Positions 1 through 64,000 of a DNA stretch of 64,000 nt are shown one piece after another. How positions within the stretch are numbered: the stretch's first letter is position 1; each line of letters begins with the position of its first letter. Under the pieces are notes generated by a model that ran no database searches, was not told the DNA's origin, and saw only the letters and a program-made list of their open reading frames with translations. This stretch comes from Verrucomicrobiota bacterium (GTDB lineage Bacteria > Verrucomicrobiota > Verrucomicrobiia > Limisphaerales > PALSA-1396), in the NCBI GenBank assembly GCA_016200005.1, contig JACQFP010000002.1, positions 1 through 64,000 of the forward strand. Reading direction: 5' to 3'. Position numbers and translations under genes: made by a program.

Positions 1-975
<975 letters not shown>

Positions 976-1156
976 GCTTTTTCCTTTATCAAGGAAAAGC
1001 GAATTTAACTCGCGAATATAAATTAGTTCCAATGATTGCTATGTGTAGTTTTCAGAGAACACGCTGATGCGGAAGCAGAAGCGCATCACGCGAATTGATC
1101 TTTAACAATTTGCAGACCTGGCGCGGCGAAGGCGCTGTGGCCGTCTGCTAAGACTT
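976..1156 (+). other. 23S-5S internal transcribed spacer
   Basis: This is a spacer with no gene. It begins with an inverted repeat at about 974-1002 (TCGCTTTTTCCTT and AAGGAAAAGCGA, one bulged base), overlapping the 23S 3' end. That is the usual place for a processing stem. No tRNA is visible. Confidence 0.7.
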
Positions 1157-1272
1157 TTTGGTGACCATAAAGCTGTGGTCCGACCCGATCCCATCCCGAA
1201 CTCGGCCGTCAAACACAGCCTTGCCGATGGTAGTGGTTGTATAGCTTCCGCGAGAGTAGGTTGTCGCCAGAT
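1157..1272 (+). rRNA. rrf: 5S ribosomal RNA
   Basis: The roughly 116-nt sequence has the 5S hallmarks: CCCGATCCCATCCCGAACTC in the loop B-C region and GCGAGAGTAGG near the 3' end. The ends pair as helix I (TTTGGTGAC with GTCGCCAGA). It follows 23S in the normal rrn order, and a strong terminator starts a few bases later. End positions are inferred from helix I. Confidence 0.93.
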
Positions 1273-1278
1273 CTTTCC

Positions 1279-1311
1279 GAGCCGAAGTCAAAAACTTCGG
1301 CTCTTTTGTTT
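1279..1311 (+). terminator. rrn operon intrinsic terminator
   Basis: A perfect 10-bp stem, GAGCCGAAGT (1279-1288) with ACTTCGGCTC (1294-1303), has a 5-nt A-rich loop and is followed by TTTTGTTT. It closes the rRNA operon. Confidence 0.92.
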
Positions 1312-1388
1312 GCAGCTTTCCAACTTTTCGCTGATTCCAATTGCCAACCGTCCCCGCCCGCGCCATCCTTGTCCCCACCAAGACACCT

Positions 1389-2495
1389 ATGGCTTACCAG
1401 GAAAAGCAGCTCCAGGAAATCTCGAAGCAATTCCAGATCTACGGCGAAATCCTCCACGCGGAGACCTTCAAGATCGGTCACATCAACGAGACCTACTCCG
1501 CCACCTACGACCAGGGCGGCATGCGCGTCCGTTACATCCACCAGAAGATCAACAAAGGTGTCTTCAAGAACCCGCCCGCCGTGATGAAGAATGTCATGCG
1601 CGTCACCACCCACATCCGCCGCAAACTCGAATCACGCAACGCCCGCGACATCACGCGTCGTTCTTTGATCGTCATTCCGACGCGCGCTGGTCAGTCCTTT
1701 TATCGCAGCAGTGAGGGCGAATACTGGCGCACTTTTGTCTTCATCGAAGGCGTCGAAACGTTTGAAGCCGTGCAGACACCTGACCAGGCCTTCGAAGCCG
1801 GACGCGCCTTCGGCGAATTCCAGAGCCTGCTCGTGGACCTCCCGGGCGAGCGGCTCCACGAAACCATCCCCAACTTTCACAACACGCGAAAACGCTTCAC
1901 CGTCTTGCATCAAGCTATCGAAAAGGACCACCTCAACCGCGCCAAAGAGGCGTATTCCGAAATCAAGTTCGCGCTCGCGCACGAGGAAATCGTGGACGTC
2001 ATCCTCAACGCGATGGCCAGGCGCAAAATCCCCGAACGCATCACTCACAACGACACCAAATTCAACAACGTAATGCTCGACACGCTCACCGGTGAAGCCC
2101 GCTGCGTCGTCGATCTCGACACCGTCATGCCCGGCTGCGCGCTCTACGATTTCGGCGACATGGTTCGCACGACCACCAGCCCGACCCTCGAAGACGAGCG
2201 CGACCTTTCCAAGGTCAAAATGCACATGCCGACTTTCAAGCGACTCGCCCAAGGTTATCTTTCCACCGCCGGCACGTTCCTGACGCGCGCCGAGAAATCC
2301 CACCTCGCCTTTGCCGGCAAACTCATCACCTTCGAAATCGGCATCCGCTTCCTGACCGACTTCCTGAGTGGCGACACCTACTTTCGCATCCACCGTCCTG
2401 GTCACAATCTGGACCGTAGCCGCACGCAGTTCAAACTCGTCGAATCCATCGAACGTCAGGAAGCCGCCATGCAGAAATTCGTTGACCGCTTGTAA
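1389..2495 (+). CDS. N-acetylhexosamine 1-kinase-like phosphotransferase
   Basis: This 368-residue protein belongs to the aminoglycoside-phosphotransferase (APH) kinase fold. It most resembles NahK-type anomeric sugar kinases, which phosphorylate GlcNAc/GalNAc at C1. Visible evidence is the N-terminal GHINETY strand, the catalytic loop THNDTKFNNVMLD, and the metal-binding segment VVDLDTVMPG followed by ALYDFGDMVR, all in family order. The reading frame extends to 1341, but ATG 1389 (MAYQEKQ) gives the expected length and the upstream residues look like leader sequence. No clear Shine-Dalgarno is seen. It stands alone downstream of the rRNA operon. Substrate specificity is inferred. Confidence 0.85.
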   Translation: MAYQEKQLQEISKQFQIYGEILHAETFKIGHINETYSATYDQGGMRVRYIHQKINKGVFKNPPAVMKNVMRVTTHIRRKLESRNARDITRRSLIVIPTRAGQSFYRSSEGEYWRTFVFIEGVETFEAVQTPDQAFEAGRAFGEFQSLLVDLPGERLHETIPNFHNTRKRFTVLHQAIEKDHLNRAKEAYSEIKFALAHEEIVDVILNAMARRKIPERITHNDTKFNNVMLDTLTGEARCVVDLDTVMPGCALYDFGDMVRTTTSPTLEDERDLSKVKMHMPTFKRLAQGYLSTAGTFLTRAEKSHLAFAGKLITFEIGIRFLTDFLSGDTYFRIHRPGHNLDRSRTQFKLVESIERQEAAMQKFVDRL

Positions 2496-2525
2496 CGCGT
2501 TGTGCAGTTCCCCTCCGGGGAGGGG

Positions 2526-3311
2526 TCAGGGGTGGGTCTCTCTTCCGAACTTTCCTTTCAAACGCTCATACAACAACCGTTGATCTTCCTCACTCAGCTC
2601 GCGCAGATGTTCATTGATCACCTCGTTCGCGCGATAAACTTCCGCGCGCTTCACTGCCGCTTCGAACTCCTCTTCCGTTTTCCAGTACGCCGTTCCCGCA
2701 TCAAACATCGCCCACGGTTTGGGACGCACATTGCCGTCCTTCTTCCGATACTTCACGCCATCCACGAGCGAGGATTTTCCCACGAACTTCCACGTCCGAT
2801 CAAAAAACACCTGATCCGTGCTGATGGCTTTGCCGGCGTCGTCATACCGCACCCACAACGTGAACGAGGCGACAAAGATTTTCTTTCTGGCTGGATGTTC
2901 ATGAAACGTCCCCATGTCGTTCTCTGGATTGGCTGATCGCCGCGCCGTCTTGATTGAAACTTCAATCTGCTGGTTGCCGCAGACAATCGCCAGGTCCGCC
3001 AGTCGATTCTTTTCCTTCCCGGATCTACCTCTATCAAAATTATTGTCCGTGAGCGATTCCACGTGCTTCTTCAATACGAAGCACAGTGCGTCAATGGCTG
3101 CATCTTCGTAATCTCGCCAGATGGTCGTGTAACTGGTCTTGGGTGCGTTGGTTTTCAACGCCGCCGTGACCTCGGCCACGACCGTTTCCTTCAACGCATC
3201 CAGTTTGACCGCAAGCTCCGCTGCTGTCGGTCCGACTGCGTGGAGCGGCAACGTGGCCGCAAAGAAAGCGACCAGCGCAAGGGTCAGAAAATTGGCGGGT
3301 AACTTTTTCAA
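2526..3311 (-). CDS. Secreted protein of unknown function
   Basis: This 261-residue protein starts at a TTG codon preceded by AAGGAAAC about eight bases away. It has a clear signal peptide (hydrophobic FLTLALVAFFAATLPLHA), so it should be exported. The mature part mixes alpha and beta with many charged residues and no motif I can name. QIEVSIKTARR and KIFVASFTLWVRYDD look like beta strands of a compact domain. It is the last gene of a minus-strand run with the ATL protein and RmuC, starting 18 bp after rmuC, so co-transcription is likely. No function is assigned. Confidence 0.75.
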   Translation of the reverse strand: MKKLPANFLTLALVAFFAATLPLHAVGPTAAELAVKLDALKETVVAEVTAALKTNAPKTSYTTIWRDYEDAAIDALCFVLKKHVESLTDNNFDRGRSGKEKNRLADLAIVCGNQQIEVSIKTARRSANPENDMGTFHEHPARKKIFVASFTLWVRYDDAGKAISTDQVFFDRTWKFVGKSSLVDGVKYRKKDGNVRPKPWAMFDAGTAYWKTEEEFEAAVKRAEVYRANEVINEHLRELSEEDQRLLYERLKGKFGRETHP

Positions 3312-3329
3312 ACACTGTTTCCTTCGGCT

Positions 3330-4721
3330 TCAACCCTCGCTTGCTGACGAAGTTGAGGGCGGCAGTCGCAAAGTGTTGTCCAGTGGTTGCACGTCAGCCA
3401 ACTCTTTGCCCGCCGCCCCGCCGCGGAGTTCAACGAATCGCTCGCCGGCCGGCCGGACGCGGGTTTGAAAGCTCGCGGCCGCGTCGTTGAATGCGCTGTT
3501 GGCTCTTTCCAGACCTGAGCGGATTTTCTCGAAATGCTCGGTGAACTTCACCACGCGCGTGTAAAACTCCTGCGCAGCCTCGGCGATTTTCTGGGCGTTC
3601 TCCGTTTGCGCGTGCTGCTGCCAGCTCACGGCCACGGAGCGCAGCAGCGCAATCAGAGAGGCCGGTGTCGCCAGCAGTATCCGCTTGCCGGCGGCCCACA
3701 CAATCAAATCATGATCGCCTTCCAACGCGGCGCTGAACAGTGATTCTGCCGGTACGAACAAAACGACATAATCGAGTGCGTTCGGGAACTGGCTCGGATA
3801 ATCCCGGTCCGCGAGTGCTTTGACCGTGGCCTTCAACTTCGCCGCGTGGGCGGCCAGCGCCACGGCCCGCTTCGTCGTGTCCGCGCTGTCCAGCGCCTGC
3901 AAGAATTCCAGTTCCGGCACCTTGGCATCCACGATGATGAACCGGTCGCCCGGCAGACGAACGATGAGGTCGGGCTTTTTGTCGTCCGACTGCGTCTGTT
4001 CGGTGAAATCGCAGTGCGCACTCATGCCGGCGGCTTCTACGACGCGGCGTAGGGTTTCCTCGCCCCAGCGACCGCGCGCTTGGCTGGATTTGAGCACCAT
4101 GCGGAACTGCTGCGTCTCGCTGGCGAGCGACTGGCTTTGCTGCGAGAGTAGTTCCAGTTGCTTCTTCACCTCACCGAGTGTGGAGGACTGTGCGGCCTCG
4201 CTCTGCTGCAACCGTTTCTGGTAGGTTTCCAACTGCTGCTTCAGCGGCTCGACCAACACCTTGATGGACTCCTGCCGCTTGTCCAGATCGCCCTTCGCCG
4301 CTTCCTGTAACTTGCCAAAACTTTGTTCCGCCAACCGCAAGAACTCCGGCGCACTCTGCTTTAAAGCCTCGGCGCTCAATGCCCTAAATGCTTCTCGCAA
4401 ATCCGCCAGTGCTTTTGCCTGCGCTTCTTTCGCCTCGGCCGTCGCGCGCTCATGCAACGCGCGCTGCTCGCCCAACAGTTTCTCCGCGCTTGCCTGATTC
4501 GCTTGGGCTGTGGCCAGCAAAGTTCTAATCTGCATGGCCTCAGCGCGCGACTGGCTCAACTCCGCCTCGCGTTGCGCGAGCCTTTGCTGAAGGTCCGCTT
4601 CTAACCGGCGGTCTGCCGATGCTCCGCCGCGTCCACGGCCAAACAGCCAACCGATAAGCAGACCCAGACCGCCGCCGATGACGAACGCGATTGCGAGCTT
4701 CATTCCCTCAGGCAGATTCAT
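3330..4721 (-). CDS. rmuC: RmuC family DNA recombination protein
   Basis: This 463-residue RmuC-family protein is thought to limit inversions at short inverted repeats. It has an N-terminal membrane anchor (IAFVIGGGLGLLIGWLFG), then a long Ala/Glu/Gln-rich coiled coil to about residue 200. The conserved nuclease-like domain follows, with RGRWGEETLRRVVEAAGM, KKPDLIVRLPGDRFIIVDAKV and YVVLFVPAE. Its ATG overlaps the stop of the upstream ATL gene as ATGA, suggesting translational coupling. An anti-inversion factor is notable in a genome so rich in inverted repeats, but that link is only suggestive. Confidence 0.93.
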   Translation of the reverse strand: MNLPEGMKLAIAFVIGGGLGLLIGWLFGRGRGGASADRRLEADLQQRLAQREAELSQSRAEAMQIRTLLATAQANQASAEKLLGEQRALHERATAEAKEAQAKALADLREAFRALSAEALKQSAPEFLRLAEQSFGKLQEAAKGDLDKRQESIKVLVEPLKQQLETYQKRLQQSEAAQSSTLGEVKKQLELLSQQSQSLASETQQFRMVLKSSQARGRWGEETLRRVVEAAGMSAHCDFTEQTQSDDKKPDLIVRLPGDRFIIVDAKVPELEFLQALDSADTTKRAVALAAHAAKLKATVKALADRDYPSQFPNALDYVVLFVPAESLFSAALEGDHDLIVWAAGKRILLATPASLIALLRSVAVSWQQHAQTENAQKIAEAAQEFYTRVVKFTEHFEKIRSGLERANSAFNDAAASFQTRVRPAGERFVELRGGAAGKELADVQPLDNTLRLPPSTSSASEG

Positions 4722-5149
4722 CGCAATCGGGTGAAAAGTTTGTTCTCGTGGTCGGCGACGAAGACGCGCCTGCCTTTGCTAATGACCTTGTGTCCTTCAG
4801 CGCGCAATCGTTTGGCGACGCCCCCCGCGCCGCCGGGATATTTGGGATTGATCTCGCCGCCGGTCTTCAGCGTCCGCCAATAAGGGGTAACACGTTTGTC
4901 GCCTTCAGCCTCAGCCTCGGCGGCGGCGTGGACCGCAATCCACGAGAAAATCCCGGTGGTCAAGGGACAGGCGAACGTCACCTTGTGCTTCGCCGCCAGC
5001 GCGGCGCGAAGTTCGTTGATAGTTACAACCCGCCCTTTGGGGACTTGCTTCATCAAAGCGTCCACCTCGGAAGGCGCGGGAATCACCATCGTCTTCGGCA
5101 GGTCCTTGCTCGTAGCCAGTTTTTCTCGCCAGGTCTTTTTTGATTTCAT
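4718..5149 (-). CDS. Alkyltransferase-like (ATL) MGMT-family protein
   Basis: This 143-residue protein has the DNA-binding domain of O6-alkylguanine-DNA alkyltransferases: VPKGRVVTINELRAAL (helix-turn-helix region), then TPYWRTLK and KYPGG...RLRAEGH. The catalytic PCHR motif of true MGMT is replaced by PYWR, so no acceptor cysteine is present. ATL proteins of this kind bind alkylated guanine and are known to hand it to nucleotide-excision repair. It overlaps rmuC by four bases, so a DNA-repair operon is likely. The N-terminal 30 residues are lysine-rich. Confidence 0.82.
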   Translation of the reverse strand: MKSKKTWREKLATSKDLPKTMVIPAPSEVDALMKQVPKGRVVTINELRAALAAKHKVTFACPLTTGIFSWIAVHAAAEAEAEGDKRVTPYWRTLKTGGEINPKYPGGAGGVAKRLRAEGHKVISKGRRVFVADHENKLFTRLR

Positions 5150-5169
5150 ACGCGCCCGTTTTCGTCAGC

Positions 5170-5217
5170 TAGGGTCGGCGCGCTGCGCCGACCGGACGCC
5201 GCAGCGCAGCGTCCCTA
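5170..5217. repeat. Double-hairpin palindromic element (REP-like)
   Basis: Two adjacent hairpins, GTCGGCG/CGCCGAC (5174-5192) and GGACGC/GCGTCC (5194-5214), are enclosed by an outer TAGGG/CCCTA pair, so the whole can fold as a small cloverleaf. It lies between ridA and the ATL gene, both on the minus strand, where it could act as an RNA stabiliser or terminator. Only this copy is seen in the window. Confidence 0.7.
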
Positions 5218-5222
5218 CCATT

Positions 5223-5606
5223 TTAGAAATGCGCCACCACTTCAATCTCCACATTCGCGTCCTTGGGCAACGCGGCCACTTGAATCGTCGAGCGCGCCGG
5301 GAAATCGCTGGTGAAATATTTCGAGTAAACCTCGTTCATTCCGGCGAAGTCCGCGAGGTTTGTCATGAACACCGTGCTCTTGACCACATTGGCGAAAGTC
5401 AGTTTCTGATCATCGAGAATTACTTTGACGTTCTGCAGCACGCGCTCGGTCTGCGCCTTGATGTCGCCGACTACTAGATTTCCGGTTGCCGGGTCGAGCG
5501 GAATCTGTCCCGCGCAAAATAGCAGGTCGCCAACGCGCACGGCGTGATTGTATGGGCCGACGGCGGGAGCAGATTTCGCCGGCTTGATGATGGATTTGGT
5601 TGCCAT
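5223..5606 (-). CDS. ridA: RidA family enamine/imine deaminase
   Basis: This 127-residue RidA/YjgF protein is a trimeric enzyme that hydrolyses reactive 2-aminoacrylate-type enamines and imines to ammonia and ketoacids. Visible motifs are PAVGPYNHAVRVGDLLFCAG, the central NVKVILDD...VVKSTVFMT, and FPARSTIQVAALP, whose arginine is the substrate-carboxylate ligand. EIEVVAHF is the typical C terminus, and length is normal. A truncated near-copy of its 5' end lies at 6073-6153. Confidence 0.95.
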   Translation of the reverse strand: MATKSIIKPAKSAPAVGPYNHAVRVGDLLFCAGQIPLDPATGNLVVGDIKAQTERVLQNVKVILDDQKLTFANVVKSTVFMTNLADFAGMNEVYSKYFTSDFPARSTIQVAALPKDANVEIEVVAHF

Positions 5607-5776
5607 AACTCGGTTTCGATGTGGACTGAATAAACTTCAAATCACCGCGCCTGCCAACCTTCAAATTCATCTGCGGGCCGCAATCGAGTGCAAGGAATGT
5701 AAAACTCCTTCGTTGGATCGGGTTTCTCATCGTCACCCAAGGTTGACATCACGCGAAGCGAAGGTAGGCTTCAGTC

Positions 5777-6004
5777 ATGCGCACGGAAGAATTCAAGAGC
5801 CTGCTGGAGCAGCGACCGTTTGTGCCGTTTCGCATCTTCGTCACAGGCGGCGCCACCTACGACATCCCGCACGAGGATTTTGTGCTGCTGTCTCGTTCGC
5901 TGGTGACCCTCGGCGCGGTGGCAGGGCCGGACGGCATCTTCGACCGGGTTGTCCACGTCCCGCTCATTCACATCAACAAGATTGAAATGCTGCAGCCGGC
6001 CTGA
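5777..6004 (+). CDS. Small conserved-looking protein of unknown function
   Basis: This 75-residue soluble protein starts MRTEEFKSLL and contains RPFVPFRIFVTGG and IPHEDFVLLSRSLVTLG, predicted to form a small beta-rich fold. AAGGTAGG lies upstream at suitable spacing. It sits between ridA and the broken ridA copy but on the opposite strand. I have a general impression that similar small proteins occur in Planctomycetes-Verrucomicrobia genomes. No function can be given. Confidence 0.65.
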   Translation: MRTEEFKSLLEQRPFVPFRIFVTGGATYDIPHEDFVLLSRSLVTLGAVAGPDGIFDRVVHVPLIHINKIEMLQPA

Positions 6005-6072
6005 AGGCTGGCAGTCGCAGCCGGACGCCCAATCGTATCAGTGTCCAAATGAGGGGGGCAATCAACACCGTG

Positions 6073-6153
6073 AGCGCCCACGCGCACGGCGTGATTGTAA
6101 GGGCCGACTGCCGGAGGAGATTGCACCGGTTTGATGATTGTTTTTGTCGGCAT
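6073..6153 (-). pseudogene. Truncated RidA N-terminus (5' fragment)
   Basis: Read on the minus strand, this encodes MPTKTIIKPVQSPPAVGPYN and then HAVRVG. That is nearly identical to the first 26 residues of the intact RidA 500 bp away (MATKSIIKPAKSAPAVGPYN, HAVRVG). Similarity stops abruptly after VRVG and the frame runs into unrelated sequence. It is therefore a 5' fragment of a duplicated ridA, not a working gene. Confidence 0.8.
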
Positions 6154-6384
6154 GGTTTTTTGTCTGCGGGAAGGTCTAACGGCTTTGAGCGCGCGGGTCA
6201 AGGAGAGCAATCGCATCGCCTGACCGATGAACAAAAGCGACGAAGCAGGTGGGATGCAATTGGCGAGAGAGGAAATTCGCAGCCTATCTAATTATTGGAC
6301 GCTCCGCGCGATCACACCCCACAGCAAGGTCACACCACCGCCGCGCTCCGGTCCTTGCCATCCTTTGGTGATTAGGAGTTGCGT
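6154..6384. other. Intergenic region without recognised features
   Basis: I see no convincing gene, RNA or hairpin between the RidA fragment and the lipoprotein gene. It may contain decayed sequence from the same duplication. Confidence 0.4.
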
Positions 6385-6942
6385 TCATTGACGTTTTTCC
6401 GTGATGCGGCGTAACTCGGTCAGCACTGCCTGGCCAAGTCCGAAAAGCTCGGCATACCTACTCGAGCGGTTATTGATGGACGCCAAATCAGTATCAATAA
6501 CTCGGACACCCCCGAAAGTAAGGAAGTAAAAGCGAACGCGGTCGGCGGTTGGGTATGGATACTCAGTCGCTGGTGTTGAGGCGTCGAAAAAGCTGTCGGC
6601 GGCTCGGACGAAACTCATCGCGGCAGCACGAACAGTCTCGTGCCCCTCACCCCCGATTATGCCGAAAGTGGATGTTGTGTAGAGACTGGCAGCTCCAGTA
6701 GATGTGGAGAAGACCGTAGCTGTCTGTTCGCCAATGGGCCAATCCATGAGGATGCCGTAAATGCGCGGAAATTCTTTGGTGGGTTTTTCTCCCGTCTTTT
6801 CCGTGGGCGTGGTGAGCATCATTGTGCGCAGATCGCGACCTGCATCGGCGGGATTTTTTTTCGGGGCAGGGGGCTGGGCCTTGGAGCAGCCAAAGAGAAA
6901 CGAGAAGAGGCCCATAATGATAATCAGTATCGTTCGATTCAC
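6385..6942 (-). CDS. Predicted lipoprotein of unknown function
   Basis: This 185-residue protein starts at GTG. Its signal peptide MNRTILIIIMGLFSFLFGC ends in a lipobox (LFGC), so it should be lipid-anchored. A proline/lysine-rich linker (APKKNPADAG) follows, then a mixed alpha/beta domain (IYGILMDWPIGEQTATVFS, RVRFYFLTFGGVRVID). The end of the domain is helical. No family is recognised. It lies 207 bp downstream of the decaheme gene on the same strand, so a shared transcript is possible but not shown. Confidence 0.72.
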   Translation of the reverse strand: MNRTILIIIMGLFSFLFGCSKAQPPAPKKNPADAGRDLRTMMLTTPTEKTGEKPTKEFPRIYGILMDWPIGEQTATVFSTSTGAASLYTTSTFGIIGGEGHETVRAAAMSFVRAADSFFDASTPATEYPYPTADRVRFYFLTFGGVRVIDTDLASINNRSSRYAELFGLGQAVLTELRRITEKRQ

Positions 6943-7149
6943 GGTAGCAACGCCTAACCTTTAGATTAGCTGCGCGGTTCGCAGTCTAACAACTTTCAGG
7001 AATTAACTTTGCGCTTGTCAAAGGATGTAGTCCACAGGAATTTACGTGAAGCGTGAATTCGTATCCGCGCCGGACAAAGGCGGCAAATCCTCGTGCCGTG
7101 AATCGCGCGTTCGGCGTAGCGCGAAGGTTTCCCTAAATGAATCGCCGAT

Positions 7150-10100
7150 TCATCTGCCCCTGCGATTCAGCCGTTCCGATGGCGGACGGTTGGGAAAGGC
7201 TTCAGGCTCGGCTTTGAATTCAAACGGCGGTTTCAGTGCTGATCCTGAGCGGGTGGCCAATTGTCCATCGCGCAAGGTGAGGTCGTCCACCTGATACAGT
7301 TTGCCGGTTCGTCGGGCAAATTGATTCGTTGGATAAATGTCGGCGTAGTGGCGATAGAACGCTTCCATCTCTTCGACTTTGAACGGGCGCGCGCCGCGCC
7401 GACCAAAAACCACGGTCTGATTGCCGGTCTCATCCACGACGCGGTCGCGGTCCAATCCGCGCGAAACGGCAATCGCTTCGCCGTGTGTTGGAAACGTGGC
7501 GATGAGTTGCGGGTTGGGGCGCGGGTTGAAGCCCATGTAGCCGGGCACGGTGTCGGGGGAGATGAGTTGGAGGACGCGCAATCCGTTTTTGCCGTCGGCC
7601 ACGAGCGCGAACATCGAGGCGTTGACCGCGCCCACCTGCACGGCGCGCGTGTCGTTCATCAGACCACTGGCATTGAACATCTGATCGAGTTTTGGCCGCT
7701 CCGGATTTTCGATGTTGATGATGGCCAGTCCTTCGCTGCCGTTCGCCACGTAGGCATAAGTGCGGGCGAGATAGAATCGCTGCGCATTGTTGAGTTTCAC
7801 GACGGCATTGGGAATGGCGGTGGGTTTCGTCGGTTCGGTAATGTCGATGACTTTCAATCCTTCTTCATCGGTGACGAAGGCGTAACGAAATTGAACGGCG
7901 ACAGCGCGCGGGTTTTTCAAAAAGTCGCCAGTGAGCTCGCCCACGATCTGTGGTTGCAGCGGGTCATTGATGTCCACCACCACCAGCCCGCGCGCGCAAG
8001 TGATGTAGAGCCAATGGCCGGCGACGAAACAGTGTGTCGCGCCGAACAGTTTTCCCTCCGGGTTAAACACCAGATCCTTTTTCAGGAAATTATTGTCCGG
8101 GTTGCCATCGACGAGCGTGGCGACGTTGACGATGACCAGCCCTTCCTCGCGGTCAGTGACATAAACGTAAGCGTAGAGCGGGTGAATCGGCTGCTCCTCA
8201 TTTTCCGGCAGACGCGTGCGCGCAGGATCAAGTGCCAGCGTGCTGGGCAGTGCAACGGACGTGGCGTATTTGGTGCGGACGTAGGTGCGCTGTCCAAGCG
8301 GTGAAACCGGCGAGTTCACGATGCGTTCGGAAAAACCTTTTTGGTCGATGTTCGCCACGTCGAAAACTTCCAAACCATCCGGCCCGTTGGCGGCGTAAAG
8401 GTATTCGCCGCGCAGGGTCAGGTCTTGAATGTCCTTGGCGTGATGATGGTCGGTTTCCTTTAACTGGCGGTTGGCCGCCTGGTGCGCCTCGTAATTGTCG
8501 GGGTAAGCCAGTTTGTGCAAGTGACTGCCGATGGCCGCCTGCGGTTCGGTCGGTTCGGTCCAGACCACGCCATACAAACCGTCCGCGCCCGCGCCGACGT
8601 AGGCGTAGCGCCCGAAGAAGTTCACCGTGCCCGTCCCGAAGCCGAGCAACTGCGTCATGATCGCGTTGTTGTCGTTTTGTTTGGAGAGATGGCAATCGGT
8701 GCAATTCTTCGTCGTGCCGACGCCGCTGGTGGTGTGAGCAAAGTGCGGATTGAACGCCTGCCCGCTGTAACCCTCGGCGGAAAAAGTTTGCTGCTGCGAA
8801 TAAACCCACTCGCGATTTGGGTTTTGCGAACCAACCAGCACCGCGCTCGACGAGCGAATGACGGCCAACCGGTTGCCCTTCACCGTGCTGTCGAGGCCGA
8901 GCATGAAAACGTCGTCGCGCAACACTTGCGGATTGTAGGGCGTATAATTGCGCGTCGTCATGCCCTCAAATTTGTTGAGAGCGACGCGCTGATTGGCGCG
9001 CATTGGCAAGTGGCAACCGAAGCAACTCGTCGCCCAGGAAGTGTGGCAGACCTGACAAGAGATGCTCGAGTTGTCGTGGGCGAGGTTGCGTTTGCAATCC
9101 GAGGCTGGTACGTCGCCCCAGGTTTCGCCATCACGACGCAGCGTCTTTGCGTAACGAGATTTGGCGTTGTAGTGCGAGGACTGCGGATCAATGGTGTCCA
9201 GCGTTTGTGGAATCTCCCAACGCACGTCGGGACTCATGGTGGAGCGTTGAAAAAGCTTTTTGCCTTCCCAAACGAATCGCGGACCCCACGGCGACGAACT
9301 CGCGCTCAAATCGATCTGTCCGCCATTGCCGGAAGTGATGAGTGTCGGGCGCTTCTCAATCGTGCCGTGACAATCAATGCACTCAATTGTGGTGGCGGCT
9401 CGCGGTTCACCATAGAGCTTACCGTTTCCATGCACGTCAGTCTCGAAATGGCAGTCCACGCACTGCATCCCCCGCGCGAGGTGAACATCTTTCAGGTGGA
9501 CGGCTTTGGCGAACTTGTGCGTGTCGTCGTGAGGAATGATTTTGTCGTCAAGCTCCAACAAGTTGCCCTGACGATCTTTCTTGAACACGGCGCGAAAGAC
9601 CCAACCGTGCCCGTGATAATCAGCAAACTGCGTTTGTTTCAGTTTCGGATTCAACTCCGCGACTTTTTCCAGAAAATCCGCATCGCTCCATAATCCGCGC
9701 GCCGCGGCGGCTTCCGGATTTTTCTGGAGGGAAGCGGCCATCTCCGCTTCCGTCGGGTTCTTCTGTTTCTTTGGATACATGAATTCACCGTCGGATTCCT
9801 GGTCCCACCAGATGTAGCCGAGATAGGGATTCACAAAGAGATTGCCCTGGTGCATGTGGCAACTCATGCATTGGCTGCTCGGAATGGCGCGCGTGAACTG
9901 GTGCTTGATCGGATGACCGCGCTCGTTTTTCGCAATCGAGGCGTCGCCGCTGAAGCTCAAACCTTGATGGCCGTATTTGCTGTAGTAACCAGAGTGCGTG
10001 GGCGAGCGATCATTCGCATAAACCACATGACACGCCGAGCAACCACTGGAGCGGTAATCGCCGGGTTGATTGTTCGAACCCATGAAGCCGAGCAGCGGAT

Positions 10101-11007
10101 CATGCAGGCGCGTCTTCTGTAGATTGAGGAACACCGGATCAATCCGATTCAATGTGCCGAGACCACGCTCCGAGAGACGACGCAACGGGCGGCCAGGCGG
10201 CTCGGTCGCAGTGGGATTTCCAAGTTGTAATTGTTTCTCTCCACCCTTCTCGAAGATGCGCAAAATATTTCCGGGCTGGCTGATGGCGAAGCGCGGCAAT
10301 GGTTCGAGGAACGGCAGCACGCCGTTGGTGCGCGTTTCTTCCGGCGTGGGTACGTAAGGATTCAGCAGACGCAGCGGCGCGCCGTCCGCGCCGTAAGCCT
10401 GTCCGAAGCGATAATTCTTGTACGGATAACCGCCGTTGTTGTAGAGCGCCGCGCCCCAAAGCATCGCTCCGTGATTCATCATGCTGTGTTGAACGCGGTC
10501 GATGATCGGATTGTGCGGTTGATTGTGGCAAAGGGCGCAAGATTGATCCGCGACGCGCAGATCACCGGGGTTCACGAAGCGGATAAACTCCGGCGATTCG
10601 TGATTGAGCAGCACGCTGGAATCGTTCGGATTGGCGGAGCTTTGCCAGAAAACTGGATTGCGCGGCTGGACGTGGGCTTTGCGCAGCGTGAGGCCGGGCG
10701 TGGGATTGCCGCCGTGACAATCGGTGCAACCGAGCACGACGTTTGGGCTGGCGTGCATCGTCGGTTGATCGATACCTTTGTGACATTCAAGGCAACCGCG
10801 GCTTTTGAGCATCGCGTCTTCCACTGTTTGATCGATCAAGTTGCGCGACCGTGGTGCAGCATTTTTCTCCGGCAGATCATGCGGAACGGAAATCGGCGGG
10901 CCAAAGCCGTTGTCCTCTCCTGACGAGGAAAGTGTGGCGGCGAGAAGCAGCAAACTAACAGCCGCCCGCAACTTGCACCTAACACGCAATTGCTGAGCGT
11001 CGTTCAC
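7150..11007 (-). CDS. Decaheme c-type cytochrome fused to LVIVD beta-propeller repeats
   Basis: This 1285-residue exported protein starts at GTG and overlaps the upstream TPR gene as GTGA. The N terminus has a signal-like hydrophobic stretch (AAVSLLLLAATLSSSG). Ten CXXCH haem sites follow between about residues 72 and 772: CLECH, CTDCH, CALCH, CSACH, CMSCH, CVDCH, CIDCH, CQVCH, CFGCH and CTDCH. The C-terminal 500 residues carry about six or seven LVIVD-type repeats (GEYLYAANGPDGLEVFDVAN, RYAFVTDEEGLKVIDI, TYAYVANGSEGLAIINIENP), expected to form a beta-propeller. It should act in the periplasm or outside the cell in electron transfer. The fusion is unusual, and the partner genes upstream suggest a conduit complex. 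Redox partner and substrate are unknown. Confidence 0.88.
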   Translation of the reverse strand: MNDAQQLRVRCKLRAAVSLLLLAATLSSSGEDNGFGPPISVPHDLPEKNAAPRSRNLIDQTVEDAMLKSRGCLECHKGIDQPTMHASPNVVLGCTDCHGGNPTPGLTLRKAHVQPRNPVFWQSSANPNDSSVLLNHESPEFIRFVNPGDLRVADQSCALCHNQPHNPIIDRVQHSMMNHGAMLWGAALYNNGGYPYKNYRFGQAYGADGAPLRLLNPYVPTPEETRTNGVLPFLEPLPRFAISQPGNILRIFEKGGEKQLQLGNPTATEPPGRPLRRLSERGLGTLNRIDPVFLNLQKTRLHDPLLGFMGSNNQPGDYRSSGCSACHVVYANDRSPTHSGYYSKYGHQGLSFSGDASIAKNERGHPIKHQFTRAIPSSQCMSCHMHQGNLFVNPYLGYIWWDQESDGEFMYPKKQKNPTEAEMAASLQKNPEAAAARGLWSDADFLEKVAELNPKLKQTQFADYHGHGWVFRAVFKKDRQGNLLELDDKIIPHDDTHKFAKAVHLKDVHLARGMQCVDCHFETDVHGNGKLYGEPRAATTIECIDCHGTIEKRPTLITSGNGGQIDLSASSSPWGPRFVWEGKKLFQRSTMSPDVRWEIPQTLDTIDPQSSHYNAKSRYAKTLRRDGETWGDVPASDCKRNLAHDNSSISCQVCHTSWATSCFGCHLPMRANQRVALNKFEGMTTRNYTPYNPQVLRDDVFMLGLDSTVKGNRLAVIRSSSAVLVGSQNPNREWVYSQQQTFSAEGYSGQAFNPHFAHTTSGVGTTKNCTDCHLSKQNDNNAIMTQLLGFGTGTVNFFGRYAYVGAGADGLYGVVWTEPTEPQAAIGSHLHKLAYPDNYEAHQAANRQLKETDHHHAKDIQDLTLRGEYLYAANGPDGLEVFDVANIDQKGFSERIVNSPVSPLGQRTYVRTKYATSVALPSTLALDPARTRLPENEEQPIHPLYAYVYVTDREEGLVIVNVATLVDGNPDNNFLKKDLVFNPEGKLFGATHCFVAGHWLYITCARGLVVVDINDPLQPQIVGELTGDFLKNPRAVAVQFRYAFVTDEEGLKVIDITEPTKPTAIPNAVVKLNNAQRFYLARTYAYVANGSEGLAIINIENPERPKLDQMFNASGLMNDTRAVQVGAVNASMFALVADGKNGLRVLQLISPDTVPGYMGFNPRPNPQLIATFPTHGEAIAVSRGLDRDRVVDETGNQTVVFGRRGARPFKVEEMEAFYRHYADIYPTNQFARRTGKLYQVDDLTLRDGQLATRSGSALKPPFEFKAEPEAFPNRPPSERLNRRGR

Positions 11008-11768
11008 TTTTGTTCAGCTCCGGGATTTTTTTGTTTTGCTTTCTCCAATTCCTGGCAGAGCTTTTCAACTTCTTTAGCCTTGAATTTTTTACAGCCGTCT
11101 GTGACAAGCCGTTTCAGATCGTCTCGTGACAGGATGTCCTTAACGCCCACTCCATCGAGCGCCTTGACAAAGATGTCTTGTTGATTCGCTTTTAATGAGT
11201 AGAGCGCCAAAGCTGTGACTATATCGAGAGGTCTGATTTCCCGCGTGTCCTTAGATCGTTTCAAAACGAGTAGATGGGGAACAAGATCCTGGACAATATC
11301 TAGCCGATCTACATGCATAGCGTAAAATGCGAGCGGCGCATAACAACTCTCACAACCTAGTCTAACAGCGTTGGTAAAGGCGCGCACCGCTTGGTCAAAG
11401 TTTTCCATGAAACCGTTAGCGCCACCCAGGATGTTCCATCCACGCCAGTCATTTGAGTAAACTTGCACATAATCCGCCGCGAGCTTCGCTGCTTCAGGGT
11501 ACTTTTCAAAGGCAGCAAGAGAGCGGCTGATAGGCAGCTTCATCTTCGCGGTTACATCGTTCGTATGTGACAAGTAATAAGCTATAATTTTCCGCCCCCA
11601 CTCCGCCTTGTCGGTTAAATCCTCCACCGTTATCTTGCCTTTTTCAAATGCTTCCAATTTTTGCCTCACGTCGACAGTTTCCTTTTCTGTTAACGAAGGC
11701 GCCGTTATATCGGTGGCGTACAAGACACCTGCTAAGCCCAATGCTGCTGCAATTAGATGTAGTTTCAT
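11004..11768 (-). CDS. Exported TPR-like helical protein
   Basis: This 254-residue protein has a signal peptide (MKLHLIAAALGLAGVLYATD). ATG 11768 is chosen because GGAGGAG lies five bases upstream; the frame is open a further 18 nt. The mature part is all-helical with TPR-like units, for example EKYPEAAKLAADYVQVYSND followed by WNILGGANGFMENFDQAV. The tail is Lys/Glu-rich. It overlaps the decaheme gene by four bases, so the two are probably translated together. A scaffold or assembly role for the cytochrome is inferred from position only. Confidence 0.75.
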   Translation of the reverse strand: MKLHLIAAALGLAGVLYATDITAPSLTEKETVDVRQKLEAFEKGKITVEDLTDKAEWGRKIIAYYLSHTNDVTAKMKLPISRSLAAFEKYPEAAKLAADYVQVYSNDWRGWNILGGANGFMENFDQAVRAFTNAVRLGCESCYAPLAFYAMHVDRLDIVQDLVPHLLVLKRSKDTREIRPLDIVTALALYSLKANQQDIFVKALDGVGVKDILSRDDLKRLVTDGCKKFKAKEVEKLCQELEKAKQKNPGAEQK

Positions 11769-11791
11769 AATTCTCCTCCAGAACAAGCTAG

Positions 11792-11813
11792 AGCCTCCTT
11801 ACGTCGGCTCCTA
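11792..11813. repeat. Dispersed GTAGGAGCCGACGTAAGGAGGC-type repeat
   Basis: A 22-bp sequence lies between the barrel and TPR genes. On the minus strand it begins GTAGGAGCCGACGTAAGG. It resembles both arms of the inverted repeat at 24883-24957 (AGCCGACG...AGGAG core), so it is probably a member of a dispersed family. Confidence 0.55.
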
Positions 11814-11844
11814 CGAATAAGGTCTTTGCGTAGAGTTGGCATGG

Positions 11845-14085
11845 TTAATAGGTAAATGTCACAGCCATGATGGCGCTGTAAAGAAAATCATCGACATGCC
11901 CGCGATTGTTCGGCGGGTTGTAACCGGGAACGGGATCGGTGCTGGTCTGATAAATGTCTTTGAAACCGCGACCGGGAATCAACGTTCCAAAACCGGCAGA
12001 GAGGATGATGTTGTCCGTGAGCAGCGGACGGTATTGAACGCCGAGGCTGCAATCGAGTCCGAGTTCGTGCGCGACTTTGTCGGTGAGTAATGCGGTTTTG
12101 ATGGGATCGGTTTCGACGAACCGAATATAGTTCACGTTGATAAAACTGCGAAGCTTGGGGGTGAGTTCGATTTCAGTTCCGACGCCGAAGATGAATGCGC
12201 CGGGGTTGACAAAGTTGGCCTGGCCTTCGGTTTTGCTCGTGCGCAGATTCGGAACGAGACTGTTCCGCTGCTTCAGGCCCACCGACGTGCCGGCGAGGTT
12301 GAAACCTTGCCGCACCCAATAACTGAACGGGCCGCCGGTGAAATTGGGATTATCCAGGATGGTGTCGAAGCCGTTTCCCTTGCCGTCCTCGGCTTTGCTG
12401 TCGCCGGACGCATAAAAGAACGACGCTTTGTAGCGAATCCAATCGCGGTCGTAGGAAAGTTCCAGCGCAGCCATTTGCGCGTTGATGTCCACGGGGCGTC
12501 CGGCCAGTCCGTTGAATTCATCGCGCCCGAATACCTGGTAGAACGCGTGGCTGATGTTGAGGCGACCGATGTGGCCATCACCCGCCCAACCGAGATAGTA
12601 AGCGTGGACATCGTGTTCCTTCACCGTGCCGATCGGAGCGGGGCGGACGATGTTCCCGTTGCGGTCGTAGTGCGTCTGGCCGTCGTCGAGGTTGGCGTGC
12701 AAACTGAGCTGCGCGGTGTAGCCCTTCCAGATGAAATCCTGCCGGTAGAGATTGGCGATGATGACGCGTTGTTCGCGCTCGTCGAAGGAGTTCAGTTCCG
12801 AGTTGGTGTCCTTCTCGCGCATGTCGAGCACCATGAAATTGTATTGGTAACGATTGTTGTCGATGTTGCCGAAGATGCGCGCGCCGGAATTGACGTCGTT
12901 GAAGATAAACCCGCGGAAGTCGCTGTTGAAAGGTTGATTGCCAAATCGCGCCGCGATGAAATCGTAGTTGTCAGAAAGATCGCCGAGATGCAGTTCGAAG
13001 AATGCCTGCTGGAGCGCGATGAAATCATCGGTGCGGTCCGTGCCGCGCACGGGGTTGGGGTTGATCACGTTGTTCTCGCGCGTGTCGATGTAATTGACGT
13101 TGAAGACCGGCTCCAATCGCAGCGCCCAATGCACCGGCTTGAAAACGGTTTCGCCTTCAAACAGTTCAACGGCGAAAGAGAAATTGTTCTGCACGGAGAA
13201 TTGCTCGCTCTGGCCGAAGAACTCCGCCGCGCCTGGATTCGATGCGCTGACGCCGCTGGCGGTCGGCACCCGGCGCGCCTCAAATTCGGTCTGCGTGCCT
13301 GCGGTGAGGTTCAGAAAAATGTCCTGACCGATGATGGGCGTGTCGCCTTTCAGCAGGCTTTGTTTGTAAGGATGCCACAACATCGGCTTGGGTGTTTCGT
13401 ACGGAGTTTCGGTTGTGCCGGTTGCATAGCGTCGCCACGGCGCAAAACCGATCCGCCAGCGGTTCGTTTCCGGCTCACTGTTCGGCGGATAACCTTTTCC
13501 CTGACGGCTCAAGGGATAATCCCGGTTTTTCCATTGATACTGGATGTGCTGATTGCTGCGCGTCTGTCTGCGCGGCAAGGTCAGGTCCTTGGACAACGGT
13601 TCGCGGCCGTAATTGGACGGTGGCGGCGGCTCGACAACAAAAAGTTGCGGGCTGACGAGGTTAGTTCGTGGCAATACCAGACTTTCGGGAATCGCATCGC
13701 CACTAAATGGTAACAGCGTGAATTCATTTGTGAAAAAACTCATGGGTGGTGGCGGCGGGCGGAAGGCGGCACCGGGATCAGGATTGAAAACGGCGGGTGG
13801 CGATGGCGACGGTGGTCGGCTGGGAATACGCTTGAGCTGCAATGTTGTTTCCGGTTCGTCAAACAAGTTGGTGCGGATGGGCGCAACGCCGGCGTCCGGA
13901 TTGAATTCAGCCGGCGAAAGCGGCGGTTCCCCGGGACTGATGATTTGGTAGGGCCTCAAAGCGTCCGGATTCGGTTCGTTTGTGAATCCATTCTCGCTGG
14001 CCTGGTTTGAAAGGGTAAACAGGAGCGCAGCCGCCAGTCCGACAGACTCGCACCAGAAAACGCGGTCTGACTCGGGCAGGGTCAC
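11845..14085 (-). CDS. Predicted outer-membrane beta-barrel protein next to decaheme cytochrome
   Basis: This protein has about 746 residues. A signal-like segment (VGLAAALLFTLSNQASENG) is followed by a proline-rich region (PSRPPSPSPPAVFNPDPG) to about residue 190. A long region of alternating polar/aromatic strands follows, ending DFLYSAIMAVTFTY. A terminal aromatic residue on a final strand is the usual signal for outer-membrane barrel insertion. The frame is open to a TTG at 14223, but GTG 14085 places the signal peptide at the N terminus. With the downstream TPR and decaheme genes it resembles the organisation of porin-cytochrome conduits such as MtrAB/PioAB, though no sequence homology to MtrB is claimed. 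Confidence 0.72.
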   Translation of the reverse strand: MTLPESDRVFWCESVGLAAALLFTLSNQASENGFTNEPNPDALRPYQIISPGEPPLSPAEFNPDAGVAPIRTNLFDEPETTLQLKRIPSRPPSPSPPAVFNPDPGAAFRPPPPPMSFFTNEFTLLPFSGDAIPESLVLPRTNLVSPQLFVVEPPPPSNYGREPLSKDLTLPRRQTRSNQHIQYQWKNRDYPLSRQGKGYPPNSEPETNRWRIGFAPWRRYATGTTETPYETPKPMLWHPYKQSLLKGDTPIIGQDIFLNLTAGTQTEFEARRVPTASGVSASNPGAAEFFGQSEQFSVQNNFSFAVELFEGETVFKPVHWALRLEPVFNVNYIDTRENNVINPNPVRGTDRTDDFIALQQAFFELHLGDLSDNYDFIAARFGNQPFNSDFRGFIFNDVNSGARIFGNIDNNRYQYNFMVLDMREKDTNSELNSFDEREQRVIIANLYRQDFIWKGYTAQLSLHANLDDGQTHYDRNGNIVRPAPIGTVKEHDVHAYYLGWAGDGHIGRLNISHAFYQVFGRDEFNGLAGRPVDINAQMAALELSYDRDWIRYKASFFYASGDSKAEDGKGNGFDTILDNPNFTGGPFSYWVRQGFNLAGTSVGLKQRNSLVPNLRTSKTEGQANFVNPGAFIFGVGTEIELTPKLRSFINVNYIRFVETDPIKTALLTDKVAHELGLDCSLGVQYRPLLTDNIILSAGFGTLIPGRGFKDIYQTSTDPVPGYNPPNNRGHVDDFLYSAIMAVTFTY

Positions 14086-14225
14086 TTGACCGGGCTGGGA
14101 TTGCACGGCCCAAAATATCGTCAGGAAGAATACATGGTTGCAAGAACCAACTGGTCGTTTTGCCGGGCCGAACAAAGCTGCACGGGAACACTTGCGTTCG
14201 CTGATTCTGCATCGATAGTTCAACC

Positions 14226-14594
14226 ATGAAGACTGTCGCCATCATCGGCGCCTCGAACAACCGAAACAAATTCGGCAACAAAGCCGTGCGCGCCTATTTG
14301 CAGCAGGGTTACACGGTTTATCCCGTGAATCCAAGGGAGGCCACGATTGAGGGGCTGCCGGCGTATAAGAGCATCTTGGATTTACCGGTGCGGCCGGACA
14401 TGATCAGCCTGTATTTGCCGCCGACGGTGTTGTTGAAAGTGTTGCCCGACATCGCGACGAAAGGATGCGATGAGCTGTGGCTGAACCCGGGCACGGAGTC
14501 GGATGAAGTGCTCGCCGCCGCGGAACGGCTGGGACTAAATTTAGTTCAAGCCTGCAGTATTGTTGGCGTGGGAATGTCACCGGCGGCACTTTAA
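14226..14594 (+). CDS. CoA-binding domain protein (YccU-like)
   Basis: This 122-residue single-domain Rossmann-like protein starts MKTVAIIGASNNRNKFG. It has GYTVYPVNPREATIEGLPAY and ELWLNPGTESDEVL, the pattern of stand-alone CoA-binding proteins related to the N-terminal domain of acetyl-CoA synthetase alpha. The length fits the family. Its cellular role is unknown. It is divergent from the barrel gene, and the promoter for both probably lies in 14086-14225. Confidence 0.88.
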   Translation: MKTVAIIGASNNRNKFGNKAVRAYLQQGYTVYPVNPREATIEGLPAYKSILDLPVRPDMISLYLPPTVLLKVLPDIATKGCDELWLNPGTESDEVLAAAERLGLNLVQACSIVGVGMSPAAL

Positions 14595-14695
14595 GTTCGT
14601 GAGTTCGCGCGTTCGCCGTTGGAAAAAATAAATTCACGGGTTGCAATCGGCACGCGCGGGACTATTTTGTCTGTGCAAGCAGAAAGGAGCACGTC

Positions 14696-14893
14696 ATGAA
14701 AATGAAAATGCATAAACGAGTTGCACAACCGGCGCCGGTTACGCCGGGGATCACCAAAGGCATGGTGCGGCAACACGCGTTCGAGATTTATCGCGACAAA
14801 CTGCCGCATGAACCGCTGACCTTGGAAGACTGGGTGCTGGCGGAAAAGGACCTGGTCAATTCGATGGAAACGGATGGCCTGCTGAAGCGGTAA
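14696..14893 (+). CDS. Small DUF2934-like protein
   Basis: This 65-residue protein has a Lys/Met-rich start (MKMKMHKRV) and one helical segment, VRQHAFEIYRDKLPHEPLT, then LEDWVLAEKDLVNSM. The pattern of Y-x-W/Y then E-x-W-x-x-A-E-x-x-L resembles DUF2934. AGAAAGGAG lies upstream at good spacing (14680-14688). Function is unknown. Confidence 0.65.
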   Translation: MKMKMHKRVAQPAPVTPGITKGMVRQHAFEIYRDKLPHEPLTLEDWVLAEKDLVNSMETDGLLKR

Positions 14894-14973
14894 TGCCGCT
14901 CGAAGCGCAAACTGCGTCGTGCGTGGACAAAAGGCCCGTAAAACGGCTGCGCCCACGGCGGCGCAGTTTGTTT

Positions 14974-15723
<750 letters not shown>

Positions 15724-15742
15724 TTACGATTTACGATTTACG
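15724..15742. repeat. Heptamer repeat (TTACGAT units) at the ORF6N/sdhB junction
   Basis: The sequence is two and a half copies of TTACGAT in tandem. On the minus strand it supplies the last codons and stop of the ORF6N gene and abuts the sdhB start. The same unit occurs at 29717-29781. Confidence 0.75.
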
Positions 15743-16143
15743 AGCGGCTTCGTGGTGAGGTAGTCCTCGCTTACTTTCCAGTAATTTCCAAAAGCGCGGA
15801 AAACTGGAATTGCGGCGAGCGAAAATTTCTCGTCTTTGATGACCACCAGCAGCATTCCCGCGCCGTGCGTAGTGAATGCCAGACGCCCGTGTTTCGCCGA
15901 CAACCCGCCATCCGTCAGGCACGGATTCCGACGCTGCAATTCAACCAACTCCGCGCGTGACAGGCGGAAAACAAAATCTTCCGGGAACGCCTCCGGGTTA
16001 TCTTCCACCGCCGCGATGATTTCCGCCGGCTCGATTCCGAGAAACCACGCAAGGTCGGAATCCAGGATCACGGCCTGCCCACGCAGCGGCCGCAAGTGGG
16101 CGGTAACCTGCGTCTCATAAAAACTGGCGGGCTTGGAAGTCAT
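15724..16143 (-). CDS. ORF6N-domain protein inserted in the sdh operon
   Basis: This 139-residue protein is shown from ATG 16143 (MTSKPASFYETQ), although the frame is open further. It matches the ORF6N pattern of phage/mobile-element regulators: LRGQAVILDSDLAWFLGI, then AVEDNPEAFPEDFVFRLSRA, then HGRLAFTTHGAGMLLVVIKD. The C-terminal half of typical ORF6N antirepressors is missing. It sits between sdhA and sdhB in the same direction, where most SdhCAB operons have nothing. DNA binding is a family inference, and its target is unknown. Confidence 0.8.
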   Translation of the reverse strand: MTSKPASFYETQVTAHLRPLRGQAVILDSDLAWFLGIEPAEIIAAVEDNPEAFPEDFVFRLSRAELVELQRRNPCLTDGGLSAKHGRLAFTTHGAGMLLVVIKDEKFSLAAIPVFRAFGNYWKVSEDYLTTKPLVNRKS

Positions 16144-16157
16144 GGTCAAATCGTAAA

Positions 16158-18071
16158 CTATTTGTAACTCCTCGTGCTCATGTGCACCTCTTCGTAATGC
16201 AATGGTTCTTTGTGCAGCAGCGGGGGCTTGCTCTCCCCCTGATATTCCCAGGCGCTGGCGAAGGAATAATTTTCGTCGTCGCGTCTGGCCTCGCCATCGG
16301 GCGTCTGGAACTCGGTGCGGAAATGACCGCCGCAAGATTCGCGGCGCGTTAATGCATCGAGACACAGCAACTCGCCAAATTCCATGAAGTCGGCCACGCG
16401 ACCAGCTTGTTCCAAGTCCTGGTTCAGGTTGCCGCTATCGCCGGTGACCTTGATGTTCTGCCAGAATTCGGCGCGCAATTCGGAGATGCGTTGCAACGCC
16501 TCTTTCAACCCGGTTTCATTGCGCGCCATGCCGCATTTGTCCCAAAGCAATTTGCCGAGTTCGCGGTGGAAACTTGTCACACTGCGTTTGCCATTGATCG
16601 AGAGCAGTTTGTTAGTGAGAGCGTTGATGGCTGCTTCGGCCTGCTTGAATTCGGCATGGCTGGTGGACGGCTTCGGTTGCTTCAACGAAGCAAAGTAATT
16701 TCCAATCGTGTACGGTAGAATGAAATAACCGTCGGCGAGGCCCTGCATCAACGCGCTCGCGCCGAGACGGTTGGCGCCGTGGTCGGAGAAATTCGCCTCG
16801 CCAATGACGAACAGTCCGGGGACGCTGCTCATCAAATCGTAATCCACCCACGTGCCGCCCATGGCGTAATGCATCGCCGGATAAATGCGCATCGGAACCT
16901 GGTAGGCATTTTCACCGGTGATTTTTTCGTACATGTCAAACAGGTTGCAGTAGCGTTCGCGCACGACATTTTCACCGAGCCGTTTGATGGCGTCGGCAAA
17001 ATCGAGGTAAACTCCCAGGCCGCCCGGACCCACCCCGCGTCCTTCGTCACAGACTTCCTTCGCCGCCCGCGAGGAAATGTCGCGCGGGGCGAGATTGCCG
17101 AAGCTGGGATACTTGCGTTCGAGATAATAATCGCGTTCGCTCCTTGGAATCTGGTGGGGGGGACGTTTGTCGCCCTTTTGTTTTGGCACCCAGACGCGAC
17201 CATCATTGCGCAACGACTCGGACATCAAGGTGAGTTTCGATTGATGATCACCGCTGACCGGGATGCAGGTCGGATGGATTTGCGTGTAACATGGGTTTGC
17301 GAAGAACGCGCCCTTCTTGTAAGCGCGCCAGGTCGCGGTGACGTTGCAACCTTTGGCGTTGGTCGAAAGAAAAAACACATTGCCGTAACCGCCCGTGGCC
17401 AGCACCACGGCATCGGCAGCGTGGGAGGAAATTTCACCGGTCACGAGATTCCGCACTACGATGCCCTTTGCGTGACCGTCGATGACGACAACATCAAGCA
17501 TCTCCGTTCGCGGAAGCATCTTCACATTGCCGAGGCTGATTTGCCGGCAGAGCGCCTGATACGCGCCCAGTAGCAACTGTTGTCCGGTCTGGCCGCGCGC
17601 ATAAAAAGTGCGCGAAACCTGCGCGCCGCCGAAGGAGCGGTTCGCCAGCAGACCGCCGTATTCGCGGGCGAACGGCACGCCTTGCGCCACGCACTGATCG
17701 ATTATGTTCACGCTGACCTGGGCGAGGCGATACACGTTCGCTTCACGCGCGCGGAAATCGCCGCCCTTGATCGTGTCGTAGAAGAGCCGGTAAACGCTGT
17801 CGCCGTCGTTCTGATAATTTTTGGCGGCGTTGATGCCGCCTTGCGCGGCGATGCTGTGGGCGCGGCGCGGGCTGTCCTGGAAACAAAAACATTTCACCTG
17901 GTAACCCAGCTCGCCCATCGTCGCCGCGGCCGAAGCGCCGGCCAACCCGCTGCCGACGACGATGACATCGAACTTCCGTTTGTTCGCCGGGTTGACCAGC
18001 TTCATGTCGAAGCGATGCTTGTCCCATTTCTGCGTGAGAGGTCCGGATGGAATTTTGGCGTCCAGGCTCAT
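16158..18071 (-). CDS. sdhA: Succinate dehydrogenase flavoprotein subunit
   Basis: This 637-residue FAD-binding catalytic subunit oxidises succinate to fumarate. The dinucleotide fold is [16 protein letters not shown]. The flavin-linking histidine segment is [18 protein letters not shown]. Active-site blocks include [20 protein letters not shown] and [14 protein letters not shown]. Length is typical of the Bacteroidetes-like type. It follows sdhC by one base. The ORF6N gene starts 14 bases after its stop. Confidence 0.97.
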
Positions 18072-18072
18072 T

Positions 18073-18780
18073 TTATTGGATCCCCTTCCCGATCAAATGA
18101 AGCAGCACTGCCAGCGGAATGGAGATGTATCCGATGAAAATCACCAGCGCGGCGACTTTGGCGAAGCGATCGATCAGCGGAGCGTAGATGTTGTTTTTCA
18201 ATCCCAGCGATTGAAACATGGCACTGACACCGTGGCTTAAATGCAGGCAAAGTAACGCCATCGCCAGAACGTAGAATCCCGAAACCAACGGCTGCCGAAA
18301 CCCGGTGATCATCATGGCGAACACGTCGTGACGGCCCTGGCTGTCTTGTAGCGATAAGAAATCTTTTCCGGTAAAATTGATGGATGGCACTTGGGCTGTA
18401 AAATGGAGCAGGTGATAAATGATGAACGCCGCGATGATCAGCCCGCTCATAATCATCGTGCGCGAGGCGTAACTGGCGGCGACGGGTGTTGGAGCGTCCG
18501 CGTAGCCGATCAGGCGGGCGGCCTTGTTCTCCGCCGAAAGTTTGCTGGCCGACCAGATGTGAAGCGCAACCATGACCACCAAACCGATGCGCGCCGGCCA
18601 GATGATTTCCGGGTTAGATTGCAGGAAATGGCCGTAACGATTAATCGCTTCCGGGCCGAGAAAAATCTGGAGGTTGCCCAACAAATGCATCGCCACAAAA
18701 AGAAAGAGGGCCATCCCGGTGATGGCCATGATGAATTTCTTGCCAATCGAAGATGTAAAAAGGTTTGTAATGATATTCAT
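18073..18780 (-). CDS. sdhC: Succinate dehydrogenase cytochrome b subunit (single membrane anchor)
   Basis: This 235-residue membrane protein has five hydrophobic helices, starting [20 protein letters not shown] and including [14 protein letters not shown] and [20 protein letters not shown]. Histidines in several helices fit a di-haem type B anchor. Start ATG 18780 is preferred because the extra upstream residues are not family-like. It is the first gene of sdhC-sdhA-ORF6N-sdhB. Confidence 0.93.
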
Positions 18781-18965
18781 CGAGCATGGGTGAAACCGAC
18801 ACAATCACAGACGCACCACCCAATTTGCCGCAATCTAATTATCTGTGGGCCAAAGCGTCAATGCATCTGATAAAGTATTAGCGTCGCTTCGCGTCTGGTT
18901 ATCTTGGCTTATCACTCCCAGACGCTTGAGGGAACGTCAGATGTGATCGACGGTCGTGGCCGCGC

Positions 18966-20015
18966 TCAAGGCATTTTTTCCCGCGGTTTAAAGGAGGACT
19001 CTTTCGCCAGTTGTTCCCATAACGCGCGTTCGCGCTCTCCGGTTTTCTCCGGCACTTGGATGCATACGACCACGAACAGGTCGCCGCGTCCGCCGCCACG
19101 TTGAGGCAAACCTTGAGCACGGACCCGCAAACGCTGCCCGCTCTGCGTGCCCGACGGGATCTTGATATTCACCCGCCCGCCCAACGTCGGCACGGCCACC
19201 TGTGTGCCGAGCACGGCTTCCCATGGCGCCAATTCCAGATCATGGTAAAGGTGGTCAGCCTCAACTCGATAATCAGGATGTTTCGCCAGGCGCACGTTTA
19301 GGAACAAATCACCCGCTTGGCCGCCGCCAATTCCGGCTTCGCCCCGGCCAGCCAACCGCAGTTGTTGTCCTTCGCGCACGCCAGCAGGAATCTTGACCTG
19401 GTAGTTTTCCGCTTTGGTCTTGTGGCCGCTTCCACCGCAAGTCGCGCAGATATGGCCGTTGAGTTCGCCCCCCCCGTGACAGGATTGGCATGGAACATTT
19501 CGTCGGAGGGAAATCGGACGCGTTGCTCCGTTCACCGCTTCTTCGAGAGTCACGAGAATGTCCGCCTGGACATCCTGCCCGCGCTGCGAAAACTCGCGAA
19601 ACCCGTCTCGGGAACTGGAACGCGATTGACGCGCCCCCGTCGAGCCAAAGAATTGCTCGAAGAAATCGCTAAATCCGGTGCCGCCGAACTGAAACTCAAA
19701 CTCCTCTGACTGCTCACCCCGACCTCCCGATCTCCACGTGCGGCCAGTTTGGCCCCAGCCTGGTGGCGGACGGAACTCCGCGCCCTGTTTCCAGTCGGCG
19801 CCCAACTCGTCGTATTTTTTTCTTTTCGCCGGATCGCCAAGGACTTCATACGCTTCGTTGATCTCCTTGAATTTTTCTTCGGCGGTCGCCTTGTTCTTCG
19901 CCACGTCGGGATGGTACTGCCGCGCCAGTTTGCGAAAAGCCTTGCGAATTTCGTCGTCACTCGCCGTGCGCGGCACCCCCAGACTTTTGTAATAATCCTT
20001 ATATTCAACCGCCAT
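18966..20015 (-). CDS. DnaJ-class co-chaperone with half zinc finger
   Basis: This 349-residue Hsp40 protein has an N-terminal J domain (KDYYKSLGVPRTASDDEIRK, with HPD in ARQYHPDVAK). A Gly/Arg-rich linker to about residue 150 follows, then C-terminal substrate-binding beta domains (VKIPAGVREGQQLRLAGRGE, VNIKIPSGTQSGQRLRVR). Between them are two zinc-finger motifs, CQSCHGGG and CATCGGSG. Classical DnaJ has four and CbpA none, so this is intermediate. It stimulates DnaK. It is downstream of hsp20 on the same strand but separated by a terminator. Confidence 0.93.
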   Translation of the reverse strand: MAVEYKDYYKSLGVPRTASDDEIRKAFRKLARQYHPDVAKNKATAEEKFKEINEAYEVLGDPAKRKKYDELGADWKQGAEFRPPPGWGQTGRTWRSGGRGEQSEEFEFQFGGTGFSDFFEQFFGSTGARQSRSSSRDGFREFSQRGQDVQADILVTLEEAVNGATRPISLRRNVPCQSCHGGGELNGHICATCGGSGHKTKAENYQVKIPAGVREGQQLRLAGRGEAGIGGGQAGDLFLNVRLAKHPDYRVEADHLYHDLELAPWEAVLGTQVAVPTLGGRVNIKIPSGTQSGQRLRVRAQGLPQRGGGRGDLFVVVCIQVPEKTGERERALWEQLAKESSFKPREKMP

Positions 20016-20130
20016 AAGTGTTCACCCAATGCTCTGCGTTCATCAGTTGCGCCGAAGTTACTGTTTGTACCGGGCGCTGTCCATACCGACTGGCAACCCG
20101 GCCACGGACTCAATGCGGTCGTTGAATGAA

Positions 20131-20191
20131 ACAAAAAGCCGATTGCCCTGGCGATGAATGCTTGCGCTCTTCACGCCGTCGGGCAATCGGC
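20131..20191 (-). terminator. Intrinsic terminator after hsp20
   Basis: Read on the minus strand, an 11-bp stem (GCCGATTGCCC with GGGCAATCGGC, arms 20181-20191 and 20138-20148) encloses a 32-nt loop with an inner GGCG/CGCC pairing. It is followed by TTTTTG. It lies 69 bases after the hsp20 stop. Confidence 0.75.
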
Positions 20192-20259
20192 ATCAATATG
20201 TTTTGTCGCTCTCGTTTGGACGCAGGCTTTTGCCGGCGTCAGCGAACGGAGCTATTGCT

Positions 20260-20748
20260 TCAGGCGACTTTGACTTCGACGGCTTTTGGTTTGGCCTTTT
20301 CGTCCTTGGCCAGATGCACCTTTAATACGCCGTCTTTGAATTCTGCGTTGACCTTGGAGGCATCCGCGTCTTCCGGGACGGTAAAGCTTCGTTCGAAGCT
20401 GCCGTAGGCGCGTTCGATGCGATGATATTTGCGGCCCTTATCTTCCTTCTCGTAAGTGCGCTCGCCCGAAATGGTCAACACGCCATTCTCCACGCGCACC
20501 TTGACCTCTTCCTTTTTGATCTCTGGCAGCTCAGCCTTGATGAGGTACTCCTTCTCATCTTCGATGATGTCAACCAGCGGCGCCCATTCGGCGATGGTCA
20601 TCGTCTCTTCCTTGTTTCCGTCCTTGCGGACTGGCGCGCGTCCAAAGAGCGTTCCCAGACGGTTGTGCAGTTCATCGAGTTCACGGAATGGATCCCAGCG
20701 AGTCAAATTATTCAGCGGATCCCGTAGCGTTAACATATTCATAGTCAT
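20260..20748 (-). CDS. Hsp20/alpha-crystallin small heat-shock protein
   Basis: This 162-residue protein holds partly unfolded proteins. The N-terminal arm contains NNLTRWDPFRELDELHNRLG. The alpha-crystallin domain spans about residues 50-145 (EWAPLVDIIEDEKEYLIKAE, GVLTISGERTYEKE, YGSFERSFTVPEDADAS). The C-terminal tail is Lys-rich (AKDEKAKPKAVEVKVA) rather than carrying a clear IXI motif. AAAGGA precedes the start at good spacing. The 260-bp upstream gap (20749-21008) holds an inverted repeat, TTGGGCA/TGCCCAA, near 20779-20804, but no CIRCE element. Confidence 0.95.
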   Translation of the reverse strand: MTMNMLTLRDPLNNLTRWDPFRELDELHNRLGTLFGRAPVRKDGNKEETMTIAEWAPLVDIIEDEKEYLIKAELPEIKKEEVKVRVENGVLTISGERTYEKEDKGRKYHRIERAYGSFERSFTVPEDADASKVNAEFKDGVLKVHLAKDEKAKPKAVEVKVA

Positions 20749-21008
20749 CAGTTCCTTTCTTGGCGGATTGATGTTTTACATTGGGCATGCATCCGCTCTC
20801 TGGCTGCCCAACAATTTGCTTCTCCGAACAAACTGACGGAGAAGCGATCAGCTTGATTGACGGCAAGACGCGTGCCAGACCATGAGCGGGCCATTGCGCC
20901 GCTTAACGCTTTGGAAAATTTCGATTTAAGATGTTTATTAGCCGGAGCAACTGTTTTGATGGAGGCTGAACCGGGAAAGAATTTCACACTGCGTCGTGTC
21001 ACAGTGGC

Positions 21009-21686
21009 TCATCGAGCGCACAGCGACTCCAGGTCGGACAGCGAAGCGATTTGTTGACCTGCAACGGCTGGTGACTTGCGGTCGATCCGAACGGCCCGGA
21101 GCCCGGCGCCCCGCGCCCCTTGAACATCAGCGCTGAGATTGTCTCCGACATGCAAGATCGACCCGGGTGGCAACCCCAGCTTCTTAAGTGCATGTTCAAA
21201 GATTACCGGCGATGGTTTGGCGAAGCCGGCTTCGCAAGAAACGATGACAGTCTCAAAATAATCGGACAATTTCAGTTGCTGCAGCAGCGGTCGCAGGCGC
21301 TCATCCCAATTTGAAATCACAGCCAGCCGCACACCGGCTGTGGCAAGCGCATCCAATGCCGGCAACACGTCGTCAAAAATCCGCCACGCGTCCCCTGTGC
21401 CGAAGCGTTCATATAACTCCGAAAAAAACGTCTCGCTTGCTTTGCCTTGTGTCAGTCCCGTGAAGGTTCTCTCCACCAGAGCCGCCCAGTCTTCGCGCGT
21501 GTGATTGAAGTTTGTTTTCGCCCGCCACGCGGCGCGGAACTGTTCGTTGATGTTTTCCGGTGAAAGATTTTCCACTCCGTGCCGCGCCGCAACCTCGGCA
21601 TAAACATGTCCCACCGACGGCCACGGCTGGATGAGCGTGCCGCCGACGTCGAAGGTCACGGCTTGGATGGCGGAAATTTCAGTCAC
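21009..21686 (-). CDS. HAD superfamily hydrolase, subfamily IA
   Basis: This 225-residue phosphatase-like protein starts at GTG and overlaps the stop of the upstream peptidase gene. HAD motif I is FDVGGTLIQPW, where the second Asp of DxD is Gly, as in some HDHD3/REG-2-like members. Motif II is AVISNWDERL, motif III is the Lys in GFAKPSPVIF, and motif IV is GDNLSADVQGARGAG. The substrate is unknown. Confidence 0.88.
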   Translation of the reverse strand: MTEISAIQAVTFDVGGTLIQPWPSVGHVYAEVAARHGVENLSPENINEQFRAAWRAKTNFNHTREDWAALVERTFTGLTQGKASETFFSELYERFGTGDAWRIFDDVLPALDALATAGVRLAVISNWDERLRPLLQQLKLSDYFETVIVSCEAGFAKPSPVIFEHALKKLGLPPGSILHVGDNLSADVQGARGAGLRAVRIDRKSPAVAGQQIASLSDLESLCAR

Positions 21687-23823
21687 GCGTTTGATCTGAG
21701 AAAGTCACGTTCAACTCCCGCACTAGAAACGCCCATTTGTCAGCGGCTTCGTCGATCAATTTGGTCGTCGGCTTGCCGGCGCCGTGACCGGCGCGCGTCT
21801 CGATGCGGATGAGCACCGGTTTGTTACCGGCCTGGGCGGCTTGCATCGTGGCAGCAAATTTGAAGCTGTGAGCGGGAACGACGCGGTCGTCGTGATCGGC
21901 CGTGGTGATGAGCGTTGCTGGATATTTCGTCCCAGGTTTGATGTTGTGCAACGGGGAGTAAGCAAAAAGTGCTTTGAATTCCTCTGGATCGTCTGCTGAA
22001 CCGTAGTCGGAAGTCCAGCCCCAGCCGATGGTGAACTTGTGAAAGCGCAACATGTCCATCACGCCGACCGCCGGCAGCGCCGCGCCAAATAAATCCGGGC
22101 GTTGCGTCAAACAAGCGCCGACCAGCAGCCCGCCGTTGCTGCCACCGCCAATCGCCAATTTCTTTGCGGAAGTGTATTTGTTGGCGATGAGCCATTCCGC
22201 CGCGGCGATGAAGTCATCGAACACATTTTGCTTTTTCAGTTTCATTCCGGCTTGATGCCATTCCTCGCCGTATTCCCCGCCACCGCGCAGGTTGGGCATC
22301 GCATAAACGCCGCCCATTTCCATCCAGACAAGGTTGGCGACGGAGAAGTTCGGCGTCAGACTGATGTCGAAACCGCCGTAACCATAGAGGTAGGTGGGAT
22401 TCTGGCCGTCGAGCTTCAAGCCGCGCTTGTGCGTGATGAACATCGGCACGCGCGTGCCGTCTTTGCTTTGATAAAACACCTGTTTCGTTTCGTAATCGGC
22501 GGGATTAAAATCCACCTTTGGCTGACGAAACAACGTGCTCGTGCCGTTGACCATGTCGTAGCCATAAACCGTGCCGGGCGTCGTGAAGCTCGTGAATGAG
22601 TAAAAGGTCTCCGCGTCCTTGCGCTTGCCGCCGAAGCCGCCGGCGCTGCCCAGGCCGGGCAATTCCACTTGCCGGACGAACCGGCCATCGCGCGCGAACA
22701 CTTTCACTTCACTGCGGGCATCCTTGAGATAAGACACGACCAATTGATCGTTAATCAGGCTGGCGCTCTGAAGTCGGTCGCTGGTTTGCGGGACGATTTC
22801 TTTCCAGCTCGCCCGCGCCGGTTGCGTGATGTCGATGACGATGATGCGTCCGCGCGGCGCATTCAGGTCAGTGCGGAAATAAAACACGCCATCCACGTTG
22901 TCGATGAAATCGTACGAGGCGTCAAAGTCATTGAGCAACTCCACGACCGGAGCGTCCGGCGTTTGCAGTTTCTTGTAGAAAACGCGGTTGCGTGTGTTGC
23001 TTCCCTTCCAGACCGAGATGATCAGATACTTCCCGTCGTCGGTAACGCCACCGCCGAAGCCCCATTCCTTCTGGTCGGGTCGTTGATAGACGAGAACGTC
23101 TTCAGCCTGCGCACTGCCGAGTCGATGGTAGTAAAGTTTTTGGAAATAGTTCACCCCCTTGAGCTCGTTGGTCTTGGCCGGCTCGTCGTAGCGACTGTAG
23201 AAAAACCCCTTGCCGTCCTTCGTCCACGATGCGCCGGAAAATTTTACCCATTTGATATCGTCGGATAAATCGGTGGCGGTGACGACGTCGCGCACTCTCC
23301 ATTCCTGCCAATCCGAACCGGCCTTCGAAATGCCGTAAGCCATCAATCTGCCGTCGTCGCTGATGGCGTAACCACTGAGCGCGACCGTGCCGTCGGCGGA
23401 AAGTTTGTTGGGATCGAGAAACACGGTCGGCGTATCGTCCAGCGAAGTCATGGTATAAAGCACGCTCTGGTTTTGCAGGCCGTCGTTCTTGGTAAAAAAG
23501 TAGCGCCCACCTTCCTTGAACGGCACTCCGTAACGCTCGAAATTCCAAAGTCGCGTCAGACGTTGTTTGATGGCCGTGCGTTCAGGAATCTTTTCGAGAT
23601 AACCAAACGTGACTTTGTTTTGGGCCTCGATCCATGCCTTGGTCGCCGCCGAGTTGTCATCTTCCAGCCAACGATAGGGATCGGCGACCTTCGTGTCGTG
23701 ATAGTCATCGACCTGGTTGGTTCTTGCGGTGATCGGATACTGGACGGGCGGCGCAACATGAGCACAGCTACCCAGCAGGGACGCGCTGGCGACGAACAAA
23801 CAAACCCGGAAAGCCGGAATCAT
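21679..23823 (-). CDS. Prolyl oligopeptidase family serine peptidase (S9A), lipoprotein
   Basis: This 714-residue enzyme cleaves peptides after proline. The signal sequence MIPAFRVCLFVASASLLGSC ends in a lipobox, so the protein is probably lipid-anchored in the cell envelope. A seven-bladed propeller region follows to about residue 430, then the alpha/beta-hydrolase domain. Catalytic residues are Ser in GGGSNGGLLVGA, Asp in TTADHDDRVVPAHS and His in IETRAGHGAGKP. ATG 23823 places the signal peptide at the N terminus, although the frame is open to 23859. It overlaps the downstream HAD gene by eight bases. Confidence 0.94.
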   Translation of the reverse strand: MIPAFRVCLFVASASLLGSCAHVAPPVQYPITARTNQVDDYHDTKVADPYRWLEDDNSAATKAWIEAQNKVTFGYLEKIPERTAIKQRLTRLWNFERYGVPFKEGGRYFFTKNDGLQNQSVLYTMTSLDDTPTVFLDPNKLSADGTVALSGYAISDDGRLMAYGISKAGSDWQEWRVRDVVTATDLSDDIKWVKFSGASWTKDGKGFFYSRYDEPAKTNELKGVNYFQKLYYHRLGSAQAEDVLVYQRPDQKEWGFGGGVTDDGKYLIISVWKGSNTRNRVFYKKLQTPDAPVVELLNDFDASYDFIDNVDGVFYFRTDLNAPRGRIIVIDITQPARASWKEIVPQTSDRLQSASLINDQLVVSYLKDARSEVKVFARDGRFVRQVELPGLGSAGGFGGKRKDAETFYSFTSFTTPGTVYGYDMVNGTSTLFRQPKVDFNPADYETKQVFYQSKDGTRVPMFITHKRGLKLDGQNPTYLYGYGGFDISLTPNFSVANLVWMEMGGVYAMPNLRGGGEYGEEWHQAGMKLKKQNVFDDFIAAAEWLIANKYTSAKKLAIGGGSNGGLLVGACLTQRPDLFGAALPAVGVMDMLRFHKFTIGWGWTSDYGSADDPEEFKALFAYSPLHNIKPGTKYPATLITTADHDDRVVPAHSFKFAATMQAAQAGNKPVLIRIETRAGHGAGKPTTKLIDEAADKWAFLVRELNVTFSDQTRD

Positions 23824-23940
23824 ATTGCCTAGAATGCGAGCAAGCTCCGACGGCGTCAAAGTGTTTCAATTTCGGCGGGGCGTAATTCAACCGCGAACTC
23901 TTGTGCTTTAGTTTTACGCCGCATCGTTTAACCTGCCGAC

Positions 23941-24852
23941 ATGCGCGTGTTGATTGCCGGCTGTGGGTACGTCGGGCTGCCGCTGGGAACGGAACTACTC
24001 AGACAAGGGCACGAGGTGTTTGGCGTGCGCCGCGCGAACGCCGCCGCGGCGGAGCTTAAGGCGGCGGGGATTCAAGCGCTCATCGCGGACATCACCAAGC
24101 CGGAGGAACTGGTCAGGCTGCCCGGTCCGTTCGACTGGGTGGTGAATTGCGTCTCTTCGTCGAAAGGCCGCGTCGAAGAATATCGACAGGTTTATCTCAA
24201 CGGCACTCGCAATTTGATCGAGTGGCTGTCGGCGTTGCCGCCGAGGAAATTTGTCTATACCAGCAGCACCAGCGTCTATGGGCAAACGGACGGTTCGGCG
24301 GTCAAGGAAAGCAGCCCGGTCGAACCCGCCAGCGAAACGGGCAAAGTGTTGGTGGACGCGGAAAAACTGTTGCTCGACGCGGCGCGGCAGAAACAATTTC
24401 CCGCCATAGTTTTGCGAGTTGCCGGTATTTACGGGCCGGAGCGCGGTCATTTGTTTCAGCAATACTTGAAGAACGAGGCGAAGATCGAAGGCCAAGGCGA
24501 GCGCATCCTCAACATGATTCATCGTGATGATCTGGTGGGAATCATCTTCGCGGCGTTGAAGAATGGTCGTCCCGGCGAAATCTACAACGCCGTGGATGAC
24601 GAACCGGTGGCGCAGATTCATTTCTTCCGCTGGCTGTCCGAGACGCTGGGTAAATCGATGCCGCCTCTCGCCGCCGAAACTGACAAACCCGGACGCAAAC
24701 GCGGCCTGACGAACAAGAAGGTGCAGAACCGCAAATTGAAGATGGAGCTGGGCTACCAGTTCAAGTATCCGACGTTCCGTCAGGGATACACCGCGGAGAT
24801 TCAACGATTGGATGAGGCCGGGCAGTTGAGAATTGAACCGGAGCCAAGATGA
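23941..24852 (+). CDS. NAD-dependent epimerase/dehydratase, YeeZ-like
   Basis: This 303-residue extended short-chain dehydrogenase-like protein has the nucleotide motif IAGCGYVGLPLG, followed by VVNCVSSSKG, YTSSTSVYGQTDG and VLRVAGIYGPERGHL. The usual YxxxK catalytic pair is not in the standard form: ETGKVLVDAEK occupies that place, as in YeeZ-type members. Function may be binding rather than classic epimerisation. It begins a plus-strand run with proC and the permease. Confidence 0.88.
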   Translation: MRVLIAGCGYVGLPLGTELLRQGHEVFGVRRANAAAAELKAAGIQALIADITKPEELVRLPGPFDWVVNCVSSSKGRVEEYRQVYLNGTRNLIEWLSALPPRKFVYTSSTSVYGQTDGSAVKESSPVEPASETGKVLVDAEKLLLDAARQKQFPAIVLRVAGIYGPERGHLFQQYLKNEAKIEGQGERILNMIHRDDLVGIIFAALKNGRPGEIYNAVDDEPVAQIHFFRWLSETLGKSMPPLAAETDKPGRKRGLTNKKVQNRKLKMELGYQFKYPTFRQGYTAEIQRLDEAGQLRIEPEPR

Positions 24853-24882
24853 GGAACAAGTTCTGAACACGTCAGCGAAATG

Positions 24883-24957
24883 GTAGCCGACGACGTCAGG
24901 AGACGGAACCGCTTGCGTTTTTACCCCGAAATCCCAACCCCTTACGTCGGTGGCTAC
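24883..24957. repeat. Imperfect inverted repeat of the GTAGCC family
   Basis: The left arm GTAGCCGACGACGTCAGG (24883-24900) and right arm CCTTACGTCGGTGGCTAC (24940-24957) are about 15/18 complementary. They enclose 39 bp between the epimerase and proC. A related single arm lies at 11792-11813. Confidence 0.6.
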
Positions 24958-25033
24958 GTCGCCAGGCTGTTGCCTGAGTGCGCGAGCTTGAATTTGCCTT
25001 TCGCCCGTCCGGTTGAGCTGCTACAACTCGCCC

Positions 25034-25849
25034 ATGCCTGCAAGACTTACAATCGGGTTTCTCGGCGCGGGAAAAATGGGCACGGCGCTTGCCAGAGGAT
25101 TCATTCGCGCCGGCCTCGTCACGCCACGACAGATCATCGCCAGCGATCCCTTGCCCGCCGCGCGCGCGGCCTTCGGCAAGGAAACCGGCGCGCGCATCGT
25201 ATCCAACAACGCCAAAGTCACCGAGTATGCCAGCGTCCTCGTCCTCGCCACGAAGCCCGATCAAACCGGCGCCGCGCTCGGTGAAATCCGCGACCGCTTC
25301 ACGCCGCGCCATCTGCTCATCTCCATCGCTGCGGGTGTGCCGATTGCCAAACTCGAATCCGCGTTGCCGCCGCGCGCGCGTGTCATTCGCGTCATGCCCA
25401 ACACGCCGGCGCTGGTTGGTGCCTCGGCCACCGGCTTCGCGCTCGGCAAAAACGCCACCCGCTTCGACGGCGAGCTCGCGCGGCGACTTTTCTCTGCCGT
25501 GGGTGTGGCGTTCCCGCTCAAAGAATCGTTGCTCGACGCGGTGACCGGCTTGAGCGGCAGCGGGCCGGCCTATGTTTACCTGATGATTGAAGGCTTGAGC
25601 GATGGCGGCGTGGCGGCGGGCTTGCCGCGCGACGTGGCGACGAAGCTGGCGGCGCAGACGGTTTTGGGCGGCGCGAAAATGGTTTTGGAAACGGGCCAGC
25701 ATCCGGGCGCGCTCAAGGACATGGTAACGAGTCCCGGCGGAACGACCATTGAAGGGCTTCATGAATTGGAGAAGGGCAAGGTCCGGGCCGCGTTGATGAA
25801 TGCTGTGCGCGCCGCGACGGAGAAATCAAAGAAGCTTGGACAAGCATGA
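25034..25849 (+). CDS. proC: Pyrroline-5-carboxylate reductase
   Basis: This 271-residue enzyme makes the last step of proline synthesis, reducing pyrroline-5-carboxylate with NAD(P)H. It has the Rossmann motif IGFLGAGKMGTALARGFI, then VMPNTPALVGASATGFALG and the C-terminal signature ALKDMVTSPGGTTIEGLHEL. DAVTGLSGSGPAYVYLMIE forms the dimer/active-site helix. ATG 25034 is chosen because the family begins right at the fold; the frame extends 21 bases further upstream. Confidence 0.96.
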   Translation: MPARLTIGFLGAGKMGTALARGFIRAGLVTPRQIIASDPLPAARAAFGKETGARIVSNNAKVTEYASVLVLATKPDQTGAALGEIRDRFTPRHLLISIAAGVPIAKLESALPPRARVIRVMPNTPALVGASATGFALGKNATRFDGELARRLFSAVGVAFPLKESLLDAVTGLSGSGPAYVYLMIEGLSDGGVAAGLPRDVATKLAAQTVLGGAKMVLETGQHPGALKDMVTSPGGTTIEGLHELEKGKVRAALMNAVRAATEKSKKLGQA

Positions 25850-25854
25850 TGCAA

Positions 25855-25986
25855 ATCCGAAACCCGAAATCCGAAATCCGAAGGATGCCTGAGATTCGAA
25901 ATCCGAATCCTCGGACCGGGTGGAAATCTTTTCGGCCTTCGGGCTTCGGACTTCTTTCGGATTTCGGATTTCGGGCTTCGGATTTC
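25855..25986. repeat. Hairpin of tandem CCGAAAT heptamers
   Basis: The left arm contains repeated CCGAAAT units (CCCGAAATCCGAAATCCGAA). The right arm contains complementary TTTCGGA units (TTTCGGATTTCGGATTTCGG), with a degenerate centre. It fills the proC-permease gap and ends nine bases before the permease start. A relative lies at 55589-55728. Confidence 0.85.
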
Positions 25987-25994
25987 ACTCGCTC

Positions 25995-27245
25995 ATGAAC
26001 TTCCCTCCCCCAACCGAAAAACAAGCCCGCATCATCTGGCTGTCGCTCACCGGGCTTGCGGCGGCGCTGATCGTCGCGCTGATTGTGGCCGCCGTCTGGG
26101 GGCTGGGCCGCATCTTGAACGTGCTGTCGTCGGTGATCTGGCCGCTCGCGGTGGCGGGCGTGCTCGCGTATTTGCTCGATCCAGTCGTGGATTTGCTTCA
26201 ACGGAAAGGCGTGCCGCGTGTGCGTGCGATCATCGTCGTTTTCCTGGCGGCGTTGTTGATTATCCTGGGGTTGCTCGCGAGCGTCGTGCCGCAATTGGTC
26301 GTCGAGTCTCAGGAACTTGGCCGCAAGATTCCCGGCTACACTCAGCGCTTGGAGAAAAAGGTCGAGACGCTGATCAGTCATCCGCCCGCATGGCTACAAC
26401 GCTTCCTGCCGAAACAATCATCAGCAAACGTGGAAACGCCGTCCGCCACCAGCACGAACGCTGAACCGGCCGCCCTCGCCGCCGCGCCATCGGAAACGAA
26501 TGCCCCGCAGTCCATCACACCGGACAAATCTCCGCCGCCTCCAGTCATCGACAAGGCAACTCTGGCGTCCGCCACAGACTGGTTGACGAAAGCATTGCCC
26601 ATTCTCGGCAAACGATTGTCGCAGGTCGTCTCCTACATCGGCTCCTGGTTTGGTGTGATTGCTGGGTTGGCGTTGATTCCCATCTACGCGTTTTATTTCC
26701 TGCTGGAAAAGAGCGGCATCGAGTCGAAGTGGACGGACTATCTGCCGGTGCACGATTCCAAATTCAAAGACGAACTCGTTTTCATTCTGAACTCAATAAA
26801 CGACTACCTCATTGCATTTTTTCGCGGTCAGGTGCTCGTGGCGATTTGCGACGGGATTCTTTACACCATCGGCTTTACGATCATCGGGCTGCCGTATTCC
26901 GTCCTCATCGGTGTGATGGCGACGTTTCTCACCATCATTCCCTTTCTGGGCGCGATCACGACGTGCGTGACGGCGCTGGTCATCGCGCTGGTGGCGTTTG
27001 GCGACTGGCAACATCCGTTGGGGGTGCTGCTCGTGGTCGGCATCGTGCAGGCGCTGGAGGGCACGGTGATCCAGCCGAAGATCATGGGCGACCGCGTGGG
27101 ATTGCATCCCGTTAGCATCATCGTCGCACTCATGGTTGGCACGACACTGTTGGGCGGCATCCTCGGCGGCATCCTGGCGATTCCGCTGACGGCGGCGCTG
27201 CGGGTGATCATGTTCCGATATGTGTGGAAGAAACGCGAAATCTGA
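25995..27245 (+). CDS. AI-2E family transporter (PerM/YdiK-like permease)
   Basis: This 416-residue polytopic membrane protein of the AI-2 exporter/PerM family has N-terminal helices (LTGLAAALIVALIVAAVWGL and the following VIWPLAVAGVLAYLLDPVVD). A variable Ala/Pro-rich loop about residues 130-190 is unusually long, and the conserved C-terminal helix cluster follows (YSVLIGVMATFLTIIPFLGA, QALEGTVIQPKIMGDRVGLH). Start ATG 25995 follows the heptamer repeat; the longer frame would be translated repeat. The substrate is not predictable. Confidence 0.92.
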   Translation: MNFPPPTEKQARIIWLSLTGLAAALIVALIVAAVWGLGRILNVLSSVIWPLAVAGVLAYLLDPVVDLLQRKGVPRVRAIIVVFLAALLIILGLLASVVPQLVVESQELGRKIPGYTQRLEKKVETLISHPPAWLQRFLPKQSSANVETPSATSTNAEPAALAAAPSETNAPQSITPDKSPPPPVIDKATLASATDWLTKALPILGKRLSQVVSYIGSWFGVIAGLALIPIYAFYFLLEKSGIESKWTDYLPVHDSKFKDELVFILNSINDYLIAFFRGQVLVAICDGILYTIGFTIIGLPYSVLIGVMATFLTIIPFLGAITTCVTALVIALVAFGDWQHPLGVLLVVGIVQALEGTVIQPKIMGDRVGLHPVSIIVALMVGTTLLGGILGGILAIPLTAALRVIMFRYVWKKREI

Positions 27246-27257
27246 AATCGTTCGATT

Positions 27258-27935
27258 ATGACAACGGCGCTTGTGCTGATCGCTCTGATGGCTGTTGTTT
27301 GCCTAACCACCTTGATTGGAGGCGTGCTATTTTTGATCGGGTTGTTCAGGAAGAAACGGGCGTTCAAGCGGATGGGTGCTCTCCTCGGCGTCGCATCAAT
27401 ATTTGTTCTCGCGGGCTGTCTCATCTATGCGTCGGCAAAAGTCTTCAACAAACTGAAGAGCACCAATCCCCAAAAGATCTGGGAAGCCACTGTAAATGCA
27501 GCTTTTGATGACACGGCCATTCGGCCTTCTGATCCCGCACAAGCCAAGCAAATACTAAGTGGAAAGCTGGGCAAGACAAACTTTCTTGAACGGGCCAATG
27601 TTCAAGGTGTGTGGGTTGATGCAGCTTTTCTTTCCTATGGGTATTTTCTTTATGTCGCAGACGAGAAGGAACTCTTAAGCGCTGTCGCCACGGCGCCGGT
27701 CGATCCGTCATTTCAGCTAATATCAGACGAAATCTGTAAAGAAGCGTCTTGGGCTGAATGCGAGGACAGCCTGATGTACCCGAAAGGCCCACAGCGCAAT
27801 TTGCCCGGTTGGACACCTGAAGCAGTGGTCGAGAAACGCTGCTATCGCTGTCTGCGTTGTCCGTGGTCGCACACAATACTGATAGATGGGAAGACCGGGC
27901 AGGTATATCATTCGATAAGCGAAATACGGGAGTAA
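27258..27935 (+). CDS. Membrane-anchored protein of unknown function
   Basis: This 225-residue protein has two N-terminal membrane helices (ALVLIALMAVVCLTTLIGGV and MGALLGVASIFVLAGCLIYA) and a globular domain of about 150 residues. Near the C terminus are paired cysteines (KRCYRCLRCPWSHTILID), possibly a metal site or disulfides. It starts 12 bases after the permease, so an operon is likely. No family is recognised. Confidence 0.75.
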   Translation: MTTALVLIALMAVVCLTTLIGGVLFLIGLFRKKRAFKRMGALLGVASIFVLAGCLIYASAKVFNKLKSTNPQKIWEATVNAAFDDTAIRPSDPAQAKQILSGKLGKTNFLERANVQGVWVDAAFLSYGYFLYVADEKELLSAVATAPVDPSFQLISDEICKEASWAECEDSLMYPKGPQRNLPGWTPEAVVEKRCYRCLRCPWSHTILIDGKTGQVYHSISEIRE

Positions 27936-27966
27936 TGCGTTGCGATGTGCCTTACGCTTGCGGCAT

Positions 27967-28533
27967 TTAGCTCGACAATTCCCTCACATCCACCGCCTCC
28001 ATGCCCGCAGCGCGGATGGCTTGCAAGCCCAACTCTGTATCTTCGTAGGCGCGGCAGAATTTTGGGTCAATGCCGATGCGACGAGCGGCTTCGAGGAAAA
28101 TATCCGGCGCAGGTTTTTGGTTCTGCACCATCTCACTGGTCACGACGGCGTCGAATAGATGCCGGATTTTCAGGAGTTCGAGCACTTGAGTGATGACGCG
28201 CTGCGTGCCACCGGACGCCACGGCCATCGGAATCTTGCCGTGATGTGATTTCGCGATTTCCACGACGGCATGGATGGGTTCAATCTGCGCCATGAGCGGC
28301 AGATACGCCTCCTCCTTCTCGTGCGCGACAGCGATGTGATCGAGCGAGCGGCCTTGTTCCTGGGCGAGCATTTTCAAGATGTCGCGCGAAGGGACGCCGC
28401 CCAGCGAGTAGAAGCGGTCTTCCGGAAAATGCAGGCCGTGACGTTGCGTGATCATCTGCCAGGCGCGCCAATGCAGCGGCATGGTGTCGGCCAGCGTGCC
28501 GTCGCAGTCGAAGATCAGTCCTTTGGGTGTCAT
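27967..28533 (-). CDS. HAD family phosphatase, beta-phosphoglucomutase-like
   Basis: This 188-residue protein has motif I FDCDGTLADTMPLHWRAW with both aspartates, a helical cap domain, motif II AVASGGTQ, motif III Lys in VQNQKPAPDIFLEAARRI and motif IV YEDTELGLQAIRAAGM. This set is typical of beta-PGM-like and YqaB-type sugar-phosphate phosphatases. It follows prfA on the same strand, across a repeat-filled gap. Confidence 0.9.
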   Translation of the reverse strand: MTPKGLIFDCDGTLADTMPLHWRAWQMITQRHGLHFPEDRFYSLGGVPSRDILKMLAQEQGRSLDHIAVAHEKEEAYLPLMAQIEPIHAVVEIAKSHHGKIPMAVASGGTQRVITQVLELLKIRHLFDAVVTSEMVQNQKPAPDIFLEAARRIGIDPKFCRAYEDTELGLQAIRAAGMEAVDVRELSS

Positions 28534-28543
28534 TCGCTTTTTG

Positions 28544-28620
28544 GTCTTAATCTTTATCTTTCTCTCACTCTTAATCTCCGATCCGAGAACAAGATTAAGA
28601 TTCAGATTTGGATTAAGAGC
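28544..28620. repeat. Hairpin of CTTAATC-type tandem units
   Basis: The left arm GTCTTAATCTTTATC and CTCTTAATCTC faces a right arm AAGATTAAGATTCAG and GGATTAAGAG. The arms are complementary and built from roughly 7-bp units. It occupies the prfA-HAD gap. No other signal is seen there. Confidence 0.75.
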
Positions 28621-28626
28621 TGCATT

Positions 28627-29706
28627 TCAAGTTTGCGAGGCTTTCAACTTTTCCTCCAAATCGTGCGCCATGAGCGGTTCAATCATTGGATCGAGATCGC
28701 CGTCAATGAAACTCGCGAGGTTGTAGAGCGTGATTTCGATGCGGTGGTCGGTCACACGGTTCTGCGGAAAATTGTAGGTGCGGATTTTTTCGCTCCGCTC
28801 GCCGGTGCCGACCTGCGCTTTGCGCTGCGCGGCATACTTGGCGTTTTCGTCGGCCACCTTTTTCTCCAACAGTCGCGAACGGAGCACGGTCAACGCCTGC
28901 TGTTTGTTTTTCTGCTGCGAACGGCCATCGGCGCAGCGAACAATCAAGCCGCTCGGCTTGTGATGAATTTGCACGGCGGAGTCGGTGGTGTTGACGCCCT
29001 GGCCACCTGGTCCGGACGCGCGGCAGACGGTGATGTCCAGATCTTCGGGGCGCAGTTGCACGTCCACCTCCTCGGCTTCCGGCAACACGGCGACGGTGCA
29101 GGTGCTGGTGTGAATGCGCCCCTGCGCTTCGGTTGCCGGGACGCGTTGGACGCGGTGCACGCCGCTTTCGTATTTCAGCCGCTTGTAAACGTCCGTGCCG
29201 GTGACGCTGAAGACAATTTCCTTGAAACCGCCGAGGTCCGATTGGCTGGAGTCGAGCGTCTCAACCTTCCAGCCGCGGCCTTCGGCGTAGCGCGTGTACA
29301 TTCGGTAAAGATCCGCGGCGAAGAGGGCGGATTCCGAGCCACCAGCGCCGGCGCGAATTTCGAAGATGGTGTTCCGTGAATCGCTGGGGTTGGGCGGCAG
29401 AACGCCGCGTTGAATTTCGAGGGCTAGACGCTTTTCCTCCGCTTCGAGGCGTGCAATCTCCTCCTTCGCGAGAACAGCGAGTTCGGAATCGGCGGGTTCG
29501 GTTTTGAGCAGCACGCGGTTTTCTTCGAGGTGCGCCAGCGTTTTCGAATAGTCTTTGCCAAAGGCAACGAGGTCCTTGAGGCGTGCGTACTCACGCGACA
29601 ATTCCTGGGCGCGTGCCTTGTTGTCGATGACTTTTGGGTCGCTCAGCGCGACCTCAAGTTCAGCGAGGCGGCGTGCGAATTTTTCGATGTGCGGACGTAA
29701 ATCCAT
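28627..29706 (-). CDS. prfA: Peptide chain release factor 1
   Basis: This 359-residue class I release factor reads UAA and UAG. The tripeptide anticodon PAT lies in RVPATEAQGRIHTSTCTVAV, marking RF1 rather than RF2. The GGQ peptidyl-hydrolysis loop is GPGGQGVNTTDSAVQIHH. Length is standard. It lies downstream of rpmE, a common pairing. Confidence 0.97.
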   Translation of the reverse strand: MDLRPHIEKFARRLAELEVALSDPKVIDNKARAQELSREYARLKDLVAFGKDYSKTLAHLEENRVLLKTEPADSELAVLAKEEIARLEAEEKRLALEIQRGVLPPNPSDSRNTIFEIRAGAGGSESALFAADLYRMYTRYAEGRGWKVETLDSSQSDLGGFKEIVFSVTGTDVYKRLKYESGVHRVQRVPATEAQGRIHTSTCTVAVLPEAEEVDVQLRPEDLDITVCRASGPGGQGVNTTDSAVQIHHKPSGLIVRCADGRSQQKNKQQALTVLRSRLLEKKVADENAKYAAQRKAQVGTGERSEKIRTYNFPQNRVTDHRIEITLYNLASFIDGDLDPMIEPLMAHDLEEKLKASQT

Positions 29707-29716
29707 TCTTGTTTAT

Positions 29717-29781
29717 GATTTGCGATTTACGATTGACGCATCCGTTCAGCCATCAGCGCGCAGATCGTAAATCGTAAATCG
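29717..29781. repeat. Inverted heptamer repeat (GATTTAC/GTAAATC units)
   Basis: The left part GCGATTTACGATTGACG and right part GATCGTAAATCGTAAATC form complementary arms around 24 bp, between prfA and the rpmE terminator. The unit is the same as at 15724-15742. Confidence 0.8.
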
Positions 29782-29812
29782 AAAAAATGTCCGGGCATGA
29801 CCTGAGAAAACA

Positions 29813-29852
29813 CAACGCCCGCGATTCCGAAAGTTCGGAATTGCGGGCGTTG
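29813..29852 (-). terminator. Hairpin terminator of rpmE
   Basis: A 19-bp nearly perfect stem (CAACGCCCGCGATTCCGAA, 29813-29831, with 29834-29852, one G-T pair) lies 12 bases after the rpmE stop. On the minus strand it is followed by TGTTTTC, a weak U-tract. Confidence 0.8.
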
Positions 29853-29864
29853 ATTCGGAAAGCG

Positions 29865-30107
29865 CTACTTCTTTTTTTTGCGGGTGCTGGCTTCGGCCTG
29901 GGCGGCCTGCGTCTTGGCCATGCGCTGCTGGAACTTGTCCACGCGGCCGGCGGTATCGACGAATTTCTGCTGGCCGGTGTAAAAGGGATGGCAGACGTTG
30001 CAGATACCGACGAGAATGACGGGTTTGGTGGAGCGGGTCTTGATGACGTTGCCGCAGGCGCAACGGATTTCCGCGTCCAAATATTTCGGATGAATTTCAG
30101 CTTTCAT
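29865..30107 (-). CDS. rpmE: 50S ribosomal protein L31
   Basis: This 80-residue protein starts [20 protein letters not shown] and contains [20 protein letters not shown]. The CxC and CxxC pairs are the zinc-binding form of L31. The Lys-rich tail ends RKKKK. ATG 30107 fits the family; the longer frame is upstream leader. L31 joins the central protuberance of the large subunit. Confidence 0.96.
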
Positions 30108-30266
30108 AACAAAGGGTGGAAAAGCTACCAGCCGCAAACGGCTTGGCAAGCGTTAAAATTGCAACCCGATGTTTTGGCGCTTTCCGCCGCCAGCACCACC
30201 TCCCGGTGTCATATTGTCTTCTGAGGCAATGGGGCGCGCCCCCTCGGAACGCGCCGTTTCGCGCCA

Positions 30267-30443
30267 TTAATACCGATTCATCACATAATACAGATACCCC
30301 AGCACTGCTGAGACGATCAGGCCGGCGAGGATCGACCACCGGAGAATCACCCGACGTTTGCGCCGCAAGTTGCGCCCGCCCATCCCGGGGAGCAGGTAAA
30401 ACCGGCCGTGATCCTTGTGCACTTCTTTTTTTGACCAGAACAT
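30267..30443 (-). CDS. Small membrane protein of unknown function
   Basis: This 58-residue protein starts MFWSKKEVHKDHGRFYLLPG, has a basic segment NLRRKRRVILRW and a single membrane helix (SILAGLIVSAVLGYLYYVM) near the C terminus. The basic side should be cytoplasmic. It is 159 bp upstream of rpmE on the same strand. I recognise no family. The 290-bp gap 30444-30733 upstream of it shows no gene. Confidence 0.62.
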   Translation of the reverse strand: MFWSKKEVHKDHGRFYLLPGMGGRNLRRKRRVILRWSILAGLIVSAVLGYLYYVMNRY

Positions 30444-30733
30444 GATTATCAGTTTGACGCTATTCCCTCGCCAACCATCGGAAACGTGGTGGGTCTGTTT
30501 CCGCCAGGAAAAATCCGACGGTGGAAGGGAATGGAAATATTTTTTCCCACCGCAGCCTGAGTAATTTTTGGAATTGTATGGTGACAATTAACATTAGCTG
30601 CTTTTTGTCGATTTGTGCAATCGGTCTTTTTGGGTTGAGCAGCCGGAGGCGAAACCCGAGCGTGTCGGTCAAAGCTATGTCGCCCGATGCAAGTCTGCCA
30701 GCGCATCGACGACGCGTCACCACGAGGTCGTTG

Positions 30734-33700
30734 TCAAAAGTTCAGGCGCACGCTCGCGGTGAACGTGCGGCTGCGCGGCAACTCGGAATGGAGATTCAGC
30801 GGATTCAGCCGGTAGTCCGTGTCGAAGAGGTTCAGCAGGCCGAGCCGGATCTCAGCATGACGACGCGGGAAGCGGTAGCCAGCCATGAGATTGTGCTGCC
30901 AGAGGTTTTCGCCCGCCAGCGACGGCGTGTAACCGGAGTTGCTCTGCAGATACCAGGCGGACTCCCATTGCGCGAACACGCCGCTGCGATGATGAAAGTT
31001 CGCCGTGAGTGAAAGCTGATGCAGCGTGGCGCGATTGTTCTGCTCCAACAGGTCGAGATTGGCCGCGCCGTCGGGAACCTGCGGAAACCGTCCCATCAAC
31101 GTCGCCTCGCTCAAACGATATCGTGCGCCCACAGAAAAGTTGTCGCCCAACAATTGCCCCGCGTAGGCCGAGAGACTGCGCTCGCGAAAATCCAAGGTCT
31201 GACTCGTGCTTGACGGAGAATCGGCGAACGGCAGAAATGTGGAGTTCGTCACGACGCCAACCGCGCGCGAGCCACGCGAAGTCAGCCACTCGGCTTCGAC
31301 GCCGAACCACGTGCCGCTGGCCAGCGATTGGTCGAAACCGACGCCGGCCGTCTCGAACTCGGTGCCCGGCACAAGGCCCGCCACGCTTTCGGGAATCAAG
31401 CTGCGAAACGCCTGGTTGAATCCGCCGATCTGGGTCGGTTCCAGGCGCACGCTGTTGTCAAAATAAAGTCCGCCCAACGACTTCGCGTAGCTCGCGCGCA
31501 ACAGCCCGCGCTCCCACGGCGTGAAGAGCAGCCCCGCCTTCGGCGAGACGAGGTCGCGCGAAGTTTCTCGGCCGGAGACGGGCGGTAAATCCATGTTTTC
31601 TGGAAACTGAATGTGATCGTAGCTGACGCCGCCAATCAGGCGGAGCGAGTCCAGAATTTGCCACGAGCCATACGCATAAACGTCGCCGCGTTGGAGCGAG
31701 CCGCTGGCGTTCTGATCGTTAAAAAAAGTAACTAGTGGTCCTCCAAACGCCGGATTGAGCGTCCCGCGATCCTTGACATCGCCCGATTGCCAGCGCCCGC
31801 CGATCACGAGCGATTGTTTCGGCGTCTCCCACACGTGTTGCAATTCCGCCGAATAGAGAGTGAAGTCGCTGGCCAGGTCGAGAATCAGCGGCAGTCCGAA
31901 TGGTTGCGGTGATTGGACTTCAGTCGTCACGCCGCCAACCTGGCGAAGGAACGGCACATTCGGCAGCGGATCGTGCAGCGTGAGCCGGTCGTCAAGCCGC
32001 GCGACGAGCAGCAATGTGTGACTGCCCGGCGACCACGCGTGGTGCCAGCCCGCGTAGAGCGTCGGTTCTTGAGTTTCTTTCACGCGGAAGCCGGGATTGG
32101 CTTGCGCCGGATCGTAATGATCGGCCACGTCGCCTGCCTCAGCGTGGAGGTCGCCGATTTGAAAATACGCCTCGTCGTCGGCCGTCACTCGCTGCTTCGC
32201 GGTCAGAATGAATTGACGCCGGTCGGCATCGTTGTTCACGCGCTGGCCGTTCAGGCTCTCGTAATTCGCATCGAACGCGTAGCTGAATCCGTCGAACGTG
32301 CCAAAGGCAGTTCCCGACTGCCGCCAATCGCCGCGGCTGGTGTATTCCGTCAGCGAACTGACGCCGACCGGCCGTTGATCGAAGAACTGCAGGTGTTCCT
32401 GCTGGGAGAGCAGTTGCGAGAGATTGCCCGCGCCGGGCGGAGCCAGGAGGTTCGCGACGAGCAACTCGCTTTGCCGCGCCGTTTCCAGCCGCAAGTCAAA
32501 ACGGTTCACGTCCTCCAGCGTCTGAAAACTGTTGGCGAGAAAGAGATGGCCGGAAAAGTTTGCGTAACTCTCGGACACCGCCTGCGCCGCGGCGTGGCGA
32601 CTCGCGTCCGGCACGCCGACCTCGTCGTAAAGCGCGGCGAGATTCGCGCTGCGCACGGAGCGATCACCGTCGAGCAGCAGCCGCGAGCGAAACGGCGCGC
32701 GTTGGTCGTTCAAATCCGAGGAACGTTCGAGGTCGCGGATGGCTTCGTTCAGCCGGTTCTCCTGCCACAGATGCAGCGCCGAGTAGAGCCAGGCGGTCGG
32801 GTCGTTCGCGTCCAGTTGTTTGGCCAGGCCAAATTCCTTTTCTGCCGCCGGCGCGTCACCGAGCGCGCTGGCGGCCTTGCCGAGATAGGCGCGGAACAAG
32901 GCGCGTTGCGGTTCGAGCGCGGCCGCGGCCTGAAACGCGGCGCGCGCCTCCGCGTACTGGCGTTCACGCAGCCGACATAAGCCGCGCCCCAGCCACGCCG
33001 GACCGAACGCGGCATCCAGTTCGCGCGCGTGATCAAACGACTCGCGCGCGCCGGGAACGTCGCCTTGCTCGATCAAGACGAAGCCGCGCAGCGCGTGGGC
33101 TGTGGCCAGTCGCGGCGAAAGTGCCAGCGCGCGATCCAGCTCAGCGAGGGCTGCACGGTGATGGCCGAAGGAGAATTCCAATTCCGCGAGTCGTGCCAGC
33201 GCGAACCCGAACTGCGGCGCGATCGACGCGGCCTTGCGGGCCGCCGCCAGCGCGCCGGGCAAATCACTCTGCGCTTGGCGCGCATAACTGTGCGCCAGGA
33301 GTTCGCTGGCCGAGTGGATGCTTCCGACGTGACGATCTACGCCAGAATCACCGCGCACGACGGCGATGAGTTCGCGCAAGGCAGCGGCTGCGGGCGCATC
33401 GCTTGGCAGACCGGCCAGCACTTGTTCAGCCTCGGCTACGCGGCCGACCGCAAGTTCGAGTTGGGCACGGAGAGCGTTTGCTCCCGCGCTCAGTTCGTTC
33501 GGAGTCGCGGGCCAAGCGTCCAGCGCGGCAAGCAGATCGCCGGCACGATAGTTACTCAAACTCCCAGCAAGCGCTGTTTGCTCTGCGGCGGTGAGTTGGA
33601 GTTCAGCTGGATTGACCACGGCGGGGTAGTAAAGCGCCCATTGAATCGCAGCGGTGGCATTGACGAGCGCGGTTTTTTGCGGCGCTTTGCCGACTTGGAG

Positions 33701-34252
33701 CCGTAGATCCTGTCCGCGTTCGAGTGCGAGTTCGCCATCGCGGGTCTGGAGGGCGACGCGCCCGTCGATCAGAGCAAGGTGCAGCGACGTAGCGTCAGTT
33801 GTATCGTTGGACACCACTTCCAGCAGAAATTCCGTGCCGCGGATTGCGCCGGCGGCCAGCGGCGTGTCGAACTCCACATCGGCGGGTTTTTCGCGGTTGA
33901 AAAAGTACAACGAGCCGCGCGAAAGGCCGAAGCGTCTTTTCTCGTTGCTTCGCGGCGGCAGAATTTCGAGCGTCGTCCGTTCGTTCAAGCGGATGACACT
34001 GCGGTCGGACAATTGGACGGCAGCCCGGCTCATCACGCGCGTGCGCAGTCGGTCGCCGGACTTGAGCACCTGGCCGGCAGCGGCGGGTTGCCAGTTGGTG
34101 CCGCCACCCATCGCATATTCAACCTTGCCGGCCGCTTCGATGACACGGCTCAGGAGGTTGGTGTCAACGGCGCTCGCCCGGTTCGTGGATTGGGCGTCGG
34201 CAGCAGGCGGCGCGAGCACGCAGAAAATCAAAACCGTGAGAAGTCGCCGCAC
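30734..34252 (-). CDS. FecR domain-TPR-outer-membrane barrel fusion protein
   Basis: The protein has about 1172 residues from GTG 34252, which starts the signal peptide (RRLLTVLIFCVLAPPAADAQ). The frame stays open to 34510. A FecR domain lies at about residues 70-175 (VQLSDRSVIRLNERTTLEIL, AAGAIRGTEFLLEV). TPR units follow at about 310-520 (LAELDRALALSPRLATAHAL, AWLGRGLCRLRERQYAEARA). From about 620 a TonB-receptor-like barrel ends in RSRTFTASVRLNF, with GLLNLFDTDYRLNPLN. No plug domain or TonB box is visible. A sigma-54-type promoter and perfect palindrome lie upstream. It may be an outer-membrane channel or secretion pore for glycan or protein, but this is inference. Confidence 0.82.
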   Translation of the reverse strand: MRRLLTVLIFCVLAPPAADAQSTNRASAVDTNLLSRVIEAAGKVEYAMGGGTNWQPAAAGQVLKSGDRLRTRVMSRAAVQLSDRSVIRLNERTTLEILPPRSNEKRRFGLSRGSLYFFNREKPADVEFDTPLAAGAIRGTEFLLEVVSNDTTDATSLHLALIDGRVALQTRDGELALERGQDLRLQVGKAPQKTALVNATAAIQWALYYPAVVNPAELQLTAAEQTALAGSLSNYRAGDLLAALDAWPATPNELSAGANALRAQLELAVGRVAEAEQVLAGLPSDAPAAAALRELIAVVRGDSGVDRHVGSIHSASELLAHSYARQAQSDLPGALAAARKAASIAPQFGFALARLAELEFSFGHHRAALAELDRALALSPRLATAHALRGFVLIEQGDVPGARESFDHARELDAAFGPAWLGRGLCRLRERQYAEARAAFQAAAALEPQRALFRAYLGKAASALGDAPAAEKEFGLAKQLDANDPTAWLYSALHLWQENRLNEAIRDLERSSDLNDQRAPFRSRLLLDGDRSVRSANLAALYDEVGVPDASRHAAAQAVSESYANFSGHLFLANSFQTLEDVNRFDLRLETARQSELLVANLLAPPGAGNLSQLLSQQEHLQFFDQRPVGVSSLTEYTSRGDWRQSGTAFGTFDGFSYAFDANYESLNGQRVNNDADRRQFILTAKQRVTADDEAYFQIGDLHAEAGDVADHYDPAQANPGFRVKETQEPTLYAGWHHAWSPGSHTLLLVARLDDRLTLHDPLPNVPFLRQVGGVTTEVQSPQPFGLPLILDLASDFTLYSAELQHVWETPKQSLVIGGRWQSGDVKDRGTLNPAFGGPLVTFFNDQNASGSLQRGDVYAYGSWQILDSLRLIGGVSYDHIQFPENMDLPPVSGRETSRDLVSPKAGLLFTPWERGLLRASYAKSLGGLYFDNSVRLEPTQIGGFNQAFRSLIPESVAGLVPGTEFETAGVGFDQSLASGTWFGVEAEWLTSRGSRAVGVVTNSTFLPFADSPSSTSQTLDFRERSLSAYAGQLLGDNFSVGARYRLSEATLMGRFPQVPDGAANLDLLEQNNRATLHQLSLTANFHHRSGVFAQWESAWYLQSNSGYTPSLAGENLWQHNLMAGYRFPRRHAEIRLGLLNLFDTDYRLNPLNLHSELPRSRTFTASVRLNF

Positions 34253-34530
34253 ACCGGAATGGTGCAACAAGCGTGGGGAAAAATGAAATCCATTTCTCCG
34301 ACACCGCGAGCCATCGCCCGCCGGTGGTTGGAGTTCACGCTTCAGCGTGGGGTCGCGATCGCGCGAAACAAAATGAATGGGTACCGCGGCAGGATTTCCA
34401 ATTTTTTGGAAGTCGATGACAAGGCGGAAATTTCCCCGCGTGGGCGGCGGACGACCGCGTTGGCGCAGCGTGCCAACGGTCGCGCAGAGTCTTTCGCAGC
34501 GTGCCTTCATCAGTTTATCCTGGTGACTTT

Positions 34531-34546
34531 AGCAGCAGTCTTGCCA
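34531..34546 (-). promoter_or_regulatory. Predicted sigma-54 promoter of the FecR-TPR-barrel gene
   Basis: On the minus strand the sequence TGGCAAGACTGCTGCT has GG and GC separated by exactly ten bases, with TGGCA and TGCT agreeing with the RpoN consensus. The start site would be near 34520, giving a leader of roughly 270 nt to GTG 34252. A palindrome lies 101 bp upstream. Confidence 0.7.
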
Positions 34547-34646
34547 GAGGTTGGCGGGAATGCCGGATACTGAGTTGCCCCTTGATTTCATTGGTTTGTT
34601 TGAACCTATTTCAAAGCTGCATTGAGAGAGAGGATCAAACCTGGTG

Positions 34647-34664
34647 TGTTCCGATTGCGGAACA
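34647..34664. promoter_or_regulatory. Predicted activator site, perfect palindrome
   Basis: TGTTCCG-ATTG-CGGAACA is a perfect 7-4-7 palindrome in the gap between the Ig-like gene and the FecR-barrel gene. The same sequence recurs at 36622, and weaker versions occur at 41094 and 50212-50251, each upstream of a sigma-54-type promoter. Confidence 0.7.
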
Positions 34665-34687
34665 GGAAGAATGGGTTGCGCCAAGAT

Positions 34688-36460
34688 TTACTCGATGCGA
34701 ACGCGGAAAAATCTTGTGCCGTCTCCGGACAGATAAAGCACCAGCGACTGGTCGTTACCAAAGTAAAAGTTGGACCAGGGTTGCCACGGGCCGGTGATCG
34801 TCGCGGCTTCCTCCACATAATAGCGCTGGCCGGACATAGTCGGGAAACTGAGCTCCAGCCAGTTGGAGACGCTCGTCAGTGAACATTGCGTCGGGATGAC
34901 CACGTGCAATGGCAGCGTGGCGGAGAGTGAACCGAGGTCGTTTGTGACGGTCATGACATAGTCGGCCGTGTCGTTGGTGGTCGTACTGGGGAAGAAGATT
35001 CCCGGGGCAGTCACCCCCGGCATCGCGTTCGTGTACTTCTTCCACGTAAAGCATAACGGTGGCGAGCCGGCCAGACTAGCGGCGAGGGTGGCCGGAGAGC
35101 CTTGGGCGACCGTCACAGTGGTTGGTTGCGAGAGCAAGGCCGGCGCAGTCGGTTGTTGATTTGTGTTGAGCGAATAATTCAGCCACGCTGTGCCACGGGC
35201 GTTGTTGACGCCTTCCACCGCAACAATGTACTGGCGCGATTTGACAACCGCGAACTGGACGCGCGACGCGCCGTTCGTGCCCCCGGCGGAGTTGTGGTCG
35301 CACGCAATGGAGATCAAGTCCTGGTAACTGTTGAGCGCGCCGTTGTAAGTGTAGGCCTCCATCACCGTGTCATAGCTGCTGCCGAGGGTATCGAGTGTGA
35401 TGGTGCCGTTGGTGGGCGGCTGGTACAGCAACCAATACGAAACGCCGCCGCTGATCCCGCAATGAGGCGGTTCATTCGTATCCACGGTGCCGTAAGTGGT
35501 GTCGAATATCTGGCTGCCATTGTAGCCGCGCACCACACCCGCGCCCGATGCGCCTGCCGGCGAAATAGTCCCTGCTGGCCGTGAAGCGCCACCGCCGTTC
35601 TCGCCGATCAATGGCGAACTGGGTGAATCCAGTAGTTTGCCACGAGCCAGGGTGTCCGTCGCGCCATCCGTATTGATCTGAAGTTCAACGGGAATGGTGA
35701 AGTAATTTGGACCGTCAATTGACACGCGCATCTTGTAACGCCCCACGTTGGCGATTTGCAGACTGGGAATTAGAAGATTCGTGGTCGTGATGCCCAGGTC
35801 GTTGCCGTTGAAATACCACTTATACTGGCCATTCGCCGCATTGGTCAGGACCACGGTGAGAGAAACCGTGTCTCCCAGGTTAGCGGAGCGGTCGGTCGGC
35901 ATGCTGAGCACGACGGGTGGCGGAAGGTCAACGGCTTCGAAACTCCACTTCAATTCGAGCAGCCCGGTCGCACCAAAATATCCGTCCACGGCAATTTCGT
36001 ACGGGTGACCTGCCAGCACGCCGAATTCGATTTCACTCTCGCGGTCAAATCCCTCGGAATCATCCGCGCGCGCCACTTCGATGAGTTTGTCGAAGGTCGT
36101 GTCGTTCGTGGAATTGAAATAGTAGGCGGAGAGCAAGGTGTCGAAATCGCTTCCCTCCGTTTCAAATTTCACAACGCCGTTCGTCGGGGCCACCCAGGAA
36201 ATCCACATGGAATGGCCACCAACTTTACCGCCGTGTTTCGGCTCGCCGACCTCGACGGTCGCGGTCGAATTATTGCCGGTCAGATCGCCGGTCGCGCTCG
36301 AAAAGGTGACTCGATTCGTGAAATAATCTTGCAACGACTGCGCTTGAGACGGAATGGCCAGGCATAAACCCGCCAGAACAAAACAAACAGCCAGCGCACC
36401 GCGCCTTGGAGGGCAATGGCCGCATTCACCGACGCACGTGCTTTCGACAAACGTCTTCAT
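34688..36460 (-). CDS. Secreted Ig-like domain protein with RFFR-type C terminus
   Basis: This 590-residue exported protein has a signal peptide (GALAVCFVLAGLCLAIPSQAQ). It contains two related beta-sandwich modules (VGGHSMWISWVAPTNGVVKF at about residue 80 and GGVSYWLLYQPPTNGTITLD at about 340). Ig-like domains lie between and after them (NGQYKWYFNGNDLGITTTNL, GSPPLCFTWKKYTNAMPG). The C-terminal module ends YYVEEAATITGPWQPW...GTRFFRVRIE. That ending is shared with the proteins at 47957, 60754 and 62864. A sigma-54-type promoter lies 53 bp before the start. The role is probably cell surface or matrix. Confidence 0.8.
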   Translation of the reverse strand: MKTFVESTCVGECGHCPPRRGALAVCFVLAGLCLAIPSQAQSLQDYFTNRVTFSSATGDLTGNNSTATVEVGEPKHGGKVGGHSMWISWVAPTNGVVKFETEGSDFDTLLSAYYFNSTNDTTFDKLIEVARADDSEGFDRESEIEFGVLAGHPYEIAVDGYFGATGLLELKWSFEAVDLPPPVVLSMPTDRSANLGDTVSLTVVLTNAANGQYKWYFNGNDLGITTTNLLIPSLQIANVGRYKMRVSIDGPNYFTIPVELQINTDGATDTLARGKLLDSPSSPLIGENGGGASRPAGTISPAGASGAGVVRGYNGSQIFDTTYGTVDTNEPPHCGISGGVSYWLLYQPPTNGTITLDTLGSSYDTVMEAYTYNGALNSYQDLISIACDHNSAGGTNGASRVQFAVVKSRQYIVAVEGVNNARGTAWLNYSLNTNQQPTAPALLSQPTTVTVAQGSPATLAASLAGSPPLCFTWKKYTNAMPGVTAPGIFFPSTTTNDTADYVMTVTNDLGSLSATLPLHVVIPTQCSLTSVSNWLELSFPTMSGQRYYVEEAATITGPWQPWSNFYFGNDQSLVLYLSGDGTRFFRVRIE

Positions 36461-36512
36461 TCGGTCGGTTTTACTCTTCTCTATGATGTCTGGTTGTCAA
36501 ATGAGTTCCTTT

Positions 36513-36528
36513 AGCACCCGGATTGCCA
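36513..36528 (-). promoter_or_regulatory. Predicted sigma-54 promoter of the Ig-like protein gene
   Basis: On the minus strand TGGCAATCCGGGTGCT has the exact GG-N10-GC spacing. The predicted start site is near 36501, about 40 nt before ATG 36460. The palindrome at 36622 is 94 bp upstream, a normal distance for an enhancer-binding activator. Confidence 0.72.
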
Positions 36529-36621
36529 ATCGTTCAGGGCGACTCAATTAGACTGAATTGCGCAAAAAACAGCGGGATTTGTGTTGCCAATCCTTTGGTC
36601 ACACCTAATGCAAATCTGCAC

Positions 36622-36639
36622 TGTTCCGCTGGCGGAACA
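36622..36639. promoter_or_regulatory. Predicted activator site, perfect palindrome, behind the activator gene
   Basis: TGTTCCG-CTGG-CGGAACA is a perfect 7-4-7 palindrome lying two bases after the stop codon of the NtrC-type regulator. It is the best candidate for that regulator's own binding sequence. A role as a short terminator hairpin is also possible, but no U-tract follows. Confidence 0.7.
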
Positions 36640-36641
36640 CT

Positions 36642-38048
36642 TCATTCTTTTGCCACCCGCAGTTCCGGCCATTTCTCCAGCCGCCGCAACAATGCCTGCG
36701 GCGACATGCCCAGCTTGGCCGCTGCCCGGCGAATCCCACCGTTGGTCTCACGCAGCGTGTCTTGAATGAGGCGATATTCCTGTGCTTCGACTGGGCTAAG
36801 ATCACGGTCGGGTGGGAGTGGTTCGGTGGAAGGCAGCGGAACGGGCTGCTTCGTCGTGGCCGTCGCGCCGCGATTCAACCAGTTCAGGTCCAGTGCCAGC
36901 CAGCGGCTCTCCTCCAGCGTCATGAGCAACGAGCGTTCGATGACATTGCGCAGCTCTCGCACATTGCCGGGGAAATTGTGCGCGTTGAGCGCGGATAAAT
37001 CCTCCGGCCTCAGCCGCGGTTTGGTGCGGTTGTATTTTTTGGCGAGCTGGGTCACGAACAACTCGGCAATGCCGGAGATGTCCGCGCGATGTTTGCGCAA
37101 GGGCGGCAACGCGACTGTGAACACGTCCAGCCGGTAAAGCAAATCCTCGCGGAAACGGTTGGCCTTCACTTCCTCGGCGAGCGACTTGTTTGTCGCCGCC
37201 ACAAAGCGGCCCGAGAAAGAAAGGCTTTCCGTGCTGCCGAGCGCGCGGTACTCGCCCGACTCCAGCAAGCGGAGCAGCTTGGCCTGCAACGCAAGCGGCA
37301 CCTCCGCAATTTCGTCGAGGAACAACGTACCGCCCGCCGCTGCCCCGACCAGGCCAACGCGTTTCTTGTCCGCACCGGTGAACGCGCCCCGTTCTGCGCC
37401 GAACAATTCCGATTCAAACATCTCCGCCGGCACCGCCGCACAGTTCACCGCGACGAAGGGCGCATTCGCGTTTGGGTAAGTCAATTGATGGAGCACACGC
37501 GCAGCGAGGTCCTTGCCCGTGCCCGTTTCGCCCGTGAACAGAACCGTGCTCGCCGGGTGCTTGGCAGCCTGGTGAAGTTGTTTCAGCACGTCGCGCATCG
37601 CCGGGGAATCACCGAACCACTCCGCTGAATCGGCGGTCGGGGTGCGCGTTTGCAGACGCAGTTTTGCCCGTTGCAGACACGCAGCGAGCGCTTCCACGGT
37701 CACTGGTTTGGTGAGATACTCCGACAGCCCGTTGCGGGTGAGCGCCACTGCTTCACCCAGGTCCGGCATGCCGGTGATCATCACGATGGGTGCCTCCGGA
37801 TAGCGCCGGAAGAGTTGATCAAAGAAATCGTACCCTTTGCCGTCGGGCAGGTGATTATCCAGCAGCACGAGGTCGAAGGATCGGTCAACAATGGCGGCAC
37901 GAGCGGCGGACAACGTTGCCGCCAAGGTCGGCTCGCCGCCCTGCTCCCGGACGACCTGACCCGCCATCGTGGCAAACGCGTTGTCATCTTCCACAATGAG
38001 ACAGGAGAACTTCTCCGCTGGGCTTCCGGCCTTGTTGGATGCTGACAT
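36642..38048 (-). CDS. Sigma-54-dependent response regulator (NtrC/PrsR-like)
   Basis: This 468-residue protein has a receiver domain at 10-130, with phospho-acceptor Asp in LVLLDNHLPDGKG, Thr in VMITGMPD and Lys in YLTKPV. The AAA+ domain follows, with Walker A GETGTGKDLAARVL, the RpoN-contacting loop ERGAFTGADKK and Walker B GGTLFLDEIAEV. A Fis-type helix-turn-helix (GGIRRAAAKLGMSPQALLRR) ends the protein. The complete set makes it a functional RpoN activator. ATG 38048 begins MSASNKAGSP; the longer frame is an artefact. It is preceded by the CHASE2 kinase gene. Confidence 0.95.
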   Translation of the reverse strand: MSASNKAGSPAEKFSCLIVEDDNAFATMAGQVVREQGGEPTLAATLSAARAAIVDRSFDLVLLDNHLPDGKGYDFFDQLFRRYPEAPIVMITGMPDLGEAVALTRNGLSEYLTKPVTVEALAACLQRAKLRLQTRTPTADSAEWFGDSPAMRDVLKQLHQAAKHPASTVLFTGETGTGKDLAARVLHQLTYPNANAPFVAVNCAAVPAEMFESELFGAERGAFTGADKKRVGLVGAAAGGTLFLDEIAEVPLALQAKLLRLLESGEYRALGSTESLSFSGRFVAATNKSLAEEVKANRFREDLLYRLDVFTVALPPLRKHRADISGIAELFVTQLAKKYNRTKPRLRPEDLSALNAHNFPGNVRELRNVIERSLLMTLEESRWLALDLNWLNRGATATTKQPVPLPSTEPLPPDRDLSPVEAQEYRLIQDTLRETNGGIRRAAAKLGMSPQALLRRLEKWPELRVAKE

Positions 38049-38125
38049 GGCACTGCCGAGTCTAGCTCGTCCCCGGATAATTCCAAGCCCGGAAACGCGC
38101 CTGTCAGAGCCGGCCGCGGATGTTC

Positions 38126-40846
38126 CTATCGTTTGCCTCGCAAGCAATTTTGGACCGCGCTCAGAATCTCCTCGAGCGCAAAAGGTTTGTTGACCAATAC
38201 GACGTCGGCGATTTTCTCTGCGTCGGCGCCGTCCTCGCCACTGGCGAGAATCACCGGCAGGTCCGGCCATTTCTCGCGCAGCGCGCGAATCGTCTGGAGC
38301 CCATCCATGACTGGCATGGCGCAATCGGTGATGAGCAGTCGCACATCGCTCGCGTGCTTCTGGAAAAGTCGCACGGCTTCCTCGCCGTTGGACGCGGCAA
38401 GCACGCGGTAGCCGCACGAAGTCAATTCTGCCGTGAGCAGTTCGCAGATTGCCTGCTCATCGTCGGCCACCAGAATCAATTCACCTTGGCCGCGCGCCAG
38501 TCCGACCGTCGGCGCCGCAATCTCCGTGGTCGCGGTTTCCACCGCACGTGGGAGAAGCACTTCAAAGCTTGTGCCTTGGCCCGGTTCACTTTCGACGCGG
38601 AGAAAGCCACCGTGGCTTTTGACGATCCGCATCACGGTGGACAATCCGATACCGGTGCCGCGTCCTTCGCCCTTGGTAGTGAAGAACGGCTCAAACATTT
38701 TTGCGCGTACCTCTGGCGGGATGCCCGTGCCCGTATCGGACACGAGCAGCGAAACGAATTTGCCCGGCTGGCCGTCGGGAATGGCGGCGGCCTCGGCTTC
38801 CGCGAGGTCAACGTTGTCCGCCACGAAGGACAGTTTGCCGCCGGCGGGCATGGCGTCGCGCGCGTTGACACAGAGATTGAGCAGGACCTGATGAAGTTGC
38901 GTCGGGTTGCCGCGCACTGGCCAGAGGTCGCGAGGCAAGAAAGTTTCCACGGTGATGTTTTTCGGAAATGTTTCGCGGACCATCTTCTCCAGTTCCTTCA
39001 CCAGCGCGCCCAATTCGAGCCGCTGAAACTCACCGCCCCGACCGCGCGCGAACAACAACACCTGCCGCACCATATCGGCGCCGCGATGCGTGCTGCTTTC
39101 GATCATGGCGAGCAACCGGCGGGACTCCTCGTCCGCGGCCTGGCGGCGAAGCAATTGCGCACCCATGAGAATTGGTGCAAGCGCATTGTTGAGGTCGTGC
39201 GCCATGCCGCCCGCCAATGTGCCGATGGTGTTCATGCGCTGCGTGCGGAGAAACTGCGCCTCCAAGAGCTTTTGCTCGGTGACATCACTGTTGATGATCA
39301 GCAGCGCCTTGGGCTGACCTGCTTCGTCGCGAATCAGCGTCCACCGGCTGGCGACGGTGACGACCTGACCGCCGCGGGTTTGCTGGCGCAATTCGCCGTT
39401 CCATTCACCGTCCTTCAACGCGGCGGCGCGGGCGGTGCCGGCGGTTTCCGCGTCCGGAGAAAACATTTCATCGCATGCGTCCGCGCGCTGTAGTTCGCCG
39501 AGTTTCCAGCCATAGAGGCGCTCGGCGCTTGGATTGGAGTAGGCAATCCGGCCGTTGAGATCTTGGACGAGAATTGCGTCGTGCGCCTTGTCTATCAGCG
39601 CGGCCTGTTCGCGGATCTTGGCGTCGGCAATTTTTTTGGAGGCCTCGAATCTCTTCCGCGCGCGATACCACTCGACGGAGTAGAACAAGACCGAGCCGCC
39701 AAGCGCGACGGGAATCTGCGCGGTGGAAACGATGAGCCACGGAAACCAGACGCCACGTGAAAAACCGGCCAGTGAAACGCCCAGCGCTACACCCGCGCCA
39801 GCAAGCGCGGCCATCGTCGCCGGAATGGGTCGCAGCCAGACCAGTCCGCCACCGAACAATAGCGCGACAGCGAGCAGAATTATCATTTCCCTGGCACGTG
39901 AGAGTCGCCGCAACCAGTCGCCGCGAATGAGGTTGAGCAATTCCGTGGCGTGGACCTCGACGCCGGGCATGAAAAGCTCCTTGTGTTTCCAGGAATGGAA
40001 AGGATTTCGGAATTCGTCCTGTCGCTCGTTGAATAGCTCGGCCATCGGACGCGCGCCGATGAAGACGATTTTGTCGCGGAAGAAGTTTTCGGGCACACCG
40101 GCCGGGTCAAGTGCTTGGGTGTAGCTGACATTTGGAATTGCCAACGCCGGACCGTAGTAACGAATCCAATGCTCGTTCGCCGCCCGGACCGCATCGCTGA
40201 CGCGCGTCGCGGGAAGTTGAAGCCAGGCGGCGGCCGCCCAGATGAGCGACGGCTGGACTTCTGAAGTGAATCCCGCAAAGAAACGTCGCACCACGTAGTC
40301 GTCATCCACAATGTGCGATGCCACGCCCCAGGCGACGGCGTTGCTGGCAAACTGTTCGGCTGGCGGCAGCACGTTGATCAGGCGCGCCCAAGGTTGATCC
40401 TGACTCGTCACGTGGCTGGAATCATCATTGGATTCACCAGCCAGGATTACACGTCCGCTGTCACGAAGCGCGTTTGCAAACTCGCGATCCGCAGCCGCAT
40501 TTGCGCCGACATCGCTGAAGACAATGTCGAATACCACCGCGCGCGCGCCGGCTGTCGTGAGCCGGCGAAGCAGCTTTGCGTGCAGTTCGCGCGGCCACGG
40601 ATGGCTCGGGTCTTGATGTTCGAGCAGGAACGAACGGAGGTCGAGATAGACGATGACGACGGGCAGATTGTTGGTGGTGGCAAGCTCGACACCGTTCAAC
40701 GAGTGCAGCGAATCGTAGCTGTTGCGCAGCAGGCTCGCGCCCGGTCGCCAGGCCGGATCGAGCAACAGCAACCCCAACAACGCCACCAAGGTCGTCAGCG
40801 CCAATGAAGCGAAAACGCGGGATCGGTTGACAGTTGCACGGCTCAT
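38126..40846 (-). CDS. CHASE2-PAS hybrid histidine kinase with C-terminal receiver
   Basis: This 906-residue sensor has a first membrane helix (VFASLALTTLVALLGLLLLD), then a periplasmic CHASE2 domain to about residue 330 (VVIVYLDLRSFLLEHQDPSH, KIVFIGARP). A cluster of membrane helices follows (EMIILLAVALLFGGGLVWLR). Next are a PAS domain (DAILVQDLNGRIAYSNPSAE), a kinase core with H-box GGMAHDLNNALAPI, N-box LLNLCVNARDAMP and G-box DTGTGIPPEV, and finally a receiver (LILVADDEQAI, LLITDCAMPVMDGLQ). ATG 40846 is favoured. It is 77 bp upstream of the sigma-54 regulator, so the two should form a signalling pair. Confidence 0.93.
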   Translation of the reverse strand: MSRATVNRSRVFASLALTTLVALLGLLLLDPAWRPGASLLRNSYDSLHSLNGVELATTNNLPVVIVYLDLRSFLLEHQDPSHPWPRELHAKLLRRLTTAGARAVVFDIVFSDVGANAAADREFANALRDSGRVILAGESNDDSSHVTSQDQPWARLINVLPPAEQFASNAVAWGVASHIVDDDYVVRRFFAGFTSEVQPSLIWAAAAWLQLPATRVSDAVRAANEHWIRYYGPALAIPNVSYTQALDPAGVPENFFRDKIVFIGARPMAELFNERQDEFRNPFHSWKHKELFMPGVEVHATELLNLIRGDWLRRLSRAREMIILLAVALLFGGGLVWLRPIPATMAALAGAGVALGVSLAGFSRGVWFPWLIVSTAQIPVALGGSVLFYSVEWYRARKRFEASKKIADAKIREQAALIDKAHDAILVQDLNGRIAYSNPSAERLYGWKLGELQRADACDEMFSPDAETAGTARAAALKDGEWNGELRQQTRGGQVVTVASRWTLIRDEAGQPKALLIINSDVTEQKLLEAQFLRTQRMNTIGTLAGGMAHDLNNALAPILMGAQLLRRQAADEESRRLLAMIESSTHRGADMVRQVLLFARGRGGEFQRLELGALVKELEKMVRETFPKNITVETFLPRDLWPVRGNPTQLHQVLLNLCVNARDAMPAGGKLSFVADNVDLAEAEAAAIPDGQPGKFVSLLVSDTGTGIPPEVRAKMFEPFFTTKGEGRGTGIGLSTVMRIVKSHGGFLRVESEPGQGTSFEVLLPRAVETATTEIAAPTVGLARGQGELILVADDEQAICELLTAELTSCGYRVLAASNGEEAVRLFQKHASDVRLLITDCAMPVMDGLQTIRALREKWPDLPVILASGEDGADAEKIADVVLVNKPFALEEILSAVQNCLRGKR

Positions 40847-41073
40847 GCTCAACAACGGATGGTGCGCGAATAATTTCAAGCTGGCGAGTGCGGAGTGGGA
40901 GGAGAAATCCTTCGATCCAGGCAAATCCGCCCATAAGAAGTGTCGGCGCTGTTCTCAACTCTTGCTGCCCACCGCATTCATGCTTACACGCAGCCAGTAA
41001 TTATCCAACGCGGTGTCTGCGAATCTCACTTGGAACCGTGGTGAAGCGGTCGCACTGAAACCACGCCCTGGCA
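40847..41073. other. Upstream region of the CHASE2 kinase
   Basis: This part of a 557-bp divergent gap has no gene. A weak sigma-54-like match on the minus strand at 40980-40996 (TGGCTGCGTGTAAGCA) has the right spacing but a poor -12 element. The kinase promoter is therefore not assigned. Confidence 0.4.
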
Positions 41074-41111
41074 TGTTCCGGGTTTGGCCGTTCTGTTCCG
41101 GAAACGGATCG
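41074..41111. promoter_or_regulatory. Predicted activator sites upstream of the glycan operon
   Basis: Two TGTTCCG half-sites start at 41074 and 41094, exactly 20 bp apart, so they lie on the same DNA face. The second continues as GAAA-CGGATCG, an imperfect version of the 7-4-7 palindrome. They end 62 bp before the sigma-54-type promoter at 41174. Confidence 0.55.
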
Positions 41112-41173
41112 AAGCCACTCCTTTTGTCGTCCAACCTCCCGTCTTTCACAGGCAACACGTAATCCCTTCGCGC

Positions 41174-41190
41174 TGGCACGGTCGTTGCTA
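41174..41190 (+). promoter_or_regulatory. Predicted sigma-54 promoter of the glycan operon
   Basis: TGGCACGGTCGTTGCTA matches the RpoN consensus at essentially every conserved position, with GG-N10-GC. The predicted start is near 41200, leaving a leader of about 200 nt before ATG 41404. It is the best match in the window. Confidence 0.8.
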
Positions 41191-41403
41191 AAACCCTGCT
41201 TGTGCAATCAAAGATACAGTGCAAAGATTATGAGCATTGGAGCTTCCTCCTTCTGCCATGCGACGAACTCGCCGGTGTATTGTTGCGGATTGCCACGGCA
41301 TCGGATGAAGTCTCGACGCGACAAGGCGGCAGGAGAGCATCAGTCCATCTGAGGCAGGCACTGGCCGGCTGGTCGTTGAACAAACCGAAGGAAAGGATTT
41401 GAG

Positions 41404-42618
41404 ATGCGTTTTTTGTTTTACTCTCACGATGGTCTCGGCCTCGGTCATACCCGGCGCAATCTGGCGATTGCTGCGGCGCTGACGGAACTTGCTCCGGAGG
41501 CTTCGGTTCTTCTCGCAACGGGCGCGGATTATATCAGCCGGTTGGGGGTGCCGCCGCACGTGGACATCCTCAAGCTGCCCGGCCTGCGCAAAATCGCCAA
41601 CGGCGAATATTGCGCGCGCCATCTGAACCTGCCCGTGCCGGAGATTCGCGGCTTGCGCGCCGAAATGTTGACGACGGCGATCAAAAATTATTTCCCGTCG
41701 GTCGTGCTGGTGGACAAACATCCCTTCGGCGCCAGTGGCGAATTTCGCGCCGGCTTGGAGGAATTGCGCAAGCAAGGCGGTCGCGCCGCGCTCGGATTGC
41801 GCGATATTCTCGACGAGCCGCAATTCGTCCTCGACGAGTGGCGTCCGTTGCGGATGCAACATCGCATCGCCGCTTACTACGACGAGGTTTTCATTTACGG
41901 TCAGCGCGCGATTTTCGACGCCGCCACGGCTTATGAATTCCCGGCGAGCATGATCGAGCGCACACGCTTTTGTGGCTATGTCGAAAACGACGAATCCGAC
42001 GCCGACCTTGCCGATGTCAAACTGCCTTTCCCTGTTCGTGAGGATCGGGTGCGTCCCGTCGTGCTCGCGACGACCGGCGGCGGCGAGGATGGTTTTGCCA
42101 TGCTGGAATCGTTCATCCGTGTCGCCGCCGACGCGCCGTGGCAGGGCGTCGTCATAACCGGGCCGATGACGCCCGAACCGGAAGCCAGCACCATCATGCG
42201 TCTTGCCGAGGAGAACAACGTCGTCGTGCGCAAGTTTCTCCCGCATCTTTCGGCCTTGTTCTGGTCGGTGGACGCGCTCGTCTGCATGGGAGGCTACAAC
42301 ACGCTTTGCGAGGCGGTATCGAAGGGCGTGCCGACGGTGTGCGTGCCTCGCATCGTGCCGCGCACCGAGCAACTGATTCGCGCCAACGCTTTCCAGCGGC
42401 TGGGCCTCGTTAACACCATCCGCCCCGACCAACTCAACGTGGAAAATCTCCGGGCGGCCGTCGGCGCGGCGTTGAAGAAATCACGGCAGGACCTGCTCGC
42501 GCGCGCGCAGAAACATCTGAGCTTTGACGGCGCGCGCCAGGCTGCCCGTCGGCTGCTGGCGCTGGCCAACGACCGCTCGTTGGCCGCCTTGGACCTCAAT
42601 GGCAGCCGCGTGATCTGA
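41404..42618 (+). CDS. Predicted MurG/GT28-like glycosyltransferase
   Basis: This 404-residue protein starts MRFLFYSHDGLGLGHTRRNL, with the Gly-rich acceptor-binding loop. The C-terminal half has the nucleotide-sugar pocket GGYNTLCEAVSKGVPTVCVP followed by RTEQLIRANAFQRLG. This architecture is that of COG4671-type predicted glycosyltransferases. AGGA lies six bases before the ATG. It is the first gene of a five-gene plus-strand run with tight or overlapping junctions. Confidence 0.88.
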   Translation: MRFLFYSHDGLGLGHTRRNLAIAAALTELAPEASVLLATGADYISRLGVPPHVDILKLPGLRKIANGEYCARHLNLPVPEIRGLRAEMLTTAIKNYFPSVVLVDKHPFGASGEFRAGLEELRKQGGRAALGLRDILDEPQFVLDEWRPLRMQHRIAAYYDEVFIYGQRAIFDAATAYEFPASMIERTRFCGYVENDESDADLADVKLPFPVREDRVRPVVLATTGGGEDGFAMLESFIRVAADAPWQGVVITGPMTPEPEASTIMRLAEENNVVVRKFLPHLSALFWSVDALVCMGGYNTLCEAVSKGVPTVCVPRIVPRTEQLIRANAFQRLGLVNTIRPDQLNVENLRAAVGAALKKSRQDLLARAQKHLSFDGARQAARRLLALANDRSLAALDLNGSRVI

Positions 42619-42659
42619 AATCTCGCCATGAATCGGCGCGTCTGTTAACCTCCTCTCAA

Positions 42660-44504
42660 ATGTCACAGCCGCTTCCGCTCCCTCAACGTCTGCCGGGCCT
42701 GTGGCGGATTCTGAAATATTTCTGGCCGCACGCGCGGCAATATCGGCTCCTGATCGCGGGTTCGCTCGTGGCGCTCTTCGCTGAGGTCGCGCTGCGGTTG
42801 CTGGAACCCTGGCCGATCAAATTTGTCTTCGACCACATCATCGGCTCGAAGCGTTCGACGAAAACGGCGATGCCAGAATTTCTGGCGTCGCTCGATTCGA
42901 TGTCGCTGCTCACCGTGGCGGCGATCGCGGTGGTCGTCTTCACGGCGCTGCGGTCGCTCGCCGCGTATTGGGAGACCATCGGCTTCACGCTCATCGGCAA
43001 CCGCGCGCTCGCCAAGGTCCGGTCCCAACTCTACCGCCACGTCCAATATCTCTCGCTTTCGTTCCACACCCGCGCGCGCACCGGCGACCTCGTCGTGCGC
43101 ATGATGGGCGACGTGGGAATGTTGCAGGATGTGGCGGTGACGGCGTTCCTGCCGCTCATCGCCAAGGCGCTCATCGTTGCGGGCATGATCGGCCTGATGT
43201 TCTACATGAACTGGCAGCTCGCGCTTATCGCGGCGGCGGTGCTGCCGCTGTTCTGGTTGCGCAGCGTTTCGCTCGGCAAAAAAATCCGTGAAGTCGCCAA
43301 GAAACAACGCAAGCAGGAAGGCGCGATGGCCGCAAACTTCACCGAATCCATCAGCGCCATCAAAACCGTCCAAGCCCTTTCGCTCGAAGAAAGTTTTTCA
43401 CGCGCCTTCACCGAGGTGAGCGAGAAGAATCTCAAGCAGGACGTGAAAGGCAAGCGCCTCTCTGCCGCACTGGAACGCTCGCTCGACGTGCTCATCGCGG
43501 TCGCCACTGCGTTCGTGCTATGGTTTGGCGCGCGGCTCGCGCTCGCCGGTGAAATCAGCGCGGGCGATCTTTACCTCTTCATCGCGTATCTCAAGTCCGC
43601 GTATCGTCCCGTGCAGGACTTCGCGAAATACACCGGTCGCCTCGGCAAAGCCTCCGCCGCCGGCGAACGCGTGATTGATTTGCTCGAGCGTGTCCCCGAC
43701 GTGCGCGACCTGCCCGGCGCGGTCCGCGCGCCGTCCTTCGAAGGTCGTGTGCAATTTGACAACGTCGCTTTCGCATACGAACACAGCCAGCCATTGCTCG
43801 AAGGCATTCAACTGGAAGTGGAATCCGGCCAACATATCGCGCTCGTCGGGCCGTCCGGCGGCGGCAAATCCACATTGCTCAGTCTCTTGCTGCGCCTTTA
43901 CGATCCGGTGAGCGGGCGCGTGCTGATTGACGGCCGCGACATTCGTGAGTTCACGCTCGAATCCCTCCGCGCGCAAATCAGCGTGGTGCTTCAGGACAAC
44001 GTGTTGTTCGCTGCCAGCGTGCGCGACAACATCGCCTGCGCCGCGCCCGGCGCCACGCTCGAGCAGGTCCACGCCGCCGCCCGGCTTGCCAACGCCCACG
44101 ACTTCATCAGCGCGTTGCCGCAGGGTTACGATACCATTCTCGGTGAGCGCGGGGTCACCCTCTCTCATGGCCAGCGCCAGCGAATCGCCATCGCCCGCGC
44201 CGCAATCCGCCAGGCGCCGATTCTGATTCTCGACGAGCCGACGACCGGCCTCGATCGCAAGAACGAGCGCGAAGTGATGGAAGCCTTGGAGCGACTCTAC
44301 GCCGCGCGCACGACTTTTCTGATTACGCATGATCTGCAACAAGCGGCTGGCGTGGATGTGATTCTTTACCTCGAGGGCGGCCGGATCATCGAACGTGGCA
44401 CGCACGATGAATTGATGCAGCGGAACGGACGCTATGCCGCGTTGTTCCGTTCGCAGGCGAGGATGAACGACACGCAGCGGGAGCGGATTGCTTGTCTGTC
44501 ATGA
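42660..44504 (+). CDS. MsbA-type ABC exporter, fused permease-ATPase
   Basis: This 614-residue half-transporter has membrane helices to about residue 320 (YRLLIAGSLVALFAEVALRL, FYMNWQLALIAAAVLPLFWL). The ATPase domain has Walker A GPSGGGKSTLLSLLLRL, signature LSHGQRQRIAIARA (His for the first Gly of LSGGQ) and Walker B ILILDEPTTGLD. It should export a lipid-linked or glycan substrate made by the neighbouring glycosyltransferases. Its stop overlaps the next start as ATGA. Confidence 0.93.
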   Translation: MSQPLPLPQRLPGLWRILKYFWPHARQYRLLIAGSLVALFAEVALRLLEPWPIKFVFDHIIGSKRSTKTAMPEFLASLDSMSLLTVAAIAVVVFTALRSLAAYWETIGFTLIGNRALAKVRSQLYRHVQYLSLSFHTRARTGDLVVRMMGDVGMLQDVAVTAFLPLIAKALIVAGMIGLMFYMNWQLALIAAAVLPLFWLRSVSLGKKIREVAKKQRKQEGAMAANFTESISAIKTVQALSLEESFSRAFTEVSEKNLKQDVKGKRLSAALERSLDVLIAVATAFVLWFGARLALAGEISAGDLYLFIAYLKSAYRPVQDFAKYTGRLGKASAAGERVIDLLERVPDVRDLPGAVRAPSFEGRVQFDNVAFAYEHSQPLLEGIQLEVESGQHIALVGPSGGGKSTLLSLLLRLYDPVSGRVLIDGRDIREFTLESLRAQISVVLQDNVLFAASVRDNIACAAPGATLEQVHAAARLANAHDFISALPQGYDTILGERGVTLSHGQRQRIAIARAAIRQAPILILDEPTTGLDRKNEREVMEALERLYAARTTFLITHDLQQAAGVDVILYLEGGRIIERGTHDELMQRNGRYAALFRSQARMNDTQRERIACLS

Positions 44505-45832
44505 AGATCCTCTACCTTTGTCCGGACCTCGGCATTCCCGTGCTGGGCCGCAAGGGCGCGTCGGTGCATGTGCGCGAACTCTGCGGCGCGTTCCACCGTG
44601 CGGGCCATCGCGTCGTTCTCGCCGCCCAGATGCTCAATAAATCGCCGTGGGAAAAGCCGGCGGTACTCGACGTGCCGATCGTGCAGGTGCGGCCGTCGCC
44701 GGGCGCCGGCGGCGCCGTGCTGGCGTTCAAGGAATTCAATGAATTGCTCGGCGTGGACAATTCGTTGCCCGGCGAGCTGCGCCGGATTCTCTACAACAAG
44801 GAACTTGAAGGTGAATTGCTGCGTCGGTTTGAGAACGACCCGCCGGATTTCATTTACGAACGCGCCTCGCTCTACGCCACCGCGGGGGTGTCGCTCGCCC
44901 GCACGCTCGACGTTCCGCTCATTCTTGAACTCAACGCGCCTCTCGCCGTGGAGCAGGCGGCGTATCGCGCCACTGGCTTCGGTGAACTTGCGGCGCAAGC
45001 CGAACGCTGGACGCTTTCACATGCCGACGCCGTGGTTGTCGTATCGTCTGAACTTGCGAAGCATGCCAGGTCGCTCGGCGTGAAGCCGGGCAAGCTGCAC
45101 GTGATACCCAACGGCGTGAACCCGGAATTGTTTTATCCGGCGGGAGCGGAGCGCGGCCTTCAGGCCGCTTCAGATACTACCATCCGCAAAAAGTCAGAGT
45201 TGGCTGACACTTCACAGGGCGTGAATCGAAGCGGGCTGAAGCCCGCGCTCCGGGGCGCGGGACACGGTTCACCCGTCCTCGGTTTCGTCGGTGGATTGCG
45301 GCCGTGGCACGGCGTGGAGATTCTACCGGATTTGCTGGCAAGATTGAAGAAGCGGCATCCAGGCGTGCGTCTGGTCATCGCGGGCGACGGTCAGTTGCGC
45401 AGCGCCTTGGAGCGGGAGTTCGCCCGGCGCGGTCTGCGAGGGAACGTGACCATCACGGGCCTGCTCCCGCACGAGGCGGTGCCAGAGGTCATCCGGCAGT
45501 TCGACGTGGCGCTCGCGCCGTATCCCGCGCACAAGCACGACTTTTATTTTTCGCCGCTGAAGCTGTTTGAATACATGGCGTGCGGCGTGCCAGTGGTGGC
45601 GGCCAAGCTGGGTCAAATTGCGGAAGTGGTGCGCCACGGCACAACCGGCCTGCTGTATCCGCCGGGCAACCTGGCGGCGCTCACGACGAATTGCGAGCGG
45701 TTGCTGAACGACGCCAAGCTCCGGGCAAAACTCGGCAGCGCCGCAGCGAAACTCGTGCTTGGCCGGTTTACATGGGAGAAAAATGCCGGACGCGTCGTCG
45801 CCCTGGCGCGCAAGCTGGCCGCCGTTCACTGA
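44501..45832 (+). CDS. Family 4 glycosyltransferase carrying a 34-codon repeat insertion
   Basis: This 443-residue GT-B enzyme has an N-terminal acceptor domain (PVLGRKGASVHVRELCGAFH), the linker LHVIPNGVNPELFYP, and a donor domain (LGFVGGLRPWHGVEILPDLL, FSPLKLFEYMACGVPVVAAK with the E-x7-E region). ATG 44501 overlaps the ABC gene stop. Between the linker and the donor domain lie 34 residues encoded by a repeat with inverted ends (45149-45250). The insertion keeps the frame and falls in a surface linker, so the enzyme may still work. Confidence 0.92.
   Translation: MKILYLCPDLGIPVLGRKGASVHVRELCGAFHRAGHRVVLAAQMLNKSPWEKPAVLDVPIVQVRPSPGAGGAVLAFKEFNELLGVDNSLPGELRRILYNKELEGELLRRFENDPPDFIYERASLYATAGVSLARTLDVPLILELNAPLAVEQAAYRATGFGELAAQAERWTLSHADAVVVVSSELAKHARSLGVKPGKLHVIPNGVNPELFYPAGAERGLQAASDTTIRKKSELADTSQGVNRSGLKPALRGAGHGSPVLGFVGGLRPWHGVEILPDLLARLKKRHPGVRLVIAGDGQLRSALEREFARRGLRGNVTITGLLPHEAVPEVIRQFDVALAPYPAHKHDFYFSPLKLFEYMACGVPVVAAKLGQIAEVVRHGTTGLLYPPGNLAALTTNCERLLNDAKLRAKLGSAAAKLVLGRFTWEKNAGRVVALARKLAAVH
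45149..45250. repeat. 102-bp element with inverted ends inside a glycosyltransferase gene
   Basis: The ends GAGCGCGGCCTTCAGGCCGC and GCGGGCTGAAGCCCGCGCTC are near-perfect inverted repeats and are themselves hairpins. The element length is exactly 34 codons and it has no stop in the gene's frame. It looks like a MITE/REP-type unit normally found between genes. Confidence 0.8.
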
Positions 45833-45850
45833 AATTAACGCTGCCCGTCC

Positions 45851-46933
45851 ATGACACTGCAACGCATCGCCTACGTCCTGAAAATTTTTCCGAAGCTCTC
45901 GGAGACGTTCATCACGGGCGAGTTGGCGGAGTTATGTCGGCGGGGTGTCGAGTTGCGGATTCTTTCCCTGCTGCCGCCGCGCGAGGAGTTACAGCATGAA
46001 CTCGTTCATCGTGCGGGCTTGACCGAACTCACCACCTACGACCTGCAGAAGTTTGCCCCGGTGCTGCACGAATTTCGCCCGCAACTGATGCACGCCCATT
46101 TCGCCACGGAGGCCGCGGACAAGGCGCGCGCGCTGTCCGCAGAGTGCGGCGTGCCGTTCACGTTTACGGCGCACGGCTATGATATTCATCGCAAACCGCC
46201 GGCGGATTTTCACGAGCGGGCGCTGGCGGCGCAGGCGGTGGTGACGGTGTCGCATGCGAACGCGGATTACATTTCAACAACCTTCAATGTCCCCGCCGGG
46301 CACCTCCGCGTGATTCCTTGCGGCGTGGATACGGAAACGTTCCGACCGGCGAAGACTCCGGTGGACGGTGGCGCTCCGCCGTGGATCGTTTGTGTGGCGC
46401 GGCATGTGAGGGTGAAAAACATCAGCTTGCTGCTCGAGGCCTGCGCGGAGTTGCGACGTCGCGGTCTCAATTTTCGTTGCGCGTTGATTGGCGGCGGGCC
46501 GCTCTACGAAGAATTGAAGGCCAAGCGCGCCGACCTTGGGTTGGAAGAGATTGTCGAAATGCCCGGCGCCGCGGAGCAACGTGAGGTTTTGAGATGGTGG
46601 CAGCGGGCCGCGGTGGGCGTGCTCACGAGCGAGAACGAAGGCATGCCGGTGAGTTTGATGGAAGCGGCATCGTGCGGCGTGCCGGTGGTGGCGCCGGCGG
46701 TTGGCGGAATTCCCGAACTCGTGCTCGATGGAGAGACGGGCCTGCTGACGAAGCCGAACGATTTGGAAAATCTGGTTGCGACACTGGAACGAGTGTTGCG
46801 CGACGAGCAATTGCGGACGCGGCTCGGCTCGGCGGCGCGGGCGCGGGCGGAGAAAAAGTTTTCCGTTAAGCATCAGGTGGATCAATTGCTCGCGCTGTGG
46901 TCGGAAATCCTGAATGGAGGAAATCGCGCGTGA
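45851..46933 (+). CDS. Family 4 glycosyltransferase (WcaL-like)
   Basis: This 360-residue protein begins RIAYVLKIFPKLSETFITGE, typical of colanic-acid WcaL-type enzymes, and has HLRVIPCGVDTETFRP and ENEGMPVSLMEAASCGVPVV with the E-x7-E donor-binding pattern. It should add a hexose to a lipid-linked or growing glycan. Its stop overlaps the next start as GTGA. Confidence 0.93.
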   Translation: MTLQRIAYVLKIFPKLSETFITGELAELCRRGVELRILSLLPPREELQHELVHRAGLTELTTYDLQKFAPVLHEFRPQLMHAHFATEAADKARALSAECGVPFTFTAHGYDIHRKPPADFHERALAAQAVVTVSHANADYISTTFNVPAGHLRVIPCGVDTETFRPAKTPVDGGAPPWIVCVARHVRVKNISLLLEACAELRRRGLNFRCALIGGGPLYEELKAKRADLGLEEIVEMPGAAEQREVLRWWQRAAVGVLTSENEGMPVSLMEAASCGVPVVAPAVGGIPELVLDGETGLLTKPNDLENLVATLERVLRDEQLRTRLGSAARARAEKKFSVKHQVDQLLALWSEILNGGNRA

Positions 46934-47943
46934 ATATTGCCGTGAGCGATCCATTCAACGCGGCGGCGGACGCGGCGCTGCCCACGGTCGCGATAGCGCT
47001 TGATCCAGCGCGGGCGAAGAGCGAGTTCAAACGGCGACTCCCCAAGTTGTCCGGCGATGGCAGGCTGCGGCTGAAGGCCATCCGGGTCACGCGCCACAAG
47101 CCGGGCAAGCGCTGCGTCATTGAATACGATGTCGAAGTGGACCGACCCGACCTGCCGAAGCACGCGCTCACGCTGATCGGCAAAATCCGCGCGGGACGTT
47201 CCGGCAACGAAGGGTTTCGCCAGCTCGAAACGATCTGGAACTCGGGTTTCGACGCCCAAAGCGCGGACGGCGTGTCCGTGCCGGAACCCGTCGGCGTGAT
47301 TGCGGAATTCAAGATGTGGTGCCAGCGCAAAGTGCCGGGTGAGACAGCGACGCGGCTTTTGGCGGGACCGGACGGCGTGACGTTGGCCCGGCGCGTGGCG
47401 GATGCGATTCACAAGCTGCATCGCGCCAGCCTCCCTGCAGAACGCGCCCACTCCATGGCCGATGAGCTGCGCATTTTGCGGGGATGTCTTGAGAAAGTCT
47501 CGGCGCAGCGGCCCGAGCTGGCGGCCCGGGTTGCGCGCGTTAGGGCGGCATGTGAAGAATTGGGCGCGAGTGTGCCGGCGCCGAACCCTTGCGGGATTCA
47601 TCGCGATTTTTATCCGGCGCAGGTGATCGTGGACGGCGCGCGGCTGTGGCTGATTGATTTTGATTTGTTCTGCCTCGGTGATCCGGGTCTGGACGTGGGA
47701 AATTTTCTGGGTCATGTGACGGAGCAGTCGTTGCGGGAGCGCGGCCGGGCCGATGCGTTGGCAAACGTGGAAAATGCGTTGGAGGAACGGTTCGTGGAGT
47801 TGTCCGGCGAAACCGTCCGTGCAGCGGTCCAAGCGTACAAGACGCTGACATTGGCACGACACATCTATTTGAGCACGCAGTTCCCGGAGCGGCGACATCT
47901 CACTGAAGATCTCGTTAAACTATGCGAAGAGCGTTTGGGGTAG
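46930..47943 (+). CDS. APH-fold phosphotransferase in the glycan operon
   Basis: This 337-residue protein starts at GTG 46930, overlapping the previous stop. The catalytic loop is GIHRDFYPAQVIVDG and the metal site is LIDFDLFCLGDPGLDVGNFL, both of the aminoglycoside/choline-kinase-like family. The N-terminal ATP lobe is present (IRVTRHKPGKRCVIEYDVEV). Position in a glycan operon suggests phosphorylation of a sugar or head group rather than an antibiotic. It ends 13 bp from the convergent beta-repeat gene. Confidence 0.85.
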   Translation: MNIAVSDPFNAAADAALPTVAIALDPARAKSEFKRRLPKLSGDGRLRLKAIRVTRHKPGKRCVIEYDVEVDRPDLPKHALTLIGKIRAGRSGNEGFRQLETIWNSGFDAQSADGVSVPEPVGVIAEFKMWCQRKVPGETATRLLAGPDGVTLARRVADAIHKLHRASLPAERAHSMADELRILRGCLEKVSAQRPELAARVARVRAACEELGASVPAPNPCGIHRDFYPAQVIVDGARLWLIDFDLFCLGDPGLDVGNFLGHVTEQSLRERGRADALANVENALEERFVELSGETVRAAVQAYKTLTLARHIYLSTQFPERRHLTEDLVKLCEERLG

Positions 47944-47956
47944 TGACTCCGTCGAG

Positions 47957-49972
47957 TTACTGCAGGTGAATCCGGTAAAAGCGGGTGGCGTTGGTGGCCG
48001 TGTTGTCCTGCTTGTTCGTCACGCTGCCGTCGCCAATGATGCCGGGCAGAATGGCGGTCCAAGTCGGATCACTCAACGTTTGTTTGAATTCAAGGACATG
48101 GTTGCCACCGCTCACCGTGGCGAACGAAATTGTGGCGGTGTTGCCCGACTTAGTGATTGATGTGATGACGGGTGCCGCGGCGGCACAGTTCGTGTTCAAC
48201 GTGCCGCTGTTCGAGATGGTGCCGACAATGGTGCCGCAACCGGTCACGCTGGCGTTGGAGGCGATGACGAGTCCGTCCGCAAAACTGTAAGTCCCGCCCT
48301 GAAGTTGAAGCGTGGCCGGGTTGACGCCGTCGCCGACGACAAATGGCGATCCGTTGGCCGCCATCAGGCTGCGCAGCGTGAGGGTGCCGCGCGGGAAACT
48401 GAATTGTCCGTTGCTGTTGGTCAGCAACAGCGCATCCGCAGTGACGCTGCCCTGATCCACTGTGAAAGTTCCACTGGCGACGTTGATGATGCCGTTGCTG
48501 AACGGGTTGGCCACGGTCACGGCGCCGCCGAACACACTGACCTGGCCCGTCGAAACCAGGCTTGTTCCCACCACCAGATTGGAGGAGAGGATCGTGTCGC
48601 CGCCGGTGATGGTGACGGCACCTTGCGGCGCATTGGTTCCGTCCTCGGACATGCCGACAAAGAGGCTCCGCGCGCGCACCGTGCCGCCGGACACGGTCAG
48701 GTCACCGATGCCCTCGCGGCCCACCCAGATGTTATCATTCGTCAGCGAAAGTAATCCGCCGGTCACCACAACGTGCCCGATGGCATTGGTGAAACGACCA
48801 ATGGAAAGGTCATCAATGCAATACACCGACGCGTTTGGTTGGACAGTTAATGTGCCGGTGGCGTCGGTGTGACGGCCCACGGAAGCGTTCGTGAAATAGG
48901 CCATGGCGTTGGTGATCGTAAACGTGCCGATGCCATATCGGCCTATGGCGACGAGGTCGTTGGTGGCAATCAATTGCCCGCCGGTCATGAGCACGTCGCC
49001 AATGGCTGGTGCATTGTCAGCGATATCAAATCCGCCTCGCAACCAGACGAGGCCGCCGCTGATGTTGAATTTCGCGGTGCCGTAGTTGCCAATGCGGGTG
49101 ACGTCGGTCAAGGCGCCTGGAGTCACGGTGAGTTGGCCGCCGGAAATGTTCACGACACCAAACCCGCCAAAATTGTCGCCGATTGACAAAAAGGAAAACG
49201 CCGACGTCCCGCCGGATTGATTCAGGATGCCGCTGCCAAAATTGCCAACTTTGGTGAGGTCGTTGGTGGCAATGAACTGGCCGGATACGATTGAGACGGT
49301 GCCAGTTGAGTTAACGGCGTCGCCAAGGGTTGTGAGGAATGGCGAGAGGACAGTGCCGGCGTTGAGCGTGTAGATGCCCTGCGCACTGCCGACGGCAGCA
49401 ACACTTAGACCGAAGGTGTTCACGGTGCCGCCGTTTTGGGTGAAGGTGCCGATAGCGCCACTGGCGCGGCCAACACGGATGTTAATGAAATTTGGTGTGG
49501 TGTCGATTAACCCGCTCTCCATTTGCACACTGCCGCCCAGCACATCGAAGGTATCCCCAACGGACAATGTTGAATTGGTGACGAGTAAGAGGCCGTTGCG
49601 GTCCACGAGCAGAGGTTTCGAAGTGGAGAGCGGCGTGCCTGAAGGTACGCCGGTGACGAGCAGGATATTGGTGGAGCCGGCTGGCGCAGAAACCAGGAGA
49701 CTGCGCACCGACAGATTGGCTGCAGGGGTCGCCGAATCCACGGTGACGGTCTTGATGCCTCCGGCGGCGGCGTTCGTGATCAGGATGAAATCGAAACTGG
49801 TGCTCGGTGGTTGAGCGGCGGACCAGTTGGTCGCCGCGCTCCAGAGACCGCTGATCGAGTTGGTCCAGGAGTTTGTCCCCGCGGCAAAACCGTCCAAACT
49901 CGAAACGAGAAGGAGGGCATGAAGGACGCCGGTAAGTTTCAAAAGATTAAAACGATACTTTCTCATAAGCAT
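47957..49972 (-). CDS. Secreted beta-strand-repeat protein with RFYR C terminus
   Basis: This protein of about 671 residues has the N terminus MLMRKYRFNLLKLTGVLHAL and a signal peptide ending GFAAG. The body is many 35-45 residue units with TxSGG and VGRxG turns (GSVQMESGLIDTTPNFINIR, VGREGIGDLTVSGGTVRARS), resembling autotransporter-associated beta-strand repeats and suggesting a beta-helix. The C-terminal module ends ATNATRFYRIHLQ. No autotransporter barrel or PEP-CTERM signal is seen. A sigma-54-type promoter lies about 107 bp upstream, facing away from the prepilin-like gene. Confidence 0.82.
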   Translation of the reverse strand: MLMRKYRFNLLKLTGVLHALLLVSSLDGFAAGTNSWTNSISGLWSAATNWSAAQPPSTSFDFILITNAAAGGIKTVTVDSATPAANLSVRSLLVSAPAGSTNILLVTGVPSGTPLSTSKPLLVDRNGLLLVTNSTLSVGDTFDVLGGSVQMESGLIDTTPNFINIRVGRASGAIGTFTQNGGTVNTFGLSVAAVGSAQGIYTLNAGTVLSPFLTTLGDAVNSTGTVSIVSGQFIATNDLTKVGNFGSGILNQSGGTSAFSFLSIGDNFGGFGVVNISGGQLTVTPGALTDVTRIGNYGTAKFNISGGLVWLRGGFDIADNAPAIGDVLMTGGQLIATNDLVAIGRYGIGTFTITNAMAYFTNASVGRHTDATGTLTVQPNASVYCIDDLSIGRFTNAIGHVVVTGGLLSLTNDNIWVGREGIGDLTVSGGTVRARSLFVGMSEDGTNAPQGAVTITGGDTILSSNLVVGTSLVSTGQVSVFGGAVTVANPFSNGIINVASGTFTVDQGSVTADALLLTNSNGQFSFPRGTLTLRSLMAANGSPFVVGDGVNPATLQLQGGTYSFADGLVIASNASVTGCGTIVGTISNSGTLNTNCAAAAPVITSITKSGNTATISFATVSGGNHVLEFKQTLSDPTWTAILPGIIGDGSVTNKQDNTATNATRFYRIHLQ

Positions 49973-50078
49973 TGCTAGATTGACATCGCGATTTAAACAT
50001 ACAGCCCAAGCTCCCACGCGGGACAGCCACGGTCGAAACCCGGCGCAAGGTGCATATTTTTCATTTCGGAAACCTTTT

Positions 50079-50094
50079 AGCAACCGCCTTGCCA
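50079..50094 (-). promoter_or_regulatory. Predicted sigma-54 promoter of the beta-repeat gene
   Basis: On the minus strand TGGCAAGGCGGTTGCT shows GG-N10-GC with both conserved elements (TGGCA and TTGCT). The predicted start near 50068 gives a leader of about 96 nt. The candidate activator sites at 50212-50251 lie 118 bp upstream. Confidence 0.75.
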
Positions 50095-50211
50095 AAACGT
50101 GGCCACGATACTTCCTGAACGAGCGCGCATTGCCCCCCTTGAGTTTGCAAGGGTGGAGCGTGAACCAGTTCGTCCCACTGCTTGTGCGCGGATTGATAGC
50201 TCAGAGTATTT

Positions 50212-50251
50212 TGTTCCACTTGCGGAATCCGATTGTTCCGGAATCGGTCCG
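50212..50251. promoter_or_regulatory. Two imperfect activator sites between divergent sigma-54 promoters
   Basis: TGTTCCA-CTTG-CGGAATC (50212-50229) and TGTTCCG-GAAT-CGGTCCG (50234-50251) are imperfect copies of the 7-4-7 palindrome, 22 bp apart. They lie 118 bp from the leftward promoter and 128 bp from the rightward one. Confidence 0.6.
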
Positions 50252-50378
50252 GCACTGATCGGAATAAGGTATCATGGAGGGTGGCTAAAGGAGTCCGGCC
50301 AATTTGATTATCAAGCAAGCAGGCTTTAGCGTGTGGCGCGAGTTGGCAAGTGGCGGCGACGCGTTGCAAGAAGTTCGT

Positions 50379-50394
50379 TGGCACGTCGGCTGCG
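50379..50394 (+). promoter_or_regulatory. Predicted sigma-54 promoter of the prepilin-like gene
   Basis: TGGCACGTCGGCTGCG has GG-N10-GC and the full TGGCAC -24 element; the -12 element is CTGC. The predicted start is near 50406, about 100 nt before the preferred ATG at 50504. Confidence 0.65.
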
Positions 50395-50503
50395 TGATGG
50401 TTGACTGGTTATGATGACCGGTTCATTTCAACAGCGCGCATGCACCAGTACACGAAGTGTGCGGAATGGAACTTTTTCTGGTGATGGCACCGGAAGATTC
50501 TCA

Positions 50504-51355
50504 ATGTATGGTTTCAACATGAGTTCCGTGAGTAGAAAGGCCGGGAGCAATTCAACTGCTACAAGTTCGCCGGCCTCATGCTGCCGCCGCTCTCATTCTG
50601 CGCCGGCGTTTACGCTGGTTGAGCTTCTGGTGGTCATTGCCATCATCTCCATCCTCGCCGCCTTGCTTTTGCCAGCGCTTTCACTCGCCAAGGAAAAGGC
50701 GCGCAGCATTTCGTGCGTCAATAACCTCAAGCAGATCGGCACCGGATTGGTGATGTATTCGGACGACAACAACGATCTGCTGGTGCCGGCGGAATACGAC
50801 GTGCGGAATGGCGCCAAGTTCCAGGAAGGCTGGCCGACCTTGCTCTTCAACGGCAAATATCTGCCGGCGGAAAAATCCGGCACGTTTTACAAGGTGGCAG
50901 GCGGGGCCATGGTCTTTCGCTGTCCGTCCGCGCTCCCCAAGGTCTATCGCTTCGGTCCCAGCAGTCGCGATGACCCCGAAGGCGCCATGGCCTGGCCCTA
51001 TCCCTCGGAGAGCACCGGCAAGCGATTTCATATCGATTGCTGGTATGGGATGAATGGCTCGACCGGCAACCCGCAGAAGTGGCCGTTTGTGCGTATCCCG
51101 ATGGATCGTTCGCGAACCGCCACACCCAACAAATTCAGCAGTGCGGCGCGTTTCCCGCGCATGCCAACCGTATTCGACGGCTTCTGGATTCACAACGGCA
51201 AGGACGAGCGGGTCAACGCGCGTCACAATAAGAACACCCGTTCGAATATTGCGTTTTTCGACACGAGCGTAAAATCCTACGACACGTTCCGCATTCCCAG
51301 TGTTCGCGACAAGCAAGCTGCGGAGATTCAGTGGCGTTTTCCAGAATCGAACTGA
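50504..51355 (+). CDS. Prepilin-like protein with type IV pilin N-terminal signal
   Basis: This protein of about 283 residues is shown from ATG 50504; ATG 50519 is an alternative, and the frame stays open to 50411. A basic, Ser-rich leader of about 40 residues precedes the prepilin motif [20 protein letters not shown] and its hydrophobic helix ([20 protein letters not shown]). The globular part includes [20 protein letters not shown] and a C-terminal [16 protein letters not shown], resembling the H-X9-DG domain. Such proteins are numerous in Verrucomicrobia and Planctomycetes; their role in pseudopilus-type structures is presumed. Confidence 0.86.
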
Positions 51356-51407
51356 GATGGCAGTAAAATTCCAAACGACGTAAATAACTTGTCACCCAAT
51401 CACTCCG

Positions 51408-52058
51408 ATGACTCCCAAAGGTAAACAAATCGCAGTCGGCGCGCTTTCGATCCTGGCCATCCTTGGCTCGGCGGCTTGGATTTACTTTGGGCAGTTCAAG
51501 TCGGCCAAACACAACGTCGCGCTGCACCAGCGGGTGGGCGAAGTCATGGCCGAGCAAACGGCGAAATTGGTGGCGCACAAAGCCCGTGTGGTGCTCATCA
51601 CGATTCCGACCGGTGGCGAACCGGAATTAAAGACGCAGTTGGACTCCTTCCGCCGAGCGCTCAAGAAACTGGGCGATTATGAACTCAAGGAGTACGAACT
51701 CGATACGAAGGACCAGCCGAAATACGGAGTCGGCACGGGCCTTTCGGGCCGGCGTTATGTTCGCATGGTGAAGAAAAATGAGAAGGCGGACGTGTTTGTG
51801 TCGTTCGTCGGTGCGCCGGGCTTGAAGGACGAGGAACTCGCGGAACTGGGCAAGCCGCCGAAGTTCGTCGCCGAGACGCGGACGCCGGACCACCTGCCAA
51901 AACTCTTCGACAAACAAGTCATCAGCGTGGCCGTGGTGTCGCGCTTCGTTTTCCCCGCGCCCGGCCCGCAAGAGCCAAAGACCGCGCAAGAGTGGTTTGA
52001 CAAGCGTTATCAGATCATTGCGGCGGACTCCATCAGCACCATTCCGAAACCGGAGTAG
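51408..52058 (+). CDS. Membrane-anchored protein of unknown function
   Basis: This 216-residue protein has one N-terminal helix (IAVGALSILAILGSAAWIYF) and a periplasmic domain with alternating strands and helices (KARVVLITIPTGGEPELKTQ, KADVFVSFVGAPG, FDKQVISVAVVSRF). The pattern resembles one lobe of a periplasmic-binding-protein fold, but no family is certain. It starts 52 bp after the prepilin-like gene. Confidence 0.7.
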   Translation: MTPKGKQIAVGALSILAILGSAAWIYFGQFKSAKHNVALHQRVGEVMAEQTAKLVAHKARVVLITIPTGGEPELKTQLDSFRRALKKLGDYELKEYELDTKDQPKYGVGTGLSGRRYVRMVKKNEKADVFVSFVGAPGLKDEELAELGKPPKFVAETRTPDHLPKLFDKQVISVAVVSRFVFPAPGPQEPKTAQEWFDKRYQIIAADSISTIPKPE

Positions 52059-52145
52059 GGCAGGGATGGTGATGCAGTAACGGGAGGGCCTGCCGGGTTT
52101 TCACACTTGCCCGCTTCTTGATTGCAGGGCAGGATGCTTCAACCC

Positions 52146-54014
52146 ATGAGAGCTACTGCTCGTTGCTGGTTGATCTTTCTGTGTCTCGTGACCTGTCTCG
52201 CTGCCGCCCAGTCCGACGGTGGGAAGTTTGAATCGGTCGGCATTCCAGTGCGCAAAGGCGGGTTGATGGGTTGCATCGTCGGACCGGACGGCAAAGGCGG
52301 CGAGGTGCTCTACTTCAATTTCAATCAACTCAGCGGCCTGCTGTTTCTCGTTCAGGTGAATCCGGATACCGGCGAGGCGCGGCAGTTCAACGCGCCCCAA
52401 GGTCCGGGCGCGTGGGCGTTGATCAAAGGGCCAGACGACAAAATCTATCTCGGCACTTGGGACGGCGCGCTGATGTTGCGTTTCGATCCGAAACAACCGG
52501 AGAAAGGTCTCGTGGTCGTTGGCAAGCCGTCGCCTACCGAGGATTACCTGTGGCAGTACGATATCGGCAAGGATGGCAAGCTCTACGCCTGCACGTATCC
52601 GCAGGCGAAACTGGTGAGCTTCGATCCGAGGACGGACGTGATGGAAGATCTCGGACGAATGCACCCAACCGAAATGTATGCGCGCAGTCTCGCAGTGGGA
52701 GCGAGCGGCAAGGTCTATGTCGCCATCGGCACGGAGAAGGGCGACCTCGTGATGTTCGACCCTGCGACGCGCAAACATCAGAGCATTCTGCCGGACAACC
52801 TCCGCGCTGCGAAAGGTGCCACCGGAGTCTCCGTCTGGCGCGGCGCGGATGGTCAAGCTTACGCGCAAATCGACAGCAAGCAGGCACGCCTCGACGACGA
52901 ACAAGTCGTGGTCGTCACAAATGCTCCAGGCAAGGCGCCAATGAAACTTCGCGACGGCCGCGAAGTCGTTGAGTTTGGCCGCGGCACGTTTTCGCTTAAA
53001 GATCCGCCTAGCGGCAAAGTAACCGAGCGCACTTTCAAGTATGCCGGCAACGGCGATCTCATTTTCGTGCTCGGCGTCGGGCCGTCCAACTGCGTGTACG
53101 GCAGCACGGCGATGCCATTGGAAGTTTTCCGCTATGATCCGGGTGCGAACCGCAGCGATGCGCTCGGCGCCATGCCGGGCGGCGAGGTTTACTCCATGCT
53201 GGAAGACCGGCACAAACTCTACCTCTGCTACTACGGCGGCTCGGTGATGAATCTCTTTGATCCCGCCAAGCCATTCTGGAAGTTTGGGTCGGGCGCAGAT
53301 TGCAACCCGATTTCCTTCGGCGGCGTGGGCGACGGCCACCTGCGTCCGCGAGCAATGATTCGCGGGCCGGACGACCTGATCTACGTTGGCAGCGAGCCGC
53401 CTTATGGCCAACTGGGCGGCGCTTTGGGTGTCTGGGATCCCCGGCAAAACAAGACCGTCGAGAACTACCGGCACATCGTCACCAACCAAAGCATCGTGTC
53501 GCTCGCTTGGGAGACGAAGAGCGGCCTGATCTTTGGTGGGAGTGCGATTGTGGGCGGTGGCGGCGCGCGCCCCAGTGAAAAGGAGGCAAAGTTTTTCGCA
53601 TTTGATCCGAAACAGAAGCGCAAGGTTTTCGAAACGGCGCTGGTGCCGGGCGCAACGAAATATCCAGCCACGTTCGCGACGCATGGCAAAGTCTTCGCGA
53701 CCGTCGGCGACAAACTCTTCGAGTTTGACCCACAGGCGATGAAAGTTGTGAGAACGATCACACTGCCGGGCGGGCAACTGGATATTTCGCTGGGGCAACA
53801 TCGGAACGGGAAGTTGATTGGACTGACGACGAAGGGGGTTTACGTTCTTGATCCTGACCGGGGCAAACTTGTTCACACAGGTGATGCTCCCGTCAAAGTG
53901 AATTGTGGATTTGCGCTGGTGGATGACGCCGTCTATTTTGGGTCGAAAGCCGAACTATGGCGTTATTTGCTGCCGGCGTCGGTCGTCACCAAATCAGAAA
54001 ACAAATCTCAATGA
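52146..54014 (+). CDS. Secreted beta-propeller protein
   Basis: This protein of about 622 residues has a signal peptide ([16 protein letters not shown]) and many propeller-like blades ([80 protein letters not shown]). This recalls SMP-30/gluconolactonase and Vgb-type propellers, but no catalytic set was identified. ATG 52146 is preferred, with AGGA about nine bases upstream; TTG 52122 is possible. It starts a cluster with the hydrolases downstream. Confidence 0.78.
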
Positions 54015-54027
54015 TAGGAATCGAGTT

Positions 54028-55584
54028 ATGAAAGCGAGATGCGATGGCGCAATTGAGTTTGGGGAGCGCGCCCGCCTCGGGCGCTGCCGAAGACGCCCGC
54101 GTCGTCCGCTTCCTCAGTCGTTTGGTCACATCATTTCGATTACGCTGCGCGGAGAGGGTTCGGCGCGAGGGCGCGCCGAACGACAGCCGGGGCGGCTGCG
54201 CTCCCCAATTCTTTCAACGTCGGCGCTCCGGTCAATTATTTGCGTTCTCGTCGCGGTTTCTCTGGTTGTTGCCCACTCGTTATTGGCGGCAAGCAACAAT
54301 GAGTCAAACCTTGGTGCCGACGGCTGGAGCGGAGTGGCGCAGCGCGACGAAATCCGCCCCACCTTCGAGTTCAAGAAACACGGCGGACCAAATCACGACG
54401 GCAGTCTCATCATTCGCGCCGATGACCGCGAAGGTTTGGACGGCCATTGGACCAAGGCTTTTCCTGTCAAGGGCGGCCAATACTACGGCTTCCGCGCAGT
54501 GCGGCGGGTCGAAAATGTGGTGTCACCACGCCGCAGCGTGCTGGCGCGAATTCTATGGCGCGATGAAAAGGGCCGCCCCGTGTATCACGATGAACCCGGC
54601 GCCAAGAGCTACGCGCCCGGCGTGGCCCCAGTCGCCGAACCGGAATATCCGCCGGATCGAGCAACAGACGCGAAGGGCTGGACGGAAGTCGCCGACGTTT
54701 ATCAGGCGCCGTCGAAAGCGACCCAGGCAATTGTCGAATTGTATTTCCGCTGGGCGCCGCGCGCGCAAGTGGAGTGGAGCGAAGTTGCGTTGACCGAAAC
54801 CACCGCGCCGCCGTCGCGCAAAGTCCGTCTCGCCACCATTCATTACGTGCCCAAAGGCGGGAAGACAGCCATGGACAGTTGCCGGCAGTTCGCGCAGTTC
54901 ATTGAAGAAGCGGCGCGACAAAAGGCCGACCTCGTTGTGCTGCCCGAAACACTTACGCAAACCGGCAATGGACTTTCCTACGTCGAAGCTGCGGAGCCGA
55001 TTCCCGGTCCATCGACCGAATACTTTGGTGAGCTGGCGCGCAAGCACGGCGTTTATCTCGTGGCGGGTTTGGTCGAGCGCGAGAAGCATCTCGTCTATAA
55101 CACCGGCGTGCTCATCGGACCGGACGGCAAACTTATCGGCAAGTACCGTAAGGTCACGCTGCCGCGCACGGAGATCGAGGCGGGCGTCACGCCCGGCCAC
55201 GAGTATCCGGTGTTTGACACGCGCTTCGGCAAGGTCGGCATCATGATCTGCTACGACGGTTTCTTCCCCGAACCCGCGCGGCAGTTGAGCATTCGCGGTG
55301 CGGAGGTGATTGCGTTTCCGGTCGCCGGCTGCAACCCGATGCTCGCCGCGGCGCGCGCGTGCGAGAACCACGTGTTCCTCGTCAGCAGCACCTACACCGA
55401 TCTCAAGAGCAACTGGATGATCTCCGCGATTTATGACCGCGAAGGTCAGGTCCTCGCTCAAGCCAAGCAATGGGGCGAAGTGGTGGTGGCAGAAGTCGAT
55501 TTGGGCAAGCGGCTTTATTGGTCGAGCCTGGGCGATTTCAAAGGCGAGAACCCGCGCCACCGACCGGTCTGGCCGGGGGAATGA
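54028..55584 (+). CDS. Nitrilase-family carbon-nitrogen hydrolase with repeat-derived N terminus
   Basis: This 518-residue protein has its hydrolase domain at about 270-518. The Glu-Lys-Cys triad is visible as [26 protein letters not shown] and [16 protein letters not shown]. The substrate is probably an amide or nitrile. An N-terminal beta-rich domain (about 100-260; GYYFRWAPR-type strands) precedes it. From ATG 54028, residues 12-60 are encoded by a 146-bp repeat (54061-54206), Arg-rich, lying before the signal-like helix [21 protein letters not shown] later start, if used, would omit the repeat. Confidence 0.85.
54061..54206. repeat. 146-bp palindromic element, copy 1
   Basis: The element starts GGGGAGCGCGCCCGCCTCGG and ends GGGGCGGCTGCGCTCCCC, so its ends are inverted repeats. 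An inner hairpin, TTCGGCGCG/CGCGCCGAA, is also present. It matches the reverse complement of 56554-56699 over both outer thirds, with a diverged centre and identical length. It lies within the 5' coding part of the nitrilase-like gene. Confidence 0.85.
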
Positions 55585-55588
55585 AAGT

Positions 55589-55728
55589 TCCGAAGGCCGA
55601 AATCCGAGGACCGAAAGAATACCAAATGCCAAAATCCGAAACACGCCATTTACGCCCGTCACATTCGGGCTTCGGGCTTCGGTTTTCTTTCGGATTTCGG
55701 CCATCGGATTTCGGACTTGTCTTCGGCG
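55589..55728. repeat. Hairpin of CCGAAAT-type heptamers, second copy
   Basis: The left arm has CCGAAGGCCGAAATCCG and ACCGAAAG. The right arm has TTTCTTTCGGATTTCGG and CGGATTTCGG. It shares unit and layout with 25855-25986. It fills the gap between the nitrilase-like gene and the first amidohydrolase, ending ten bases before the latter's ATG. Confidence 0.83.
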
Positions 55729-55737
55729 ATTGATCGC

Positions 55738-56535
55738 ATGGAAAGCCGGTTCGATATTTGGGACCTCCATTGCCACCTGTCTGGCGTGCCGGGCGACACA
55801 CCTGAAGCGCGCCTTGGCAAACTGCTCGAATACGCCGACCGCATGGGTATCGCGCGACTTTGCGTCTTCATGGGCATGGAGTGGAGTTACGATCCGTCGC
55901 TGGAAAAAATGCGACAGGAGAACGACGAGGTACTGCGGGCGTTGCGCAACTTTCGCGACCGCGCGTTCGGCTTCGTCTATCTCAACCCGAAACACACGCA
56001 AGCCAGCCTCGATGAACTCAACCGCTGCGTGCGTGACGGCCCGATGGTCGGCGTGAAACTCTGGGTCGCGGAGCATTGCAACGCACCGGAACTCGACCCG
56101 CTCATCAACCGCGCGGCGGAACTGAAGGCCATCGTGTTTCAACACACCTGGATTAAGATCACCGGCAACCTGCCCGGTGAATCCACGCCGATGGAACTGG
56201 CGGAACTCGCCGCTCGACATCCACAAGCGACACTCATCTGCGGTCACTCCGGCGGTGATTGGGAAATCGGATTGCGTGCGATTCGGCCGCACAAGAACGT
56301 GTATGCGGACCTGGGCGGAGGAGATCCGACGGCAGGTTTCACCGAGATGGCCGTACGCGAGCTTGGCGCCGGGCGCGTTCTCTACGGCAGCGACGTTGGG
56401 GGGCGCAGCTTCGCCTCGCAACTGGCGAAGGTGTTCGGCGCTGACATTCCTGAATCGGCCAAGCGACTCATCCTCGGCGAGAACTTGAAACGGTTACTCC
56501 GCCCAATCCTGCGGGAGAAAGGGGTGAAAGCGTGA
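55738..56535 (+). CDS. Amidohydrolase-family metal-dependent hydrolase
   Basis: This 265-residue TIM-barrel protein retains the metal-ligand pattern: HxH in IWDLHCHLSG, His in IVFQHTWIKITG, His in LICGHSGGDW and Asp in LYGSDVGG. The substrate is unknown; the context with a nitrilase-like enzyme suggests an amide or cyclic metabolite. ATG 55738 follows the repeat; the frame extends 21 bases further. Its stop overlaps the next GTG start. Confidence 0.88.
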   Translation: MESRFDIWDLHCHLSGVPGDTPEARLGKLLEYADRMGIARLCVFMGMEWSYDPSLEKMRQENDEVLRALRNFRDRAFGFVYLNPKHTQASLDELNRCVRDGPMVGVKLWVAEHCNAPELDPLINRAAELKAIVFQHTWIKITGNLPGESTPMELAELAARHPQATLICGHSGGDWEIGLRAIRPHKNVYADLGGGDPTAGFTEMAVRELGAGRVLYGSDVGGRSFASQLAKVFGADIPESAKRLILGENLKRLLRPILREKGVKA

Positions 56536-57575
56536 GCGAAAAACTTACTGAATGGGGAGCGCAGCCGCCCCGGCTGCCGTTCGGCGCGCCCTCGCGCCGA
56601 ACTCTTCGCGCGATGGAGACACCCAATGGTTCGCTTGTCCCTTCGCGAAAGCCGACGACGAGGGCGTCGTCGGCTGCGCCCGAGGCAGGCGCGCTCCCCG
56701 AACTCAATCGGCGCAGCTTCCTCAAAACGACGGTCGCCGCTATCGGTCTCAGCGCGCTGGGTATGGAGGTCCGCGCCGCAAACAACTCGCCGCGCTCGCG
56801 CGAGGGTTTCATTGACGTCAACATAAACCTCTCGCGCTGGCCGTTGCGTCGTCTGCGCTTTGACGACACGGCCGCGCTTGCCGCGAAACTCCGCAGCCAC
56901 GGTGTGACGCAAGCTTGGGCGGGCAGCTTCGAAGGTCTCCTGCACAAAGACATTGCGGCGGTCAACACTCGTCTCGCCGAGGAGTGTCGCCGTCACGGCC
57001 GCGGGTTATTGGTGCCGTTTGGTTCGATCAATCCGAAGCTGCCGGATTGGGAGGAAGAGTTGCGTCGCAGCGCCGAAGAACACCACATGCCCGGCATCCG
57101 ATTGCATCCCAGCTATCACGGTTACAGACTTGATGACCCGGATTTTGCGCGACTGCTCCGGCTCGCGACCGAGCGCCACATGATTGTCCAACTCGCGCTG
57201 CTGATGGAAGATGAACGCATGATGCATCCGTTGCTGCGCGTCGAGCCGGTGGACACCGCGCCGCTGGTTGACCTCGTCAAGCAAACGCCCGGCCTCCGGC
57301 TCGTTCTCCTGAACGCCTTGGGCAAGCTCCACGGCAAGCCACTCAGTGACTTGATCGCAGCGGGAGAAGTTTACGTTGAGATTTCCATGCTCGAAGGTGT
57401 GGGCGGAGTCCGCAACCTGCTGGCGCAGGTGCCATCGAGTCGCGTGCTCTTCGGCTCATTCGCGCCTCTGTTCTACTTTGAGTCCGCGCTCCTCAAGTTG
57501 AAGGAATCTCCACTGACCCAGGAACAAGTGCGCGCCGTCCGCCTTGGCAACGCGCAACCTTTGCTGGCGCGGTAG
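56532..57575 (+). CDS. Amidohydrolase-like protein lacking metal ligands, Tat-type signal
   Basis: This 347-residue paralogue of the gene before it starts at GTG (GTGA overlap). A repeat (56554-56699) supplies about residues 8-56, before the twin-arginine signal LNRRSFLKTTVAAIGLSALG. In the TIM-barrel part the HxH position reads FIDVNINLSRWP, the later His positions read IVQLALLMED and LVLLNALGK, and the Asp position reads LFGSFAPLF. All expected ligands are therefore missing. It is probably a non-catalytic partner or has a different chemistry. Tat export with a 60-residue n-region would be unusual. Confidence 0.85.
   Translation: MSEKLTEWGAQPPRLPFGAPSRRTLRAMETPNGSLVPSRKPTTRASSAAPEAGALPELNRRSFLKTTVAAIGLSALGMEVRAANNSPRSREGFIDVNINLSRWPLRRLRFDDTAALAAKLRSHGVTQAWAGSFEGLLHKDIAAVNTRLAEECRRHGRGLLVPFGSINPKLPDWEEELRRSAEEHHMPGIRLHPSYHGYRLDDPDFARLLRLATERHMIVQLALLMEDERMMHPLLRVEPVDTAPLVDLVKQTPGLRLVLLNALGKLHGKPLSDLIAAGEVYVEISMLEGVGGVRNLLAQVPSSRVLFGSFAPLFYFESALLKLKESPLTQEQVRAVRLGNAQPLLAR
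56554..56699. repeat. 146-bp palindromic element, copy 2 (inverted)
   Basis: The element starts GGGGAGCGCAGCCGCCCCGG and ends GAGGCAGGCGCGCTCCCC. It is the reverse-orientation counterpart of 54061-54206 with the same length. Both ends are strongly conserved and the middle of about 45 bp differs. It lies within the 5' coding part of the second amidohydrolase gene. Confidence 0.85.
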
Positions 57576-57698
57576 TAATTGCCGTTCGCTCCGTTTCGGT
57601 GTCGCACCCAGCCGCCTCGCCAATTGCTTATCGGTCTAAGAAGTTCACGCTCGACACATCCCAGACTGTGTGATTGAGTCCACCATAACACCCTTCCC

Positions 57699-59861
57699 AT
57701 GAATGTGCGGGATAAAATGACTCCCGGACCCACAGTGGAGTCGAAGAGTTCTGACTCGTCCGTGTCGCCGCCGACGTCGGCGAAGAACACCGGTTTCAAT
57801 CAACCCGACGACTCTCGAACCAGGGCTCCCCACGCTCAACCTCCTTCCATTCCGGACTACGAACTCCTCCGGCGCATTGGCGGCGGTTCGTACGGCGAAG
57901 TGTGGCTTGCGCGAAGCGCCACCGGAGCCTCGCGCGCCCTGAAGATCGTCTGGCGTCACACCTTCGAGGACGACCGCCCGTTCCAGCGCGAGTTCGAAGG
58001 CATCCAGCGCTTCGAGCGCCTCTCACGTGAGCATCCCAGCCAGCTTGCGCTCTTCCACGTCGGTCGCGGCGAAGGCTATTTCTATTATGTCATGGAGCTG
58101 GCGGACGACGCCAGAACCCAGCGGATTGACGGAGTAGTGGAGACTTGGAGTAATGGGAAAACACTGCCGACGCAACACTCCAGCACTCCAGCACTCCAGG
58201 ACCCCAGTTCTTACGCTCCCAAAACCCTCCGCAGTCTGCTCCGCCCGAACACTCAAACATCAACTCCGATAGATCGCGAGCCGGCTCTCGACTCTCAACC
58301 AACGACAGACCGCCTGCCTGCCGCGCGCGTGCTGGAAATCGGCCTCGCGCTCACCGAAGCCCTCGCGCACCTGCACGGAAACGGCCTCGTTCACCGCGAC
58401 GTGAAACCGTCGAACATCATCTTTGTCGGTGGCAAGCCCAAGCTGGCGGACATCGGACTGGTGACGGATGCTAGCGACACGTGTTCGATTGTCGGCACCG
58501 AAGGTTACCTCGCGCCCGAAGGCCCCGGCACGCCGCAAGCCGACGTTTTCGCGCTCGGCAAAGTCCTCTACGAAGCCCTCACCGGTTTTGAGCGCCGCCA
58601 ATTCCCGCAACTGCCGCCCGACCTCCGCGACTGGCCTGACGCCAAACTCGCCTTCGAACTCAACGAAATAATTCTCAAAGCTTGCGACTCCGAAGCCCGG
58701 CGACGTTATCAGTCGGCAGAGGAGATGCGCGCTGAACTGGCGCTGTTGCAGCGTGGCAAATCGGTCAAGGGCAAGCGGGCGCTCCAACACTGGCTGGCTG
58801 TCAGCAAAAAGGCTGGCTTGACTGTTTCCTTGCTCGCTGTGGCTGTGGCCGCCGTAGTTGTTCTCAGGCAAAGCCCGCGTGATCCGTACCACCATTCGGC
58901 AAACCCAGAAGTGAACGACCTCGTAGGTGAAGGCAACCACGTTGTTCAAGGCAGATCTGCTGAACGGGTTCGCACAGCATTGGGTTACTTTAATAGAGCC
59001 GTTGAACTCGACCCGAGTTTTGTTCCAGCTCGGTATGGCGTTTTTCGGGCCTTGGTAAGTCGAGGTGCCGCGGAGCAGGGTGCTTCGGCCGTCGATCGCG
59101 CGCACCTTCGCGCAATCGCCAAACAGTTGATGGAGATGGATTCGAATCTTGCCGAATCTCGCGCCGCTTCGTCGATGATCAAGTGGATCGATTGGCAATT
59201 CCCTGAGGCGCTCGCGGAGGCTCGTTTGGCCACCCAGAAGCGCGCAGCGTCAAAGGAAGGGGAGACGTCGGCCCACAATTATTACGGATACTTCCTGGTT
59301 CAGAGCGGCAGACCGGGTGAGGCGTTAGAGCAGTACAAGATTGCCAAGCGGCTGTCACCTTCTAATCCGATCATCGACCACCATCTTGGACACCCTTACT
59401 TTGCAACCAGACGGTTTGAGGAGGCTCTGAAGCATTATCGAGAATCTCTTGAAATGGAGGGCCGACAGGAAACTGCCCATTACTGGATTGGTCGAGTTTA
59501 CCTGGAGCAGACCAGTTTCATGGCGGCGATCGACGAGTTTGAAGAAGGCGAAAAGGCAGTCGGCAGGACCAGTTCCAAAAGGGAGTTCTTTTTTGAGACG
59601 TTGCGTGAGGCGAGTCGGCAGGACCCCGTGAATGGATATTGGAGCAAGCGGCTTGAACTGGCTTTGCAGGAATCCAAACCAGACCTCTATGAAATCGCCA
59701 CACTCTACGCGCGCCTTGGCGACAAACCTAAAGCATATCGCTATCTCAGAGAGGCCTGTGAAAAAAAGGCCTTCGACCAGGGCTTGATGTTCGATTTATG
59801 CTGGGACCATGAGGACAAGGAGTTCAAGGCGATTGCGAGGGGAATACGTCTTCTTCAATGA
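57699..59861 (+). CDS. Serine/threonine protein kinase with C-terminal TPRs
   Basis: This 720-residue protein has its kinase domain at about 50-350. The Gly loop is IGGGSYGEVWLARS, the ATP-binding Lys lies in ALKIVWR, the catalytic loop is LVHRDVKPSNIIFVGG, and the Mg motif is ADIGLVT, with DIG in place of DFG. The APE motif is YLAPEGPGTPQADVFALGKV. A membrane helix (AGLTVSLLAVAVAAVVVLRQ) follows, then extracytoplasmic TPRs (YFNRAVELDPSFVPARYGVF, YKIAKRLSPSNPIIDHHLGH). Between the two lobes the gene carries an octamer-repeat hairpin (58131-58209) encoding low-complexity Ser/Thr/Pro residues. Confidence 0.93.
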   Translation: MNVRDKMTPGPTVESKSSDSSVSPPTSAKNTGFNQPDDSRTRAPHAQPPSIPDYELLRRIGGGSYGEVWLARSATGASRALKIVWRHTFEDDRPFQREFEGIQRFERLSREHPSQLALFHVGRGEGYFYYVMELADDARTQRIDGVVETWSNGKTLPTQHSSTPALQDPSSYAPKTLRSLLRPNTQTSTPIDREPALDSQPTTDRLPAARVLEIGLALTEALAHLHGNGLVHRDVKPSNIIFVGGKPKLADIGLVTDASDTCSIVGTEGYLAPEGPGTPQADVFALGKVLYEALTGFERRQFPQLPPDLRDWPDAKLAFELNEIILKACDSEARRRYQSAEEMRAELALLQRGKSVKGKRALQHWLAVSKKAGLTVSLLAVAVAAVVVLRQSPRDPYHHSANPEVNDLVGEGNHVVQGRSAERVRTALGYFNRAVELDPSFVPARYGVFRALVSRGAAEQGASAVDRAHLRAIAKQLMEMDSNLAESRAASSMIKWIDWQFPEALAEARLATQKRAASKEGETSAHNYYGYFLVQSGRPGEALEQYKIAKRLSPSNPIIDHHLGHPYFATRRFEEALKHYRESLEMEGRQETAHYWIGRVYLEQTSFMAAIDEFEEGEKAVGRTSSKREFFFETLREASRQDPVNGYWSKRLELALQESKPDLYEIATLYARLGDKPKAYRYLREACEKKAFDQGLMFDLCWDHEDKEFKAIARGIRLLQ
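58131..58209. repeat. Octamer-repeat hairpin inside the kinase gene
   Basis: The left arm is GGAGTAGT, GGAGACTT, GGAGTAAT; the right arm is ACACTCC, AGCACTCC, AGCACTCC. The arms are largely complementary with 8-bp periodicity. The layout matches the intergenic heptamer hairpins, but this copy is in the kinase reading frame. Confidence 0.7.
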
Positions 59862-59890
59862 TGGTACTTGGATGACAACCTCGGTCATTC

Positions 59891-60658
59891 CTATTTGGCC
59901 TTGTACCAAATCCATTCCGCAGTCGGTTCGGCTGGGTAAGTAGTGTTGGCCAGAATGAAACGCTTGAAGTCGCGATGGATGGCGTGGCTATCCACGAACA
60001 GAACGGTCGCGCTGCTTCGGTTCCGCATTTCTTTATAACTGTGCACAGTGGACGGGCCCTGGCTGTAATGTGAGTAATTGATCATCGGGGAATTCCCATT
60101 GTCGTTTGGCAACGCGGGAGGCTCGTGCATGAGGATGTGACGCGAAGGCGATTGGATCCAACTCTCGGGCTTGAGCGCAAAACCCATTTCAATATCAACC
60201 AACTGGTTTCGCGTTTGCGCGACCCAGGGATTCTCGTTGTATTTGTAAGACGTGCCCAGCGCTTCGAACCAGTTTGACCACTTGAAATTAACGGTGTCGA
60301 TGCCGCGGTCCGACGGACACCGGAACAACTCACGCTTGGGGGCGTAGCGCCACAGCGGTCGATTCGTCGCTGCCACCGGCTGGGGGATAATCGTGTTCGG
60401 ATCGCCTCCCCCAAACTGAAATGAAAAAGCTACGCCGCCCGGGCCGATTGGCGGAAATTTCGTCTGATTATCGTCACGATACATCTGAAACGCGACGCCG
60501 ATCTGCCGCTGATTGCTCAAGCACTGAACAACCTTCGCGCGTTCTTTCGCTCCGCCCAGAACTGGTAGCAGTAGGCCCGCCAGGATTGCGATGATCGCGA
60601 TGACCACCAGTAATTCGATCAGAGTGAAAGCTCGCTGAAATTGTGGTTTCGTATTCAT
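59891..60658 (-). CDS. Prepilin-like protein with type IV pilin N-terminal signal
   Basis: This 255-residue protein starts at ATG 60658 ([10 protein letters not shown]), followed at once by [20 protein letters not shown], a standard prepilin-peptidase substrate with Glu at position 5. The globular part contains [20 protein letters not shown] and near the end [18 protein letters not shown], an H-X9-DG-like segment. AAAGG precedes the start. It lies 95 bp downstream of the FG-GAP protein gene on the same strand. Confidence 0.9.
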
Positions 60659-60753
60659 AATTGTGCCTTTCGTTACTGAACTTTCAAGCTCGTTTTGGCG
60701 CACACATGGAGTGCAGCAGCAAAGCACGCCACCCGCGCAGTCGAGCAGGATTC

Positions 60754-62793
60754 TTAAGGAACCGAGACACGGTAAAAGCGGTTGACATAATTTGTAGCCT
60801 TGATGTCTGTAAAACCAACGATACCCGTGGCGTTTGATCTAACACCCACTTTTGTCCAATTGACCAGGTTGGTTGAGGCCTCAAACAAGTAAAGTAAGTT
60901 GGTGTCGCCCGTGACGGACAAATTGACCGCGCCGTTGGTTGCGAGCGACACACTCGACAAGCTCGGTGTGCTGACGACGCCTGGCTGCTGATGTTCCACT
61001 ACGGTCAAGGACTGTTTTGGGGCCACGTTGGTAATTGTTTGAACGATTCCCGAAGGCCATTCGATGCGGACGAGGTCGATGTTCGTGGCATCACCCAGGC
61101 CAAAGTGGGCAAAGAGGGAAGCACCACCAGCGCCGTGGCCGGAGTTGATTTCGCGAATCTGCCACATCATTTTGCCACGGATGCTCGCTTGCACCCGCAC
61201 CTTCGCGCCAATCGCCGAGCGGTTGGAGGCTGTCCCCACCAATTTGACCGTGAGCCAGCCGTTGCTGTTGCCGTTGTTCCGGTAGAGAAGATTCGGAGTT
61301 GGCACGTTGTTAATAAAATCGAGTACGGGGTGGGTAACAAAGAGATCGAGAAACCCATCGTTGTCATAGTCCCCCCAGGCACAATTCCAGCAGACGCCCA
61401 AGTCGTTGACAGGACTGCCGGCGTAAATCCGGGTGAACGTGCCGTCGCCATTGTTGTGGTAGAGAAAATTGGGGCCAGGAGAATCTTCACCGCTACCGCG
61501 GGTCACAAACAAATCAATGAAGCCATCGTTGTCGTAGTCCGCCCATGCGCATGAAGAGAAGGAGGCCGCGTCGCTCGCGACGCTGCCCACGATGTTGCTC
61601 GTCATCTTCGTAAACGTGCCGTCGCCGTTGTTGTGATAGAGCGAATTGGTGGCCACGTGATACTTGCCATTAACCACAAAGAGATCCAAGTAACCGTCGT
61701 TGTCGTAGTCACTCCAGGCACAGGCGACGGAATACTCGTTGTTGGTTGCAATGCTGCCGGCAACGATCCTTGTGAATGTGCCATTCCCCTGGTTATAATA
61801 AAGGAAATTGGTCTGGTTGATCCCATTATCATCTTTGACTGCCACAAAAAGATCGGGGCGGCCATCGTTGTCGTAATCGCCCCACATGGCGCCGTAGCTC
61901 TCCCGAGTGTCCTGGACGAGCCCCACAGCCGTATTCGTCATTTTGGCGAACGTGCCATCGGCGTTGTTGTGGAATAGCCAATCGGGTCCGAACCTCGCCA
62001 CGAACATGTCGAGAAACCCATCGTTGTCGTAATCGGCCCAGACACAGTGCTCCGAACCGCCGGCGGCCGTGGAGACAATGGCGCCAACATTGCTCGAAGT
62101 CATTTTCGTGAAGCTGCCGTCACCATTGTTTCGGAAGAGTTCGTTTTGGGCGGCGAAGCCGTTGGCATCGGTACTAGTTACGAACAGGTCCAGATCCCCG
62201 TCGTTGTCATAATCCGCCCAGGCGCAACCACGCCAGTCTCGGGCCTCGCTTACAATGAGGCTGTTTGTAATCTTTGTGAAAGTTCCGTCCCCGGCATTAT
62301 GAAAGAGGACATTCGTTCTAACGGTGTTGGACAAAATCCTGAAAGGACTTGTGAGGATCAGATCAATGAACCCATCGTTGTCGTAGTCCCCCCAGGCGCA
62401 ACCGTATCCACCACCAACTCCGACCTCAGTTACAATGCTGCCGGTGGTGATTTTCGTGAAGGTGGGGTCAACCTCCAGGTGGGCAACGTGGCTGGTGGTC
62501 GAGCTGGAACTGTCGGTCGCCACCACGTCATAATCGCCTGCGTCAGCAAGTTGCACGTTCGTCCGGCTTAGACTGGCATTCGTCTGAGCCGCGAGATTTG
62601 TTGCCGTCAACCGCCATTGATAGGTGAGTGGGGGATTGGTGCTCGTGGCCAATGACATGAATTGGACGTTAGCGCCGAGGCTGACGGATTGATTCGTAGG
62701 ATGCTTAGTGAAAGTTGGCTGGCTGAAACCAGTCATAAGCGTGGCCAGGAAAATCCCGGCGCAGGGGAACAGAGTCTTGGTTTTCATTTTCAT
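60754..62793 (-). CDS. Secreted FG-GAP/ASPIC-UnbV protein with RFYR C terminus
   Basis: This 679-residue protein has a signal peptide ([20 protein letters not shown]). An Ig-like domain lies at about 25-115 ([20 protein letters not shown]). Seven FG-GAP/VCBS repeats follow, each with a DYDNDG calcium-binding-type loop ([30 protein letters not shown]). An ASPIC/UnbV domain is next ([20 protein letters not shown]). The C-terminal module is [18 protein letters not shown]...[13 protein letters not shown] 62793 is chosen so the signal peptide is N-terminal. It is probably a surface or secreted adhesin-like protein. Confidence 0.9.
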
Positions 62794-62863
62794 TTGTCTT
62801 TCTTGGTCAGGGGAACTTGAAACGGCAGTGCTTTCCATTCTCCCACTTGCATATCATCATTCT

Positions 62864-64000
62864 TCACTGCTGCTTGAGCCGATAGAAACGTTGGCCTGGA
62901 GACGGTGACACAATCACCTCATAGTGCAGGTTCGTGAAATTGAACGTTGGAGGTGTTGGCACATCCGTCCAGTTCGTCGTGGTTAAATCCGAGTTCTGTT
63001 GCAACACAAAGCTGGTCGAGGGCACGAGCCAGGAAACAACAGCGTTGCAACCCAACCGCCCGATGCTCAACAACGGCGTTGAGGTGGATTGCGTGGTGTA
63101 AATCAGGCCGTAGTTTCCAAATTCGTCAGTATAAGCTGCCGCCACCAGTTTCGATCCCTCCGCCGAGGAAGCGACAGAGGACCAGTTGTTGCTCGCCGAA
63201 ATTGTCTGCGTCCAAGTGGCGCCTGAATTCGACGAGGTGTAAATCGGGTCGGAGTAGGAGTAGGCGTATCTGCTTCCTGGCACTGCCACCAGCCTCGTTC
63301 CATCTGCCGAGGAAGCGACGGAAGACCAGTAGTAGTTAGTTGACGCGGTGGTCTGCACCCAATTGGCGCCTGAATCCAAAGAGGTGTAAATCTCTCCAGA
63401 CTCCGCCGCCGCAACCAGTTTCATTCCATCTGCCGCGGAAGCGACGGAAGACCAGTAGTTACTCGGCGCGGTCGTCTGCCCCCAAATGGCGCCTGAATCC
63501 AAAGAGGTGTAAATCAAGCCGGCGTTTCCAAACTCGTCAGAATAAATTGCCGCCACCAATTTGGTTCCATCCGCCGAGGTGGCGACAGATGTCCAAAGTG
63601 AGGTGGGCGCGCTGGTGGCTGTCCAGGTGGCGCCCGTATCCGTGGAGGTGTAAATCGGGCCGGGAGGAGTACCAAGCCCGGAGCGCCCTCCTGATGCCGC
63701 AATGATTTTGGTCCCATCCGCCGAAGAGGCGACGGAACTCCAGTTCGTGGTGGGCGCACTGGTCTGTGTCCAAGTGGCCCCTGAATCAGTTGAGGTGTAA
63801 ATCTCGCCGACTTGATAGTTAACGTAACCGACCCAGTCCTTTGAACGGTCACCAACCACCGCCACCAATTTGGTTCCATCCGCTGACGAGGCGACAGACG
63901 ACCAAAGGTTACTCGGCGCGCTGGTCTGCGTCCACGTCGCGCCTGAATTCGTTGAGGTGTAAATCGGAATGGGATGGAAAATGCATCCGTAACCGCAACC
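62864..64000 (-). CDS. Sialidase/BNR-like repeat protein, partial (N terminus outside window)
   Basis: The frame is open to the window edge, so at least 378 residues are present and the true start is missing. The protein consists of tandem repeats of about 40-60 residues with the core YTSxDSGATWTQT...WSSVASSADGTKLVAA, at least six units. These resemble Asp-box/BNR-type beta-propeller blades. The C-terminal module reads FVLQQNSDLTTTNWTDVP...GQRFYRLKQQ. The units are also very similar at DNA level, suggesting recent duplication. It lies 70 bp upstream of the FG-GAP gene on the same strand. Confidence 0.85.
   Translation of the reverse strand, partial: GCGYGCIFHPIPIYTSTNSGATWTQTSAPSNLWSSVASSADGTKLVAVVGDRSKDWVGYVNYQVGEIYTSTDSGATWTQTSAPTTNWSSVASSADGTKIIAASGGRSGLGTPPGPIYTSTDTGATWTATSAPTSLWTSVATSADGTKLVAAIYSDEFGNAGLIYTSLDSGAIWGQTTAPSNYWSSVASAADGMKLVAAAESGEIYTSLDSGANWVQTTASTNYYWSSVASSADGTRLVAVPGSRYAYSYSDPIYTSSNSGATWTQTISASNNWSSVASSAEGSKLVAAAYTDEFGNYGLIYTTQSTSTPLLSIGRLGCNAVVSWLVPSTSFVLQQNSDLTTTNWTDVPTPPTFNFTNLHYEVIVSPSPGQRFYRLKQQ

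Follow-up and report, generated by a model that had tools for sequence, protein, structure and literature searches.

A predicted two-component, sigma-54-dependent regulon for cell-surface proteins in a Verrucomicrobiota bacterium

The stretch of DNA analysed here in its whole length of 64,000 nucleotides (hereafter the window) very probably encodes a two-component regulon that is dedicated to cell-surface proteins, depends on sigma-54 and in this genome also takes in a glycan operon, as judged from the sequence and its comparison with 293 genomes of the same order. The evidence consists of putative palindromic operators paired with predicted sigma-54 promoters, their conservation in relatives together with the neighboring kinase and regulator genes, the helical phasing of the pairs, and the co-variation of the operator with the recognition helix of the regulator.

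Results

Promoters and operators in the window

The following sites were considered:

34528..34546, minus strand: predicted sigma-54 promoter TGGCAAGACTGCTGCTAAA of the FecR-TPR-barrel gene (core match, PWM)
36510..36528, minus strand: predicted sigma-54 promoter TGGCAATCCGGGTGCTAAA of the Ig-like gene (core match, PWM)
41174..41192, plus strand: predicted sigma-54 promoter TGGCACGGTCGTTGCTAAA of the glycan operon (core match, PWM)
50076..50094, minus strand: predicted sigma-54 promoter TGGCAAGGCGGTTGCTAAA of the repeat-protein gene (core match, PWM)
50379..50394, plus strand: weaker sigma-54-like site TGGCACGTCGGCTGCG ahead of the prepilin-like gene (pattern scan, PWM)
34647..34664, minus strand: putative operator TGTTCCGCAATCGGAACA, perfect palindrome, spacing 102 bp
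36622..36639, minus strand: putative operator TGTTCCGCCAGCGGAACA, perfect palindrome, inner CGGAA ending 95 bp before TGGCA
41094..41111, plus strand: putative imperfect operator TGTTCCGGAAACGGATCG, two mismatches, spacing 64 bp
50212-50229 and 50234-50251, unstranded: two weak operator-like sites, three mismatches each, between the divergent promoters at 50094 (minus) and 50379 (plus)

The five GG-N10-GC sites proposed in an earlier note on this DNA were borne out in position and strand (34531, 36513 and 50079 on the minus strand, 41174 and 50379 on the plus strand), and the palindromes stand where it had placed them, exact at 34647 and 36622, with two mismatches at 41094 and with three at 50212 and 50234. 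The first four promoters listed have TGGCAN7TGCTAAA in common, and the fifth, at 50379, is weaker than these (TGGCACGTCGGCTGCGTG). Eight exact copies of this element occur in the whole 6.54 Mb genome, four of them here; of the remainder, one is followed by a secretin gene and another by a gene for P-II, which is a classical target of sigma-54. With up to one mismatch allowed, the element is not enriched genome-wide (29 places, against 40 with the reversed control). The palindrome TGTTCCG-N4-CGGAACA has two exact copies in the 6.5 Mb genome, both in this cluster. Copies with up to three mismatches, taken alone, are about as frequent as chance predicts, the window having 5 where 4.5 are expected and the genome 422 where the control gives 414. 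The single copy with one mismatch (C56, locus L003) was rejected as a site, as there is no promoter match nearby and it lies, by eye, inside a coding stretch.

Distances from the 18-mer to TGG are 100, 93, 62, 117/139 and 127/149 bp. When scored with an operator-plus-promoter PWM built from 29 sites that include the two strongest window pairs, the five pairs reached 53.4, 52.4, 38.9 (the 41094/41174 pair), 38.7 and 25.8, all above 23.0, the highest score of any pair in 20 simulated windows of 64 kb. The sites at 50212 and 50234 scored 11.5 each with the operator PWM, the fourth and fifth best in the window. The pairs at 50.4 kb are weak and without detected conservation, no counterpart having been found beside the orthologs of the repeat protein (in L096) and of the prepilin (in L099), and the repeat protein and the prepilin-like protein are less surely targets. 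Outside the cluster, no convincing site was found in this genome with the exact or relaxed palindrome, the sigma-54 core or the composite pattern, the scan for promoters near palindromes having covered the approximately 3-kb loci returned by those pattern searches; one extra composite (C50:86225, locus L148) was rejected, being without the flanking G and having no gene start close downstream.

The kinase, the regulator and the predicted targets

The genes of the cluster are the following:

38126..40924, minus strand: CHASE2-PAS-HisKA-HATPase-REC hybrid sensor kinase (Pfam), probable start ATG 40837
36642..38054, minus strand: NtrC-type response regulator with REC, sigma-54 AAA+ with GAFTGA and Fis-type HTH with SPQ helix (Pfam)
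34688..36460, minus strand: secreted multi-Ig/beta-sandwich protein (Pfam Ig_3, I-set; model pLDDT 84)
30734..34510, minus strand: protein with FecR domain, TPR solenoid and TonB-receptor-like barrel of approximately 22 strands (Pfam, structure model)
41404..47943, plus strand: glycan operon with GT28-like transferase, ABC transporter, two GT4 transferases and APH-like kinase (Pfam)
47957..50095 as listed, minus strand: secreted T5SS/PEP-CTERM-type repeat protein (NCBIfam TIGR04393, 25.2 bits vs cut-off 23)
50411..51355, plus strand: prepilin-like protein (NCBIfam TIGR02532, 24.5 bits vs cut-off 16.3)

The kinase matched the Pfam families CHASE2 (5e-37), PAS, HisKA, HATPase_c and Response_reg, and its sensor part has homologs in 125 of the 293 genomes (E<=1e-10), many of which are shorter CHASE2 proteins and not the full hybrid kinase. 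The listed start of the regulator is too early, and ATG 38054 is, by eye, the likely one; the receiver aspartate lies within LVLLDNHLPDG, and the recognition helix is GMSPQALLRRLEKWPEL (SPQ type). Pfam and the GAFTGA motif confirmed a complete regulator, in accordance with the intact NtrC-type activator described earlier, and the genome has one rpoN gene (C20), the absence of which had been held to count against a regulon. Altogether, the sequence features of a sigma-54 promoter/activator pair are present, namely GG-N10-GC sites, an rpoN gene and an AAA+ activator with GAFTGA.

The 50 matches listed in a fold search with the whole Ig-like model are for the most part Ig-repeat proteins or GhpA, a bacterial hook protein; their TM is low (0.13-0.22), and no function follows from these matches. 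The predicted model of the FecR-TPR-barrel protein (pLDDT 79, pTM 0.79; strands counted by eye) matches TonB-dependent receptors in its barrel at Z 18-21, with PF00593 above cut-off and no plug domain among its Pfam matches at E<=0.001, and many of its fold alignments begin near residue 525-554, ahead of the barrel. The order and spacing of the glycan genes suggest that they are co-transcribed, and the real start of the repeat protein is probably near 49970 rather than at the listed one.

Conservation in the order

The genes for the CHASE2 kinase, the NtrC-type regulator, the Ig-like protein and the FecR-TPR-barrel protein form a cassette that recurs in the order (probably Limisphaerales, Verrucomicrobiota), with all four present in 14 of 40 relative loci, in many of which the contig ends early. 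The composite of TTCCGN4CGGAA followed 60-121 bp later by TGGCAN7TGCT was found in 33 places in the 293 genomes, against 2 for the reversed control, and the flanks, which were not part of the query, agree as well (G before the core in 29 of the 33, C after it in 30). The conservation and the enrichment upstream of secreted genes anticipated in the earlier note were recovered across relatives; within this genome the enrichment was not seen. Four places (L117, L133, L144 and L148), all without the flanking G, were excluded before the motif and phasing counts, three of them having no open frame of at least 120 codons starting within 500 bp and the fourth having one 486 bp downstream. The 29 places that were kept yielded the operator consensus (T)GTTCCG-N4-CGGAAC(A/G) and precede Ig-like genes (15), FecR-barrel genes (6) or neither (8). 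Among eight other targets in relatives, six matched no Pfam family. Moreover, in L096 a similar operator-promoter pair precedes a related glycosyltransferase and is the counterpart of the glycan-operon promoter.

In an unbiased count, GTTCCG-N4-CGGAAC was the top palindrome with 6-base arms in 15 loci whose regulator has an SPQ-type helix (20 copies, in 13 of the 15 loci), and 20 such loci hold 24 operator copies, against a simulated mean of 0.1 and maximum of 2 (30 runs). In three loci with an SPQ regulator (L100, L260 and L263), the stretch covered holds no operator even with one mismatch allowed, and their genomes (G175, G227 and G108) have composites elsewhere. Additionally, operator-promoter spacing is helically phased at 10.5 bp in the 29 sites (p=1.9e-4) and in 15 further sites (p=0.0057). 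From the favoured phase, the perfect pair at 34.5 kb deviates by 3.9 bp and the sites at 50.2 kb deviate by 2-4 bp.

Pairing of recognition helix and operator

SPQ-type helices go with TGTTCCG-N4-CGGAACA (T-type operator) and T/SHQ-type helices with TGGTCCG-N4-CGGACCA (G-type operator): exact sites number 24 T-type and 0 G-type in the SPQ loci, and 0 T-type and 6 G-type in 16 HQ loci (Fisher 1.7e-6, with loci treated as independent of descent). Since the SPQ type amounts to approximately one clade and one long-branched outlier, independent P/H switches are few. Both regulator/operator pairs are carried by one genome, G136, in paralogous loci (L115 and L082). The typing leaves out L108, L163 and L259, whose helix was unreadable, and four of the 16 HQ loci (L079, L082, L266 and L269) were typed by eye, with which the script agreed.

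The G-type operator is thinly supported as a predicted site. The unbiased palindrome count in six HQ loci did not single it out (two copies, tied with others), and the composite search across the order, which left out the 91-121 bp range, returned 6 places vs 3 for the control. The unqueried extension CGGACCA is present in five of these six, and some of the downstream genes also fit; no plausible target lies downstream of the composites in L232 and L234, and no clear G-type operator was seen at the Ig gene of L080/L290, which has an SHQ regulator.

These data bear on whether real sigma-54 promoters could be combined with a palindrome that is bound by another NtrC paralog or a repressor instead of the adjacent regulator. 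Relatives hold many NtrC-type candidates (40-163 loose matches per genome to the full-length query), and two genomes with T-type composites (G021, 97% complete, and G204, 78%) have no close ortholog of the adjacent regulator, which is also the case for G166 with a G-type composite. Nonetheless, we consider this explanation improbable, since the operator changes with the recognition helix of the adjacent regulator, also within G136, operators cluster beside the regulator gene, and their phasing to the promoter suits an activator; besides, 19 genomes keep a composite and 17 of them have a regulator ortholog, which none of the three genomes whose only composite was dropped has (E<=1e-90). The earlier suggestion, offered as inference, that the regulator beside the CHASE2 kinase reads the palindrome thereby gains strong support from conservation and from helix-operator co-variation, the latter tying regulator to palindrome more directly than the reasoning first offered.

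Discussion

The closest functional parallel is PrsK/PrsR/PrsT, a PEP-CTERM regulatory system with a sigma-54 box (Haft 2006, PMC1569441), and pepA in Aquincola is RpoN-dependent (PMC9850573). Both systems combine an NtrC-type two-component activator and kinase with a box that lies some tens of bp ahead of GG-N10-GC, and both have exported targets, a TPR partner and nearby glycosyltransferases; the present genome has an exosortase above cut-off, which could be taken as indicating a divergent Prs member. Such membership is nevertheless very unlikely, as the regulator (266.4 vs cut-off 502.6 bits, PrsR model TIGR02915), the kinase (78.1 vs 300, PrsK model TIGR02916) and the TPR protein (46.3 vs 312.2, PrsT model TIGR02917) all score below the cut-offs, the kinase has CHASE2, the TPR protein is fused to FecR and a beta-barrel, and no PEP-CTERM domain model matched the Ig-like, FecR-barrel, repeat or prepilin-like protein (NCBIfam, E<=0.001). 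The palindromic box differs too: the Prs activator box, described in the text of PMC1569441 as a 17-nt motif ending TTTACA, is not matched by the 29-site operator consensus, and Table 1 of that study lists no Prs genes for Verrucomicrobium. The regulon as predicted works like the proteobacterial PrsK/PrsR PEP-CTERM-box system and is not a member of it by the NCBIfam models. Least credible of all is that palindromes and sites resembling sigma-54 promoters arose by chance in a GC-rich genome and were noticed for lying near an NtrC gene, which agrees with the chance-level counts of the relaxed palindrome and of the long sigma-54 core and is contradicted, for the pairs at 34.6 and 36.6 kb, by the uniqueness of the exact copies, the composite counts, the simulation, the flanks and the recurrent phasing, while chance may still account for the 50.2 kb sites.

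In the dedicated regulon that we propose, the CHASE2 kinase would sense a periplasmic or envelope signal and phosphorylate the adjoining NtrC-type regulator, as domain content and adjacency suggest. A regulator dimer may then bind TGTTCCG-N4-CGGAACA through its Fis-type HTH, to which the co-variation points, sitting mostly approximately 50-120 bp upstream and preferably on one helix face, from where its AAA+ domain would, judging from the anatomy, activate RpoN polymerase at TGGCAN7TGCTAAA. As predicted targets we count the genes for the Ig-like surface protein and for the FecR-TPR-barrel protein of the outer membrane, the glycan operon that runs divergently and, less surely, the genes for the repeat and prepilin-like proteins. 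More speculatively, and less probably than not, the FecR-TPR-barrel protein may be both main target and signal source, its periplasmic FecR domain being read by CHASE2, with the P/H helix step setting one base per half-site (TGTTCCG vs TGGTCCG). If true, the cell would gauge how far its own outer-membrane machine is assembled or occupied and adjust it via sigma-54, a FecIRA-like surface-signalling loop would have been rebuilt with a two-component system and FecR moved into the receptor, and the P-versus-H step would insulate paralogous copies within one cell.

Among the matches listed, no description of this regulon was found in open-licence PubMed Central full text, no relevant paper by title for the operator letters, and none by title for a FecR-TPR-TonB-barrel protein of Verrucomicrobiota. 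To our knowledge, gene regulation in Verrucomicrobiota has been little studied, and the present case offers a testable operator and promoter together with the conserved surface module to which they belong. Moreover, helix and operator form a natural switch of which one genome holds both versions, a situation relevant to the insulation of paralogous enhancer-binding proteins.

In FecI/FecR/FecA surface signalling, a FecR domain and a TonB-receptor-like barrel belong to one pathway, whereas here both are found in one protein, without a plug among its Pfam matches and under predicted sigma-54/two-component control. The BiofilmReg operon of Burkholderiales, which has been linked to biofilm, likewise places a CHASE2-PAS kinase beside a periplasmic FecR-domain protein (PMC5192318), but it has an OmpR-type (CreB-like) regulator and a LysM-FecR protein, in contrast to the NtrC-type regulator and the FecR protein without LysM match described here, and the main text of that study does not contain the words sigma, palindrom, TonB or Verrucomicrobi. 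CHASE2 ligands are called unknown in the same study (PMC5192318), and the present case suggests as a candidate partner for CHASE2 the FecR domain of a protein predicted to reside in the outer membrane.

Sigma-54 promoters and palindromes in the genome

Re-scanning the window recovered every sigma-54 site and palindrome at the coordinates reported by an earlier note, and the resulting operator and promoter pairs scored 53.4, 52.4, 38.9, 38.7 and 25.8, compared with a top score of 23.0 in 20 simulated windows. The perfect palindrome (TGTTCCG-N4-CGGAACA, hereafter T-type operator) occurs twice in the genome (6.54 Mb, 87 contigs), both times inside the window, which spans bases 1-64000 of contig C2. 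At up to three mismatches, the genome holds 422 palindromes against 414 in the reversed control, and since such loose copies are as common as in the control, the weak operator sites need caution. In this genome the regulon seems to be local rather than genome-wide, a narrower outcome than the earlier note had hoped for. The promoter sequence TGGCAN7TGCTAAA, common to four of the five window promoters, has eight exact copies genome-wide, and no enrichment was found across the whole genome at up to one mismatch (29 versus 40 in the control). The four exact copies outside the window pairs lie upstream of the following genes:

P-II gene, with the promoter copy at G000:C45:30248-30266 (locus L021)
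Secretin gene (locus L020)
DUF3570 gene (locus L022)
Unmatched gene (locus L023)

P-II genes are classical sigma-54 targets, and in this genome the L021 copy can serve as a naturally occurring positive control for the sigma-54 consensus.

Gene organization and encoded proteins

The genes of the locus are arranged as follows:

38126-40924, minus strand, kinase, first in the minus-strand order
36642-38054, minus strand, NtrC-type regulator
34688-36460, minus strand, Ig-like protein
30734-34510, minus strand, FecR-TPR-barrel protein, last of the four
41404-47943, plus strand, divergent from the kinase group: GT28-like transferase, ABC transporter, two GT4 transferases and APH-like kinase
Beyond that group, minus strand, repeat protein
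Beyond the repeat protein, plus strand, prepilin-like protein

Among solved structures, those related to the regulator are of NtrC-like sigma-54 activators, and the Ig-like protein is predicted to be a chain of beta-sandwiches. The protein encoded at 30734-34510 fuses a FecR domain, a TPR solenoid and a TonB-receptor-like barrel, and has homologs in many relatives. Its model (pLDDT 79, pTM 0.79) contains a beta-rich FecR part, the solenoid and about 22 barrel strands, counted by eye; a fold search matched the barrel to TonB-dependent receptors, and no plug domain was among the Pfam hits. Elsewhere in the genome, exosortase-family genes gave one match above the cut-off and two below it (G000:C22:49817-50506, C13:11397-11930 and C13:1357-1815).

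Conservation in related genomes

Of the 293 genomes of the order, 125 encode homologs of the kinase sensor part (E<=1e-10), although many of these homologs are shorter CHASE2 proteins. The closest homologs with named records come from MAGs, mostly Verrucomicrobia-labelled and including Limisphaerales, Pedosphaera and 'subdivision 3' entries; three of the closer records are labelled Akkermansia muciniphila and some only 'bacterium'. These labels make Limisphaerales the probable order. Among 40 loci taken from the better sensor hits, the kinase, regulator, Ig and FecR-barrel genes occur together in 14, and many of those lacking the full cassette are on contigs that end early.

To find composites, the 293 genomes were searched for exact matches to TTCCGN4CGGAA followed, after 60-121 bp, by TGGCAN7TGCT; this returned 33 places (15 + 18), compared with 2 (1 + 1) in the reversed control. 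We kept 29 and dropped 4, three having no 120-codon frame starting within 500 bp and the fourth just one, at 486 bp; none of the four has the G before the core. Unqueried positions were also conserved, with G before and C after the core in all 29 kept composites and A after TGCT in 21. By BLAST, the downstream genes were Ig-like (15), FecR-barrel (6) or neither (8), the last including small secreted-looking proteins and one Calx-beta protein. A regulator ortholog is present in 17 of the 19 genomes with a kept composite, but none was found in the other two (G021 and G204). Additionally, a PWM scan of the relative loci revealed further, weaker pairs, one of which (L096) lies between the kinase and the GT28-like gene, the position equivalent to that of the window's 41094/41174 pair; no comparable conservation was seen in these loci for the repeat-protein and prepilin genes.

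In three relatives (L124, L142 and L163), small secreted-looking proteins with the common motif GATDPIPGTSKSG are encoded downstream of operator and promoter pairs, and the two scanned (L124 and L142) had no Pfam match. Another secreted-looking protein, of ~430-480 aa, stands behind such a pair in the cassettes of L101, L105, L108 and L109.

Recognition helix and operator type

The HTH of the window regulator reads ...LGMSPQALLRRLEKWPEL. Across 40 regulator loci, the recognition helix carries the residues SPQ in 20, THQ or SHQ (HQ) in 16 and TPQ in one, with three unreadable; 12 HQ helices were read by script and four by eye, the latter subsequently matched by script. The SPQ loci contain 24 exact GTTCCG-N4-CGGAAC sites, spread over 16 of the 20, and lack GGTCCG-N4-CGGACC, the G-type core; the HQ loci contain none of the former and six of the latter (5 of 16 loci). 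Several G-type operators lie 53-121 bp from a sigma-54-like site. In G037 the promoter of a FecR-barrel gene follows a G-type operator by 64 bp, and in G080 a like arrangement is close to a contig end, so that no downstream gene could be observed. Genome G136 carries both regulator types (L115 and L082), and the operator type near each is the one that goes with it; the TPQ regulator adjoins a hybrid site, TGTTCCG-N4-CGGACCG.

Across these loci, the operator thus changes along with the helix. In a tree of the regulators without the HTH, one clade (98/93) comprises 19 SPQ rows and one unread row. The twentieth SPQ row, JAJOIW (L184), is not part of this clade, its long branch being of uncertain placement, yet it has tandem TGTTCCG-type sites and a sigma-54-like site upstream of its Ig gene. 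Because SPQ regulators are nearly all in one clade, the number of independent switches is small, perhaps two or three, but these agree with one another. The G-type side is less well supported than the T-type side: an unbiased palindrome count in six HQ loci did not single out the G-type operator, and G-type composites occur order-wide at 6 places versus 3 in the control, five of the six with the unqueried ending CGGACCA.

Operator-promoter spacing

Operator-to-promoter distances favour one DNA face. Phasing at 10.5 bp was found for the 29 kept sites (R=0.54, p=1.9e-4) and for 15 sites found later (R=0.59, p=0.0057; a value reached by 73 of 20,000 jittered sets), and both sets combined gave p=1.1e-6 (0 of 20,000). 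All three p values are optimistic, given the non-independence of related promoters. The window spacings of 95 bp and 64 bp are within half a base of the favoured phase; the perfect 34.5 kb pair (102 bp) is 3.9 bp off phase and the 50.2 kb sites (119, 129, 141 and 151 bp) are 2-4 bp off.

Proposed mechanism and comparison with known systems

The kinase, presumably on receiving a signal, would most likely phosphorylate the regulator, which would then most likely bind the palindrome and, once bound, activate RpoN polymerase at the surface genes. In the Burkholderiales BiofilmReg operon, as outlined in PMC5192318, a CHASE2-PAS kinase has a FecR partner and the regulator is OmpR-type, whereas that of the window is NtrC-type. 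Because of this precedent and the recurring gene neighbourhood, we hypothesize that the FecR domain may be an input to CHASE2, closing a feedback loop.

In the account of PrsK/PrsR/PrsT by Haft (2006; PMC1569441), PEP-CTERM genes are preceded by a sigma-54 box, with an activator box lying ~63 bp further upstream, and the system is described as shared only by Proteobacteria among the PEP-CTERM-bearing species discussed; in Aquincola, one such gene was shown to be RpoN-dependent (PMC9850573). The window proteins are below the cut-off of all three Prs models and the window box is unlike the Prs activator box, but the two systems would work alike. In its discussion of sigma-54, Francke (2011; PMC3162934) argued that this factor often controls the cell exterior.

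Follow-up and report, generated by a model that had tools for sequence, protein, structure and literature searches.

Probable REPIN-like elements in frame within Verrucomicrobiota genes, and a RAYT transposase embedded in essential genes of relatives

Two 146-bp segments, W1 and W2, lie in opposite orientations in the 5′ coding ends of two neighbouring genes of the window, as we call the whole 64,000-nucleotide stretch of DNA analysed (Table 1). Very probably, they are non-autonomous REPIN-like copies with ends recognised by a REP-associated tyrosine transposase (RAYT), in-frame copies being kept and translated and a full version of the element residing inside essential genes. According to this model, the element is composed of two inverted double-hairpin REPs, each with the foot GGGGAGC, around a variable spacer, and its ends would be recognised by RAYT, a Y1/HUH enzyme acting on single-stranded hairpin DNA. 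Since the element is GC-rich and stop-poor, some insertions would keep the host gene open, and in-frame copies in loops, in linkers or before export signals would be kept and translated as extra peptide. In the full version, which is found in related genomes, a RAYT gene between element halves or copies forms an in-frame internal domain of alaS, thrS, recG, metH and carB, and the 146-bp copies would be RAYT-less relatives of it.

The initial annotation described two 146-bp segments with GGGGAGCGC/GCGCTCCCC ends, similar at their ends and different in their centres, each placed in an open frame near a start codon and followed by an export signal. Its coordinates proved exact on checking. W1 and reverse-complemented W2 are 77% identical over their full length (BLAST E 1.8e-25), so their likeness is not due to chance. 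W1 begins 33 nt into the frame of gene 1 (start ATG 54028) and W2 begins 22 nt into that of gene 2 (start GTG 56532). Thirty-three full copies from the studied and related genomes were aligned (alignment A1) and served as the basis of a covariance model, with which W1 scores 123 bits and W2 140 bits. The architecture common to these copies comprises a closing stem GGGGAGC/GCTCCCC, two hairpins per end and, between the ends, some 50 nt of variable sequence, with hairpin loops CCT/CCCT at the left end and AGGG/GGG at the right end. In the foot GGGGAGC, positions A5, G6 and C7 are invariant in the alignment, and the 22-nt arms of the terminal inverted repeats (GGGGAGC...GCTCCCC), a trait shared with MITEs of DDE transposons, are 86% complementary. 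Stem cells are paired in 96.7% of cases, with changes on both sides at 21 pairs and 118 double-change cells, compared with 13.0 pairs and 23.4 cells in shuffles and with at most 24 cells when the partner was slid by 1–3 columns. Stem sequences thus vary between copies while pairing stays, and RNAalifold returned the identical structure unprompted.

Table 1. Features of the two element copies and their host genes, with positions in the window
Feature	Position	Strand	Evidence or remark
Gene 1, carbon-nitrogen hydrolase (nitrilase family) with signal peptide	54028..55584	+	PF00795 E 5.4e-48
W1 element copy, 146 bp	54061..54206	+	Within 5′ coding end of gene 1
W1 left foot GGGGAGC	54061..54067	+	Pairs with 54200-54206 as closing stem P0; alignment A1 and pair counts
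W1 hairpin 1 (GCGCCCG CCT CGGGCGC)	54068..54084	+	Alignment and pair counts
W1 hairpin 2, imperfect in W1	54086..54109	+	Alignment and pair counts
W1 variable centre (spacer)	54110..54157	+	Alignment A1
W1 hairpin 3 (GTTCGGCGCG AGGG CGCGCCGAAC)	54158..54181	+	Inverted-repeat search (I4), alignment, pair counts
W1 hairpin 4 (core CAGCCG GGG CGGCTG)	54183..54199	+	Alignment and pair counts
W1 right foot GCTCCCC	54200..54206	+	Alignment and pair counts
Gene 2, amidohydrolase (Amidohydro_2) with twin-arginine signal	56532..57575	+	PF04909 E 9.9e-15
W2 element copy, 146 bp	56554..56699	-	Within 5′ coding end of gene 2; orientation opposite to W1
W2 hairpin 4	56561..56577	-	Alignment and pair counts
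W2 hairpin 3	56579..56602	-	Inverted-repeat search (I4)
W2 hairpin 2 (GCCGACGACG CCCT CGTCGTCGGC)	56651..56674	-	Inverted-repeat search (I3)
W2 hairpin 1	56676..56692	-	Alignment and pair counts

BLAST searches with W1 or W2 found about 40 places in the studied genome, a 6.5-Mb Limisphaerales (Verrucomicrobiota) genome (G000), and the covariance model found 52 distinct places at E<=0.01. Most of these copies are intergenic or 5′-proximal, and at least 7 of 46 are intragenic with coding sequence on both sides. In a count for which only 27 candidates per genome were scored, the covariance model detected the family in 63 of 116 genomes of the order and in 51 of 81 genera; most genomes compared are metagenome assemblies. 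A DNA-level search of the sister genome gave 0 matches, whereas the covariance model gave 18, and hence absence by BLAST was not relied on. No target-site duplications, a further trait of MITEs of DDE transposons, were evident in the flanks of 26 copies, and exact empty sites were too diverged.

Comparison with relatives shows that W1 in gene 1 was gained and is not ancestral, because the segment is missing in the sister species and in six other relatives. In the sister species (G001, 91% protein identity), gene 1 has ATGAAA with the signal peptide immediately after it, and at this junction the studied genome has W1 together with flanking stretches of roughly 25 bp to its left and right. A plain signal-peptide N-terminus and no element are also seen in the orthologues of six more genomes (G004, G015, G020, G035, G045 and G052). 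These data, together with the approximately 52 genome copies, bear out the view of the initial annotation that two genes gained one inverted element read from opposite strands; the same N-terminal sequence in distant orthologues, which it had named as the sign of ordinary coding sequence, was looked for and did not occur. In gene 2, the region from the start to the twin-arginine motif is variable among relatives and holds another repeat-like peptide in G003. This region looks like a permissive site, and the gain of W2 appears less sharply dated than that of W1.

Translation of W1 seems near-compelled from the sequence, because no ATG, GTG or TTG occurs between W1 and the signal peptide of gene 1; otherwise, the gene would have lost its export signal. 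The upstream ATGAAA, a Shine-Dalgarno-like site and their context are conserved with the sister species. Gene 1 would thus start at this conserved ATG 54028 and be read through W1, which encodes residues about 12–60, into the signal peptide. Gene 2 may start either at GTG 56532 or at an alternative in-frame start, ATG 56613, within W2. The choice between a downstream start and an element adopted as coding sequence, as originally posed, was apt, with no start codon between W1 and the signal peptide in gene 1 and a possible one inside W2 in gene 2. The n-region added by W1 is long and arginine-rich, and may hamper export.

Interior copies in frame within housekeeping genes make a stronger case for translation than W1 and W2 do. 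The sole valS of the studied genome contains three element copies, all in frame, and metH, carB, priA and an ABC binding protein gene contain one in-frame copy each. Copies in relatives are found at the same loop of valS and in purL, RND pumps, a nitrate reductase-like gene and others. The inserted residues, which would be translated, are missing from solved homologues of ValRS (1gax), CarB (1bxr), PriA (8fak) and PurL (3viu). Of the 15 copies enclosed by coding sequence, 14 stay in frame and open, and one, located in a Wzt-like gene (L134), shifts the frame. The 14 in-frame copies were first found via an open-frame scan, which entails some ascertainment; a second scan without the requirement of an open frame revealed no broken gene besides L134.

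In an alternative reading, the 5′-end elements would have been inserted into leaders or start regions and be non-coding, with translation starting downstream or inside the element and with an accidental upstream frame. We consider this doubtful. Several copies do end directly upstream of a clear start codon (nuoL-like L026, lipoprotein L014 and response regulator L030), many 5′-end REPs have been explained likewise (PMC3733652), and ATG 56613 would suit such a start in gene 2. In addition, 67–71% of element reading frames are open regardless, compared with 45% for shuffled sequence, so an open frame alone proves little about translation. However, this alternative meets the missing start codon and the conserved start region of gene 1, and leaves the interior copies in ValRS, CarB, MetH, PriA and PurL unaccounted for. 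Strong compensatory changes and the many copies close to gene 5′ ends could also originate from a conserved cis-acting RNA, such as a leader, an attenuator or a riboswitch-like element, with covariation reflecting RNA function. Yet the copies can face either way relative to genes and also lie inside unrelated coding regions, both strands score with the covariance model, and Rfam contains no matching family. Moreover, copies from one genome are alike, and the sister species has no counterpart of the gene 1 copy at the orthologous site, which makes this origin quite improbable.

Linkage of the element to a transposase was found in relatives. A RAYT family search of 58 genomes revealed a subfamily, approximately 142 residues in length, whose members are enclosed in very long open frames, and a covariance model built from RAYT-less copies only gave strong scores at the borders of these embedded RAYTs. 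In AlaRS and ThrRS, RAYT is an internal domain flanked by element halves or whole copies, and one AlaRS (G052, 1398 aa) holds it twice. Pfam detects the enzyme and the Y1 transposase in a single frame, and solved AlaRS and ThrRS structures have no residues at the RAYT site. In 196 genomes, all matches of the subfamily (32/32) are in open frames of 555–1540 aa, the single-contig genome G097 included. In 30 genomes, the AlaRS matches proved to be fragments of a single frame, and hence there is no spare intact AlaRS copy in them. Scanning of GTDB genomes yielded 52 usable RAYT loci from Verrucomicrobiota and neighbours, with AlaRS (23), RecG (19), ThrRS (4), MetH (3), CarB (1) and other (2) as hosts. 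In 50 of these 52 named loci, RAYT is internal to a long open frame whose host gene was identified; the two exceptions are the stand-alone L318 (211 aa) and L342, which ends at a contig edge with no host assigned. Element matches adjoin both borders of RAYT in 28 of 41 loci and one border or both in 36 of 41.

The HUH and tyrosine motifs of the embedded protein (MPDHxH and KFxYxCxNPW) are invariant in 26 distinct copies. Differences per site at codon positions 1, 2 and 3 are 0.295, 0.203 and 0.588, as expected for a protein under purifying selection. The G023 RAYT scores 83.1 bits against NF047646 (cut-off 80), and the isolated RAYT domain was modelled with a pLDDT of 88.4, with 4er8, a RAYT bound to a REP hairpin, as its best structural match (E 3.8e-7). 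AlphaFold prediction of the whole AlaRS–RAYT fusion was poor except for the RAYT domain (pLDDT 51, eight sequences), and because of this pLDDT the model was left aside for the host enzyme. In the RAYT tree, the host gene switches 8 times, compared with a minimum possible of 5 and a shuffled mean of 23.9, suggesting that RAYT has mostly been inherited within one host gene with few jumps.

W1 and W2 look like transposase-less derivatives of this version, and would have originated through RAYT events. A RAYT-type transposase had been guessed initially; this stands for the relatives, where element halves adjoin the RAYT gene, but not for the studied genome, in which the embedded subfamily has no match at E<=1e-20. 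None of the four Y1 transposases first found in the studied genome could be singled out as the mobiliser: three (L047–L049) have no GGGGAGC hairpins nearby, and the fourth (L050/L227) is flanked by a different hairpin (GGAGCGCGGCTGTG...), where the covariance model scores only 17.6 bits. The copies in the studied genome may be relics, or another RAYT of that genome may move them.

Removal of the inserts before or during translation, by RNA excision, ribosomal bypassing or protein splicing, would leave the proteins unaffected and could be reconciled with the stable hairpins and with insertion into essential genes present once per genome. However, excision does not depend on an open frame, yet frame is kept and stops are missing in 14 of the 15 two-sided copies and in every RAYT fusion, and ribosomal bypassing and RNA excision were rejected on this ground. 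In addition, the purifying selection on RAYT codons argues against removal and no splicing motifs were noticed, and we regard this explanation as very improbable. Ordinary ancestral coding sequence, palindromic by chance, would agree with the open frames of both genes, but it has practically no probability left given the 52 dispersed copies, the opposite reading orientation in the two genes and the gene 1 orthologues without the segment, which refute it.

As REPIN-like copies, W1 and W2 belong to a family with several known counterparts. REPINs consist of two inverted REPs with a variable spacer between them and compensatory changes in their stems (PMC3116915), and a clover-like fold has been proposed for them too (PMC3116915, PMC8049555). 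The present family shares several traits with REPINs and BIMEs of Pseudomonas and E. coli (PMC3116915, PMC8049555): two inverted palindromic ends enclose a variable spacer of constrained length, stem changes are compensatory, non-autonomous copies are numerous and dispersed, and, in relatives but not in the studied genome, hairpins of the same type flank a Y1/HUH RAYT. In contrast to REPINs and BIMEs, each end here is a double hairpin, many copies are within coding sequence, and RAYT forms part of essential genes as an internal domain in frame, whereas theirs is a stand-alone gene. The hairpin foot is GGGGAGC and not the tetranucleotide GTAG, and the family was therefore not filed as a GTAG REP. 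TnpA_REP acts on GTAG hairpins in single-stranded DNA (PMC8266576), and by analogy RAYT may act on single-stranded GGGGAGC hairpins.

Intragenic GTAG/CGTC REPs (PMC3733652) are also short palindromic repeats in frame in replication, repair and tRNA-related genes, and include those of O. terrae (Verrucomicrobia), of the same phylum. These REPs are shorter units (20–40 bp) with GTAG or CGTC tags, and their RAYT genes are flanked by REPs or TIRs, not located inside host genes as here. Rickettsia palindromic elements, in the portion of the review on which we draw (PMC10969869), are likewise palindromic, of ~150 bp, in frame in unrelated genes and apparently translated. Their hosts have reduced obligate intracellular genomes, whereas the present host is of a different phylum; that portion reports no dedicated transposase, whereas a transposase-bearing version exists here. 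This likeness concerns the way of working, in-frame insertion (14 interior copies), and is not a claim of homology. By its best fold match, the embedded protein belongs to the same HuH/Y1 superfamily as the TnpA_Y1 proteins surveyed in PMC6006769, a survey in which unexpectedly long RAYT proteins were set aside as fusions or annotation errors. No description of RAYT inside tRNA synthetases was found in the literature searched. The system works like REPIN/RAYT, lacks the GTAG feature, and differs in sitting with its transposase inside coding sequence.

REPs were named for being extragenic, and the repeats described here are at home inside genes. Variable loops of ValRS across the order contain repeats of several unrelated families, and the same loops receive several repeat families in different genera. 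Because of this, protein evolution through in-frame repeat capture becomes directly testable. Annotators should note that mobile DNA can account for long, odd inserts in Verrucomicrobiota proteins and that RAYT fusions dismissed as errors can be real.

RAYTs are described as single-copy, vertically inherited, domesticated genes without self-copying, and their persistence in this form is an open question (PMC8049555). It is rather likely that a REPIN/RAYT system of Verrucomicrobiota and neighbouring phyla put its transposase into single-copy essential genes, with W1/W2-like copies as its offspring. If this is true, AlaRS, ThrRS, RecG, MetH or CarB contains the transposon as a part that is inherited and expressed with it, and the host would forfeit that protein with any loss of the element except through a precise deletion that keeps the frame. 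Small in-frame copies would at the same time add loops and N-terminal segments to many proteins. Thus, a transposase locked in frame into hard-to-lose genes suggests a concrete answer to the question of RAYT persistence.

Many copies of the 146-bp palindromic element in the genome to which the window belongs have weak inverted flanks in common (cggaacgatgcgattgaatt / attcgtttcaa..., from comparison of 20-25 bp on either side), and hence the unit that moves may extend beyond these 146 bp. One copy in this genome puts the N-terminus of a Wzt-like ABC ATPase out of frame with the remainder of the protein, and is probably an inactivating insertion. In the window itself, a palindrome behind the carbon-nitrogen hydrolase gene (gene 1) is probably another interspersed repeat.

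Positions of the frame-breaking copy and the intergenic palindrome
Feature	Location	Context	Remarks
Element copy	L134:2242-2418 (G000:C13)	Wzt-like ABC ATPase gene	frame shifted
Palindrome of TCCGAAGGCCGAAATCCGA-type repeats	window 55589-55715	intergenic, gene 1 / next gene	arms 52 nt, 71%; inner arms 19 nt, 95%

Other types of RAYT, the REP-associated tyrosine transposase, also occupy in-frame intragenic positions (L241, L244, L243, L242, L246), where their hosts are a DinG-like helicase, PriA, a UGPase-like protein and a DnaE-like protein, and where they are bordered by other repeat peptides. At L050/L227 (G000:C43), GGAGCGCGGCTGTG...CAGCCGCAGC hairpins lie on the flanks of a RAYT gene, and these represent a GGAG-footed repeat different from the element.

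In valyl-tRNA synthetase (ValRS), two genera carry a foreign domain of ~150 aa at one common loop (L185, G055; L188, G030), which is not a RAYT. Across the ValRS loci L169-L198, the same variable loops hold, from genus to genus, several unrelated families of in-frame repeats, which can be recognised by their peptides (GTGYQPVxxGNLP...TGQWPVPP, AGRMPALPG, LTPALSPKGGEGE and others).
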